A stretch of 64,000 nt of DNA from Undaria pinnatifida (Eukaryota > Sar > Phaeophyceae > Laminariales > Alariaceae). Each line of letters starts with the position of its first letter. The first letter of the stretch is position 1. The stretch spans positions 14,250,392 to 14,314,391 of the forward strand of contig JABAKD010000029.1 in assembly GCA_012845835.1 (NCBI GenBank). The letters run 5' to 3'. The notes under the pieces were generated by a model. That model made no database searches. It was not told the origin of the DNA and saw nothing but the letters and a program-made list of their open reading frames with translations. Positions 1-64,000 of the stretch are shown here, piece by piece. The position numbers and the translations under genes were made by a program.

Positions 1-937
1 CTCTTGCAGCAACAGCTGTTAAGGAAATGATATCGTACCCGGGACACAGAGACATGCGCACTTCTCGCTGCATGCCGGTACCTCGAACTGCCACGAAGCG
101 TCTATCCGATACTATTTGCCTACTGTCAGCCCCGAGCGTATTGGACCAAAAGCCATCTATGGCGTCAGCAAAACAAACCTAGAATGGGGAATGGTTCACA
201 TCCCTGTGGTACTGTACTGGCCTGGACCTGGCACATCGTAGACTGACTCCCGATTTCACTTTTATATGTTTCTGGTGGAGGCATGAATTGCGTCAGCTGT
301 GATATATGCGTGTACCACCTTGGGTTGTGTGTGTGTTTTTCCCTGGGGTATCCCTCAGCTCCAGAGTGACTGGAGCCTGTCCTGTGACCACGGACTTGAT
401 TATGCAAGTTAATGTGAGAACAACAACAACAACAACAACAACTGTGTGAAGGACGATGTGGTGGGAAGGGCCCTTGAATTACAGCGTGAGAGTGGATGGT
501 GCACGTCAACCGCCGTGGCGCAAAAGCGTAGATCGGCAGTCAAGACCAAACTATCCACGTGATAGGTGTTAGTGTACAGCCACGTTAACAGATGCAGTGC
601 GTCACGCAGCTGCCATAAACCGACAATACATTTTTTAAAACGTGTCCAAGTCAGCTGCGCCACTAAGAGCGCGGGTCGAGGACAACAGTCCCCAGCATAA
701 TATCTGCGCCCCCCCCCGAAGTCACAAGATAAAGGTTTCTTCAAAGCCTAGATCCAGTCTGCGAAGTGAGCGTGTGATTTCCCGAGCAGTAGGCGACCGG
801 GCCGACAGGTGACATTCTTTACGCAAAAAAACACAAAAATATCGAACACATCTACGATTCGGCTGTAGGCATTCCACTTGACTCGGAAACACCAAAAGCA
901 ACCAACTCAACGGACATGCTAAGTTCGTTCCTGCTAC
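1..937. other. Downstream flank of KRI1
   Basis: Contains the KRI1 3' region and, at 225-441, a retroposon-like repeat ending in (CAA)n. No other gene is supported. Confidence 0.6.
225..441 (+). repeat. SINE/LINE-3'-end-like retroposon with (CAA)n tail, longest copy
   Basis: Closely matches 40685-40884 along about 200 bp, including CCTGTGACCACGGACTTGAT, and ends AATGTGAGAA followed by CAA repeats. Shorter copies at 60882-60970 (minus) and about 22680-22760 keep the same end. A shared tail end with variable 5' truncation points to retroposition. Confidence 0.65.
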
Positions 938-1801
938 CTACAACCCGTACGATGCCAACCGAGACTTGGAAACGCCTACAGCGGCAGCAAGCTTTACGGC
1001 CTTCCCTTCGCCCTTCTTCGCCTTTTTCTTCCCACGCTGCCCACCATCTCCCTCCTTACCACTAGAAACCCCGCCACCGCCGCCACCTCCACCTTTACCG
1101 CTAGACCCTCGGCGAGTTTTCTTAATAGAACCGCCTCCCACCACGGGTGCCGGCGCCGTTTGGCCGGCTTTGCCGCTGTCTGCTATTTCAGCGCCCCCCT
1201 CGTGAGCAACCCTGTCCTTATGTGACTCGTCCTGCGCCTCCTCGTCATCCCCGGACAGCCGGCTGCGTTTCTTGCCTCTCTTTTTCCTGCCGCTGCTGCC
1301 GCCGTCTCGATCGTCGTCTTCGGGATTGGTCGCCCCATCCACATCCTCCACCGCCGACATGGGTTGCACCCTCGGCACCAGCTCTGCTTCCTCTTGCCCG
1401 TCCTTACCCCCGCCCGAGCCCACGCCGGCCTGCACCCGCTGCTTCTTCTGCCCCTTCTTACGCCGACGCCTCTTACCTCCTGCTAACTCCGCCGTTACTG
1501 GCGGTTTCGAACCGTCACCGGTTGAGCCGTCCGCTTCCGGAAGGAGTTGCGGCACTGCACCGGCAACGGTTGGGTTTGCCGCCAACTCGGCGGGTGCGAT
1601 AGCGGAGGAGGAAGAAGACGCCGAGGCTTTCTTCTTTCCGCGGCGCCTTTTCTTTGAACGCAGGGCCTGCATCTCCGCCTCGGCGGCTGCTTCCCTCGCC
1701 TTGACCTCCTCTCGAAGTTGTCGCCGCCGACGCGCGTCTAGCTTGGGCTCGTCCGTGCGGTAGGGCGCCAGTTTCTTCAGCGGCACGTACTTGTTCAAGT
1801 C
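938..1801 (-). CDS. KRI1: KRI1 exon 11, C-terminus
   Basis: Acceptor CTTTAAG. Reads DLNKYVPLKKLAPYR, then a low-complexity Lys/Arg/Gly/Glu tail of about 260 residues with repeated KKRRRGKKK-type nucleolar basic runs. It ends SRLASYGL and TAG at 938-940. The basic tail is longer than in compact fungal Kri1 proteins. Confidence 0.93.
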   Translation of the reverse strand, partial: DLNKYVPLKKLAPYRTDEPKLDARRRRQLREEVKAREAAAEAEMQALRSKKRRRGKKKASASSSSSAIAPAELAANPTVAGAVPQLLPEADGSTGDGSKPPVTAELAGGKRRRRKKGQKKQRVQAGVGSGGGKDGQEEAELVPRVQPMSAVEDVDGATNPEDDDRDGGSSGRKKRGKKRSRLSGDDEEAQDESHKDRVAHEGGAEIADSGKAGQTAPAPVVGGGSIKKTRRGSSGKGGGGGGGGVSSGKEGDGGQRGKKKAKKGEGKAVKLAAAVGVSKSRLASYGL

Positions 1802-4800
1802 CTTAAAGGGATATGCACAAACAGGGGGGCGGGGGGGGTGCTCATTATCGCGCACGGTCGTAGACTACAGACCATTGACCCTCGAATACCTGCATTGCCG
1901 GGGCGGATGAAGAACGACAGGTTTTCGCCGACAATGGGGGGTCGGGGGTAGGAACCCACGTATTTCGGGCGGCCCTAGGGAAAAGGGTGTAACGTTGATT
2001 GGTCAAGACTCGTCAGCAGAACAGACACGGGTGCGTCAGTGTTCTGTGTTCCGAGAATGCAAGTTGCCGTCTACTGCGGGTCATCATGCTGTACATGACT
2101 TATCCAGGGGGTATCGACTCTGGCGTACTCGGCCACCAAACCTTGCTGTGCCATTTACACTCACGTAGATATTCGGGTGTACTAAAAAACCCTCTTGGAC
2201 ATGTCCTCAGTACTAAAAGAAGAGCAACCGTAAATTCTTCCCTCAAAATAGCCCAGTAGTCCCTCATTGGGGGGAGGGGCGTGAGCTATGTTACAAACAG
2301 CTTGGCCAAAACGCATCTACTCGTGCAGTAGTAGCCCGGGCACGCGCTACGCAAGGCTTCGCTAGGGCATTTAGCGAGCGCGACCTCGGCGCGACATGGT
2401 GAGGCGGGCAGATCAGCAGCATCTGTGGATGGAGATTACAGCATTGTACCTCGCCAATCTGTGGGCGGAAATATAACAGTGTAGATTATATACATCACCC
2501 AATTTGTGGGATGATTTGTAGCATGGTATACACCTCACCAATCTGTGGGCGGAGATGGTAGCCTCGTGGCGCACCATGCAAAGGGCGTCTCACCTTGTCG
2601 TCGGCCAGCAGAATCTCCTCCGGTGTCAGCCCGAAATCGTTCGATTTTACCTTCGTGTACTTGAACCTGCGAAAGGGCAACAACAGCACAAGGAGGTACC
2701 AGTACCAGCTTATAGCGAAGCCAAGCACGGGACCTGCCTCACGCCACGCCATTCTTCGAAGTTGATATGATATGATATGATATGATATGATATGATATGA
2801 TGTCATATGATATGATATGATATGATATGATATGATGTCATATGATACGATGCGATATTATATGAAATGATATGATATGATGTGATATGATATGAAAAGA
2901 TATGATATGATGTCGTATGAATTTATTCATATCATATCATATCATATCATATATATGAAATGATATGATATGATGTGATATGATATGAAAAGATATGATA
3001 TGATGTCGTATGAATTTATTCATATCATATCATATCATATCATATCATATATTATATGAAATGATATGATATGATGTGATATGATATGAAAATATATGAT
3101 ATGATGTCGTATGAATTTATTCGTATCATATCATATCATATCATATCATATCATATCATACCATATCATAAAATATCATATCATGTAACAGACGCACGCT
3201 AGGGCAGAGGAGAACCAACCATTGTTGTATTTGTTAGGCTCCTCGCACCATTCAGGAGCTCCTTCACCTCTCCCACGAACTCATTTACCTATTAATAGTG
3301 TAGGGAAAAATGAAAGTGATACCATATACTACATATACTACAAGGTTCCCCTTGGGATGCGTATATACCATATACCATACAACATATAACATATACCATA
3401 TACCATATACCATATACCCGATGAACACCATGGCCTAGGTATACATCGAAAAAATACCATTTAAAAAAAACGAAAAGTCCGACGACTTTGGGTCATTAAC
3501 CCTTTTAGCGCCGCACTCCCGACTTGGGTACAAATGACTTGAAGTTACAACTTACATGTAGGACTTGGAAATGGGTTAAGGAGCCCCTTCATTCAGAAAA
3601 CGTTTCAGCCAAAAAAATGTTTACCTCTATCGTAGCATGCGTCAATAGTCCAATAGTCCAATAGTCCAATAGTCCAACAGTCCAATAGTCCAATAGTCCA
3701 ATAGTCCTCCTTTCGCCCCTTTAGGACTGCGTCAACGTTTTTTGGGGACAACTTTCTTGGACTTAGTGTATACGACAGTGTTTTAGTATAAGGGAGGGCT
3801 ATTAGCAGACATGCGGTTACCCGGCGTAAACTGCGCGCTGCCTAGCGGCGTTCGTTGATGCGATCGATCGGTTCAGCAAAATATCACATCTCTTCAATGA
3901 GGGCAAAACGTTCGCCTTGGCTCGTCCGCGCGAGCAAAAACACGAGGCAGCAACCGACGGCCCTCGTGGCTGCGGCAGCGAAAAAACACTTTCGAATAGG
4001 CAAAAAACACAACCCAAAACTGCGCCGACGACTCCACCACCCTGGTGAAAAACAACCTTCCGCCGTAGAACGGCCTACTGGGCGTGCTCTGTGACACGGG
4101 AAGGGTTGGAGGCCAAAAACGATACCTGCGTTCTCACTGCCACGCGGTGTTTTGAACCGAGCTGGACGGGAAAAAGCAAAGACGGCCACAAACTTCGCCG
4201 GTCAGCCCCGGCTGCCAAAGTAGTATTCACAGGCTGTAGGGGTCGAACATGTTAGCGCGCAGCACGCGCTGTCACCAGGGAATAATGGTACGTACCAAAA
4301 ACGTCAGGATGTGGCACTTTGACCGCATGATCGACGGCAATTTTGCAATAATTTACCTAGACTTGACGCGAAACTACCAGGTTTCGGTATACAACGATCG
4401 GTTTGACACCCTTGACGGATGGACGCTTTCCCTTGACTAACCGTCTCCTGGCATATTTGGCAGGCGCGATGCGTTTTCAGGATACTGCGGGCAACCCTCA
4501 GAGAACAACGCTCAGCAAAGCTCGCAAAAACGCCCCCAACAGCGGCATCAAAGCCGCGTCAGTCAAAAAACGCCACAAGGACGAAAACCACTGTAGGAGT
4601 GAAACCAGATCTGTATGAGGCTCCTCTCTCAACCCCGTACCCCTCCCCATACTAATTCGAAGTGATTTATCCCCAAGAACGGGTTTCCAGATGTAAAGGC
4701 ATTAGGGAGCTCTTACGCCTGGCCCAAAACCTGACCACATGGATGAGGAAAATAAAAGTGCAACCACCACGCGTAACACGAACAACATTACAACAACACA

Positions 4801-7800
4801 AGGGTTTTTTTATTGCAATATCGGGTTACCGTGCGTTAGTCTATGAGTACTCGACGAGCGCCGACGGTCAGAATAAGGATGGCCACAAAATTCCACCCCT
4901 ACCAGCGTCACAAACAACCATTGCGCCTTGCACGGCACATAAAACGAACCCAGCCCACCTGCAAGGGATGTCCCCGATGATGTCCTCGTAGTCCAGCTTG
5001 TACAGCTCGTCCAACAGTTGCTCCTTCTGCGCGCCCACTCCACCGAAATCCTCCCCATCTTCCCCCCCCTCCTCATATTCTTCCCAATCCTCCTCTTCTT
5101 CTTCGCCCCCTTCCTCCCAAGTACCGTCGCCCTCCTCGCGCCCCTCCCCCTCCAAATTGGCAGCAGTTTCGTCTCCGTTCTCCGCAGCTTCGTCCGCCCC
5201 CGCGTCGCCATCGTACTGTTCGAGGTCGCCGAGTCCCTCCAGAGGGTCATCCCCGGGTTTCCACCCGTCGTCGGCGTCTTCGGCGTTGTAGTAGCTGTCC
5301 CCGAACGCTTTTTCGGTCACCGCGTCCCATCTAACCCACAAAAATATACCCGCCGGGGATGAGAAACGGATAGGGTTTATTTGGAGAGGAACCATTTACA
5401 GGAGCTATTATATGCGGTTCAAGTGTGGTTCGAGCGCTCAGGGATGGTGCTAGTGTAAGGGCTAGCGTTAGATATACGGTTGAGCTTACGCAAGATTTTC
5501 TTACCCCGGTTTAAGCGTGGTTTGGGGATTCAGGGTTAGGGTTTTAGTGCTCTATGGTTAGGAATAGGGCTGGGTCAGACATTACTATGCCGGCTTAACC
5601 CCCTTTAGACACCCGAAATCCCGCCCTATATTAATTTCAACTAATGTGCCACCGACAACGCCTTTCCAGTTGAAAGGTGTTGCGTGTGGGTTGACCCTTG
5701 AGGGTTAGGGTTAGGGATGCGCATGCTCAAATCAAATTCCAAAAAAATGTCCCCAAAATCGTGTTTCCAGTTGGAGAGGCGTTTTGCGTGGTTTGACCCT
5801 TCAGCATTAGGGTTCCCTAGGGATGGGCACGCTCCATCGAAATCAACCCGTTGGAGTTTGTCTGGAGGGGCACTCTTGATACACACGACCCCGAGGGAGA
5901 GTACCCCAGGTCGGACACTATTCATAGTGCAGTGGTGGAGCCTATAGAAGGCGGTGAAGTGCGAAGCGATTTTGGCAGCCCTGTATCGAGAGACCACCCT
6001 ACCCGTTACAAGGCGGTTGATCGCCATATCGAGATTATAAAGTTGCCTCAATACGGCGATGCCCGCCCTGTCGATTTCATACTGCGCTTTTAGTGTACAG
6101 TGAAGCGTGATATTCAGCCAGTGGACGCCATAGAGTACTGCACCGAGGGAGACACGCGTGCGGGAAGGAAAGAACGATACAGTAACTTAGCAGTACCAAA
6201 AAGTAACTCCGTGAACATCAGTGATGTCAAGAGCACTACAAAAAACACACACAGCAGAGCAGGCAGGGGCACACACGCCTCTTGCATTTCACGGGGTACT
6301 GGCACGATATATTGTTTTTAAGCTGATTGTCGTACAGATATCGCGGAAAATGCACGACCATAGCCATGCCCTTCTGTACTGACAGTACTCTTCGTGTACC
6401 TTCGGGATATGATCTAGGGGCACGCGTATTCTTGCAGCATTAGCAGCAGCAGCAGCAGCAGCAGCAAGGGTGTGACGCATCTTTTTTCTCTCGGGCGGGA
6501 AGAAGCAAAGAGCTCTTGGAGAGCTTGCAGCAGCAGAAGCAGCAGCAGGGGTGTCATGTACCTCTTCTCTCTCAGGGGGGCAGCAGCAGAGAGCTTGCAG
6601 CAGCAGGAGCAGCAGCAGCAGCGGCGGCAGCAGCAGCGGCAGCAGCAGCAGCAGCAGCAGGGGTGTGACGTATATCTCATCTCTCAGGGAGGCAGCAGCA
6701 GAGAGAGGTTTGGTACTCATGTGGAGGCAGCCATGGGCCGTGAAAAGGGCAGGGCGGATACCGCCCTAAACAGGGCCGACCCCGCCCTGTATAGGGTCCG
6801 CATCTATATAGGGCGGTAGTCGTCCTTAATCAGGGCATCTGTCGTGCAAGCCGACTTCGGTCGCCTTTCTCGAGGTGCCGTCCGATTCTGACCGTCTTTC
6901 GGATGCATCAATACTATGCACCCGGTACAGAATAAATTTGTGGTTACACGATTAGGGGTGACGGGTATGCCTGCTAGGGTTGCTTCGCCGTGACCGCATC
7001 CCGCCTGCTCCATCAAATCCAACCCGCCTGGGATGTTCGGGAGCTAAACTATATATATGGACAAGAGCCCGCGAGAGAATGCCACAGGTTAGACAATATC
7101 ATACACCGGTTTGGGTGTGTTTGGAGGGCTAAGGGCTACGGCTGGGGCGAGGATTGCGTTGAAGTACTGTCCCCGAACGCCTTCCCGGCAATGGCACCCA
7201 CTCCATCGAAATCCCTACAAAATAAAATACGGGGACCTCGTACATATTATTCGTACAACAAGTGTGTTTTGACTGAGTGAACACGGCACGCAACCCGCCG
7301 AGGATACGAAAGCGTTTGTCTGGAGAGGATTGGAGAGAGAAAGAGATAACTGGAGAGAGGAAGAGTGTATTGGAGAGAAGGAGAGAATATTGGACAAAGG
7401 AAGAGAGTATTGGAGAAATGAAGAGATATTGGAGAAAGGAAGAGATATTGGACAGAGGAAGAGTTTGTCGGACAAAATAAGAGTTTATTGGAGAGAGGAA
7501 GGGTTCACACTATTATACCACATTGTACTACCATTTAATGACACGGGCCCGTGCAAGAATGATTACCACATTATTTTACTATTATACTAATATACTATTA
7601 TACTATTATAACACTACACTAGTATACCGGTTCGAATGTGGTTTGAGGACCCAGAGACAAAGTTGATTGATTGACGGACAGTTTGATTGACTGATTGACG
7701 GACTATTGATAGTTCATTTCCTGGTTGATTGACGGGTTCATTGACAGACTGGATGACCGGTTGATGGACTGATCGACACCGTGTCTAGTTGGTCGGTCGA

Positions 7801-10800
7801 TTGATTGACTAATCTAATCAATCGATTGATCGATCCGTCCATCCATTAAATCCTGTGTGGTTGATGACTGATTGGCTAATCAACTGATTCAACCCCCACC
7901 TTTCTGCGTCAAAGTCTCCCTCGATCAGCGCTTGGGCGTCCTCCCCCACCCCATCCGGCTCGCCCCCGACACCTCCGCCTTCGCCGTCATCGACGAGGGC
8001 GCCGCCGCTCATTTCCTGAATTGCCTGCAACCGCCTCCGTATCTCCTCGCGCTTCAGATTCTTCAATCGGCGCAGCTCGGCCTCTTTTTTCTGCCGCTCT
8101 TCCGCCTTGCGCGCCCTGGGGAAGTGGTGATGGGAGCATTGAACAAACAAAACCGGAACCAAAAAAAAGGAAAACGAACAAGAAAAATAAAAAAATAAAA
8201 CAACGACGAAACATAACGGTTTGCTCTTCTGTCGGTCTTCTTCCGCCTTGCGCACCCTGGGGGAGAGTCGAGAGAGCAATGTCGATAGTGGACAACCAAA
8301 AAAGGCGAAAAATCTAGTTTTGTATACATCCTCTGGCGGATGGTGAACAACAAAGCTCAAGCGCGCCACACTTTCACGTAGTTTCATACATATCAAGTGT
8401 GTCGATTAACTCAATTGTATTAGCGAACCCGGCGCTATTCATAGCTAGCGTGTTCAGTTCCCATGGAAATGACAGGAGCGGGAGCTGTCCCTGCCGGCAG
8501 TCCCCGTTACTACTCCAGCAGCGCACGCTGCGGTTGGATACGGATACTTGAGCATGTCGACCCCACCCAACCTGACCCCTGGAGATTAGATGCGCCGGAG
8601 ATAGCCACCCGGAAACCCATCCCTCGGTGTAGCGTGGGACTTGCGTGCGCTCACCCGCTAACAAAACCCCCCGGCCATGAGAAAACAGCCTTCCGTCGGA
8701 TTTAGTCCAGTTATGGCCCAGACTTCTCATTCGGGCGTCGGTCCTCGGGAAAACAAAGAGGAAAAAGGAAATGAAAAGGAAAATAACCAGCACACTAAAT
8801 CGAAAAACAGCAAAACAGCAAAACATTGCGCGTCCTCATTATTCCGGCGCTCTTTCGCCTCGCACAGCCTGACGAGGTTGATATGGCAACAACGCATATA
8901 TGCCCCCAGTATACTTCACCCCCCGAGTATACTCGCAGTATGGAAACTACTTTGTACTGCGGGTACTGAGAGTATTGCAGTATCATTGGCCGAGACACTG
9001 CGAGTACTGGCACCTCGCCTTGAAGGTTCGCCGGTTGGAAGCATTGTATTTCATGTTGCTCTTGCTCTCGAGCCCCCTTACTCCCTCCACAGTCTGCGGT
9101 CCACTCTTTCTTTTTGATCGAGTGTCGAGTCCTTCGCACGTTTCCCTCCCTCCCTCCCTTCCCTCCCCCCTTTCCTTCCTCCCAGTCCCCACTCGTCGCG
9201 CCAACTTCTGCAGTAGGGGTAACAGCAACCCCGCGGGGTCAACTAATCTCCGCGTACGGCTGCCCCGCCAACGCGCGCGCGCAATCCCAGTCGTAACCCA
9301 GTCGGAACCCAGTCGTAACCCAGTCGTAACCGAGTCGTAACCGAGTCGTAACCCAGTCGTAACCGAGTCGTAACCCAGTCATAATCCAGTCGTAACCCAG
9401 TCGAAACCCAGTCGTAACCTAGTCGTAACCGAGTCTTAACCCAGTCTTAACCCAGTCTTAACCCAGTCTTAACCCAGTCTTGACCCAGTCTTAACCCAGT
9501 CTTGACCCAGTCTTAACCCAGTCGCAACCGCGTCCCATGCTACGGTGGAGGGAGGCATAATATTATCGGGTGAACGGGGAGAATCCTTTGTCGACTGAGG
9601 TATACTCCAGCCAACATTGTTGCATTCCCATGGGTGTGGTATACATCTGGTATTAATAGTATTGTTTTATCGTTGTTTGCGGAGTGCGCGGACAATTGTT
9701 GCGGGAAAAACAGAGCCCCCCCCTCGCCCCCCCCCGCTATCATACCTGCCTGGTTGGTGAAAACCCTACGTGCTCCATCCCGGAATAGTAGGGATGCGAG
9801 GGTCTATGATCATACGACTACGGCCATGCACGACAAAATGGAGTTACAAATACGTTTTCCTTTCCATTTTTGTTGTTTTCTAACCTGGTTTTCTCGTGGG
9901 TATGTTGGCGTTGGGTTATGGCATTCGTCGGTTTCAATACTCGTCGGTTTCAAAATATTCGTCGGTTTCAATATTCGTCGGTTTTGACATTCATCGGTTT
10001 CAAATATTCGTTGGTTTCGGTTTCAACATTCGTCGGTTTCAATGATATTGATATATACACATTCCAACCAACACCAATTTGGAAATCGCAAACACCCTAA
10101 ATGTCTCAAACACCTCTCGGGTGAGATAGAGGTTTCATTCACGTTAACAACCGACAACAATCAGAAGCCCATCGTATCGTACTACTATTAATAGTAGCGT
10201 GTATCCCACACAAGTCTTCTTCGTGGCGGCATAAGCAGCAAATGCGAGCCTGCGGGCGACAAGCACAACGCAAACAAAAAGCACAACCCAAATCATCTCT
10301 TCTAATGGCAACTCACTTTCTGGACTCCCTTTCTCTTTTGCGGCGGTCATCTTTCCTTCGCATCGACCCAGCAATGTTCCGCGAATGCATCGCGATTTCC
10401 CCGCCCCCCTCCTGCGAAACGCACGCCACAAAAACAACAAAAAGCAGAAGGGCGTGCCAACGTTATGCGAGTTCAGAATGAAAAAAATAAAGCCATCCCA
10501 CGTAGGGGTGCAGCAGAAGATTCTAAGAAGTTTCTAAGCTCCTAACATTAGGAGCTAGCTCAATATCATCTCTATCATCCATCATCATCCATCATCACCC
10601 AAAACGCGATGGCTTCGAAGGCTTTTTTTTGTTTGCGCAACCCTGCCCCAAGGTTTCCATTTGCTATGAGCAAGTTCAACACTCCTAACAAAAAAAATAT
10701 TGTATATTGTACCATACTAGTAATGACCGATATCATGATTTCCATGCTTGAGAAGTTGAACCGGTGAACCAGTCAGAACGTCAGAAGGTCAGAAGGTCAG

Positions 10801-13800
10801 AAGAAACCTTTCGTCCCAAAACCTTCAACACCTACCGTGGGATGACTCAATATTGATAGTAAGTACAATCCTTATTATATACAGTAATACGTTAACGTCG
10901 TGGTAGTGACGTCCAAATGGACCTTTGAAAAATATCTTGGTATAACACCCCCCCCCCAAAAGCTGCGACTCCCGAGCTCCACTCGGTCTCCCCCGACTCG
11001 CCGTGCCGCCAGGTTCCACCCACACAGCAGCACTACGACGTGCCGGCGAAAGAACGGCCGCCGGTGCACCACCTCGGCGAGGGGGGAGCGTGGAAATCGT
11101 CCTCCCGGGGACGGCTCGCTTGCCCCCCCCCGCGCTTTTTCTTCGTCGCTTCCCGCTTTTTTTTTTTTCCAACTAAATTAAACTTTCGAATTGCTTTTTG
11201 GCCACTGGAGCCATGGAAACGAGACGACAAGCGCGCCTGCGTCAACAGCAAGCACAACAACACCGGCACCAATCACAGCAGCGTCGAGCCGTCACCGTCG
11301 TCCGGCGCTCTCGCCGTGCGCAGAATCGGCAACGCGAGAACGATGCCCAAAGCTCTCGCCCTCAGCGAAATCGAAAACGCGACAACGACGCCCGGCGCTC
11401 CCGCTATAGGCAGAATCGAGAACGCGAAAACGACACCAGGCGCTCTCGTCGTCAGCAAAATAGGGATTGCCAAAACCAGGCCAGGCGCTCGCAGCATCGA
11501 CAGAACCGGCAACTCCATAACGCCCGGCGAAGAGATAGGGTGCCTCCCTCACGCTTCTTCATGTCTGCTCTTCCGCTCGAGGACATCTTCGAGGGAGAAT
11601 GGCCCCGGCACATCCTCTCTGCGCGGACCGAGTGCCCTTCCTGCTACGCTCTCCTCTGGGCAGGTCCAGGTAAGACTTCGTACATATTTACAGAGCAGCC
11701 CGTACTTCTCCCCGTCGTCTTACACTGCTGTACGAGGTGCGTATTATCATTGCTTCATATACGTCCTTCAGTACTTATTATTTGCAGCACTTCTTCTCTG
11801 CAGTATTCCACGTTGGGTACTCATCCTCCCTGCGCGGACCGAGTGCCCTTCCTACTACGCTCTCCGCTGGGCAGGTCCACGTAAGACTTCGCACATACTT
11901 ACAGAGCAACCCCGTACTTCTCTCCGTTGTCTTACACTGCTGTACGTTTTATCATTGCTTCATATACGTACTTCAGTACTTATTATTTTCAGTAATACTT
12001 CTCTGCAGTACTCCACGTTGGCTACTCTAACCATTTACGTCCTTACAGCAGTACCTTACGTTGTCTAGCACTGCTGTTGTACCTCGCGCGCTTTACGTTG
12101 TCTTACACTGCTGTACGTTTTATCGTTGCTCTACGTGCATACATACTTCAATACGTATCAATATTATACTGGTATGTACGTATTGCAGTTGATTTATATA
12201 TTTATTGTATACGTCCTTGCAGCGGTGTTATACATTGTCTTACACTGCTGTACGTATATCATTGCTTTACGTACACACTTACCAGTACTTCTTACTCTCG
12301 GAGTATTATTTTCAGTCGTACTTCTCTGCAGTACCCCACGTTGGCTACTCTTATCATCTACGTCCTTACAGCAGTACCTTACGTTGTCTAGCACTGCTGT
12401 TGTACCTGGTGCGTATTTATCTTCTCTCCGTTGTCTTATACCGGTACTTGCTGTACGTATTAAATCTATTTTTTACCCTCTTTATTGTTTACGTCCTTGC
12501 AGCAGTGCTTTACGTTGTCCAACACTGCTGTACGTGTTATCATTGCTTTACGTGCATACTTACTTCCATACTTATTAATCTTATACTGCTGTACGCAATT
12601 TACCTTTTTTTTTGCCCTCTTTATTGTTTACGTCCTTGCAGCGATGTTTTACATTGTCTTACACTACTGTACGTATATCATTGCTTTATGTACGTCGTGC
12701 ATACTTCAGTACTTTATTGTTTAAGTAGTACTTGACGTTGTCTTACGATGCTGTACGTATTGCAGTTTATTTATGTGCACACTTCCAGCGGAACTTCACG
12801 TTAGCTATCCTGCCTTGGACGTCTTACTTCGCTTCTTTCTCAGATGGTCGAGAAGCTCCTTCCCTCTGCTGCCATTACGGTAAAGTTCGCCTGTGGCCCC
12901 TCCTGCGAGCCCGGATCCACTTCTCCTCGACTTTTTGCGGGGGGACACGGCACAATCCGGAGCATTCCTCGCCAGCATTCGGCGCATCAATTCCGCTTTC
13001 TCCTTCACCTCCACCGGTTCCAGTCTTGGCGTTCTCCTCCGCCAGGTTGGGTTCGCGCACGGCCCGCCGACATTCGTTATACAGGGGGCGTTCCACCACT
13101 ACCTCAGAAGCCCTATGCCGCAGGCCGGGCACCACCCACAGTATGCCGAGAGATATTACCACAGCGCTGAGGAAGAGCAGCTCAGGTATCGATTGAATAA
13201 CTCCGAGGAGCTAAGCACTTCGCTTCATGCAGGGCCCATGGCCACCGTAAAGGGTATCCTCTCGCGGGTAAACCCTTATGTCAGCATCTACCGATCAGTA
13301 ATCGACATTTACAGGTCGAGCGAGATCGCCGCGCCGCGAGAGCTGCTGAACTCCTCATGCTGAGAACATGCGTATCTTCCTGCGCACCAGCAGCACGCCC
13401 AATCCACGTCGGTACAACGCCTCCTCCGCCCCGATTGAAGTTGCTGCGATCCTTCCGGACTCAAACGAAAAAGCCCGCGGAGGCCGCGACATTGTCGTGC
13501 ATGATTCTCGGCGTGGATTGATGCGGCTCTCCGCCACCCACCCGTCGTATGAGCCTCTGGCGTACCCCATACTCAACCCCACCGGTGTTTCGGGCTGGCA
13601 CGGCAACATCGACCTCGGCCTGCAGCAAGGCGGTGGTGTTCATACTCCCCTTTGCCCGCAGCCGGACAGGGGTGCTCATGGTGGCGTGCCAGGCGACCGC
13701 CTTCACCGCGACGACGGACGTGACCAGCCGGCGCCACGTGAAGGCGGAGCCAGGGGTAGCGAGAGAAAGAAAGTGTCACAGAGGGAGTTCTTCACCTATC

Positions 13801-16800
13801 GCGTCGATGATCGAGCTCGACAGAGGGGGAGAACAATCAGCGATCCCGACCTCCCACTAATCACCATGTACCACCGTTGGGGCACATTGTTTCAGCAGTA
13901 CGTGGTCGACGGCGATGTCCAGATTGAAGAGTCCAAGCTTTCTTATCAACGCAACCACCAGAGCGAACTCCATGCCGGTCTCTATTCTGGTCCCGCCGAT
14001 GGTCTGCGGATGGGTGACAACGCCGGTGAAGAGTCCAAGCTTTCCTATCAACGCAACCACCAGAGCGAACTCCATGCCGCTCTCTATTCCGGTCTCGCCG
14101 ATGCTCTGAGAATGGGTGACAACAAACGTCACCCATCCGCAGAGCGTCGTCGAGAACGGGATAGAGAGCGGCACGGAGTTCGCTCTGGTGGTTGCGTTGA
14201 TAGGAAAGCTTGGACTCTTCAATCTGGACAGCGCCGTCGACCACGTACACGGCGCGTGGTCCTCGCGTCGTGCTTCGTGGGCGGACCCGGTACATGGTAC
14301 AGCAGTACCAGGATGCCGTGGCCCTTGTGCGAAAGTACGGCAAGCCCGACCTCTTCGTCACCTTCACCTGCAACCCCGGTATGTCCTTACTCCTTCGGCT
14401 CATCAACTTTAGTCCCTCTGTTGTGTCCCGGACCGTGCGACGTGAGCCCCCTTTGCTATATATCACCACCCCAGCGGCGTCCCTTCGTCTCACCCTTTAT
14501 TATTGCCGGCCGCCGTCCTACCCCCGTCCAGCTTGGCCGGAGATCACGCACGCACTCCTCGAGGGCAGACCGCCACCGACAGGCCGGACATTGTGTCCCG
14601 GGTTTTCAACGCCAAACTCCGTCCGGGCGCTAGAGAACGACCTATATAAGAACGGCTGCTTCGGGACTGCCGTCGCGTGGTGCAGAGTGGTAAAGGTGAG
14701 ACCCGTCTCATAGTAGCCGTTTTCCTTGTGCTCTTCCGTCCTCCCTTCCGGCGTTTCGTAATTTTTCCGTTGATGTTTAGGACGCAAACCTCGCCTCTAA
14801 CTTCAGTCCATTTTAGGTCACAAACCTCGCCCTTCTCCATTATTGTCTGTTCCCTTTCGTTTGCGTCGTTGCCAGTTCCAAAAGCGCGGTGTTCCCCACG
14901 CCCATATCCTTATCATTGTGGATGCCGACGACAAGCCCTAACCCGAGGACTACGACCGGTACGTGTCTGCGGAACTCCCCGACGCCGACCGCCAGCCGCG
15001 TCTGTTCCACGGGGCTGCTTCTAGCATAGTGCACGGACCCTGCGGCAGCAAGTGCCAGAGGGATGGCGTGTCCTCCAAGAGATACCCGAAGGACTTCCAG
15101 GACAGACAATTTCTTCGGAGGACGGGTACGCCGTCTACCGCAGACGGCAACCCGCGGAGCCCTGCGAGAGGACGGCAAACGTTCAACTCGGTGACGGTTC
15201 CACCAAGGCTAACAAGGTAGGCCCACGGGGTGTATTTTCTGCGCGGTCGGTGGGTTGACAACAGGGGGATCGTTCCGTAGTGCCCAGCTCTCACCCTCAG
15301 ATACGACGCGCACATCAACGTCGAGATCTGTTCGTCCGTACGAGCCGTTAAAAACCTGTACAAGTACGTCTTCAAAGGCAATGATCGAGCTTTGGCTGCA
15401 ATCGCGCCACCAAAGGGAGCCACGGACGAGATCACCAATTTCGTCGAAGCGCGGTACCTGGGCTCGTGCGAGGCGGCTTGGAGCATCTTCGCTTTTCGCA
15501 CCACGGAGCGTTTTCCGTCCGTGTTGCATCTTGCCCTTCACGAGCCCGGCGGGCAAATGGTCTACTACGGTGAGGGCCAGGCAGCGGCTCGACTGCGAAG
15601 CTCCTGCAAGACGACCCTGACGGAGTTCTTCGCCGACAACGCCGCCGTCGCCGCCGCTGTTGACGAGGACGGCGATGTCGACGTCGCGTTGAGCCTCCTG
15701 TATCAAGACTTCCCCACGCACTTCACGTGGGACAAGGCGAACAAGAAGTGGAAACCTAGACAGCGGCGAGCTGCGCAACCCCAAGTGGGCCGTATATACT
15801 CTGCGCACCCTGGCCACTGCGAGAGGTTCTACGTCCGCATGCTTCTCTGTCACGTGCCCGGGCCCGTCTCCTTAGGGCCCTGCACACTCCCGGACGGCAC
15901 CGTTGCCGAAACGTTCCAGGAAGCGTGCCGCTCGGGAGGTCTTTTGGCGGACGACCTGGAGTGGGATCGCTGCCTAGCGGAGGCGGCGACTCATCAGACA
16001 TGCGCGGCCGCCCTGAGGGGGCTATTCGTCACCATCCTCAGGCACTGCGACGTTGGGGACCCTCTTTCTTTGTGGCTGCATCACCGTGACAGCCTCTCCG
16101 AGGACTTCCTCTGCGAAAGGCGCGCTATAGACCCCTCTCGCCAGATGTGCGACGAGTTCCACAACCTCGCCCTTTTTCACATCGATCGCTGCCTTCGTGC
16201 GCAGGGTTTCACATCGTGGACTACCGCCTTCCGTCACCTGCAGACCCTACCCCACGCGACCTGCCACACGAGGTAGTCGAAGAGCTGGCCGGGCACAACC
16301 ACGACGAGCTGCGGCGACTGCAGGACGAGAGTCTAAGCCACTTCAACACCGAGCAACGCGCTGCTTTCGACAGCATCATGGCTGCCCACGCCGCCCTCCT
16401 CGACGAGGATGGCGGGCGACGCCGCGTTTTGCCAGCGTATCAGGCAGGGCGGGGTTTCTTCTTCGTCGACGGGCCAGGAGGTAATGGCAAGACCTTCCTT
16501 TACAGCGCCGTCCTTGCCGCAATTCGCTCCAGGGGGAGAATCGCTCTTGCCGTTGCCTCCAGCGGTGTCGCGTCCACCCTACTACCGCGCGCTCGAACCG
16601 CCCACTCCCTCTTCATGATCCCCATACACATCACGGCCAACTCCTCCTGCTTCGTGGACAAGCAGAGCTCGCGGGCCCAGCTGGTGCGTATGGCCGATGC
16701 CATACTTTGGGACGAGGCGCCCATGGCCCACCGGCACTGTCATAAAGCCGTCCAGCGCTGCCTCCGGGGTGTCATGGGCAACGACTTCCCACGGGGTGGG

Positions 16801-19800
16801 AAGATCGTCGTCATAGGGGGTGACTTCCGGCACATGCTTCCAGTTGTTCGGAAAGGCACACGGGCTCAGGTCGTCAGCGCCTGCGTTAACCAGTCTCCAC
16901 TCTGGAGAGGGGTGCGACTGCTGCAGCTGACGACCAGCATGCAAGTGTTGCGCGCAGGAATCAATCACCCCAGCCTCCGGGAGTTCCGTTCGTGGCAGAC
17001 GAGAATTGGCAACGGCGCTGAGGAGGACGCTCGACGGGATTCCGCCGATCCCTTCGCCGAAAGGCAGGTGCGAATTTCGGGCGACCTCATCGTCCCCGGC
17101 GAGGACCCGCGCAACCTCATCCACGCCGTCTTCCCCAACTTGGACGCCTTCGGGCCCGACGGTGACCATGAAGCCAGCCTGGCCTTCACCAGGCGGTCTG
17201 TGCTCGCGCCTCGAAACGACGACCAGCGAAAACTCAACGAAGACGTCATGCAGCGTGTTCCGGCCGAGGAATTCGAGTCCCTCAGCACCGACGGCACCGC
17301 GGACATGGATAGCTGCGTCATATACCCGGGAGAGTTCTTACAGACGCTGACACCGGCCGGGATGCCCACCCATCGCGTGGTTCTCGAGATCGGCGCGCCG
17401 TTCATGTTGCTACGCACGATAAACCTATCAACGGGGCTGTTCAACGGTACCCGCTGCCTACTCATGACCGCTTCGCAGTGGGTCCTTCACGTAGAAATCG
17501 CGACAGGGCCAACACCGGCCAGAGAGCATTCGTGCCATGGTGTAAACTCACTTCGACCGAGGGCGAGCTTCCGTTCGTCCTCACACAGCGGCAATTTCCC
17601 GTTGCACCGTGCTTTGCCATGACCATTAACAAAGCGCAGGGTCAAACGCTTGACAGGGTCGGCATTTTCCTTCGGCGCCCGGTGTTTTCACACGTGCAGC
17701 TCTATGTGGCTGTGTCTAGGGCCACATCGCGGCAGAACCTCCGCTTCGTTGTCATTGGGGGCGGCTCCACCCTACCGGACGGTTCCCAAGGAACCTGCAC
17801 CACAAACACCGTCTACGCAGAGGTACTTAATGGCTCAGAGCGACGGCGACCAAGGACTTCACGCGCGTTTCGTCCTACCTTTGAGCCTTTTGCGTTGTGT
17901 TGTATTGTGTTAGGCGGGGTTGAGTTCATTCGAATCCTTCGGATTCGGTTCCGTTGGGTTGGATGGGATACGGTTGGGTTAGAATGAGTTGGGTTGGGTT
18001 CGGATGGGTTCGGTTGGGTTGTTTAGCTCTAAACACCTTGCAATTCCTTCGTTTCGCCTGGTGCGATGGTGTTCGTGTGCATCTCCTGTAACTAACAATG
18101 CATAAATTGTGCGGAGCATTCTACAATGTGCGCCACCTGTCGGGTTGTTAACATTTATTTCGGCCGTTTGTTTTCCTTGAGTGCGTCGCGTCTTCCTCCA
18201 TCGATCCCACCTCCTTTGGCGTTTCTGTCCCGCGGGCGTATCCGTCCCACTGGTATTGTTCAGCGTACCACTAGTAGTATATTAATAGTATTGGTATACA
18301 CTATCGATCATTTCAATAAAGAATACCAGAATACGCCATCAACTGTTAACAGTAGTCTACTCCAAATAAGTCAGCAGACGGTCGGTCAAGGGAAAGCGTC
18401 CAGCGGTCAGTCAAAGGCGTCAAACCGATCATTCCACACTAAAACCTACTAGTTTGGCGTCAGTCAAGGTAAAATCATTTTCAAAACGCGGTCCGTCGGT
18501 CAAGAGCTGGAAGTGTCGTCTCGTGACATCTTGGACGGCTACTCTTTCATTAATACTGCTGCGAAACAATACCTGGCACCTGTCAACTCAAGAAACAGCA
18601 AGCACAGCAGCAGCAGGGGTCGATCGCAGGAAAGCCCACGGAAGGAAGAAAAGAGCTGCGATTCTGCCACTTACATACGTCGGGGGACACGTGCTACGAT
18701 AGAGATGCACCACTTCTTTTCTGAGATTCCAAAATTTGGGAGCTTAAGACCTCTCCCAAAATAAAATATTTGGAGCAAAAAAAAAAAACGCTACGACTGG
18801 ATGAAAAGTTCCATGGCCTGGGTACACAACGAGAATCGTGCAAAAAAAAAAAAACGGATGATTTTGGGTTAAGGAGCCCCGTCATTCTCAACCATTTCAG
18901 ACGAAAACTGCTACCTCCATCGTATCATACGTTGGGGGTCGGTTGACAGCATCATACGGGCTGCCGCCGTTGTCGCGACTACCACCGGCAGTATCTACAG
19001 CAGGCCTCAAATGGGGGGGGGGGGGGGGCACTCGATGCTTGTCCAATGGCTGCATGTTTTGCGGAAAACGGCTCGATGACGGCCTTTCGGAGGTCCATAA
19101 GTCCTTCTCGCTCACCTCCTCGAACCTGAAGTTATACTTGCTCTCGAAGTCATCGGCACGGTCGACATCCATCTCGTCATCGCTGTCCTCCACGTGGGGC
19201 GCGTTAAGGATCTCGTCGTAGCTGCCCAGATTCGACCGAGCAGATCAACGATCGACCAAAACATCGGCCAACCAGATCAGGAGCGCACATGGGTGTGGAT
19301 ACTAGATAGGAGACGAGCGCGATGTACTATCACATGAAGAATGACGTACGTACGTACCCTGGTGTCAAGTTTCGTCAGAAAAGGCATGACTACGATCGGA
19401 TAGACATTTCAGTTGATGCGGGCTATCATATCGGGGGGGGGGGGGGGTCATCCAATTTATTATCCTCGCATTACTTTCGCGCTCCCTCTCTCAGTAACAG
19501 CTCAGATCCGGGGTCACATAGCGGGCCCTTCTCCCCCCTCCCCACTACGGTGCGTGATAAAAATACGAGGCTCTAGCAGGCATGCACAAGCAGTGGAGAG
19601 TAGGTGGACATCTTGGCAGGAAACAGGAAGGAGATTCGAAGTGAGTCTCTTTGGTGTTTGCTATCTATACTTTGCCTTCGTGCTCCTCGCCTTCGTATTG
19701 TTTTAGGGTTTACGTGTGACACCACGGATACCTTCCTGGTATCATTTCATTTGCACGTGCTGCAGGTATTGTATACCACAGCGCGGAGTGCCGCTGCCTT

Positions 19801-22800
19801 GCGTATTGATACTGCGGTGCGCGTGTTGTTTTCTACCAGGAAGTCGTTTTTTCTTCCACCAAGGCGCTTTTTTGGGGGGGGGGGGTTGTTTCCACGGACC
19901 GGATTCCAGCGAAAATAACTCAATGCTACTCGTAAAACATCATCAACGTCACCATCGATATACAGTACCGGAATACAGTACCGGGATACAGTACGGGTAG
20001 ACATCTACGAAGTGAAAGGAGGTGAGCGTGTCAAGACGTCCAACGTTCGGGGGGGGTGGGGCGCAGGGTGATGCGGGGTAGGGGTTTCGCAAAGCACCAG
20101 GAGAGTCCGCCGTCGATCGACTTTGCGGTGATACTCCGAAGTGGGCTATTTCGTCGGCCTATTTATTGGCCGATCAATTGCGATTGTCAACGTTACATAT
20201 TGTGGTGGGCCACTTCCACGTAAGCGTTGCAACCCAGCAACCTGGGCACCAAAGACGAAACACGCTAAAAGGTAAAACTATGATGTATGGTACGTGAGCG
20301 GGGGGAACACCGCGAGAGAGCCTCTCAGACGGCGCGCAACTACCCAACGAACAAACGAACGAACAAACAAACAAACGCAAAAAAGACATTGTATATAGTG
20401 GGCACCCCGATTTAAGAGCGCCCAGGATAAAAAAAATCGGGACTCAAAAGCCGTGAAATCGGCATGTCCCGCCTATACTAAAAGCTATGCACTTTCCACT
20501 ACAGATAAGAGTAATGCGTGTTAAGAGCGCTTGTTTTGGCTTGTGACGGGGCGCTCTTAAAATCGGGGTGGCTAGCCAATGCTACATACATATTTTAGCT
20601 CCTCCTTTGCGATATGGTTGGATTGAAGTCCCGCGGGCGTAGCAAGTAGAAAAGTGGGGAGGGGGAGGGGGGGGGGGGGGGGGGGGTACTCAATTTGTGC
20701 ATGGCCGTAGTCGTGTGACCATAGACCCTCGCATCCCTACTATGCCGGGACGGAGCACGTCGGGTTTTCACCAAACAGGCAGGCATTGCTTTGCACCAGG
20801 CGCGAAGCGCCGTGGGGTGTTCGGCGAGTCGCAATGAAGGGTGAACTGCATCCTTCCAAGAACCGCTCGTAAGACGGACTCCGGCACCTTGTGCATACTT
20901 TCTTGATCATGGATGACCGCGCCAATGAGTTCCTTTGTTTTCTGGAGTGGCCACTCGAGAGACAGCAATGGGCATTACTATGTAACCGCCTCGTGGGTGC
21001 CTTACCATATTCACACTACGTGATGCGATCATTCCCCTTGTGAGGAGTTAGGGTTCTCTACCCCGCACAACATTATCTGACTCGATAACCATCATGGTGA
21101 CCGTCGGCAACCAAAAAAAAAAAAACGGTACCGTGGTTGTCTAGCTCACGCAGTGACTGTCATGTTTTACAGCGTCGTTGTCAACCAACGCCAACCCCAA
21201 TATATACACATAATGTGTCACAGCGTCAGTGCCAACCGAGGCCAACTATTATATATACATACATATAAAAGGGAAACGGGGGAGGGTACTCAGTTTGTGC
21301 ATGGCCGTAGTCGTATGACCATAGACGGGGGGGGGGGGGGTGAAACCGAAAAACAAAATAGCCACCTGGCAAATAACCCAGCAACTACCACCGACCACCC
21401 CAGCCAAGCTTATTGCTGAAGTCTATAGATGAACGCGTGTGTGCACTGCCCTGGAGGACGAACGGAACGCATTCCTTTGTGTACGTGGTATTCAAAACTA
21501 AAAAAAGACAGGAAGAAGTCAATGTGACGAAGTCAACGGGCAACGGAGGCGTTTTTTTAGAAGAAAAATAAGTTGGGGTCACCTAGGGGTCTCCTTGGCG
21601 TTGGGGTCGAGCCAGCGACGGTTCGCCACAAAGTCCCTAAGGAAGGTGTCCTCCTCCCCCCCGTCTCCCGCTTCGGCCATCTTATCCGCCTCCTTCTTCA
21701 GCAATTCCTCCTCTTCCGCCGCCTCCGCCGGCGTTTCGCTCCTCACCTGCGCCGCCGTCATCCCAAGCAACGACAGACAAAACAAAAAGCGCACGGATAT
21801 ATGTGGGCAAACCGTTGGGGCGATCGACGAGACACTATAAGGCCGTTCCACGCGATAAAAACAAAAGAAACGCCGCAAGTAGATATGGGGAACGTGTTGG
21901 GGTGACTGACTAGAGGCTAGAAGGCCAATCCACGCGATAAAAAAAAAAAACATCGCAAGAGACGGGAAGCCTGCTAGAGGCCGACTGTACCCTAGAAAAT
22001 ATCATAGAATGAAGCGTTCCACGCGATAAAAACACAAAAGCACGCCGCGAGACTAGATGGAAAAACCGTTGGGGCGACCTACGATACGCCAGAAGACCAT
22101 TCCACGCAACAGCAATGCAAAACACGCCGCAAGGAGATATGGGAAACCTGCTGGGGGGTGCGAGTAGAGGCTAGAAGCATGAGCGATGAAGCGATAAGCA
22201 GCGGGGGAAGAGAAGGGTGGCCACTCCAAGCGACGAAAACAAAAACACGCCGCACATGCAGGTGGAAAGCACTGTTGGGGCGACCTCCGGAATCGACCTA
22301 AAAGCAGGGACGGGCAGGCCAAAAACTTCCTGTCGGTAACTCATCCCACGGTCGGTCGTCGATCTGATTGGTCGAGGGTTGCCTTACAGCCACCCGGGTA
22401 TTTCTTTCTAACGCTGCCGAAACACGCTGCAGAGCTGCGCGACCGCCCCTGCCGACCTTGAGCTCCCCAAGGTTAAGACTAGAGACGGGTTTGGGGTCGG
22501 TTGGATGTGGGCAGACGAGGATTGAAATTGATCACCGAAGACCGGCAGGCGAGTTGTTGCCTGTCCGTCCTGTATTTAGGGGAAGGCGAGAACGACGAGA
22601 CGCTGCAATGACGAATGAACGCTGGCGAAATGAGCAGCGGGAGGAGAGACAGAGTATCCGTCTTAGTTGGTTTGATTTTTTCCTCGGTGTACTCTTCCAC
22701 TCAAGATATACTGAAGCCTGTCCCGTGTCCTATGACCACGGACTAGAATAACGGCAACGAAGTCGAGGTCAGGACAACAACAGAGCGTACCGCTGTGCCG

Positions 22801-25800
22801 GCTGATTGCGCGAGATGGGCAACAAGCATAAAGGCCAACGACTACCCAATGGGGCATCGACCGAAGAGCAGGCGCTCCTCGGACGGCCGGTAGCATCCTC
22901 ACGACCAGGGTCGGACGCCAAGGTGGTCATGTCAGCGGTCAGGTAGGGGAGGGCGGGGGGGGCGGGAAGCACATGGGTATGGACGAGAACAGCACCTGAA
23001 GCAGGGGTACGTACGCCCCCGCCAGCTCCTTGTTACCCCTATGTGTGACTCGCAGAGACAGCCAGGGGCTCGTGAAGACGTATGCTGTCCACCGCAAATG
23101 TTGTCTTCACCTGCAGCCCCCCCCCCCCCCCCCCCCCTCGCCACTTCCCCTTCCCCCGGCCGCGGCCGTCACCAGTACGGCGGCCGACACGTCTCGTGAC
23201 GACGCTATCAACCGAAGAGAAAACGGCCTCGGGAAATCGTTGGCCCCGCTGCTGCAGTGCAAATCAAGTCCGACAAATTTTTCATTTATGAGAAAATCTG
23301 TCAGGTTTGATCTAGCTCAGGTGCACCGGCCGCACTATCGAACGACCGCCCGAGAGGCGTTTCCTCTTCTGTCGATGACGTGCGCACGACCAAGGGTGGA
23401 CGCCATGGTGGTGATGTTTGCGGCCACGGGGGAGAGGGGGGGGGGGGGGGTACTCAATATGTGCATGGCCGTATTCATATGGCCAGTAGACTCCCGCATG
23501 CCTACTATGCCGGGACGGAGAACGTCGGGTTTTCACCAACCAGGCAGAGATTGCTTGCACCAAGCGCAAAGCGCTGTGAGGTATGCCGTGAGGTGTTCGG
23601 TGAGTCGCATGAAGGGTGAAATGCATCCTTCCAAGAACCGCGCGTAAAACGGACTTCGGCGCCTTGTGCCTACTTTCTTGCTCGTGGATGACAGCGCCAA
23701 TGAGTTATACTTCGTTTTCTGGTGTAGCCACTCCAAAGACAGGGGGGAGAGGGGGGGGGGGAGAGGTCTGCAATGGACGTATACACATCCTCATGAGCTC
23801 CTTGCTGTCTCTGCGAGTTATACGCAGCGCCGTACCAGGGCGCAAAAGAGGCAGCTGCCAAAGTCGTATGTTAGTCCACCGCATGCGCCGTCTTCGCCCA
23901 TATCCTTGACCCTCCCCCCCGCTTTCCTCCGGAGGTGGACGTCACCACCATTGCGTCGCTCTATTAATAGTCGTCAGGATACCACCGACCGAAGGGCAAA
24001 CGCCTCTCGAGCGATCGTTGGCCTCGCTGCTGCAGTGCACCTTGAAGCGACATCAGATGACCAGCACCGTCTCAACGTTTGACGCCGTTCAGGTGCTCTT
24101 CAGCGCTGGGGCCAGCGGCCACGCGAGGGGCATGGACAGAAGGTATAACGCCCCCGGGGGCGGTCGTTCCCCTCCCTGCTGCAGTGTACCTGACCGAACA
24201 CCCTACGGCTATTTTCCGGACGCTTTCAGCAGCAGCAGCAGTGCGCGTGGTGCTGTGGGTACTACAGCAGAGTAGGTGCTGAAGTGGTTCCGAGCTGCTG
24301 CGCCCTTCGCAAGATTAAACGTGAGACGGCGCTGACGGTTTGATCTGCCCAGGTCAATTTAGGCAGTGAGGCCCACAATCGTCCGAGGGACGCTTGCTCC
24401 TCGAGCCGGCCGCCCTCGGGCGAGAGAATGATCTCATGATTATTTGCTCGCTTTTTGAGAGTTGCTTGCTCTTGGTATGCGTCTTCGTATTTTTCTGTAG
24501 TCTGGGAGCGAGAGGGATAAGGATTCGATAATTGCGAAAAAACAAGCATGCGGCTTGCTTCGCTTGTCCTTTTTTTGTTTGCTCGGTGGCCTCCACGCTG
24601 CGGTTCACCTGCGCGAGATCAATTCGTCCAACACGATGTTGATGATTCGATCTGGCTCAGATGCACGGCAGCAGCGGGGCGGACGCCCGGCCGAGGACGG
24701 TCGCCCAAGGAGCGCTTAATCTTCGGCCCATGCCGCCCTTACAGCGAGAGGTCGGACGCCATGATACAGTAGTAGCGTCCACGGCCGGGGGCAAGCCGGG
24801 GGGGAGGGAAGGCACGAGCATGGGCGAAGACAAAGTCTGCTGTAGACATACATCTACACGTCCTGTCAGTTTTTGTCGCTGCCTTGCTAATTGAAGTCTT
24901 TAGAGATGAACCTCGTTTACATTATTGGGAAGCATAATACGTTGTGCCTGGATTGGGTGGGAGGTCATAAATGCAGTGGTACAAGATGTTCACGCGGCAG
25001 CTTTGCCTCGCGTGGTGAGTGGATGGATGGCACCGCTGTCCCTTGAACAAGAATCCGTTGACAGAGAAGCAATTAGCAAACGTCGATGACCGGGTGTTAC
25101 GTACGACCACGGCGCTCGTCGAGAATGATGCCTTGTCTCGCCAAGTGTGGGTACCTTATTGTGTACCTTTTGGTGTACTTATGTGAGCACTTTTGTTCAT
25201 GTTTTCGTGCTTATGGAGAATGATACCTTGTCTCGCCAAGTGCGGGTGCCAAGTGCGGGTACCTTATTGTGTACATTTATGTGTACTTATGTGTGCGCTT
25301 CTGTTTACCTTTTATTGTGTACATTAGGGGGCTGTATTCCGGGACAACCGCCATACTGTCGAGATCAAATGGCGCTTGCTATTGCCCAACCTACGCCTCA
25401 TACGGCATGGCCGCCTAATGTACGACCAGTCTACCAGTGCCGCTCTGGAATGAGGACAGTCAATGCTAAAGTATTGAAGCCGTATTGTACGAGTGATGGA
25501 CGCGTAAAATTTGTAAATGTAAAACGAAGCGATCATTTAGGTGTTGATGACACGTTGATGTTTGACGCTAAATGCGCGCGGTAGGGCAAGGTTTCAAACA
25601 CCTGCAACAAAAAACAAGCAGAGAAAGCAACATGGAAGAATCGGAGTTCTGCTGCTTCAACCAAGCTACTGCTGTTGAAACGTGGTGATGTAGATTTGTC
25701 TCGAGGAGAGACTTTTGATCATTCCAATGACCCGTGACTATTTTGGTCTATCCTATGATATGTATATACTATACTTCGACGAAGTATACTAACAAATCTT

Positions 25801-28800
25801 GATAGCATATTGTCATAGATCTGCCGATATCGGAATGATATACTTTACGTACGATACAGCAATCGAACGATCACACGCAACTTGCAAAGGTGAGCTTCGA
25901 CGAATCCTCGATCCCACAGCTGAAGTGCAAATTACATTTTATAAATACCAGGGTTTTCCACGAGTCGAATCACCTCCCAAGGGGCGGGTCAGACAACGGT
26001 GACCCGACCCGACCCGACCCGACCCGACCCGACCCGATCCGTGAGATCATGAACACCCGACCGGACTCGACCCGCGAGTTTTCGAAAACTTACTGGCGGG
26101 TCGGGCCATGACCCACGAAAAGCCCTGATATATCTTGCAGAAGCTACTTCGAACTATCATCGTACATTTTCGGCAGCTTTCCAAAAATGGCCAAGAGGCT
26201 AAAACACTTCAACAAGCTGCGTTGGAATGTGGTGGTGTAGATGGTATAGAGAAGAGATCTTTAAAATTTCCAAATGGTCCGTGATTGGTCTATTCCACAG
26301 AGGAATGTTACCGGATGGCATCGTACGTCTGCCAAATATGTATACGCGTCAAACGTAGCGCTACGCGTACGTAGTGCCGTCGAGGCGTTTGCGCGTGGAA
26401 TACTAACCGTTTTACTGCTGAATAACATTTTAATTAAATAGTTAAATACGAATTTCAGAGTCTATCCTATATTCCGAAAGCTTCCCAAAAGTTGTCAAGA
26501 GGCCAAAAAGAAACAAAAAAAAACTTGCCTTGAGAAGGCCACTCTCGCCCTCTCCATCCTCTTCCCCGCTGCTGTCGCTCCCCTCTCCAACTCCCCCTTC
26601 GTGCTCTGCTACAGACCCCAAAAAGCCTTTCCGCAGCTGCTCCTGCTCCTGGTCGTACACCAGGCCTCTCGCTCCCCCGTGGCCACTGTTGTTGGCGCCG
26701 TCGTCGTCGCTGTTTTCGTCGGAGCTGATGGCGTCTTCCGCTGTTTCTGCCCCGAGAATTTGCTCTCGAACAACGTCCTTGTAGCGCATCCGTTTCTCCG
26801 ATTTTTTCGCGCCTGGAAGCAGCAGCGCGACGATGCAACAGACACCCACCGCAATCAAAAACAAAACAAAACAAAACAAAACACAAAACAAACAAGGTAC
26901 GAAGGAAACAAAGAAGGCAAAAAAGAGAAAACGAAAAAGGAAAAAAAAGCAAAAACAAAAGAAAAAAAACAGGCAAAAACGACGAGAAACGGGGTGTCCA
27001 GAGAGGACCACGGCAACAAAGACAGGTGTGGCATTGAAAGGAAAAAAAAAATGAGACCCCGAAACAACATGGGCAACCCCCCTTTCTGTTTGGTGTTGCG
27101 ACAACTTCGTCGACGCGAGACGTTAACAGTCAGGGCCCGGACCGGACCGGGCTGGCCCGTCCAACAACAGACCCGGGTCTCCCGCGTGGGTGTCCGCTAT
27201 TTTTCTTGTAAGAAACGGCGGTGCGGGGGTGGGGGGGGTGTAATCATATCATTCATGCACATGGCCGTAGTCCTTCGGCCCACAGACCCTCGCATCCCTA
27301 CAAAGGCGGGATGGAGTACGTCGGGATTTCACCGACATGGGAGTGGGGGCGGAGGGGGCTGCTCAAAAAGTGTCGTCTTGTCCGGAAACAACTCGGGCCT
27401 CACAAATTCCATTTGTTTGAGTTGAAGTTTTACGGAAAATGCTTCAGCTTTTGAGGTGAACAGATATGATCCGTGCTCGATTTAGCTCGTAATCGCGGAC
27501 GGAATCAAGCCCAAATATTAGATAGAGCGGCACTATGAACGTGTACGACTGCGTTTGTCCGTCAAGCGAGTCGTTAAACTCCTCGCAATTCCTGGCCCCC
27601 GCTTCCTCCACAGCTATTAATACTGACAGCAGAGTAACGTTCGCAATCCGACAATTTGGAGCATGAGTTTAAACGTCGATCACTCACGAACATCTCCAGA
27701 AACAAGACGAAATGTATAAACAAAAGTAATACCGCCGGACACTTCCTTACCGTTGCTGACGCCGCTCGCACTACCCTCCTCCGCGAACCATTCCTTGTCC
27801 GTGTTGTAGATGGAGGGGTCTTTGCTCCTGATCTTGTTGATGGTTTTCATTATCTGAAAACGTCAAAGTTACTGAGTTAGAGAGCGGGCGGTTGGGACGA
27901 TCGCTTCGTCGAATATTGGAACGCCTTTTGCGTTCATATTACAACATATACCTGGTACTGGAATCGTATGTGTGTAAAATATCGTAGAGTTCGTACACCG
28001 ATAGTTGTAGATGCGTTCGGAAATGCGCAAACGATATCACATTCCGCAAAAAATTATCTCAGATACTGAAAAAAAGATCTCACACACACTGCAAAAATGA
28101 TCTCACACTGCAGTGCTAAAAAAGGTATTACACAGAGCAAAAATGAACTCACATTGTGCAAAAAAGACCTTACACACTGCAAAAACGATCTCACACACTG
28201 CAAAAATGACCTCACGCACTGCAAAAATGACCTCACGCACTGCAACAAAGATCACAAGTATTACAAAAATAATCTCACATACTTCAAAAAATGACCTCAC
28301 ACGCTGCAAAACAGACCTCACACGCGTTTCAAGCGGTTTGCCTCACAAAGCATGAGCGCGATTCTAAGGGCAACCGCCAGGTACCGTGTACTACAAAATT
28401 TCAGATACGTCGATGGAGAGTTCGGTCAGCGTATAGTACATAGCTGGCACTTGTGCTCAAGACAATGAACATGTTCTCACATTAATACCCTGACATCCAG
28501 CCCGTGGTCTTAAAACTAAGCTGAAAAAGCATCCCGAGAGGAAAAAAAAAAATCCAACTTGAGTATCAGGTACCACTCAGGATGGAGCTGAGTCGTTCGT
28601 GGCTCGCGCGTGTTCTGCTTCCTCGTGACCTCGAGAAAGATATGATAAGCCACCATTAGACCAGTGACCCCTCGTGCATATTACAGTAAGTAGGGCCAGC
28701 TTCACCAAGAATGCAGTATGTAGACCGATGATCGTCCCTGAATACCACCTAGGGCCGGGTTCAGTAAGGATGCGGCATGCAGACCCGTGAATCCCCCTTG

Positions 28801-31266
28801 ATACCATTAGTAAGCAACTCCACCTTCAAGAGGACAATGCTATATGCTACGTATGTGGCGATTCTGTGAACGTGGTTTTGGCGCCCGTGCACTATTTACT
28901 TACACGGCATATTTATTTGGGCAAGCATGATTATAGTGAGGCAAGTCCGAGCGCGAAGCGCGAGGCCGTTTGTTTGCCTTTGAACGCAAAAACCCCTCGG
29001 CATTGCGGGATGCGTGAAGGCTCCACTATTAAATTGGTAGAATATGTGTTCGTTCCTCTGTTATATTTACTGTCTGTATGTCCGCCGCGGTATAATTGAT
29101 TGCGAGACCTGTAGAGAGCCGAATTCTTCAAACCCAGCGGGTACAAATGCGGGCAAGCTCGCGTCAACGCGTGGACCTTGTGTCGTCACAACGCATCTCG
29201 ATTGCGTCGCGGCCGCCATGCTTTTATGGTTTAGCTGACCTTGCTGCTATGTGTTTTGATTGCGGCGGGAAAAGGTTACCAGTTTGTTTTGTGTGCTTTT
29301 GCACTTCGAAAAGCACACGGTCTACCTGTGCAGGTACAAGTCCCTCTCGCCTCATATACCACTAACAACTGGTAAGTATATGTTCCTAGTAGGTAAATTT
29401 GCACCTATAGACCGAGAGCGCGTGATGGCATGTCGGCACATAAGCAGGGGTTATTACTAATAAACTGTTCGGAGAAAGTAAAGTAAAGTCGCACCTGCAG
29501 ATCAAGAGCGGGCGTTAGCATTTCGGCATCCTCGTCCTCCGTCTCGCTCTCCGAATCGGACCCCGAACCTTCCCCGTCCGATCCGATGTCGAGGTGTTTA
29601 GCAGCCTGCAGTTCTTGCTCCCGCTTCTGCTGGTCGAACCTGCCCCACCGGAGACGGAAGACGGAGGTATGGATACCGTTATGCTGTAGGTTATAGGCTA
29701 ACCCCTTCGAGACTTGAGAAGGAAAAAGGAAAAAAGTGCCGAAAATAAATGGCGATTACCGCATTAGACACATGAAGCATCCCGCCGCTGGGATAGGGGA
29801 TGTGTCCCAAGCGTAGCGGAAGGAGATGAACGACGCATGCGCAGCATGAAGATACTTACGTTGTTGCTGGCTACCCCCAACAGGTTAACAGAGTACCTGG
29901 TAGTCTACAGCAGTTATCGCTAGTTCGGTCGTTTCTGGCTGGTTACGTACGATAGACCTAGCTCCCAAAATGGGTTAATTGACATTTCCCTTGACCTCCG
30001 TCGCTGTTGCATCGTTTGCACTCTGTATCGTCGTCACCTAAGGGCTAGACCTGGTACCTGGTAAGTGCGATATCGTGATGTTATCGTGGTTTTCACGGTC
30101 TCGCGCTCGGTTCTTTCTCTGGTGCTACCCGGACTGTGCACAATTAGTGGGTACGTGCATATGATAGAAGGCGGCAGACACCAAAGACTATTGCTGCTAC
30201 TTCGTATACTCGTAGATTGTTGTCGCCAACAGAGCACACCCCGACAACCAACAACCGGCAACCAACAACCGGAAATACGAACGTGCACCTCGACCCTCAA
30301 CCGCCAGCCACGATTCCACGCGCAATGGCGCACGCCAGCGGGTAGGCAAGCAGCAACGCCCCAAGAACAAAAGAAACGCCATCCCGCTCCAAGTCATGAT
30401 ACACAACATTATTAATGGTCGGATGCGCCATGGCACGTGCCATAGAACCATCCACGGTTTGCAACGGGACAGCCCGCGAATACTCGCAATGGCACGTGCC
30501 ATGGGGCAGTCCATGAAGTGCACCCCGACGGAAAGGCCCGTGGGCTACCCCATGGTGTACCACGGGACACCCCATGGTTGACCATGGGTCATCCCAGCGC
30601 ATGCTTCGTGGCATCCCCCACCGGGCAACCCGTACGGCGCATGATGGCATGACAAACCCCACGGAATGCGCCATGGGATCAACCATGGTATACCCCATGG
30701 GGTGTGCGCGCCAAGAAGGGTTGCTCCCATGGAATGCCGTGAGGGGTGACATGGGTTGCCCCACACCATAGGACACCCTATTGGGTGCATCGCGATGGTG
30801 TCTATCCCACGGTACGCGAGCAGTGGTGCCGTGGTGCCATGGTGTGCCTCACGCCCGATGGCTATAATGTGACACCACTAACATGGTATATGCAGCATCT
30901 GACAACAGTAAGAGGACAGCTCTCTCGTACGTAGTGCGACGACGTACAAACTGCAAGGGGGCGGAGACGAGGACGAGACTAACTACTCGTACAGCAGTCA
31001 GTAGCAGCGTAGCAGCAGCGGTACTGCACATTCTCCTCCCCCTACTTATCTTCCTCCTCCCCATCTCTCCTCGCAGTTCTTACCAGTAGCACTGCACAGC
31101 TGTACCCTGCCCACCTTTTCGCGAACTTCTCGTTGACCTGAAGCCTGTCATCGTTGCCCCCCTTAGAGCTCCCAAGCTTGATCTTCCTCGTCGCTCCCTT
31201 CACCTTGCCTCCTCCCTCCCCCTCGCTGCTGCTACCACCACTGCTGCTGTCATCCAGAAAACTCAT
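938..31266 (-). CDS. KRI1: KRI1-like ribosome biogenesis protein, 11 exons, complete
   Basis: Spliced CDS, in transcript order: 31266-31115, 29639-29495, 27853-27751, 26812-26529, 21746-21583, 19221-19116, 10411-10317, 8115-7900, 5330-4959, 2666-2594, 1801-938. The total is 2574 nt, 857 residues, and every junction is in phase. Seen in the sequence: LQVNEKFAKRF early on, a KTINKIRSKDPSIY segment, FLRDFVANRRWLD, KYNFRFEE near residue 315, SMRRKDDRRKRERE, RLKNLKREEI, LIEGDFDAERWD then AFGDSYY, LYKLDYEDIIGDIP at the end of exon 9, TPEEILLADDK, KKLAPYR, and a C-terminal SRLASYGL. This order of motifs is that of the Kri1 family, partners of Krr1 in the nucleolar pre-40S/90S particle that processes 18S rRNA. 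Long acidic and lysine-rich stretches are normal for the family. The introns average about 2.8 kb and one holds a Helitron. The start is the ATG giving MSFLDD; an in-frame ATG 57 nt upstream is possible. Confidence 0.93.
1802..2593 (-). other. KRI1 intron 10 with ~43-bp repeats
   Basis: At about 2430-2560 there are roughly three diverged units that share CCGCCCACAGATTGG followed by a GTGAGGT-like donor (minus strand), directly beside the exon 10 donor. The rest shows nothing recognisable. Confidence 0.6.
2594..2666 (-). CDS. KRI1: KRI1 exon 10
   Basis: A short exon reading RFKYTKVKSNDFGLTPEE, ILLADDK between a TTTCGCAG acceptor and a GTGAGA donor. It continues exon 9 in phase and leads directly to exon 11. 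Confidence 0.93.
2764..3186. repeat. TGATA/TATCA pentanucleotide satellite with hairpin higher-order unit
   Basis: Runs of TGATATGATA on one strand alternate with runs of ATCATATCAT. A unit of about 90-100 bp whose two halves are inverted around GAATTTATTC occurs three times head to tail (centres near 2925, 3015 and 3118). It lies in KRI1 intron 9. Confidence 0.9.
3644..3706 (+). repeat. (CAATAGTC)n microsatellite
   Basis: About nine tandem 8-bp units, one with CAACAGTC. Confidence 0.9.
4959..5330 (-). CDS. KRI1: KRI1 exon 9
   Basis: Reads RWDAVTEKAFGDSYYNAED, a long acidic region (runs of Glu, EEEEEDWEEYEEG), then LLDELYKLDYEDIIGDIPC. Phase 2 at GTGGGC. The LDYEDxIGD motif is diagnostic for the Kri1 C-terminal domain. 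Confidence 0.94.
6437..6705 (+). repeat. (CAG)n-containing array, ~80-110 bp units
   Basis: Three units each open with GGGGTGTGACGTAT-like sequence, continue CTCTTCTCTCTCAGGGRGG and end in CAG runs. Long open frames on both strands (poly-Gln, poly-Leu, poly-Cys) are by-products of the repeat. Confidence 0.85.
7328..7502 (+). repeat. Purine-rich minisatellite, ~18-21 bp
   Basis: About eight diverged units of ATTGGAGAGAGGAAGAGA. It has no stop codons over short stretches but no gene character. Confidence 0.8.
7660..7860 (+). repeat. GATTGATTGACGG degenerate tandem repeat
   Basis: Irregular repetition of TTGATTGA, GACGG and GATCGAT words just downstream of KRI1 exon 8 in transcript order. Confidence 0.7.
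7900..8115 (-). CDS. KRI1: KRI1 exon 8
   Basis: Acceptor TTCCCCAG. Reads ARKAEERQKKEAELRRLK, NLKREEIRRRLQAI, an acidic Gly-rich run and ALIEGDFDAE. Phase 2 at GTGGGG. Two diverged copies of its 5' edge, with acceptors, sit upstream at 8256 and 8868. Confidence 0.92.
8218..8256 (-). pseudogene. Ghost or cassette copy of KRI1 exon 8 edge (39 nt)
   Basis: After TCTCCCCCAG it reads VRKAEEDRQKSKP, almost the start of exon 8 (ARKAEERQKK). The boundaries fit phase 2 on both sides and the length is 39 nt, so inclusion would add 13 residues without a frameshift. The possible donor (GTTATG) is weak. It is either a rarely used cassette exon or a dead duplicate. Confidence 0.55.
8330..8396 (+). repeat. 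Dispersed repeat, copy 1 of a pair
   Basis: Aligns with 61920-61985: CCTCTGGCGGATGG, then CCACACTTTCACGTA and TTTCATAC. Confidence 0.55.
8830..8868 (-). pseudogene. Older ghost copy of KRI1 exon 8 edge
   Basis: After CTCGTCAG the sequence GCTGTGCGAGGCGAAAGAGC aligns with the exon 8 start and is followed by T-rich intron sequence like that after the 8256 copy. More diverged; no good donor. Confidence 0.45.
9287..9532 (+). repeat. 11-bp satellite GTCGTAACCCA / GTCTTAACCCA
   Basis: About 22 units. The left half is mainly GTCGTAACC(C/G)A and the right half mainly GTCTTAACCCA, so a variant has spread locally. There is no spacer diversity, so it is not CRISPR-like. Confidence 0.9.
9925..10042 (+). 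repeat. TCGTCGGTTTCAATATT minisatellite
   Basis: About six units of 15-20 bp with CGTCGGTTTCA as core. Confidence 0.8.
10317..10411 (-). CDS. KRI1: KRI1 exon 7
   Basis: A short exon found by motif. After the TTTCGCAG acceptor it reads EGGGEIAMHSRNIAGSM, then RRKDDRRKRERESRK, the Kri1 'S-V-RRKDD-RKRKR' block. It ends in phase 2 at GTGAGT. It lies just beyond the 8.7-kb intron that contains the Helitron. Confidence 0.88.
11213..11669 (+). pseudogene. Helitron N-terminal exon with 15-residue repeats and zinc motif
   Basis: Starts METRRQARLRQQ. From 11303 it contains five 45-bp units encoding RRSRxxQNRxRxND-type repeats, then ALPLEDIFEGEWP and CPSCYALLWAG, the C-x2-C motif of Helitron N-termini (usually CxxCGALxW; here Gly is Tyr). 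Ends at GTAAGA. In many Helitron proteins this region is a basic nucleic-acid-binding leader. Confidence 0.7.
11621..12080 (+). repeat. Tandem duplication of Helitron zinc exon plus intron, 211-bp unit
   Basis: GCGCGGACCGAGTGCCCTTC begins at 11621 and again at 11832. Exon end, donor and the next 150 bases of intron are duplicated. In the second copy the first Cys pair is preserved at DNA level but shifted in context. Confidence 0.8.
11670..12840 (+). repeat. Helitron intron built of diverged repeat units
   Basis: Repeated phrases GTCTTACACTGCTGTACGTA, TTATCATTGCTTTACGT and CTGCAGTACTCCACGTTGGC occur at least six times at irregular spacing of 100-200 bp. No coding content. Confidence 0.75.
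12841..13363 (+). pseudogene. Helitron N-terminal domain segment, frameshifted
   Basis: Reads LCCHYGKVRL, shifts frame near 12892, then continues APPASPDPLLLDFLRGD, INSAFSFTSTG, FVIQGAFHHYLRSPMP, YYHSAEEEQLRYRLN and NPYVSIYRS. This follows the usual Helitron pattern 'CC..GKV.LPPL...NSALAFTS...G...H..G.L.P'. Confidence 0.7.
13368..14250 (+). pseudogene. Helitron mid-region with direct and inverted duplications
   Basis: Reads LRTSSTPNPRRYNASSAP, EVAAILPD, RDIVVHDSRRGL and THPSYEPLAYPILNP, then a shifted stretch, VSQREFFTYRVDD, LFQQYVVDGDVQIEESKL and YQRNHQSELHAGLYSG. These are Helitron blocks before the Rep domain. Bases 13926-14018 are repeated at 14027-14120, and 13898-14018 is repeated in inverted orientation at 14128-14248. 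Confidence 0.75.
13898..14248. repeat. Inverted duplication, 121-bp arms
   Basis: Left arm 13898-14018, right arm 14128-14248, over 90% matching by eye. The spacer holds a second direct copy of most of the arm. The reading frame stays open through the palindrome by chance, but the right arm encodes unrelated residues. Confidence 0.88.
14245..14695 (+). pseudogene. Helitron_like_N Rep domain
   Basis: Reads RTRYMVQQYQDAVALVRKYG, KPDLFVTFTCNP, then a 153-nt intron (14379-14531, GTATGT...CCAG) and AWPEITHALLEG. After two small frameshifts it reads TATDRPDIVSRVFNAKL and ALENDLYKNGCFGTAVA. This matches the Helitron Rep N-terminal domain with an intron after CNP. Confidence 0.82.
14876..15255 (+). 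pseudogene. Helitron Rep HUH core, with in-frame stop
   Basis: After an intron 14696-14875 it reads FQKRGVPHAHILIIVDADD. HAH (14897-14905) is the metal-binding HUH motif of rolling-circle nucleases. TAA at 14939-14941 interrupts DDKP/PEDYD. It then reads VSAELPDADRQPRL, IVHGPCG and SKRYPKDFQD. A frameshift follows before EDGYAVYRRR. Confidence 0.85.
15255..16276 (+). pseudogene. Helitron Rep C-terminal part, Y2 region
   Basis: Reads LRYDAHINVEICSSVRAV, KNLYKYVFKGNDRA, EARYLGSCEAAWSIF and HLALHEPGGQMVYY. In Helitrons the Y2 motif is usually KYLxKYxxKG. Here the first tyrosine position is Asn (AAC), which would remove one catalytic tyrosine. The later part is less conserved and ends where the frame shifts to the helicase. 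Confidence 0.8.
16147..17622 (+). pseudogene. Helitron Pif1-like helicase domain
   Basis: Reads LSHFNTEQRAAFDSIMAAH, FFFVDGPGGNGKTFLYSAV (Walker A), ASSGVASTLL, AILWDEAPMAHR (Walker B), KIVVIGGDFRHMLPVV and LRTINLSTGLFNGTR. This matches Pif1/RecD SF1 helicases fused to Helitron Rep. The match runs from about 16280; upstream residues are out of frame. The frame is lost near 17480 and continues in another frame. Confidence 0.88.
17478..17987 (+). pseudogene. Helitron helicase C-terminal motifs
   Basis: In a shifted frame: FVLTQRQFPVAPCFAMTINK, AQGQTLDRVGIFL and LYVAVSRATSRQNLR, the last Pif1 motifs. Homology stops near 17760; the rest to the stop is probably terminal element sequence. Confidence 0.82.
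17915..18030 (+). repeat. GGTTGGGTT-rich tract after the Helitron ORF
   Basis: Irregular GTTGGGTT and GGATGGG words. It could be near the 3' end of the Helitron, but no certain CTRR end with hairpin was found. Confidence 0.5.
19116..19221 (-). CDS. KRI1: KRI1 exon 6
   Basis: Acceptor TGGGCAG. Reads SYDEILNAPHVEDSDDEM, then FESKYNFRFEE, the strongest Kri1 signature in the gene. Ends at GAG|GTGAGC, phase 0. Confidence 0.92.
20403..20570. mobile_element. 168-bp MITE-like element
   Basis: Begins CACCCCGATTTAAGAGCGCC and ends with the inverse, GGGCGCTCTTAAAATCGGGG then TG, giving terminal inverted repeats of about 21 bp. There is no coding capacity. A half-copy of the terminal motif (TTAAGAGCGC) also lies internally near 20520. 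No clear target-site duplication could be fixed. Confidence 0.7.
20660..21195 (+). repeat. Poly(G)-bordered dispersed repeat, long copy 1
   Basis: A run of about 25 G leads into GTACTCAATTTGTGCATGGC. The following 500 bases match 32953-33470 with few changes, through GACGG...ACCTTGTGCATAC and CACACTACGTGATGCGATCA. Minus-strand frames in the copies encode similar peptides (for example SVLRAVLxRMQFTL), but no known protein was recognised. Confidence 0.8.
21272..21340 (+). repeat. Very short copy of the poly(G)-bordered repeat
   Basis: GGGAGGGTACTCAGTTTGTG and the next 35 bases match the start of the long copies; then a second G run. Confidence 0.65.
21583..21746 (-). CDS. KRI1: KRI1 exon 5
   Basis: Acceptor GGCGCAG. 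Reads VRSETPAEAAEEEELLKK, then FLRDFVANRRWLDPNAKE, the conserved FLRDY-type block. Phase 2 at GTGACC. A tandem array of about 85-100 bp units abuts its acceptor in the intron. Confidence 0.9.
21770..22290. repeat. Tandem array of ~85-110 bp units next to KRI1 exon 5 acceptor
   Basis: About five units share CCACGCGATAAAAACA, CGCCGCAAG and CCGTTGGGGCGACC. The first unit is the intron sequence directly upstream (in transcript) of the exon 5 acceptor. Confidence 0.8.
22408..22480 (+). repeat. Dispersed GC-rich repeat copy
   Basis: GCCGAAACACGCTGCAGAGC and GACCGCCCCTGCCGACC recur near 33598-33660 and 58858-58915. Confidence 0.5.
23434..23745 (+). repeat. Poly(G)-bordered dispersed repeat, medium copy
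   Basis: G run, then GTACTCAATATGTGCATGGC and about 290 bases matching the long copies; it stops at CCACTCCAAAGACAG. Confidence 0.75.
25121..25320 (+). repeat. 94-bp tandem duplication
   Basis: GAGAATGATGCCTTGTCTCG at 25121 and a near-identical start at 25215. Both units continue GGGTACCTTATTGTGTAC; the second has a short internal insertion. Confidence 0.75.
25364..25584 (+). other. Unrecognised ORF in KRI1 intron 4
   Basis: An open frame of 74 codons from an internal Met (MALAIAQPTPH) to TAG, ending VKFVNVKRSDHLGVDD then TLMFDAKCAR. The composition looks protein-like and is more AT-rich than its neighbours. It may be an exon remnant of an inserted element. No family was recognised. Confidence 0.25.
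25995..26110 (+). repeat. CCCGA-rich dispersed repeat
   Basis: GACCCGACCCGACCCGACCC followed by GACTCGACCCGCGAGTTTTC. A related block in similar layout is at 61695-61830. Confidence 0.6.
26529..26812 (-). CDS. KRI1: KRI1 exon 4, GC donor
   Basis: Acceptor CTTCCAG, completing a Gly codon. Reads KKSEKRMRYKDVVREQIL, an acidic run, YDQEQEQLRKGFL, and ends ESGLLK. The best donor is AAG followed by GCAAGT, the classical GC-AG form. It keeps phase 0 into exon 5. Confidence 0.85.
26813..27750 (-). other. KRI1 intron 3
   Basis: Contains an AAACA-rich tract (26855-26975) and a fragment of the poly(G)-bordered repeat (27225-27345). Nothing else recognised. Confidence 0.6.
27751..27853 (-). CDS. KRI1: KRI1 exon 3
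   Basis: Acceptor TTTTCAG. Reads IMKTINKIRSKDPSIYNTDK and EWFAEEG, then ends in phase 1 at GTAAGG. The KDPxIY motif is a Kri1 hallmark. Confidence 0.9.
27854..29494 (-). other. KRI1 intron 2
   Basis: Contains a minisatellite (28060-28335) and, at 29391-29445, a diverged copy of the exon 2 donor edge. The stretch 28340-29390 shows no gene or clear repeat. Confidence 0.6.
28060..28335 (+). repeat. CACACTGCAAAAATGAYCT minisatellite
   Basis: About 13 diverged units of 17-22 bp with core TCACACACTGCAAAAA. Confidence 0.88.
29495..29639 (-). CDS. KRI1: KRI1 exon 2
   Basis: Acceptor GGGGCAG. Reads RFDQQKREQELQAAKHLD, an acidic run, then EMLTPALDLQ, matching the Kri1 segment before the KT-xx-RxKDP block. 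Donor GTGCGA, phase 0. Confidence 0.88.
29640..31114 (-). other. KRI1 intron 1
   Basis: Notable for a cluster of CCATGG palindromes at 30425-30840. The rest shows nothing recognisable. Confidence 0.6.
30425..30842. repeat. CCATGG-rich degenerate repeat
   Basis: About nine CCATGG hexamers within 420 bp, in contexts such as CCCCATGG, ACCATGGG and GCCATGG. Confidence 0.75.
31115..31266 (-). CDS. KRI1: KRI1 exon 1
   Basis: Starts MSFLDDSSSGG, Ser/Gly/Glu-rich, then LQVNEKFAKR, the first conserved Kri1 block. It ends in phase 2 at a GTGGGC donor. The split codon AG+G restores Arg in exon 2. Confidence 0.88.
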
Positions 31267-31936
31267 GGCCTCAGCCCACCAGCCACTTCCAAACCCCACA
31301 CCGATGTGTTTTGGTTTTGACAATATTTGGAGTGGTCTTATGTTCCAGCCAACCCACTATCGCAGGCCGTCGCCAGCCAAGCAGGAGGAGACTAAGTTTC
31401 TTATCGCGTCAGTTTGGTAGGCCGCACGTGTGGCCAGTCAGTACGCTTGTTGGGTTGGGTTGGGAGGGCAAAGGTTACCTATTGCCACCGCCGTCGATAA
31501 AAACGCGGCGCAATAACGATTTGAGGGTTTGAAGTGAAAATATTAAATATTGTTGCCTAGGGATCGGGGGATGATATTGCACGCATACTCGCGAGCACAC
31601 ACCAGCACGTTCGTTCTCTCTTGGTTCATATTCGGTCTTCCGATAGGCTCGTTTGTGATCGTGCTGCTGAGGTGTTCGTGATAACCTTGGGTTCGTACGA
31701 CGGATCGTGGAGGCCATCCGTGTGGACGCGGCCGTTAGTTCCTGACCATCAAAGTGCGCATCCGTTTCGCATCGATAACAACCTATACTGAAACTGGTAC
31801 AATTCAGTCAGCATCCAGTGTTCGAGCTTCAACGGCGGGATCAGATCCCTCCAGTAACTTGGCGCAGCAGCCTCCAGCACAGCAGAGCTGAGAGGGCGGA
31901 GGAAGGGGCGGGCGGGAGAAGAAACGCAGGACGAGG

Positions 31937-32131
31937 ATGTGGTTGGAATGGGATGACGGGCTGGTGGCGTTAGCTGTGATTGCGGCACCCCTTGTTCCGT
32001 GCGTGATAATAGGCGGGTTTCTATACCCGAAGCAGTGCTTGGCGGGCGTTGCTGTGACTGCGGCGGTCATACTCGGGTGCACAATGCTCTTCGGGCATTC
32101 AAATGCAGAGCTTGACTTCCGTTCGCAGTGA
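31937..32131 (+). CDS. Hypothetical small two-helix membrane protein (64 aa)
   Basis: Starts MWLEWDDG. Two hydrophobic segments, LVALAVIAAPLVPCVIIGGF and then, after YPKQC, LAGVAVTAAVILGCTMLFG, are followed by a short polar tail and TGA. The length and balance of helices look protein-like, and it lies divergent to KRI1. It might be one exon of a larger gene or chance. No homologue was recognised. Confidence 0.3.
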   Translation: MWLEWDDGLVALAVIAAPLVPCVIIGGFLYPKQCLAGVAVTAAVILGCTMLFGHSNAELDFRSQ

Positions 32132-32865
32132 GTCGAGTCTCGTACAACATAATGCAAAACCCGACTGGTGTTATACTCGGAGTATAATAGACTGGTGTTA
32201 TATAATACGAGCACAAAGCACGGAATGTTGTGGTACTGCTGTGGCACAGCTGGTGTGCTTGTATACCATTCGTGCCGGTTGAGTGCATGGATAAACAGAA
32301 GTGGTTTGAAAAGAAAATCCGCCGCTCCGCTCTGTCTTGCGGATTCAGTATGCCGGGCCGAGTACACCAGGTGAATTACATACAAGAGTATACCAGCGCA
32401 GTAGGTGCTAGGTGATGAGTGCACAGCTTGGGATGTTGTGGTGCTCGTGTTGTTGAACTCGCACTACTTTTGTCAATTGATGCCATGATCAACCAGCTTT
32501 AGCGGAAATCCGCCGCGCTATCCTTGCGGCATTGAGTACAGTAACGTGTACGAACGTAGGTGGCGTCGTCCGTCTTCGCGTGGTGCGTGGGGTAACGTTT
32601 CGATTGAATACAACAGTCGGGTGCGCATAGACCATGGCTTTTTTGCCGGCTTCGATAGGTCTGCCCGTCTGCATCCTACATCAAGCAGCATTGCAGCAGC
32701 AGTGTACTCATATCATAGCATCGAACACATTTCGTGCATCGACTGCGCTCGCGCGAGGTATAATGTGTGCTTCTGTTGGGTGGGGCTGGGGGAATCGCTG
32801 CGTATCGGCCGCGCTTGCTTGCGGAGGCCAGGGGTCCTTCGATTAGATGCCCTATTTGCAACACC

Positions 32866-33600
32866 ACCTTGCAAGAACATCGTGAAATTCCGCTGTTCCA
32901 CTGTCTGATTGGTCGATGGTGGACTTTCCGCCTGGCGAGGGGGGGGGTGGGGGTACTCAATTTGTGCACGGCCGTAGTCGTATGACCATAGACCCTCGCA
33001 TCCCTACTATGCCGGGACGAAGCATGCAGGGTTTTCACCAACCAGGCAGACATTGCTTGCACCAAGCGCGAAGCGCCGTGGGGTGTTCGGCGAGTCGCAC
33101 GAAGGGTGAACTGCATCCTTCGAAGAACCGCTCGTAAGACGGAAATCGGCACCTTGTGCATACTTTCTTGCTTATGAATGACATCGCCAATGAGTTATAC
33201 TTTGTTTTCTGGTGTGGCCACTCCAGAGACAGCAATGGGCATTACTATGTAACTGCCTTGTGGGTGCCTTACCATATTCACACTACGTGATGCGATCATT
33301 CCCCTTGTGCGGAGTTAGGGTTTTCCACCCCGCACAATATGACCTTACTCGATAATCATCTCAGTGACCGCCAAAAAAAAAAGAAAACGGTACCCTGGTT
33401 GTCTAGCTCGCGCAGTGATTGGCATGTTTTACAGCGTCGCTGCCAACCAACGCCAACCCCAATATACATGTAATTTTTTACATTTGGGGGGACCACACCG
33501 TGCAAGAAAATCGTGCAATTTCGCTATTCCACTGTCTGATTGGTCGATGCTGGACTTTCCACCAGCCGGGGGGGGGCGGGGGGGGGGGGGGGGGGACCGC
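32866..33600 (+). repeat. Poly(G)-bordered dispersed repeat, long copy 2, with flanking direct repeat
   Basis: A 65-bp segment ending GATTGGTCGATGGTGGACTT lies at 32866-32935 before a G run and is repeated at 33497-33562 before another G run. Between them 32953-33470 matches 20687-21190 at high identity. Confidence 0.8.
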
Positions 33601-33884
33601 CACCGAAACACTCGACGGAGCCGCGCGACCGCCCCTGCCGACCTCGAGCCCCCCAGAGAGCTGGGGTTAGGGTAAGGGTCGGGTTGTATGGCTGACATGC
33701 GAAACAAGAACTGGCTAAAAGGTGTTGCACGACTTTGTGTGGAAGGAAGTGTTGCAGGCAAGGCACTCGCGTGCGAAGCTTGTCTCGTGGCCTCTACATG
33801 TGCATGTTTTTGCACTTCGAACTCTGATGGAATAATGCGATACCCCTCGGGTGCCCATATTTCTATCCGTAGATGGAAGACTAT

Positions 33885-34150
33885 TATTACGGAGATCCAT
33901 TGTTAACAGGGGGTAAATGCCTTATCATCATGTTGCAAAAAATTAACCGGAAATTTCTCGTAATTTTCGCAATATCTCGGCCAGAACATCATATTTTTTA
34001 TTTTTTTTATTTTTGCGCCGTGACCGTAAGGCCTATGCGAACAATCCAAGCTATCGTTTACCGTTATCGACGAAGAATTGACAGAGTTATGACCCCATCA
34101 AGTGTAGGCATTAATTGACCCCTGTTAACAATGAATGGATCTCCGTAATA
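33885..34150. mobile_element. 266-bp MITE
   Basis: Left end TATTACGGAGATCCATTGTT then AACAGGGG; the right end is the inverse, with a 4-bp CATT insertion. The inverted match continues to TAAATGCC/GGCATTAA, giving TIRs of about 35 bp. The interior is AT-rich and non-coding. Flanks ACTAT and GTAA do not give a certain target-site duplication. Confidence 0.82.
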
Positions 34151-37100
34151 GTAAGCTCGGGATATGGTACTGTTTTGATATTAATAGTAACCTCGAGTTA
34201 TGGCGTCATTATCCTTCCTTCCTTATACGTTGGTGACACTGCTGGGCGGGCGCGCCAACAAGGAGCGTTCTAGAATGATGCATAGGGTCGGTAGTGTTGT
34301 CGCTACGTAGAACGTGTGTCTGGGTACAAGTACAGAGTACGGGACACTTCTAGTAAGAAACAGGGTACTAGGTAAGGCAGGATGATATTTACAGGACTAC
34401 GAGAAACCCAGAGGAGTCATATTTCTAAAAAAAAAATAGTGTTCACCCCCTCCCAAAGAAGAAACCCGACTTGGGGCAGTATTTCTTTTTCTCGTTAAGT
34501 AGGTGTCCTGTACAGTCGTACATGAAAGGCAAGAGGGCGTTGTATTTGTGGTTTGCCCTCTTCGTTTTTCGCCCGCCCGTGTGGCATACTCTGATGTTAC
34601 TGTTATTGTTTTCGCGTTCTGCTGTTACTGTTTTGAGGGACTGTTCTCTTTGCCCTTCCCCCTTGTATGATGCCAGCCACGAAGCGCGATCGCTGCTTCC
34701 GTTACCTTACGGCAATATTATTGGACGAGCGCAGGACATATGATCATTGTCATTTTGAGTGCTTGGTGATAGGGACACCAGTTAGCTTTACAGGAATATT
34801 TATAGAGACATAGTAATCTATAAATAGACATGTAGATATAGCAACCTCGCAGCAGCAGCAGAGCACCGAGGATGCAGCACTAGTATAGTGTACAAATGAA
34901 ACAGAGAAGCTTCTCCCAGTGCGTGCTGCTCGCTGTGACTAATACGTAGACCAGTCGCTCACTGGGCGTGTTTTTGTAAAATTGTACTTGTCTCGAGTGC
35001 GTGTTTTTTCTTGAAGGGGAGGAGCACGTGTAACGGGTGTCAGGTTTTCTTGTTTTAGTGTTCGGGGGAGGGGCGCAGGTACAAGCCACGTCTAGTCGCC
35101 GGGAATGCTGAATAAACGAAAGGAATTTGTGACGGCATTGCTACTTGGGGTCCTTCTCGTCTAACTGGAAGGGCAGTGGTTGCATCGTACGTTCAGGCTC
35201 AGGACTACGACGAAGCTCAAAAGTTGAAAATAGTTGAGATCTCTACATGGAGATGGATGGATAGGTGGATGGCTTGTGATCCTGGCCATGCCCTTCGGGT
35301 TTTGGGAGTTTGTAGTTGCCGTCGGCGATCGAACGCGGACGGAAACCAGTACTTCGACCTGACCACCGAGTACGAGTTAATTGGCTCTCGATATGCTGTC
35401 GTGTTGTGTTGTTCTCGTAGCGGCCGTCCTGGTCCGGCGTACGTGTCATTGAACGCGAGCAGTGGGGCCAGCCGGCTGGCCAAAACGTGCGTGCATGGTC
35501 AAAAGGTGTGTATTTTGATTTTGTTCGTGTGCCAAAGAAGGCGAGATGAGCATTATAGTTGCGTCGATGTCGTCCGCAGTACGGTAGTACGAGATACAGG
35601 CGTGACTCGAGTAGGAATCAATCGGCTTTCAGCGGTGCTTCGAGGCACGATGCTATTACTATACTTCGTGTCGTAGTGGCCAACTCAAACCACCGGTGTG
35701 CGCACGCATGCCCTCCGGAGAAGGAGCGGGGCCGTTTTCTATCCTGCATACCGCATGTGTTTGTGTAGTAAAAAAGGGAAGACGGCTCCGGAATTGGGCC
35801 GACCAAAGCTCAATCGGGTACGTTGAGTAGGGGTAAGGGACGGGGCCCACGGAGGTTTCAAGCCGTGCCGAAAGGTCATAGACCTGAGTTGTAGGGGCGA
35901 TTCGATAAATACTTGAGGTCTCATAATTCTGGAAGCACACGGGGGCACCTGAGATTGACGAATCCCGTAGTGAAACAGGACCACTGCTACAAAAACGTAC
36001 TATAGTAACGTGGAGAAGGCCGCGCGGAGCGAGCGGCGAGGAACCGCCTTTTCCATTTTACTACAGCACACAACAGACATATGGCACATACAGCATTGAA
36101 AACGGGGCTATTTTCTTCTATTCATTGTTCAAGTGATCCAACATTTCGCGACGAATACTTTTTTAGAGCCCACTCAAGTTGGGCTCCGAGCACAAGCACC
36201 CACAAAACAAATGCTGTGAAGGGGCGCACTGCCTGCCACTGTATGCGTTCCAAGCCTACTACTCTACCGCGCTCAACGCGTAAGGCTGGCTATTATTGGT
36301 AGCAAATGGATGCGTTCCAATAGGTGAATCAGGTCATCTACTAATGGATGGAAGATGACGCGGTCTCCACGTAGCGCGTCGTCCGTGGACCACGAAGAGC
36401 CTCGCGGGCATCCCTTTCCATGGGCACACACCTTCCAGTGTCAGGTTGGGAAAGGAGATCGACCGTTGCTTCCATGATCTTGCTTACCAGGGGAAAATAT
36501 AAAAACCGCACTACTGCAATAATAGCTGTGGTTGTTGGTGGCTTATGTATGCCTGCATCGCTAGATTTGTATAACTGGCCTGGGCGCCCAGAAACAAAAA
36601 TGCATCGCCCACACAATACCCCCGTCCCAGGCGAGCCGAAAAAACTGAAGAACAATTTAAAATATACTCAGTATAGACTATCGCAATAGACTATGAACTT
36701 CGACAGAGACACGCGGCAGATGTGGCAGGGCAATCTTCGGGAAAGTTCCCGCAATGAGATTTCACGGGAATTGGGATTTAAATTGTTCTATTCCTGGGTG
36801 CAAATATCGTTCCCGTGTTCCCACCCTAGAAGCAGTTCCGAAGGAATTGTTCCAGCGTTGTTAGCCGCGTGCACACGCGAGATCTCGTGTTGTTGCTACT
36901 AAGTGTTTTTTTCGCGTTTTGCGTTGTTAAATACTGTGTTCAGTTCCATCACGTATAGATGTACGGTGAAAGGCGTACAGGCAATGTCAACAAGACACTT
37001 GTTCATGTCCTTATCGAGGAGGGGCGAGGCATCGAACAGGTTGCAGCGGGTCTTCGGTGAATTTTCGTGTTTCCGTTTTACGTGTTGTATAGTCTATGCC

Positions 37101-38869
37101 TGGTAATAGTGTACTTTTCTAGCGCGGCTGTTTTCCAGGCCCTCGGCCCTGTGCATTGTGGGGGGTGAATGTTGGGCGCCCAAAGCGATCTAGGTTGCGG
37201 AACGCATCTGTCGCATCGTCAGGCCCCTGGTTCCTCGATGTTAAAGAATGACGCGTTGATGATGTGTTTTGCTTAGCTTGTGGTGGGGGTGACGATGCTA
37301 TTATTTAGTTCAAATATGCATCATGTGTGCGATGAAGTGCTCGCAACCGACGCCGAGACGTACCAAGTATCGTGTTCGCAGGTAGGTGGTAGTAGGCATT
37401 TTGACGAATACAGACACGACAAAACATATTGGATATGGCGGTGGCTTGGTCACTTTCGGCGAAATTCAATGGTGAGAGCTTTCTGGGTAGATTTCCCGCG
37501 GATACCCGTGGTGGCTGCTTCCCGCGGAACTAATCCCCGCGCATAGTGGCCGGGTGCCGGAGGATGGATTCCCGTGGAGTGGCCAGTAAAAATCCCGCTG
37601 ATTATCGTTCGTCTAGTTCCCGCGGAAAGTGTTCCTGTGTTGGCTGGATTCTGGACAAAGCCTCTCGTGAACTCCCAAGGTGGTTAATTCCCGCAGGGAC
37701 ATTTCCTCCAATCGTATCAATTTCGGAGGGATGTACGCGCTGGGCCAGGCAAGTATTAGCCATGGAGACGTAGATTGGCCATGCCCCGCTCGATTCTAAG
37801 TAGTTATAGGTGCGATTTTTTGGACACGATGTTGACCATGTACCAACCAACAAATGGAAAGTCGGGCTTTTTGTTTTTTGCTTTTTGTCCGAGAGAATTG
37901 GCCAAATAATATGCATCCGTGCAAATTCGTTCTCATGGACCATGGACTGCCCTATGATGTGATGTGGTGCACCGCCCGTTCAGGCATGCGCAACGAAGCC
38001 TATCTACAGGTTTCCGAGCGCTGATTTCATCTGAGGTGAGAGGTTCAGCCCTCCACAACGGCTAATAAACGATATCATGCGTGGTCGGGTTCCACAGAAA
38101 TCACAAGGCGTTCGTTTCGCGGGAGGGAATGACAATTAATTTCTCCTACTCAACCTATCGCTTGCTGTGCTGTTGGTGTGGTCCACTCCTCCTTGGAGGC
38201 CATAATCTTGAAAAAATGGGAGCGATAGTCACGATCTTTTTCTGGGCGCCCTCGTCTTTTCCGCAAGACAAGATTAAGGCTGTAGATGTAGGGATGTCTT
38301 TCTTCTCTAGACCGACCCAACACGAAAAACGAGCCAAACCTGGATTTACGATACCATATACTTGGTACATCCCGTGAGTATATATACCTGGTGTTTGAAA
38401 ACCATATACACACGAGGTTGCGCCTTCAAAGGCGATAATTAAAAGACGACAACGTGGCCAGTACAAGAGGTCCTCTCTAGGAACACGCAAGGTGGCACGA
38501 TGAGCGCAACGATATACCCTTTAACTGCGCGGCCTTCCAAAAACATGTATAGCATATTGATCTCCTCTAGCGTCACTATGTGCTATTAATAGCCGAAAAC
38601 GCCGGCACTATGGCGGCAACCGGCACGACTCCGCATACTGCCACTGATCCATGTTCCCATATGTGCCAAGCATTCCATACGCACTACATCGGAGAACCGG
38701 CACTACTGGACCGGCCCAATGCAGGGATCACTACTTCTGTATCAAAGTCTAATTTCTAGTAATATGTGCCCTAAACGAGAGAGTGCAGTCCTAATGGGGT
38801 TACAGTGGATCTATTGATCAGTAATAGCTGATGCCGACACACACAGGTACGGCGTACGTTCGTACGCGA

Positions 38870-39011
38870 TCAAAACTTGCATATTTCGTCGGAAACCTCG
38901 TCTTCGAGAATCTTCAAGGCGAGCTCGGCCACCTTCGCCTCGGGAGTGACCGCTGGCAGCACGAACACCGTCTCGCAATGCGGGCAAGTGTTGTCCTCGG
39001 GACCGTAGATG
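38870..39011 (-). CDS. CHY gene exon 4
   Basis: After ATTAATCAG it reads (S)IYGPEDNTCPHCETVFVLP, AVTPEAKVAELALKIL, EDEVSDEICKF and stops at TGA 38870-38872. It supplies the last CPHC pair. Confidence 0.85.
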
Positions 39012-42000
39012 CTGATTAATCATAGATTGCGTGTTGCGGCGTAAACGGCACAGGCGCGACGACGGTGTATCAATTCGCACGGCATAATGGGAAAATGTTA
39101 GTGTTTGTAGATTTTCGCCGCATTTTTAAAGCACCGTATTATACCTGGTGCCTCTTTTGATAGTATCAATAGTGTCGTTGCGTTGTTGTGTGCTCCAGCC
39201 GCCGTAAGAAACACACGCTACCGGTTTTTACATGGCTCTGTTGTTCTCTGTCCATCCCATGTATTGTCTTTGCATATTCTTCTCCAACTCCCTCCCTTCT
39301 TGCAACTCAGATCCGAGGCCAAATAGCAGACTCCCCCACCCCATCCCCCCCGCAAACTACTACAATACGGCGTGCTCGTCTTTATTTTGTTATTGCTAGA
39401 AATCAGCACTTTCTTCCTCCGTCGGCTCGCGTCGGATTTTGCATACACACGCCGGGCGTCAGTTTCTGCGGGCTAATTTCGGCACAAGAAAAAAATCCTG
39501 CGAAGGTGATCGACTAGATTCGAATTCGCAAAAACGACCTTTATTTAGTACAAAGTAGTTGCGAGGATAAGCACTAAACCACCGGGGAAGCCTACAGTAG
39601 GTCCCACCAACATATGAGTCCCCAAAACTGTATCTTACCAAGCGCGCCACCATAACACTGCACCTAAACTCCCAACAACACACGCCTCCCCAAAACTATT
39701 TTCTCGCCAAAGCGAGCGACCAAACCACTGCCTCGATTTAGCTCCCATAAGCACACAACTCCCAAAAACTGCCATCTCAGCAAAGCAAGCCACCGATCCA
39801 CCGCGATTTAGCTCCCACCAGCACGTGACTCCCAAAACCTGCTTTCCCGCCAAAGCGAGCCACCAAAATACTGTGACTGGGCTCTCACCAGCACACCTCT
39901 CCCGAAAACTGCCTTCTCGCCGAAGCGAGCCACAAAAACGCTGTGGGGTAGCTCCACCACCGCCACTAAACTCCCCGAAAACGTCTCCTCGTTCATGAGC
40001 GAGCCGCCTGAACACGACCCAAACACTACTACTACCTACCGTGTGACAGCACACAAAGCACTCCATCACCCTTTTCAGTCTATGAGCTGTTGCAAAACAA
40101 AAACGGTACGACGAAGTCGTGCAGATTCGAACTCGCGAAATCGGCCTTGCCTTTTTAGTGGTTTCGAAGTTAACCGTTAGACCAACGCGGACGGTCCATC
40201 AATAGTACTGATGGAGTTTAAGATTAGCTTTTTCGGGATTTCAGAGGGAGCCGAAAACGGTAGACGTAGTACACTTCACTAGTACAGACAGTACAGCAGC
40301 GGGTCACACTAAGTATCCCGGGAGGGTTGCCGGGTTGCCAGGGTAAGGGATGTTTCCGAAGTACCATGAAGCAGCTGTACAACACCGGAGTGCAGCATGG
40401 TGAGTAACCCGCACAGCTTCGGGCACCCCTAACCTAATAACGCCGAAGCTCGTCTTAGTTTCGGTCCTCTTACTTGCGAATAAAGTTTAAAAGACAATTC
40501 AGTTGTGACTCGTTGTGAGATCGGAAACTTTCGTAATCGCTAGATCTCGCCACCAAGAGTGTACTCCGAGACTGCATTCACTCTTAGGCGGGATCAGGGA
40601 ATATCCTGACCTCATATCATACCAGATACCAAGCACGATCTATACATGAATGCGAGTATTGAGACGTATGTCCCAGTAATATGAACCTGGCATGTCGTAG
40701 GCTGACTCCCGTCTTCACTTTTATATTTTTCTTGCGGAGGCATTAGTTGCGTCAGCTATGATATCTGCGTGTTTATCGTGTGTGTTTCCCTTGGGGTATT
40801 CCTCCACTCCAGAGTGACTGGAGCTTGTCCTGTGACCACGGACTTGATTATGCGGATTAATGTGAGAATAATAACAACAACAACTATATAATGTGCCGAA
40901 AGCTACGGTAGAGGTCCGCTCCACGAACAACTCCGAGTGCGTACCTCCGTAAGAAACTTTAGTACATCGGGAGCGATGATACATCGTCTAGGTCTTTAGG
41001 CGCGGTGGCTTCCAGTTTCCAAGAAAAACCGAATTTCAGGTTACATCCGAAATTTTGCTATGTTGATACCATGAAAAAAAGTACGAGAAAAAATACAAAG
41101 GGGCACCATTCCTTACTTGGGCCTCGCTCTACTAGCGCGATGCACCCGTCCTCAACCCCGACTCGTCGCACCGCAGTAGTAGAGCGTGGCACTGCTGTCT
41201 ACGAATACGAATACATAAAGTTGTGTACCTGGTAAGTATGATTAGTAGCCTCATGACATCGTAGAGAAGGAAGATAGATGTAAACTCACCTAAGGTCCTT
41301 ATTGAAAATCTTCCTGCAGGTCTTACACGCGAACGCCTGTCACCGAAAGCAAAACCGGTGCGGCCGTGGTTTCTTTGGTACGATTATTGTCACGTTATAG
41401 GCTTCAAGCAACGTCCGATGTGATACAGCAGTGAGAAGTGGGCAGTAGATATTGTTACACGGCTTGCGATGCAGTAGTAGTAGTTGCTGCACCGCGCTGG
41501 ACTATCAACACTATTTCCCAAGGGTGCGGCCGCAAACATGGTGGACACGTATGATGCCCAGGTATCACAACCAGCATCACTATGTACAAACACCAATAAT
41601 CTCCTTACACGCGCGCGACGGGTGGTGGGGGGGTGAACTGCTGTGTCCCACCGTTTTCCTCGGGTGGGGGAGGCAACACAAAGCTATCACCACGACGGAA
41701 GTGATGAACAATGTGGTCTCACCACGATGCCGATGGTATAGTCTATATTGGCGAAAAAATATCTCACCACGATGGTTTTGACGAGCTGTGGGTGGTTCTC
41801 GCGTTCGTCGTGGCACTCCGGACACTCGTACCATCGCTTGCAACATGGAGTTTGAATGCTCACCTGTCCACACAACGAGTCGCCAACGATCGACAGTTAG
41901 TTGTTCACCACCACGATATGATATACTTCGTGAAGTATAGACTAATCCGATGCCACAGGGTACGACGACCGGTGTGGTATAGTTGAATGATGATGCCAGT

Positions 42001-42463
42001 GTGTACGTAAGCTGCGCTACCATGCTACCCGAGGCTACTAATAATACTGCACCTGCCCGTTCGGATGCTCCTGGTTCTCTCATAGACACACGTTGGGCGC
42101 GTTTTGCACTCGCAGCATCATATATCCACCCGTCGGGGGTTGATGTGCGTGCTACCTACGATGCATGTAGTATACCCTACCGTAGCTATCCACAACATCA
42201 ACTGAATCAATTGCCATTCATTCGTTATATTACACATGACGACGTTGGATTATTTTCTCCCGACAGAGTGAACGTTGGGATTAGAGGATATCAGCGCATG
42301 CGCGTCGTGTGTGCGGAGTACGGGGCAGTTGGTGCTGAACGAATACAGTAGTACAGCACAGGGGAATGTATACCGCTGGCTCTAGATCGAGGAACAAGAA
42401 TACCGAACGGGGGTGGTTCACAAATATGCACGTCACCTTGGCGTTGATGATGTGTTTACACAT
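38870..42463 (-). CDS. CHY-type zinc-finger protein, 4 exons, 103 aa
   Basis: Spliced CDS: 42463-42437, 41863-41768, 41336-41290, 39011-38870 (312 nt). All junctions are GT-AG and in phase. The protein starts MCKHIINAK, then VSIQTPCCKRWYECPECHDE, FACKTCRKIFNKDLS, and GPEDNTCPHCETVFVLPAVT. Metal ligands are Cys2/His4, Cys16-17, Cys23, Cys26-His27, His33, Cys45, Cys48, Cys66 and Cys69. This is the CHY zinc-finger fold. Yeast Hot13, a small family member, acts in mitochondrial intermembrane-space redox import; whether this protein does is unknown. Many family members are close to this length. The start is the ATG just before CKH; an open, acidic stretch upstream could extend it. The CDS covers under 10% of the locus. 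Confidence 0.87.
39615..40020 (-). repeat. ~70-bp minisatellite with a conserved hairpin
   Basis: About six units share GTGGCTCGCTTTGGCGAG(A/G)A on the minus strand, which folds on itself (CTCGC/GCGAG), then CAGTTTTGGGAG. Open minus-strand frames through it arise from the repeat. Confidence 0.8.
40100..40196 (-). repeat. tRNA-derived, SINE-head-like block
   Basis: The minus strand carries an A-box-like TGGTCTAACGG and, about 45 bases later, a B-box-like GAGTTCGAATC. The stems do not pair as a functional tRNA. A second, poorer block with GAATTCGAATC lies at about 39508-39545 on the other side of the minisatellite. Confidence 0.45.
40685..40884 (+). repeat. SINE-like (CAA)n retroposon copy
   Basis: Second long copy of the element at 225-441, in the same orientation, with a tail of AAT/AAC repeats. 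It lies in intron 3 of the CHY zinc-finger gene. Confidence 0.65.
41290..41336 (-). CDS. CHY gene exon 3
   Basis: A 47-nt exon after GGTGACAG reading AFACKTCRKIFNKDL, ending in phase 2 at GTGAGT. Confidence 0.85.
41337..41767 (-). other. CHY gene intron 2
   Basis: 431 nt, no recognisable feature. Confidence 0.7.
41768..41863 (-). CDS. CHY gene exon 2
   Basis: A 96-nt exon after TGGACAG reading VSIQTPCCKRWYECPECHDE then RENHPQLVKTIV, phase 0 at both ends, donor GTGAGA. The CC-x5-C-x2-CH pattern is the core of the family. Confidence 0.9.
41864..42436 (-). other. CHY gene intron 1
   Basis: 573 nt, no recognisable feature. Confidence 0.65.
42437..42463 (-). CDS. CHY gene exon 1 (coding part)
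   Basis: MCKHIINAK followed by a GTGACG donor. The frame is open about 120 nt further upstream (GYTFDYEQHKG), so an earlier start or exon cannot be excluded. Confidence 0.65.
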
Positions 42464-43533
42464 TCCTTTGTGTTGTTCGTAGTCGAATGTATAGCCTCTC
42501 CTAGGCTCTTCTCCGCGATCCTGGTCACTACTTCCTCCGTTGTTTACGAGTACACCTCGTAATGAAGCTGGCCTGGTTGTAGCGGCTTTCTAACACTGCT
42601 GATCATCAGATAGACTAATTGGTGGAGTTGTGCTCTCCTGTGCTTGCTTGATGGTAACGCTGAACGAAAAACACACACACTTCCAAAGAAAGTCCGTGTC
42701 CGAGAGTACTGCAGGCAGGTGTCACATTGAGAGAGCAGTATCGAAACTTGCACCCCACACACTATGCATGTATGATATGCACCTCGTCGCGTGTTGTTAC
42801 GGCTTACAACTTCGCTCGAGATCGCGTGGTCGCCTGCCAGCGATGCTCGACCTTCGCTCGATGTTCGCCGCATCTCGATGAAGATACACGAAACCGTCAA
42901 GCTTGGGGGAAAGATACTCGAAATTCTACATTCCCAGCAGCCTATACTAAACTCCTATCACTCCCGAAGCACAACTATTGACGCAAATGTAAAGACCTTT
43001 TTAGATATATATTTATTACAAAGTGTATCTATATTTTCGATCAAGAATGATAGCTAGCTACAAGGTACTCGAAATTCTACGAAATTCACCATCTCCCATC
43101 TCCCATCTCCCGCAATTTCGGCAATCTCCCATTCTTCTTGTTTTACGTACGTAAACAAGTATGTGTCCATGATTTGGATTTTGGAGTGGCATGTTTTGGC
43201 CCTACCCAAAGTAGTAATTTGCCGTTGACAGTCAGTATCCACCGCCCGACGTCCCGTCTCGTCTGTACGCATAGGGCACGTCATCCGCATCGCCGAACAG
43301 CTGGGACGGCAGGCACCATCGGGAAAAAGAGTATAGCTACGGGGCTGGGCACGCCCGCCGATAGTTTTCGTTGTTCTGGCTGACAAACCGAGCCACAGCC
43401 AGCGAGCCGTTTGGCGGTTGGTTCTGTGTGCGGTGAACATTAGACAGCACGCGGCAGCAAGCAGCAGCAGCAGCAGCAGCAGCAATAGCAGCAGCACTGC
43501 TTGCCAAGGCGTGAATTGGCTTGAGAGTACAAA
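42464..43533. promoter_or_regulatory. Divergent promoter region of CHY and HMMR-like genes
   Basis: About 1.07 kb between two divergent start codons, so it should hold both promoters. A pyrimidine-rich CATCTCC repeat lies at 43086-43136 and a CAG repeat at 43455-43497, 37 bp before the HMMR-like ATG, probably in its 5' UTR. No TATA box is assigned. Confidence 0.4.
43455..43497 (+). repeat. (CAG)n repeat in probable 5' UTR
   Basis: Nearly uninterrupted CAG/AGC units (one AAT interruption) immediately upstream of the start codon at 43534. Confidence 0.8.
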
Positions 43534-43965
43534 ATGGCGCTGTTCGCCAAGTCCAAGGTAGAGCGCTTCCAGGAAGAGCCTCCCCGGTCCAACCTCGGTC
43601 CCGGGGACTACGATCCCTGTGTCCCCCAGAAGAGCGGCGGCAATGGCGCGGGAGCTGTCAGCCTCGGGTTTACCGCGAGCAAAGGTCTACCCACGTCCCC
43701 AAAAGAACCCATCCCAGAGGAATCGGAGTCGACTATTTTCAGCTCAGCTGTCCGCGACCGTCGCTCCAGCAGCAACAACGTCGGTGGCGGTGTAGCAACA
43801 GCACGGCGTCTGAGCAGCATCAGCAGTCCTCGCCAGGGTTCTCCGACCCTGGCCATGACGAGGCAGGAAAAGGCGGAGGCACAGCAGCAGGCGAAGCAGT
43901 TGTCTTGGAGTGAGCTTGAGCGGGAGAAGCTTCAGGCAGAGGTGGCAAAGCTACGGCTTAGAGAG
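43534..43965 (+). CDS. HMMR-like exon 1
   Basis: 144 codons: N-terminal motif, a Ser-rich linker, then the start of coiled coil (WSELEREKLQAEVAKLRLRE). Donor GAG|GTAAGC, phase 0. The ATG at 43534 is the first in this frame after the CAG repeat. Confidence 0.85.
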
Positions 43966-46900
43966 GTAAGCGTGCCGAGCGTACCGAGAGAGTCGAGACG
44001 AGATATACAGGCAAGTCTAGGGAGAGGGTGGGTGCTTGGTGACGTGAGTGGGGAGAAGGTGGCTAGGACAGAGACTCCATCGACACCGAAATAATGCGAT
44101 GCCCTGCGGTGCTGGTTGCCCATGTCGCCGTTGGCGCGATTTTATTTTCCTTTCATTTGGTGATTTGTTGCTTTCAACGTAGTCTGCAGTCTAATATTCA
44201 GTCATAAAAAAGAATGTCCCATACCGCTGATCGCCTGCCCGCAGTCACCAGCTACTGCACCTGGTACAGTAGACTAGACTATTAATAGACTATAGTTATA
44301 GTTCTGCTGTCGAATCGAACGGACGGCCACCCTTTACTTCATGTGATCTACTTTTGTGGTCTGATTTTATCTTGGTTTTGTTATAAACGCCGCGCTGCTT
44401 GTACATGTCCTACCAACTCTGGTACGAGTTGGTTGCAGCATGCAGCATGCTTGAGCGTGGGGTGTCATGTAAATGTGCGTGGTCATGGTATACATACGCG
44501 ACGTAGGCTTGTTTCCAGCGAGCCCGCGGTGCAGCCCTCGCCGAAACACGATACGTGTCATCTGTCTGGCGCTATTCATATTTTAGACAAGAGCGCGACT
44601 CAAGTGCGCGGGGGGGGGCTCATCCTCAGATTTTTATTGTACCATGATGCCCGCCAACCCTATTTTTTTAAGATAACAAAACGTGAGAGATATTATTGCC
44701 GAATACAGAGCGAATTCAGAATTTATCTCTTGTTGCAGCTTGCAGCACGAGCCTCACAAATCGACACAATTCTTGTTCCCTTTACGTCCGCTCGCGAATT
44801 CACTGCACTACCTGGTACAGCATCAGACAATCACAGCACCAGAGTATTGCGCAGTATTATGGTCATACCGGGACTCTGTATGTGTTGTGTGCGAGCTTGA
44901 TGGCTTCATGCGTCGGTCAGCAGATAAGGCGGTTGGTAAAAGGTGTACCGGTACCTGTTACCAGGTACCGTGTGTACTCGAATCTTGGTCGAAAACCCGA
45001 CACCTGTATTGTATGCCGTACAGCTCTGCCTGCTCCATGCGAGAGGCTTGACCGCATCTCCTACACTCCTTGGAGACAAACTTACAACGACAACAGCCAC
45101 AGAAAACGAACTGCTGCTGTACTGGAGCATGATACCTGGTGCGCATGATACGCTTGTGTGTTAGCTTGCATAGCTAGTCCTAGATATACGCGGGTAACAC
45201 AGATCCAATCCGCATTGTTTTATGACTGCTCACAGCTTGTGATAAGATGCTTGTGACCTCTACACTGCTGTTGTATGTTCTAGTAGCAGATGGAGGGATT
45301 GGGTGCGAAAAAGTGCTGGGAGGGGCTGGGAGGTGTGGCAGGTGTGTGAGTCTTCATGTCCCAACATATGAGGGGGGGGCGGTGGAAAAATCGGGAAAAC
45401 GCTGGAGATTACTTGCCGATTGCCCGAACAGACAGTTAGTGTGTATATGCGGCGGAATGCAGGAAGGCGGTTGGTCTATAACTAACTCTGTGACGCGATG
45501 ACCCACAGCGTAGCGCCGTAGAAACGTTCCATCGCAGCTGTTGCTAGTGCGTAATCGCAATGCGTACATGGCCGTACATACCACACGTGCTGCTGTAGAT
45601 TACATGAGCGATCGGAGCTGTGAGATCGAAGATTTGGTCGAAACTCATCTTTGCAAGATGTGTGTGATACTCCGAGCGCGGCTGGGCCCTGGTAGCACTA
45701 GCCAGTACATACCACACGTGCTGCTGTAGATTACATGAGCGATCGGAGCTGTGAGATCGAAGATTTGGTCGAAACTCATCTTTGCAAGATGTGTGTGATA
45801 CTCCGAGCGCGGCTGGGCCCTGGTAGCACTAGCCAGTACAGTATGTACTGGCTGCATCATATGCCAGTGCACCGGACTCGACCAGTGCACTGGTGGTCGC
45901 TGCGATTTTGTATGGGTTCTCGCTGTTTAATGAGGCGGTGTCGTAGGACGTACGCAAATAGTAAAGTACTGGCACCCTGGCAGCCCCCTCAGCCAGTATA
46001 GCACTGGCAGTACATACTGGACCAGGGCTCAGCGCTACCGATCGCGCGTATTACTGGGCGTGTCCTCATTAAGCATGTGTCAGCGACTCCCCTTAGAACG
46101 AGCTTGTACCACGGGCAGCAGGGTGACGATAATCGAATCTCCGCGCGGCAACTATTTTTTTTAGGGGGACAAATCTGACGACTCTGTGGAATGCATCAGA
46201 TTATTGTGCATGTCCTGTAGCCGTATAACCGCTGACCGGTGAGGAGAAGGCGGGGTTTTTAAGGGGGGGAAGGGGGGGGGGGGGTTCCAACTTCTTTAGG
46301 TGCATAGGCGATGGTGGGGGGGAAGGGGGGGTGGGGGGCGTACTCATGCGTTGCTTGCCTTGGTCATTTGACCATTGACCACGCATCCCTTTCGAGACGG
46401 AGCACCGTTCCTACTCCTAATGGAGACACCTCCAACATTTGGGCTCTCATTACCCTTCTTCGATATAACACATAGAAAGTGTTTGCTTATCCTATCCCCG
46501 TCCTGTTTCGCCGTCTGCGGCCACCATCTACCTCCTAGGATCGCAATCGTTTTCTCGCTACGCTCTGGTCTACCAAACTCTTCCATGTCACATACGTCTA
46601 ATTTCCTCATCTCCTCCTAACGTATGCCGTTCTTTCTCGTATACTTCGTATTTCACATTCTCCTACTATGTGGGTCCTACTCTATTGTTGTGCCACACGG
46701 TGGGGGGGGCGGGGGGGAGGGTAATTGGAACTTAAAAACCATATACTTGTAAATCAATTGGATCCACTGCATGGATGGCTCGAAAGGTAAATATGTGATA
46801 TCACCTGTCGGGTAGTGTTTCTAATATAACTCGGGCGAATTTTGATTTTATGTGGGGCGGTGGGGGAGGGGGAGGGTGTTTGTGTATGTTGGGCGGGGGG

Positions 46901-49900
46901 GGGTGATTATTGGTGGGGCGGCGGGAGAGGGGTGTGTCGAGGGAGGGGGAAGGAAACGGAGGTATATATGGCAGTTCTCAGCTGCTGTCGTAAGCCTGGG
47001 TGGCATATGTTTTAGGAGCGTCCCATTAATATCCTAGATCCGACCACACAGCTGCCTGCGCAGCCCCCTGCAAAGGCGGCGATGGTGGCGTAGCCGATCA
47101 ACCTCATGGGCCAGAGGTTGGAGTGGACAAGAAGAAAAAACTCACTCCAAAACATAAGCCCTGTCGGCAGACTGCGCCTAAACGCTTACAGGGCACGGCT
47201 TTTCGGAGACCTCACCGTAGATCTAGACGCCAAAGCCTCGCGCAGGCGCTACGGCGCTGAACGGGCGGATCGGCGAAGCCGGCCGCTGTCGGCGGGAATA
47301 GGAAGGACATGGCAGGCCTTGTGGCTATCCTGCAGGCTCGTCTAGATAACAGAGACTTAGAGAACTATGCTGCTCGTGCTTCTCCTCTTGTGGTACAAGT
47401 ACCAGTAGTTTGTTTTTTGCTTGACCAATTTCTCTTGTTCTTTTATTATTTCGTCATCTCTCTCTATCTGCCTCTCCTCTCCCTTCCTTCCTTCCTGTCG
47501 TTGATTATGATATGGTAGTCATGCACCACACTCGTTGAAAACCTCCACTGTAGATGACGTGATGAGAGAGAGGACATCCACGAGAGAGGGTTTGTTTGTT
47601 TCGTCTTGTCTCATTGCTTGTTCATATCCCGTTTCAAGAATCCGTTCTTTTCTTTCTCTCTTGCTTTTTTGCGTTTTTGCTGCTCTCTCATTTCGTGTTT
47701 TGTTTTGTTTTTTTGCGGTGTTAATTCGTACCCGGTACGCTGACTTTTCGTTGCGTTCTCTGTTCTTTTGCGATTGGCTGTTTTAGGAGTCTCTGTTTCA
47801 CACTTTGTGACCACATAATTTGTATCTCTACACTGTTATTAGGATGAAGAGTCGGGTTGAACGCTGTGGGTGTTCCACTGATGATGGCGTTAGCTGGAAA
47901 GAACCGAGTAAATGTGAAGATAACACGCAAATGCAACCCGGATGCAAATATGTCAGGACACACTGCCATCACTTTTTGACAGACAACAAGTCTTCCTTGG
48001 GTGACACTATACACACACTATTAAAATACCAGCTTTTAGGGATGTAATGTGAAACTCTCGGTCCCGCGCCCTTGGCAGCGCGCGTTTTCCGCTGCGTTGA
48101 CCAATCGCCTGACATCTTTCTTCGAAGAGCGCCGTCAACTACTCGTAGCAACTTTGGAATCTCGCATTCGCTCTTACTTAGGAATACGGCTCCGCAGCAT
48201 CGAGGCGTATACGCTGTATTAGGCCCCTGCCACCCCGAACTGCCCGTCTCCACATGAGACACGCCCATCATCCCCATCCTCGATTCGCCCCCATACGGTC
48301 ATGTTTTAACGCTGAACGTGCTATATCGATGCGTGTCCATACGTCCCTTAACCATTAACAAATTTCACATTGAACATATTTTTTGCTCATCCCATATTTT
48401 TCTTTCTCTTTCTCCCTCCCTAGACGTAACTCGGGTCCAGGGCCACTAACCAGGCTCGTCTTTCCCCCTCCCCACTACGACACGTGTCTTCATTTCTATC
48501 GCGAAAATACTGCAGCCATTTCTTCCCTCGTCGACTCGAATCAAATTAACGTTGAACATACCTATCCATCTACTACTTACCGTTTTATTTTCGTTTGGTT
48601 AATCAGGTTATGCTGACCAAGAGCGAGCGGCAGGCTAAGGCCGACTCTGCCAAGGCCCTCAAGCGAGCCGAGCTGGCGGAACGCAAGTGTTCAACGGCAA
48701 CAACAACACTCGACACCGATGCCGCCCGAGTAGAGGCCGCAGAGGCCGAGGCATCACGCCTCGCCGAGGAGATCGCGGCGGCCAGTCGGGCGGCAGAGGA
48801 GGCGGGGGGGGCGCGCACCGCGCTGCAAACGCGGAGCGATGAACTCGAGTCGGAAACTTTTTTGTTGAGGGGGCGTATCGAGGAGCTCTTGGAGAAGGAG
48901 AAGGAGCTTACTGCAAAGCTTACGACTGAGGCTGCCGCTGTTAGCAAGCGGGAGGAGGAGTTTAAGCTTCGCGTGGTGGAGCTGAAGGCGGCGAATGTTG
49001 CCGTTGAGGAGAGGTATGAAGAGGCACGCAACGCATCCATCCAGGAAACCAGCAAACTCGAGTCGGAAGCGAGTTCGTTGAAGGGGCGCATCAAGGAGCT
49101 TTCCCAGAAGGAAGCGCGTTTCTTGGAGGCTGTCGCTGTGGGCGACCGCGAGGAAGAGCTCGAGCTTCAGGTGGCGGAGCTAAGGGCCGCGACAGTGGCC
49201 GGCGAGGAGAGGTTCGAGCAAGCGCGCGGTGCTTCGTCCCAGCGGATCGGTGAGCTCGAGTCCGAAACGGCTTCGCTGAGGGCGCAGGCTAAGGAGCTTT
49301 CCGAAAAGGAGAAGGAGCTAACGGCTGAGGCTGATGCCGCGCGCCAGCGGGAAGGGGAGCTTAAGCTCCGCGTTGTTGAGCTTCGGGCCGCGATTGTTGC
49401 TGGCGAAGAGAAGCTTGCGGAAGCGCAGGCTTCGGTTGAGCGGAGCGCCAAACTCGCGGAGGAGGCTTTGCAGAAGGCGGCTTCTAAAGACGAGGGCTTA
49501 GTTGCGTCGGAAGCAGGGGCGAAAGTCCTGAAGGCGTTGTCATCTAAGCTGGAATCAGAGCTGGTGGAGTCCAAGAGTGCGTTGCAGGCCAGCGAAGCCA
49601 GCAACGAGGAGCTGCGCCAGACGGCTGAGACGCTCCGCGAGGAGCGAGGTCGATTGGCGGTCGATGTGGTAGGCTTGGAGGGAGAGCTGGCTTCGGTGAA
49701 GGCTGCCCTTGAGGGTGCGGTTAAGGATGCTGCTGCTGAGAGGGAGAAACTGTCTGCTGTGGAGGCTAGCCGTGCTAAGCTGCTAGTCCAGCTGGGGGCA
49801 ACCGAGGATAGCCTTAAGGCCTCGTGCGCGGAGAAAGTCTGGCTAGAGCGAGCCCTCTGCGAGGAGAAGGCGCACTCTGAATCGGTGCAGCAGGAGCTGA

Positions 49901-52900
49901 ACTCGACCCGCGAGGCACTTTCCGGCGCTGAGAGACGCGGTGGCTCGCTTGAGGGCCGGCTTGAGGCTAGTCAGGAAAGGCTCGAGGCGAGTGAGCCAGA
50001 GACGAGCCGTCTCGAGCGAGAGGTCGAAGACGCGCGGTCTAAATTAAGCGCGGCGGAGGGGAACGTGAAGAGACTGGAAGAGGCGATGGCGGAAACTGCG
50101 GAAAATGTTGCCTCTCTCCAGCAGAGGTTAGGTGATGCCCTCGCGGAGGGCGTTGAGTACGCTGACGAGGCTATCCGGTCGGAGGAGCGACTCCGCAGCA
50201 GCGAGGCGGACTGTGCGGCCCTGTGGGAGGAACGAGAGGAGGCCAAGGGGAGGCTGTGCGCGGCGTTTGTCCAGGGCCGCGCTCTCGAAGAGAAGCTGGA
50301 GGAGAGCGTGACGGAGGCCATGGGGCTTAGGAAGGCGCTAGCGTTCGCGGAGGCTCGCCTGGCGTCCTCTGTGGAGGACGGGGACGAGTACGAGGAGGAA
50401 TTGGCGGCGAGCCGAGACGAGTGCGCGGCCCTCAAGAGGGACTTGGAGAAGGTCGGGGAAAAGTACGCGAAAGCTTCGTCTGAGGCGCGGGTTCTCATGG
50501 CGTCTCTCGCAGACGTCCGGCCAGAGGTGGAGCGCCTTGAGGGGGAGGTGGAGGGGGCGCAGTGCCGCCTGGACGAGTGGAGTGCGGAGGAGGAGCGGCT
50601 GAGGGCGGAGCTTGATCTGCGCGAGGCGAAGAACGTCGCGGTGAAACGAGAGCTTATGGAGGCGCTTGCCCACCTGGACACCGGCGCCGCCGACTTCGTG
50701 GCGCTTGAAACAAAGCTCTGCGAGACCGAGACCACCTGTGACCGGCTGAGGTCGGCCCTGGAATCTACGGAGATGACTATTTCGGAGGTCACCGCGGACG
50801 CTGATAGGGCTCGGCAAGACCTCCACGGGGCTCTTATCCGGTGCACGGGGCTGCAGGAGCGGCTCTCCGCGGCAGATGAGCGAATTACCGCTGTCGTGTT
50901 CGAGCGACGCCAGCTGGAGGAGAGGCTTTCCGAGAGTGTCGCCAGGGGCACGAGGCTGGAGAGGACGCTGGAGGAGGTTGAGGTCGGCCGCAACCAAGCG
51001 ATAGCAGACCGGGATAGGCTGCGTGGTGAGCTGGAGGAGACGGCGCTCGAAAGCGCGGTTTTCCAAGAGCGGCTTGCGGCGAGCGAGGAGGCGGCCGCGA
51101 CGGCGCACGGTTCTTCCGAGGAGGCGGAGGAGCTGAGGGTGAAGCTGCAGCAGGTTACCGCGGAGTTCGAGGTGCTAAGAGAGTCCCACGAGGCTGCCCT
51201 CATGAAGGCGAACAATTTCTCGACCCTGTTTAGGGGGCTTGAGACGCGCATGAAGGGAGTGGACGCCGAGGTGGAGCGGCTTAAAGCTGAACTCGTCGAG
51301 AAGGATGGCCGCTTGGAGGAAGCGAACTCGGCCGTCGCTAAACACGAGAATGACATCGTAGAGCGCGAGGCAGAGGGCGCGCGGCTTCTTACGGTTTTGG
51401 ACGAGATTGGGGCTAGCTATGCCGCTGGAAATGCGACGACAGCGGACCTCAAGCAGGAGCTGGCTGATATCCAAGGGATTGGGTTACAGCTGGGCCAGAA
51501 GTTGACCGCCGTGGTGACGGAGAGGAATAAAGTGCAGGGGAAGCTGGAGGTGGCGCAGGCGTCCCTTGCTGCGTCCTCGGCGAACAGGAGGAGCCTTGAA
51601 AGGGACCTGGAGATGGCTCTGTGGGCCCTTGAGGAGGCTAGGCAGGAGAACGATGCCTGCCGCAACCACTTAGGGGAGCTGCAAAAGGTGAAGATTGGTT
51701 GGAGTGTGTGCTGTGCGACGTTTTTGCTGTGAGGTGGTTGGATTGTGTGAACCTTTTTTTCCTTGCGTTGTACCACTTGGATGAGCTGGTAAAGGTAAGG
51801 ATTTGGTGGCGTGCGTCTTGTGTGGTGTTTTTTTTTCGTTGGGGGGCGAGCTGCAAAGCATTGTGTATGTGTGTTTGTGCGGCGTTTTTTGTCTTGCGTG
51901 TGGCTTCGATTTTCTAATGGGAGGGGGCATGCGCCGACGTAAACATGATCCTGCTGTAACTGTTGAATTTATCCAATGCGGTTGTTTTGTTTGGTGCAAA
52001 GGGCAGAACGCATGAGACAGAAAGTAGTAAAAGTACCATCCATCGGCTAGGTGAGGCCTCTGCGGGAAGTGCCGACGATGTCGTCGCCCCGTCTCAATGC
52101 AGTAGATGTGGAGTTTTCCGTTCAACTGTAAACCAAAAGGCCGTTATGACCGCCGTTTGGGTATCTCGGATTGAGTCATCCGCCGCCCGTTGGCCCCTTC
52201 CGTGCTGTACATCAAATGCTCATTTCGGGCCATCATCTGTGGGGCACTGCCTCAGCGACTCCGGGTTACGTTAATCTCTGCAGTTTACTCTCGAGCAGTG
52301 AGTATGCCTAGTATGTGCTCATGGTAGCATTGTGAATATTGCTACTTCTCGAGCACTGAGCATGCCTAGTATGTGCTCATGGTAGCATTGTGAATATTGC
52401 TACTGTCGCAGTATACAATTCTGCATTCTACACAGGATGTAATGCGAGGTACTACAGCAGTAGATGTTGTTACTGCAGTACTACCGGTATTCGTGTAGGA
52501 CTGCAGTAACTCCTGCTTCGAAACCACGTGGCACAAGGGGTGATATTGACGTCCAACTAATCAAAAGTGTCCTTGCCTAATTTGAAGGGTTTTGTCCCAT
52601 AGCGAGGGTGCTGTGCTAATGAAGTAATGAAGGGTAGCGTTTTTATCCATACGAAGCTAGTTGTGGGTGTGCTTCCATCATTTGTTGGATCTGTTGGCGA
52701 AACGCCATAAATAAATAAAAACTGAGGTGTCCATTTTCAACAGCTATTAATAGTGTCCACCGGGCAGAATGAGCATGATTGATACTGGGTGTTCCCATGA
52801 TTGGTGGTTGTTCGTGCTTTTGTTTGAACTTTTCGATTTTGTCTGTTCAGCTTTTCTACGGAATCTGTTCTTAAGAACCTTTCGGAATTTTGACCGGATT

Positions 52901-55900
52901 TGCATCTGTCCCGCTCTGCGCACATGACATGGTGGGCTCTCAGGAATGTCAGCTGCTGCGTGAGGCCGGGCACAACCAAGCCATGGGCGCGGCCACGATA
53001 CTGGCGGAAAGCCGGGCTCGAGAGGAGGAAACGATTGCTCGGCTCAAGTTGTCGGAGGCCGAGTCGTCGCGGGAGGTGGCCCTGGCCAACAAGGAGGTGA
53101 CAGCCTGTTCTGTTATTTGTTACCTGGTATATATGTCGCACAGACTGACTAACATCATCCTGTCGACTCTGATAGCTACACTGTAGTTCCAAGGGGAGTC
53201 GCCGACCTATATCCCTAATGAGGACATACAACCCGTAATACGCGCGATCGGAGTATCGCACACAGCTTGCAAAAATGAGTTTCGGCAAAATCTTCGATCT
53301 CACAGCTGGAGTGTATGTTTATTTTTATAATAAATCAATTCGTGGAATTAATCCAGAAAAAACGCGACCGATGTTTCGCGGCCAGCTATATTATTCGTAC
53401 GTACTCTTTTTTTTTTTCGTCCTTCGAGTCTAATTCGAAAGCTTCAGGTTTTGTCTCGAAAATGGTTATCCGGGAGTGCAGCGTTGGAATATTTTAATAT
53501 TTTCGAAGGTGAGTAGGGCCGACTCTTACTTATGCCATTTATTTTGAGTAATAAAACAGAAGACCTAACAATATGGCCGCAAATCCCGCACTACCCAGGG
53601 TAAAGACAGAGCAAAAAGAGCTGTCGATTCCTGGGTGGCTATCTCACCTTCTTGGTTGAACCGTATGGGGATCAGCCAAAGAAGGCCGGCAAGTTCATAG
53701 TGTTGACTAAACCGGAGGGGCGAGGTTGACACAAAGTCTGCGTTCTGCAGATGGACGAAAACTGGTACACAAACGAAAGTGTATGGAGCTTGAGCTTTTT
53801 TTACCCGGATCCCCAGGAGGATCTAAAAAAAAAAGAAAAAAAAACTGACAATATGGTACTCGTATGCCGCCGGAAATCTTGGAGGGTACCTTTACGCTCT
53901 CCCATTCGTCGAGGGCTGTGTGGTGATCCGCAGATCGGAATAATAGAAAAACTTCCAAAAGCGGCGCGCAGCCCCGTTTTTTGCCCATTTCTGGCCCGTT
54001 TTGGGTCAGGGTTGGAGTCGGGGTTAGGGGGTGGGTTGGGTCTACACCCGTACAGTACCTTTGTCCGACCAGGAAGTGCTTTCTGCTCGCAAACGCGAAC
54101 GGCCCACCACCCTAAAGATCCGGGCGGCCAACTTGTTAGGTGAGCTCTGATAAATAATGGAAGAAAGGTGGATTTTGAACCGGCCAAAACACGAACAAAT
54201 TGTTGTGCCCTGCGCCTTGTTATCGGGGTTTTGCTTTGTTTTCTCAGGTAATCGGCGGATTCAGATTTGCACGTACATTGTTGAGCCAGATTTTGAATTC
54301 CACGAGTGATCCACGCCAGTATGGGCACTAAACCTCCGTCACCACTAACTAACTCATCGCAGAAAGGGGGCGGAATGGCGAAATGTTGTAGGGCTTCTCT
54401 CGTCGCCGTGGGAGAGGAGCCCTCTCGCATGGAACATGAAGGCCTATATCCTCAGCTGTTTGCCTGTTCGAGTCAGAAAAAATCGCATTAGGTTGTTTTG
54501 AGTGTCGACGATTCTGCGGGGACGATTTTTCTTTGCATGGCGCAGCTGTAGTGCTGCCACGACACACGCGATGGTGGCAAGGATATTCGGGTTAGCATCC
54601 TCTTGGTGGCGGTCGATGCAAGGGTGTTGTGTCCCAGCTGTGCCAATAGCAGCTGTGGGTGAGAAATCTAAACGTTTCGTGCCTTCTATATTCCCGTCGT
54701 CGCCCACAGCAGTCTAAAACAGATATATAATCGTGAATGTCTCCGACATATCGAGCAAAACCAAATTTGATCACGTTTTGGTTTGATCTGATCAAATTTG
54801 CGGCCCAAATTGGATCAAACCAGCAGATTTGATGGAGTAAAATCTCGAAACTTCAAAGAGAAAACAATGTACGATGCCCGCTTGGATCAGAAGTTATCAG
54901 AAAGACCCCGAAAAAACCCGAAACCCCTCCCCTAGAGACAAAAAACATCACTGATTAAAAAGCGCGTCGTAAGATTCAGCCTGAAGCGCTTGAGGTCGAT
55001 ATTACCGGGGGAGAGAAGAAAAGAAAAGAGAAGAGAAGACACCTGTGACCACGGCTTGCTTGTCCAGGACGTCGATCAGGGTAAAAGCCTCTTCCAAGTT
55101 GCGTGGGAGAGTAATAGTGATGAAAAGTATAAAAATAAAATGGTACTACTAAAAGCCCTTTTCCAACTCCCATTAATTATTACCAGGCACGAGTATAGCT
55201 AGATGTGTTTTTCTCGGCCTAAGCTGTCGGAGGATGACTCGTATCGTGAGGTGGCGCTGGCCAACAAGGAGATTGCGCGCCTTTCTTTTATTTCATACCG
55301 ATCACTGTTCTATATCGTTAGCTTTTTTTACGACCCCCCGTGAAGCGGGAGGTGACGCTGGCCAAGAAGGAGGTGGCTCAGTTTTCTTTTTTTTGTACCG
55401 ACAATCGACAACCTTTGGGGCGTCACAGGGGGGACATGCCGAAAAATTTACCTGGTACCTGGTACCTGGTGTGACGAATGCAGTTTATCGGCCACTCCAA
55501 GTAGTATTTGGATGGTTGGAAACATCGGTTTACTGTGAAAATACACATACCTGGTACACTCGAAGCAGTTCGGGTCGTAGGGACGTGCTGCTGCAGTGCG
55601 AAAAGTGTACGCCACGCGAGCAGCTAGGTCATATAACGTACGTTACCTGTGACTCCCTTTTCGCCTTGCGACCCCCCCGGGATTTCACGCTACAAGCATG
55701 CCGAAGGAGAACCTTTTAACGTACTATAATATACTACGGTACCAGGTATCAGTGAATGTGCTGTACGCTTTTTCTATCAGCAGACCCTCATAAAAACACC
55801 GCTCGTCTTGCCTTTTTTGTCGGTCGCTAAACATGGGTTCCAAAAAGGTTACTAACGGCAAGTAATGGCAAGCCTGCCACTGTTCCCTTGTTTCTGATTG

Positions 55901-58900
55901 AAAGTGGTAATATCTACTGTATACAACGAAGTACATGGATTATCCAGCGGTTGCACGACGGCAGCCAGAGGGTCCGATTGAGACCAGGTTGTGAGCCGCC
56001 TTCGAGCAAACTCGAGCTGAGGTCCGCCTCTCGGCGCGCTGTTTCCTGGACGTGCCTCACCTTGCTCGCCCCTCCCGACGCTGCCGGGGGCGTCCTCGGC
56101 CGTTCCCGCTTCATGTCGTGATGGCCGCTGCTAAAACACTTTTTTGACTACATTTCTGATCCGAAATGTCGCATGCTTAGTTTTTTCCGTATACAAACAC
56201 GTTAGTCTGTCAAACACTCAAGCCACTGTTCCAGGAGCTCTCGGACGCGCGTCTGTCTACTACAGCAAGCTCTCGGACAAGAGTTGTGGTTCCTGGATGC
56301 TGCTTGCTGCTGCACAAAACGCAGTATCACGTATTACATGTGTGTGCTGCACTTCTACGGCTTGCCGTTTTAACGCCGCCCGCTGCGCTCGCGCAAGGAA
56401 GAACACAAAATGTGAAGGGTGCAGAAAGACGAGGCTCATGATTTGGTGCAATTGCGACTAGGGATTTGATCAAGAGCCACTTGTGCAGAGCTAATTGCCC
56501 TGTGCTGTGCTGTGTGCTTGCTGGCGATGCCACGTTCTGATCGGCAGTACGGGTATAATTTGCGAGGGGGAGGGGGGTGGGTGAAGAAAGAGGACCGAGA
56601 AAGGACAACCAATCAAGAAAGCATAAAGACGCACATACCGGTACTTGGTACTTAACATGATACCTGGTACTGTATGTACAAAATATAGCACCGCGCCGCA
56701 GGGCACGGCACGGCACCGCACGGCGCTGCGCTGAGCTATAGCTGAGCAAACCTAAGAGTGCATGTTCCGTGATTCAACAATGTAGTACGTACGAACCTGG
56801 TATGCCGGTACCTGGTTTGATACTTGGAATGATACCTGGCATGTATGTACGAAGGAGTAAGTACAGCCCAGCACGGCACAGCACCGCACAGTACTGCACC
56901 ACACGGCAGGACGTGATATGATGCTTTCGTATTCAACTTCCACAAACAAACAACAAACAAACGAACAATATATATACTGGAGTATATGATAAGAGTGAAG
57001 AAAAAAACAAGAAAAAAAAAAAGATTTGGCAGAAACCAAATTTGAAGGGATTAGTTGAAAAGTAAAAAAAACAACCGGAAAGAAAAAAACTTTACAAGCA
57101 AACAAAAAAATCGATAAAGTAGAGAAAAAGTAGAGCAAATAAAAAAAATGGCAATAAAAAAGCAAAATACAGTTGGCCAAAAATCAAATTTGAAGGAAAC
57201 GAACAGCCGAAAAATCGAGAAACAACTAAAAAAACGGAAATAATTTTGAAGGAAGAAACCAAAGAATTGCCTCACCGTTCCGCAAGTAGTGGAAGGAGGC
57301 GATGTCCAAGTGGAAGGTCTTGAGAGACCAGGCATGTACCAGCGACCCCGCTCAGGACAATGGCAACGTTAAGTAAGTATTTATCTCACGTTGCTTTATG
57401 CTCCTCGATACAACAACAACCCGTTGCCTGCTGCATAAGCACTCCGTCAGGCACAAGGACGCAAAACTAGCATATCGCCTCAAGGAACTTTCAATGTTAG
57501 TAACTGAAGTCTGCCCAACTAATATCTAGTCGGCGACTTATAGTCAGCCAAACTCACCGCCCTGCGTACCGGTCCTACGAACTACGCCGAGAAGGGGAAA
57601 TTGCTCACGGTTCTGAGAAGAGCCGTGTTTCAGATGTTTCGATTGCGCGAGCATGACGAACCCATGGCGGCTGTGATGCCTCTGTGGGAAGCGGGTTGTT
57701 AGTCTCCGCAGCTTACGCGAGAAGCACGCCGAACGGTTACCACCCCCTCCTGTTTGATTCTTCCGTTTCGCGTCTGTTTGCGCTGCTCATTCCCAATGTC
57801 GCCCCCCCCTCCCCCCTCGCCCGCTTCTGTACCTTGAGGTAGCCTCTACAAGAACGAAATATGAAACGGCGAAACGGCATCACGATAAGAAAGAACTTGA
57901 CGCTCACATACTACACGCCAACCACTACGCCAAACCATACAATTGTAAATATCGCCACGTCGTACCATACCACGCGACCACCACGCCACACCTAATGGAC
58001 CCTACCCACCAACCCACCGACCCACCTACCCATGCATCCACATACCCACCCGTCCAATCCACCCAATCAATCCGCCCTTCCCTGCTGCTGCGCCCCGAAC
58101 AGAACAGAACAAAACACAACCGAAAAGAGCTCAAGAGAACGAAACTGAACCGAGCCAAACCAAATCAAACCAAAAAAACACCACACCAATCGATACGATA
58201 CGGCACGACCGCACCCCAACCCAACCTAACCAAACCTAACGCAATGACAATACCATATGACTCTCGACAACAGGTGTTGCGCGCGATGACCGACCTGGAT
58301 AACGCGTCGGCTACGATACTGGAGATGCAGGCCAAGAGCGGGCGAGCGGTGCCGGAGGCGGTTATGGCCAGCGAACGGCCTCACGCTGTTAGCAAGGCTA
58401 CTAAGAATGCTAACGGTGAAAACGGCGGAGGGGACGAGAACAACGCCTCCTTGGTGGTGCACATCAACGCGAACAAAGCCAACACCAGCAGCAACGCCAA
58501 CAGCACCAACCAGCCCAAAAACGCCAACAAAAGTACCAGTACCACTGCTGTAAGCTTTGGTGGCGGCGACGGTATTAGCAAGAAAAAGAGCGCTCGTCTC
58601 CAGGTGTGTTTGTGTTTGTGTTGGAGTTGACTTTTGTGGGACTAGGACTGGGGTTAGCGTTTGAGTTGGAGCGAGACCCTCGAGTACCATCCGTGCGAAA
58701 ACATTGCCGAACCGGCAAATTAACGCCGTCAAACGCTCTGCAAAACCTTGGCTGCTCCGGGGAGCCACTAAACGCAGAGCTGCTCTTCACCCTCATTCGT
58801 CCAATGCAACGGCCTGATGGGTCGGGGCTCGCCTTTCGGCCGCCCACCTCTTTATTTAACGCCACCGAAGCACGCGACGGAGCCCGCGACCGCGCTCGCC

Positions 58901-61900
58901 GACCCCGAACCCCACCAAAGATGCCGGTCGCCCCGGTGGCGTATGAGGTCATCCTCGAGCCTGGTATAGGTCAGTTTCGTGAGTTCACGTCCCTCCGAGT
59001 GCATACTCGTATAAATTCGTTGGGACTTCTTCTTGTGCACAAATCGACTTGCGGGAAGCGCGAGAGCGTGAGTTAGCAATAATCGATGAACAATCGACGA
59101 TTGCTGGACCCTATGCGCGATAAAAATTGAATGCAAGAACCGGGGGAGAGAAGGGAAGACACCTGTGACCACGGCTTGTCCAGAAGCTTGAAAGTAGAAG
59201 TGTGAAAAACCCAAAAACCAAACAACCAACAATCAAAAAGGGTCAGGGCTATGGTTAAAATCGGCGTGGGTCCGGCTGACGAGCAAGCTTGGAATTGATT
59301 GTTAGGTTGCGCTGCAAGAATGCGGTCGTGCAGAGCCGCGCTGCGGATAGCGCTGCATGTAGGGGCTCTCGTCCTGCCACCCCCGAAAATAAACGCGGTT
59401 GAATACGGTACAAAAACCTTACTTCGCCGGCTAGTATTCAATAGTTGATGTCCAATGAGGTACAAAACCCTAACCCCCGCCCACAAAGCAACGCTCTACG
59501 ATATCGTACGATAAAACGCCATTGAACGCCCTACGGAATCCGCAAATAAGTCGTGAAGCGTTGTACAAAAATTGCCTCCCCCGCAAGTAAATGCCGTCGA
59601 ATGCCGTACGAAACCCTCAGGAGCTGGAGAAGGAAAACGCTCGCCTGGCCAGCGAGAACGCTACCCTTTCTTCGGAGCTTGCGCTTGGCACGGCTGTACT
59701 GGAAGCCGTCGGGGTTATCTCTAAGGACATTGTCGCCGCTACTGAGCGCAGAAAGGTGAGACCGAGTCGCCATCCTCACCGACATTGCCAGCGTCACTGC
59801 CACCGCCGTCTGTTGAACTTTTTTTGGTGTTCACACCTGCCGCCCAATCATACCCGCAACTGTTTGTTTTGTCGTACTATTATACTTTTTGTCATATGAA
59901 GATATAGCGTAGATGCCGTTCTGATGGAAATGGAATATCCTTCCATAAAGCAGTGGTGTCTATGAGCTTCTTCTGCCAACCATTTCCCCATGTCCTTTCC
60001 CCGCGCCTTCTTGTTTTTTTCTACTGCTTCCTCTCGCTATGATACATTTGTTCGTTTTAGCTGTTAGTCTACTCTAACCCTCATCAACCTTTCCGCCTAT
60101 TTCACAAAAAAATATTATAAGGACGCCAGCCGTGACTTCGACGAATTTCGAGTTAATACTCATCTTTGCAAGCTCCGTCGTTAGTACTGGTAATATACTA
60201 TATGGGTGAGTTTTTTATTGGGAGGGGTCCTATTTATTTGTTTTCGTGCGGCATGGTCGTAAGTGGTCGATGTTGAAGCTGGAGCTCATGCTGCACGTTG
60301 TCGGGCCGCCAACATCCTATTGAATTAGTGCTATTAGTCTATATCAGGCATAAGCAAACGAAGAAAAGAACCCGACACACTAGGGGTATGCTAGAAAAGG
60401 ATAAAACGGGGATACGCTCTGAAATGGTCAAAACTAAAAACGAACCTGTTGGGTGTGTGATTTTTGTACCAACTTGTAAAATACCTGGTGACAGTATTTT
60501 GAGTTTTCTTATTTCTTCTTGATTTTAGTATATGATCGCCTGTCTGAGCCTAAGGTACGAAATGCGGTGTCGACAGAAACAACAAGTTCGTTCACCGTGG
60601 GATAGGCGCCGAAAATTTCTCGCGTCTGAAAGTGCCGGACGGGGAATCTAGACGTGCTGGAAGCAAAAATCATGGAAGGGTCGCGGGCAACAGCTTGCGT
60701 CACGCTTGTGCACGTAGTGTGTACCAGAGCGCAAACGAAATGACATGGCATGACATGACATGACATATGATACAAGTTACCGTTCGGGACAGGGTTCACT
60801 TTGTATCCCCGGGGCATCGCAAGTCGAAGGGGGGACATGGGCGTTCCAATGATGTGTATAGACTACTGTTTTTGCTACTGCTGTTGTTGTTGTTGTTCTC
60901 ACATTAACTCGCATAATCAAGTCCGTGGTCACAGGACAGGCTCCAGTCACTCTGGAGCTGAGGAATATGCTTCGTGTACCTGGTATGAGGTCTGACGATC
61001 TGTACTTGATTGTTGGTTTGAGCGTGACACACTTGTTGTCGTGGTTCGACCCTTTGCCGTGCACCAACTACACACACATACACCGTGACTATTGGCACGA
61101 AGGCAAAAGCTCGAAGTACGGCTGGCGTTTTACTGCTGCTGCTAGACCACACTGTTAATTTTGCATACCACCTAATTAACAAGTACACCGCACTGCACCT
61201 CACCACTCTTTGGGTTTTTTTGGGTTTCTCAGAGTGATGGAGGTGGGCTCGCGCCGGGAGCAAGGAGAGGAAGAGGTCTCCAGGTGCGCAGGCCATCGGA
61301 GTCAAACTCCTTAAGCCCTCCGTCCCGGGGCATTTCGGGCAAGGATAGTGTGGGGGGGGGCGAAGAAAACGCCTCAGGACAAGCCCGGAAGCGCAACAAA
61401 TCGGTCTTTCGCAGGAGAAGGTCTTCGCCGGAGGTGGGTCTTGCTTCTTGTTATTTGGAGCGAAGCGAAAGTCTAATTTCCGGTTGACGCAAGCGTAAAA
61501 ACACTAGGGGCTTCCTTTCACCGTCGCGTGACCGAAGTTCCGCCCCGCGTGTCCTGCCCGACCACCGATCAATTCGTAAAGAGAAATAATAGTTTTATCG
61601 TGAACATTTGTGAGTTAAGTGAGACAGCAGCGCGGTCACGGTGGCAGCACAGCAGCACAGGGTTGGGTTGGGTTGACGTCAGTTACTAATATCCAGGGCT
61701 TGTCACGGGTCGCGTCACTTCTCGCGGATCGGGTCAGGTCATGGTGACCCGACCCGACCCGGTGAATTTCGAAACCCTCCCGGCTCGACCCGACCCGTCA
61801 GATTTCAAACACCTCCTGACCAGACCTGGCTCACCGTAGGACGTTTTTCTGGTGTGGATCGTGAACCGTGAAAAACTCTGCAAATATCCACGAGCTAGAG

Positions 61901-63902
61901 CTACAGTTTTTTTTTTTTTTTATCCTCCGGCGGATGGGGAAAAATAAAGCTTTAGCTCACCACACTTCCACGTATTTTCATACCCGTCGGAGCTTACAAC
62001 TTCGAGCAAAGCAAGTTACTAATTTTCATAGCGCGGAATAATAGGCACTCGTTTCGATGTGGCTAAAGCCGGATTTCTGTGACCGGCGACCGTTGTCTAC
62101 GAAAAGATACAACTGCGGACCGGCGGCTTTTTTGCTCGCCCGATCACGACCTAAGGGTTTCCTTTTTTGTTTGACTTCGTGCGGTATCGCATGACATGAT
62201 GTGCGGTGCGATGCTGCAGATGTTCGCCTTGCCTCTCATTAAGTAGCGAACACCAAATACATCAGCCACGGGTTCGTTCTGTTCAACCGCTTCCCGATTT
62301 TCTTCCTTGAAATGGGGCTGTACCATGCCATGCGGTGCGATGCAGGCGACGCCTCGCTTGAAGCTGCCGCAGGTACCGCAGCGGGCGGCGGTGGCCCTCC
62401 CCCGTACTATTTGTAGTATATTTTGCCGCAAGATAGCTGTCTTGTTATATTCTTTACTGAACAGTAAAAAAGTACCGCAGACAAACAATGTGACAAAAAA
62501 TGAAATACACCAGCTATCGTGAGTTATTTATGTTCAATCGCGATTTTTATGTACGAAGTATATGTAATTATTTCTTCCTTGAAATGGTGCGATGCGGCGA
62601 GTGATCGCCATATATCATAGAAATCCCCAATTTTGTTGGTATGGCGATGGCGTCAACCACTGTGGGCTCGTTTAGTTTAATATTTTCCTCCTTTTGTTTT
62701 ATCGTGTCTTTTTTATTTCTTGGTGTCGCGCGGCGCGGTGCTGTTCTGTGCGATGCGGCAGGTTATCGCCTCCCCCCTTTTGAAGTCGCCCCTGCCAGAG
62801 CTACCGCAGAAACAGCCGATGCGCCTCCACGAACGCCTTCTCGGCGCTCTGGAGATAGCCGAGTCCCCGTACCAACAAAAGATACACGAGAAGATGCAGC
62901 AGCAGCAGCAGCAACAACAGGAGCAGGAGCAGGAGCAACCACAGCAAAAGCAGCAACCAAAGCACCGACGGCTGAGCCAGGGAATGTCTCCCATCGGGAA
63001 GAACTATACGCAGGCCGTGTCCACAGGCGAGTTGTGTGTATGTTGTGTATGTCTGCGTGCCATTATTCCCTGTCTCCGACACAAGGTTAAGGTTGCTGTA
63101 CCCGGCCCCCCAAAGAGGATTCAAACGACGACGCGTATTTTCATGGCATCGCAATCACCCGTTTATCGTATTTCACCTCAAAAACTGTAGACGACCAATT
63201 TGTAATACCTGGTACGATCTACAAACATATCCGGTGTTGCTGTTTTTATTTGTGTATTGTGTGTATAATATGTGCTTCTTCCATGTTTCCACCACCAAGC
63301 CCTCGACAACAGGCCCACCCGTTACCGATTATTCGCGTCTTTACTGCTGTAGTGTACGAGCAATTTATAACATCTCCTGTGCCTACATATTTTCATTTCT
63401 GCCTTGTGTCCGCCCGTGTGCTGTTTGTATATTATTATAAAAAATGAAAATACACTCCAGCTGTGAGATCGAAGATTTCGTCGAAACTCCTCTTTGCAAG
63501 CTGTGTGTGATACTCCGATCGCGCGCATTACGAGTTGTGTGTCTTCATTAAGGATATAGGTCGGCGACTCCCCTTACAACTACAGTGTAGCTATCAGGGT
63601 CATAGAACATCTATAATGTCTCATGTTTCTCTTTTCGTTTCTGCCTTGTGCATGTCTGTGTGTGTGCTTCTTCCATGCCCCCGACACAAGGTTGCTTCTC
63701 TTCCATCAAGTGCGGCGGGACCGACGCGGGGTTTGGGGTGATAGACACATCGCCCGATTCAAGCGACAAGAGCGATCCCAGCCCTAGCCACAGCCAGCTG
63801 ATGGATGAGGGAGTGAGGAACAGCGTCCGCAAAGCCCTCTTCGCGCAAAAAATAGTGGCGGCGAGACCAAGTGCGAGACCAACGCCCGCTGGACCTGAGT
63901 GA
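43534..63902 (+). CDS. HMMR/RHAMM-like giant coiled-coil protein, at least 8 exons
   Basis: Supported exons: 43534-43965, 48607-51687, 52944-53096, 58274-58603, 59621-59755, 61233-61433, 62762-63016 (or 63026) and 63711 (or 63691)-63902. A further exon at 47306-47392 is possible. The internal junctions are in phase 0 and give about 1590 residues. The N-terminus MALFAKSKVERFQEEPP, then LGPGDYDP and VSLGFTASKG, resembles the HMMR N-terminal domain (basic start, RFN, PGxYD, vsF-KS) of spindle and centrosome proteins. A sperm-tail PG-rich motif is the alternative reading. The middle is coiled coil. The C-terminal third is rich in Ser, Gln and Arg, with basic clusters (FRRRRSSPE). Microtubule or centrosome binding is inferred, not shown. 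Confidence 0.78.
45574..45835 (+). repeat. Identical 131-bp tandem duplication
   Basis: GTACATACCACACGTGCTGC begins at 45574 and 45705. The two 131-bp units look identical. Each contains the GCTGTGAGATCGAAGATTT core of a dispersed repeat found at 53168-53312 and 63455-63605. Confidence 0.9.
47306..47392 (+). CDS. Possible HMMR-like exon 2
   Basis: Reads DMAGLVAILQARLDNRDLEN, YAARASPLV, 29 codons, phase 0 at both ends if the weak acceptor GGAAG is used, and donor GTACAA. Coiled-coil-like and in the right frame, but the splice sites are poor. Confidence 0.35.
48607..51687 (+). CDS. HMMR-like giant coiled-coil exon
   Basis: 3081 nt, 1027 codons, between TTAATCAG and AAG|GTGAAG. Almost wholly heptad-rich Glu/Ala/Leu/Arg coiled coil without Pro breaks. 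Three internal repeats of 66-71 residues start near 48844, 49057 and 49255 (LESETxxLxGRIKEL ... LRVVELRAAxVAGEE). Strong GC-rich codon use. A 461-codon minus-strand frame inside it is a shadow. Confidence 0.92.
51772..51806 (+). pseudogene. Ghost copy of giant-exon 3' edge
   Basis: Reads LYHLDELVK and then GTAAGG, against NHLGELQK and GTGAAG at the real edge. The following 60 bases are also similar. It has no usable acceptor except a possible microexon. Confidence 0.5.
52289..52404 (+). repeat. 58-bp tandem duplication
   Basis: TCTCGAGCAGTGAGTATGCC at 52289 and a near-identical copy at 52347, both ending ATTGTGAATATTGCTACT. Confidence 0.85.
52944..53096 (+). CDS. HMMR-like exon (51 codons)
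   Basis: After GGCTCTCAG: ECQLLREAGHNQAMGAATIL, AESRAREEETIARLKLSE, AESSREVALANKE, then GTGACA. Coiled coil, phase 0. Diverged copies of its 3' edge lie at 55212-55271 and 55341-55373. Confidence 0.88.
53168..53312 (-). repeat. ~145-bp dispersed repeat, minus copy
   Basis: Reverse complement of 63455-63605: CAGCTGTGAGATCGAAGATT to CCTTGGAACTACAGTGTAGC. Partial copies are at 25870-25925, 45600-45690, 45735-45820, 46034-46100 and 60136-60180. Confidence 0.75.
55212..55271 (+). pseudogene. Ghost copy of exon 52944-53096 3' edge
   Basis: Reads PKLSEDDSYREVALANKE, against LKLSEAESSREVALANKE in the exon. The donor GTGACA is replaced by ATTGCG, so it cannot splice there. A third, shorter copy (KREVTLAKKE) is at 55341-55373. 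Confidence 0.65.
58274..58603 (+). CDS. HMMR-like exon (110 codons)
   Basis: After CGACAACAG: VLRAMTDLDNASATILEMQA, then an Asn-rich low-complexity stretch and GISKKKSARLQ before GTGTGT. Phase 0. Confidence 0.82.
58604..59620 (+). other. HMMR-like intron with acceptor-derived repeats
   Basis: Diverged copies of the 45 bases before the 59621 acceptor (AAATGCCGTCGAATGCCGTA, then CGAAACCCTCAG) occur near 58725, 59391, 59440 and 59515. A dispersed GC-rich repeat is at 58858-58915. Confidence 0.7.
59621..59755 (+). CDS. HMMR-like exon (45 codons, leucine-zipper-like)
   Basis: After AACCCTCAG: ELEKENARLASENATLSSEL, ALGTAVLEAVGVISKDIV, AATERRK, then GTGAGA. Heptad spacing of Leu and Asn resembles a bZIP-type zipper. 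An array of acceptor copies precedes it. Confidence 0.88.
59756..61232 (+). other. HMMR-like intron
   Basis: Contains a fragment of the 145-bp repeat (60136-60180) and the truncated (CAA)n element (60882-60970). No gene. Confidence 0.65.
60882..60970 (-). repeat. 5'-truncated SINE-like (CAA)n copy
   Basis: Reverse-complement copy keeping only the last 90 bases and the tail, which reads as GTT repeats on the plus strand. It lies in an intron of the HMMR-like gene. Confidence 0.6.
61233..61433 (+). CDS. HMMR-like exon (67 codons, basic)
   Basis: After TTTCTCAG: SDGGGLAPGARRGRGLQVRR, a Ser-rich stretch, RKRNKSVFRRRRSSPE, then GTGGGT. The basic cluster could be a nuclear or microtubule-binding signal. 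Phase 0. Confidence 0.8.
61434..62761 (+). other. HMMR-like intron with acceptor-edge copies
   Basis: Contains a CCCGA-rich repeat (61695-61830), the second copy of the 8330 repeat (61920-61985), and copies of the acceptor edge of the next exon near 62195, 62320-62390 and 62585. Confidence 0.65.
62762..63016 (+). CDS. HMMR-like exon (about 85 codons, Gln-rich)
   Basis: After GATGCGGCAG: VIASPLLKSPLPELPQKQPM, RLHERLLGALEIAESPY, a poly-Gln run from a CAG repeat, then HRRLSQGMSPIGKNYTQA. The end is uncertain: GCC|GTGTCC at 63016 (phase 0) or a GC donor ACAG|GCGAGT at 63026 (phase 1). Confidence 0.7.
63017..63710 (+). other. Last HMMR-like intron
   Basis: Holds a plus-strand copy of the 145-bp repeat (63455-63605) and an upstream look-alike of the last acceptor (TCTCCGACACAAG|GTTAAG at about 63091). 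Confidence 0.65.
63455..63605 (+). repeat. ~145-bp dispersed repeat, plus copy
   Basis: Matches the reverse complement of 53168-53312 end to end. No clear terminal inverted repeat or target duplication. Confidence 0.75.
63711..63902 (+). CDS. HMMR-like terminal exon
   Basis: Reads CGGTDAGFGVIDTSPDSSDK, SDPSPSHSQLMDEGVR, NSVRKALFAQKIVAARP and ends TPAGPE, TGA at 63900-63902. The acceptor is CCATCAAG (63711, phase 0) or ACACAAG (63691, phase 1), each matching one of the donor choices of the previous exon. Confidence 0.75.
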   Translation, partial: CGGTDAGFGVIDTSPDSSDKSDPSPSHSQLMDEGVRNSVRKALFAQKIVAARPSARPTPAGPE

Positions 63903-64000
63903 ATGATGACCGTTGGATAGGGGGATGGCGGTTGGATCTAGCAGATGACGGTTGGATCTGAGAGATGGCGGGTAGCTTTAGTCGTCTTTGTTAAGAAACC
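63903..64000 (+). other. 3' flank of HMMR-like gene
   Basis: Short GATGACGGTTGGAT repeats (about four units), probably in the 3' UTR. Confidence 0.6.

Follow-up and report, generated by a model that had tools for sequence, protein, structure and literature searches.

Diverged exon-edge copies in kelp introns, probably left by local tandem duplication that ignores exon/intron boundaries

Introns of the kelp Undaria pinnatifida contain diverged copies of the edges of their own exons, lying on the same strand and within the adjoining intron and in part including the splice site. It is highly probable that these copies are the product of a frequent local tandem duplication in non-coding kelp DNA, which is blind to exon/intron boundaries and leaves behind decaying exon-edge ghosts. 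According to this explanation, local tandem duplication would often strike non-coding DNA, producing the detected pairs, which are mostly 60–250 nt apart and on the same strand. Its breakpoints would ignore the exon/intron boundary, and a sizeable share of the events would capture some tens of exon-edge bases together with some intron. The copy on the intron side would remain unused with splicing keeping the original exon-proximal site, leaving the protein unchanged, and the intron would gain one or more units in length. The unused copy would then decay to a ghost edge carrying a ghost splice site. The sole use of the original site is suggested by the protein frame and the copies are presumably neutral; slippage, unequal exchange or repair may be the underlying mutational step.

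The original prediction of such copies was made from the letters of one stretch of 64,000 nucleotides, which is called the window here. To avoid its choice of sites, chaperonin genes were picked without regard to the exon-edge pattern. The whole genome (511 Mb) was searched with PF00118, resulting in 81 exon-like matches, 79 of which were used after two isolated weak ones had been dropped. In the ten chaperonin gene regions the splice sites were set mechanically by GT/AG (or GC) and the reading frame, giving predicted gene models built from profile hits and GT/AG rules with 53 introns and 106 junctions; no junction was derived from exon pairs that were gapped or overlapping by more than 20 residues in profile positions. 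Each junction was aligned to its own intron, up to 1500 nt, with a threshold score of 32 and the expectation taken from introns of other genes. Junction 60-mers match their own intron at a score of at least 32 in 20/106 cases compared to 0.63 expected, and 40-mers consisting of the exon edge only do so in 14/106 cases compared to 0.09 expected. For the 62 junctions of the strictest gene models the numbers are 13 (60-mers) and 11 (40-mers), with 0.37 and 0.02 expected. The 20 positive junctions are spread over 7/10 genes and 18/53 introns and comprise 13/53 donors and 7/53 acceptors; three of the 20 (F8 donor, B2 donor, C8 acceptor) are weak under stricter scoring (score 21–28). A smaller sample of kinesin genes, covering 6/58 adjacent exon pairs from two regions with one weak model among the six, showed a copy at 0/12 junctions. 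The difference from 20/106 is not significant (P 0.22), but the result makes the prevalence outside chaperonin genes uncertain. Three rows from C2:16063521-16066784, where one of the genes has its second tandem copy, were excluded from the kinesin list. This kinesin gene is apparently duplicated about 29 kb apart, the match scores and the spacing being identical in C2:16034374-16037637 and C2:16063521-16066784.

The excess is supported by several controls, the contrasts being compared by Fisher tests. In the wrong-side intron, i.e., the one across the exon, scores of at least 32 were reached by 2/68 of the 60-mers and 0/68 of the exon edges. Reverse complements reached this score in 0/106 cases for the 60-mers and 0/106 for the exon edges. 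Exon middles aligned to the adjacent introns gave 0/40 at a score of at least 32 and 1/40 at 28. Such copies are presumably absent because they would be damaging to the mRNA, and their absence at the threshold speaks against tandem exon duplication, in which a whole exon with both splice sites would be copied. Same-strand copies adjoining their source, as they characterize the class of tandem genomic duplications, were found: local direct repeats cover 11.5% of the chaperonin regions and 9.5% of the window, local inverted repeats 1.7% and 1.3%, respectively, and in dinucleotide-shuffled regions (one shuffle each) the repeat coverage is 0.0%. Over the whole window, 16% of all 50-mers have a same-strand copy scoring at least 32 within 1.5 kb, compared to 4% for inverted copies and 1.4% for distant stretches. 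In the self-alignment that had been proposed as a check of the original prediction, exon-edge matches far exceed the non-adjacent, wrong-side and shuffled controls.

Within the window, KRI1 is encoded on the minus strand (Pfam Kri1 E 1.8e-11, 7821-8405; Kri1_C E 5.8e-9, 2498-2857); a motif search for its exons 1, 3 and 4 located none of them. The plus-strand gene, which was named HMMR-like before, encodes a coiled-coil protein with weak Pfam matches. Junction 60-mers (30 exon and 30 intron bases) were aligned to 0.7–2.5 kb of the adjoining intron side, and P values were obtained by drawing non-adjacent sequence of the window 400 times. The features are as follows.

29494..29528, minus strand: 3' edge of KRI1 exon 2 with its junction, first intron base 29494; set by reading frame and donor CTGCAG^GTGCGA
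29388..29438, minus strand: ghost of the exon 2 donor edge at an offset of 90 bases, GT kept
21583..21746, minus strand: KRI1 exon 5 (approximate), from open frame and GT/AG
21763..22290, minus strand: tandem array directly adjoining the exon 5 acceptor on its intron side, without a copy of the exon edge
7901..8115, minus strand: KRI1 exon 8 (Pfam Kri1, E 1.8e-11)
8224..8281, minus strand: near ghost of the exon 8 acceptor edge, score 51–55 (55 for the 60-mer, aligned at 8227-8281), P<0.0025, AG kept
8828..8891, minus strand: far ghost of the exon 8 acceptor edge, score 42–46 (42 for the 60-mer, aligned at 8839-8891), P<0.0025
7156..7230, minus strand: exon 9 acceptor-edge ghost that includes about 34 coding nt (160-base query, score 49, P<0.0025)
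6984..7035, minus strand: further exon 9 acceptor-edge ghost (60-mer score 37, P 0.005)
5628..5844, minus strand: intronic duplication with a period of 101–102, at most weakly related to the exon 9 edge (score 23)
2440..2556, minus strand: intronic repeat near the exon 10 donor, separate from the exon edge and containing no copy of it
48556..51687, plus strand: long coiled-coil coding exon, 1058-aa open frame starting at 48556, true donor after 51687
51772..51822, plus strand: ghost of the 51688 donor edge, offset 107, GT kept, score 50, P<0.0025
59376..59471, plus strand: repeats on the intron side, similar to the tract that precedes acceptor 59621, with the exon uncopied
62197..62247, plus strand: ghost of acceptor 62762, score 46, P<0.0025
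63054..63088, plus strand: ghost of acceptor 63691, score 39, P<0.0025, nearly all intron side

Ten junctions of these two genes had been named as carrying copies of the exon edge in the adjoining intron. For six of them a strong copy was found (KRI1 exon 2 donor, exon 8 and exon 9 acceptors, donor 51688, acceptors 62762 and 63691), two are partially supported, and the KRI1 exon 10 donor (2430-2560; score 21, P 0.19) and donor 53096/53097 (score 18, P 0.90) are unsupported. As nine further junctions of KRI1 and the coiled-coil gene, unnamed in the original prediction, gave no score above 23, only 6/19 junctions tested in the window score at least 32. The exon 2 donor is the clearest of the named cases, its copy 90 bases downstream being identical at 35/46 positions in an ungapped alignment (29393-29438; score 41, P<0.0025). 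The exon 8 acceptor has two ghosts, one of which is still readable at the protein level. At the exon 9 acceptor the copy at 7156-7230 stands, whereas the stretch at 5640-5850, which had also been assigned to the exon edge, is an intronic duplication that aligns to this edge weakly. In the coiled-coil gene the exons at 62762 and 63691 were placed according to the earlier gene model, and at 62762 the exon part alone has no significant match (P 0.37). For acceptor 59621 the intron-side match was recovered (score 28, P<0.0025), but not a copy of the exon.

The exon 5 acceptor is similar in this respect. Copies of the junction had been placed at 21770-22290, and with 80 intron bases the alignment scores 42 (P<0.0025), showing a real tandem array on the intron side that abuts the site; the junction itself is absent from the copies (60-mer score 26, P 0.14; exon 40-mer score 26, P 0.03). 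A genome-wide search with this array, passing over very common words, returned one locus, and for this array, the one searched, the single locus speaks against an origin from a mobile element or introner.

Regarding the anatomy of the copies in the chaperonin genes, alignments with stricter scoring revealed that 15/20 hold 20–76 nt of exon, in most cases plus as many as 55 nt of intron. One of these 15 ends 16 nt before reaching the junction, and the remaining 5/20 hold at most 16 exon bases. The predicted tandem arrangement on the intron side applies to some of them. Several introns start or finish with head-to-tail arrays, the outermost unit of which contains the exon edge: intron 5 of gene C carries seven further donor-edge copies at offsets of 190–688 spaced by 78–87, the D2 array has a period of about 124, the E0 copies lie at 111, 231 and 400, and H7 is an acceptor array with a period of about 88. 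Exon-anchored copies identified by BLAST occur in 14/53 introns, filling 2% to 61% of them. Direct pairs cluster at a spacing of 60–250 nt, a range in which the chaperonin regions and the window together contain three inverted pairs; spacings below 60 nt are probably underestimated by the pair-finding method. Some copies are distant from their source (E0 at 400, A1 at 1222). Since the alignment extends over 80% or more of the spacing in only 77/268 direct pairs spaced 30–1500, a head-to-tail origin is presumed for most copies, and for the more distant ones in particular.

Local repeats cover 14–17% of the 40 exon bases nearest to the donor, similar to the intron beyond, and 1–3% at 60–100 bases inside the exon, a drop which fits selection against duplications within coding sequence. 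On the acceptor side the coverage in 20-base steps into the exon is 9.5, 6.5, 1.8, 5.4, 7.5 and 11.5%, showing no clean fall; the rise at 80–120 bases may reflect that many exons are there near their other end.

The original prediction ascribed the growth of introns to repeated tandem duplication across splice junctions. Own-edge, same-strand copies and arrays agree with tandem duplication as such, but the junction specificity was not supported: in a one-sided count in the same introns, 20/106 junction windows (18.9%) have a copy compared to 380/1868 interior windows (20.3%). The junction rate equals the interior rate, therefore nothing points to a targeting of splice sites. Stepwise growth by a process that targets splice junctions and adds each new unit there would explain that copies include junctions, both donors (13/53) and acceptors (7/53), and the identity to the exon edge does fall with distance in 2/3 arrays, i.e., in H7 (four copies, P 0.20) and E0 (three copies, P 0.33), neither being significant. 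This process is nevertheless unlikely, because copies of junction windows are not in excess over those of interior ones (interior windows drawn in place of junctions: expected 16.1 (11–21), observed 20) and because identity shows no significant trend with distance. The graded divergence that had been described is thereby not shown in the three chaperonin arrays, where copies further apart are not significantly less identical to one another (rho +0.34, −0.02, +0.17). Moreover, in all three arrays the exon edge is on average nearer to the copies than the copies are to each other (averages of identity matrices), a pattern to be expected from independently decaying copies and an exon that retains the old sequence. 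A birth of the introns by tandem duplication of exonic AGGT segments, with the ghosts as leftovers, has a mechanism that is documented for other systems (PMC3443670, PMC4974935). It would leave opposite exon edges at the intron ends, and unless such traces have decayed this makes it very unlikely here: at a score of at least 24, the upstream exon end was found in the last 100 intron bases of 0/53 introns and the downstream exon start in the first 100 bases of 0/53, chance being 0.17 in each case.

Boundary-blind tandem duplication followed by decay is further supported by the substitution pattern. In 14 ghosts, mismatches to the exon amount to 11.0, 10.8 and 19.8% at codon positions 1, 2 and 3 (P 0.005); the window rows for exon 8, where the same copy was found twice, were excluded from these counts. 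The mismatch excess at position 3 shows that the exon copy is under coding constraint and the ghost free of it, which supports the predicted decay of the old junction into a ghost that drifts. A retention of the copies as functional decoy or alternative splice sites could be suspected from the GT/AG dinucleotides, which are intact in 10/12 alignable ghosts, several of which also retain surrounding donor bases. As this retention matches the 9.5/12 expected under neutral decay and the ghosts differ from the exon also at codon positions 1 and 2 (11% each), such a function is quite unlikely. Finally, chance, low complexity or the common splice-site consensus can account for the failures of the exon 10 donor and of 53097 and possibly for 59621, yet as a general explanation it is extremely improbable, the matches being rare or absent in introns of other genes, wrong-side introns, reverse complements and shuffled sequence.

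Intronic minisatellites form head-to-tail arrays with units of about 80–150 nt. The kelp arrays resemble them in arrangement and unit size, and differ in that the outermost unit of some arrays holds a coding exon edge and a splice site. Gao and Lynch reportedly described internal gene duplication as ubiquitous in 2009, involving exon/intron structure. Boundary-crossing duplication and intron gain by tandem duplication have already been published (also PMC2809761). In the potato RdRp gene a tandem genomic duplication across an intron/exon boundary was reported (PMC4974935), and the duplicated segment spans one intron-exon boundary with its splice signals as in the kelp. The potato case concerns one gene with a new intron, whereas the kelp introns seem to lengthen, in several genes and with no new intron seen. 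Similarly, the intron gain by tandem duplication of AGGT exon segments summarized in a review (PMC3443670) and for Drosophila (PMC2891723) shares the local same-strand duplication including exon sequence and splice motifs, and differs from the tested kelp introns, which lack opposite exon edges at their ends (0/53). Single boundary-crossing duplications are thus known, while in the titles and abstract openings returned by searches of an open-access library no report was found of frequent exon-edge ghosts, of brown-algal introns growing in this way or of the prevalence seen here.

A bolder reading, which we consider possible but would rather doubt, is that in kelps local tandem duplication is one of the chief causes of longer introns and regularly adds further donor and acceptor sites next to a true one, in up to seven copies. 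If this were true, these genomes would represent an experiment of nature, at the scale of the genome, on the choice that the spliceosome makes among near-identical neighbouring sites. The copies described above point to a concrete route to longer introns without transposons, leaving traces that can be dated against the constrained exon. They also provide natural pairs of a true site and a duplicate nearly identical in sequence, which makes splice-site choice directly testable with RNA-seq. Furthermore, ghost edges resemble exon ends with good splice sites and may be a pitfall for gene finders.

The window also contains a Helitron-type element on the plus strand (13350-17622; Helitron_like_N E 4e-6, slightly below the curated cut-off; PIF1 helicase E 3.5e-61), which sits between KRI1 exons 7 and 6. 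Upstream of its coding frames lies a further duplication.

11611..11911, plus strand: duplication at an offset of 211, 11611-11700 versus 11822-11911, 83/90 identical

A Helitron zinc exon (11621/11832) had been predicted to show the same pattern as the gene junctions; the copy 211 bases on is real, and a zinc-binding exon was not confirmed, with no Pfam match in 10929-12065. Other repeats in the window include a dispersed repeat at 20657-21001, with at least about 40 further genomic copies of about 89–93% identity among the matches listed, and a related piece about 600 bases on (21278-21326). A 131-base tandem duplication at 45574-45840 is 100% identical and seems to be a local duplication like those described above that took place very recently, and a similar duplication lies at 52289-52404 (58 bases, 96%). 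At 28046-28323 a tandem array of a 21-base unit comprises about 13 diverged copies.
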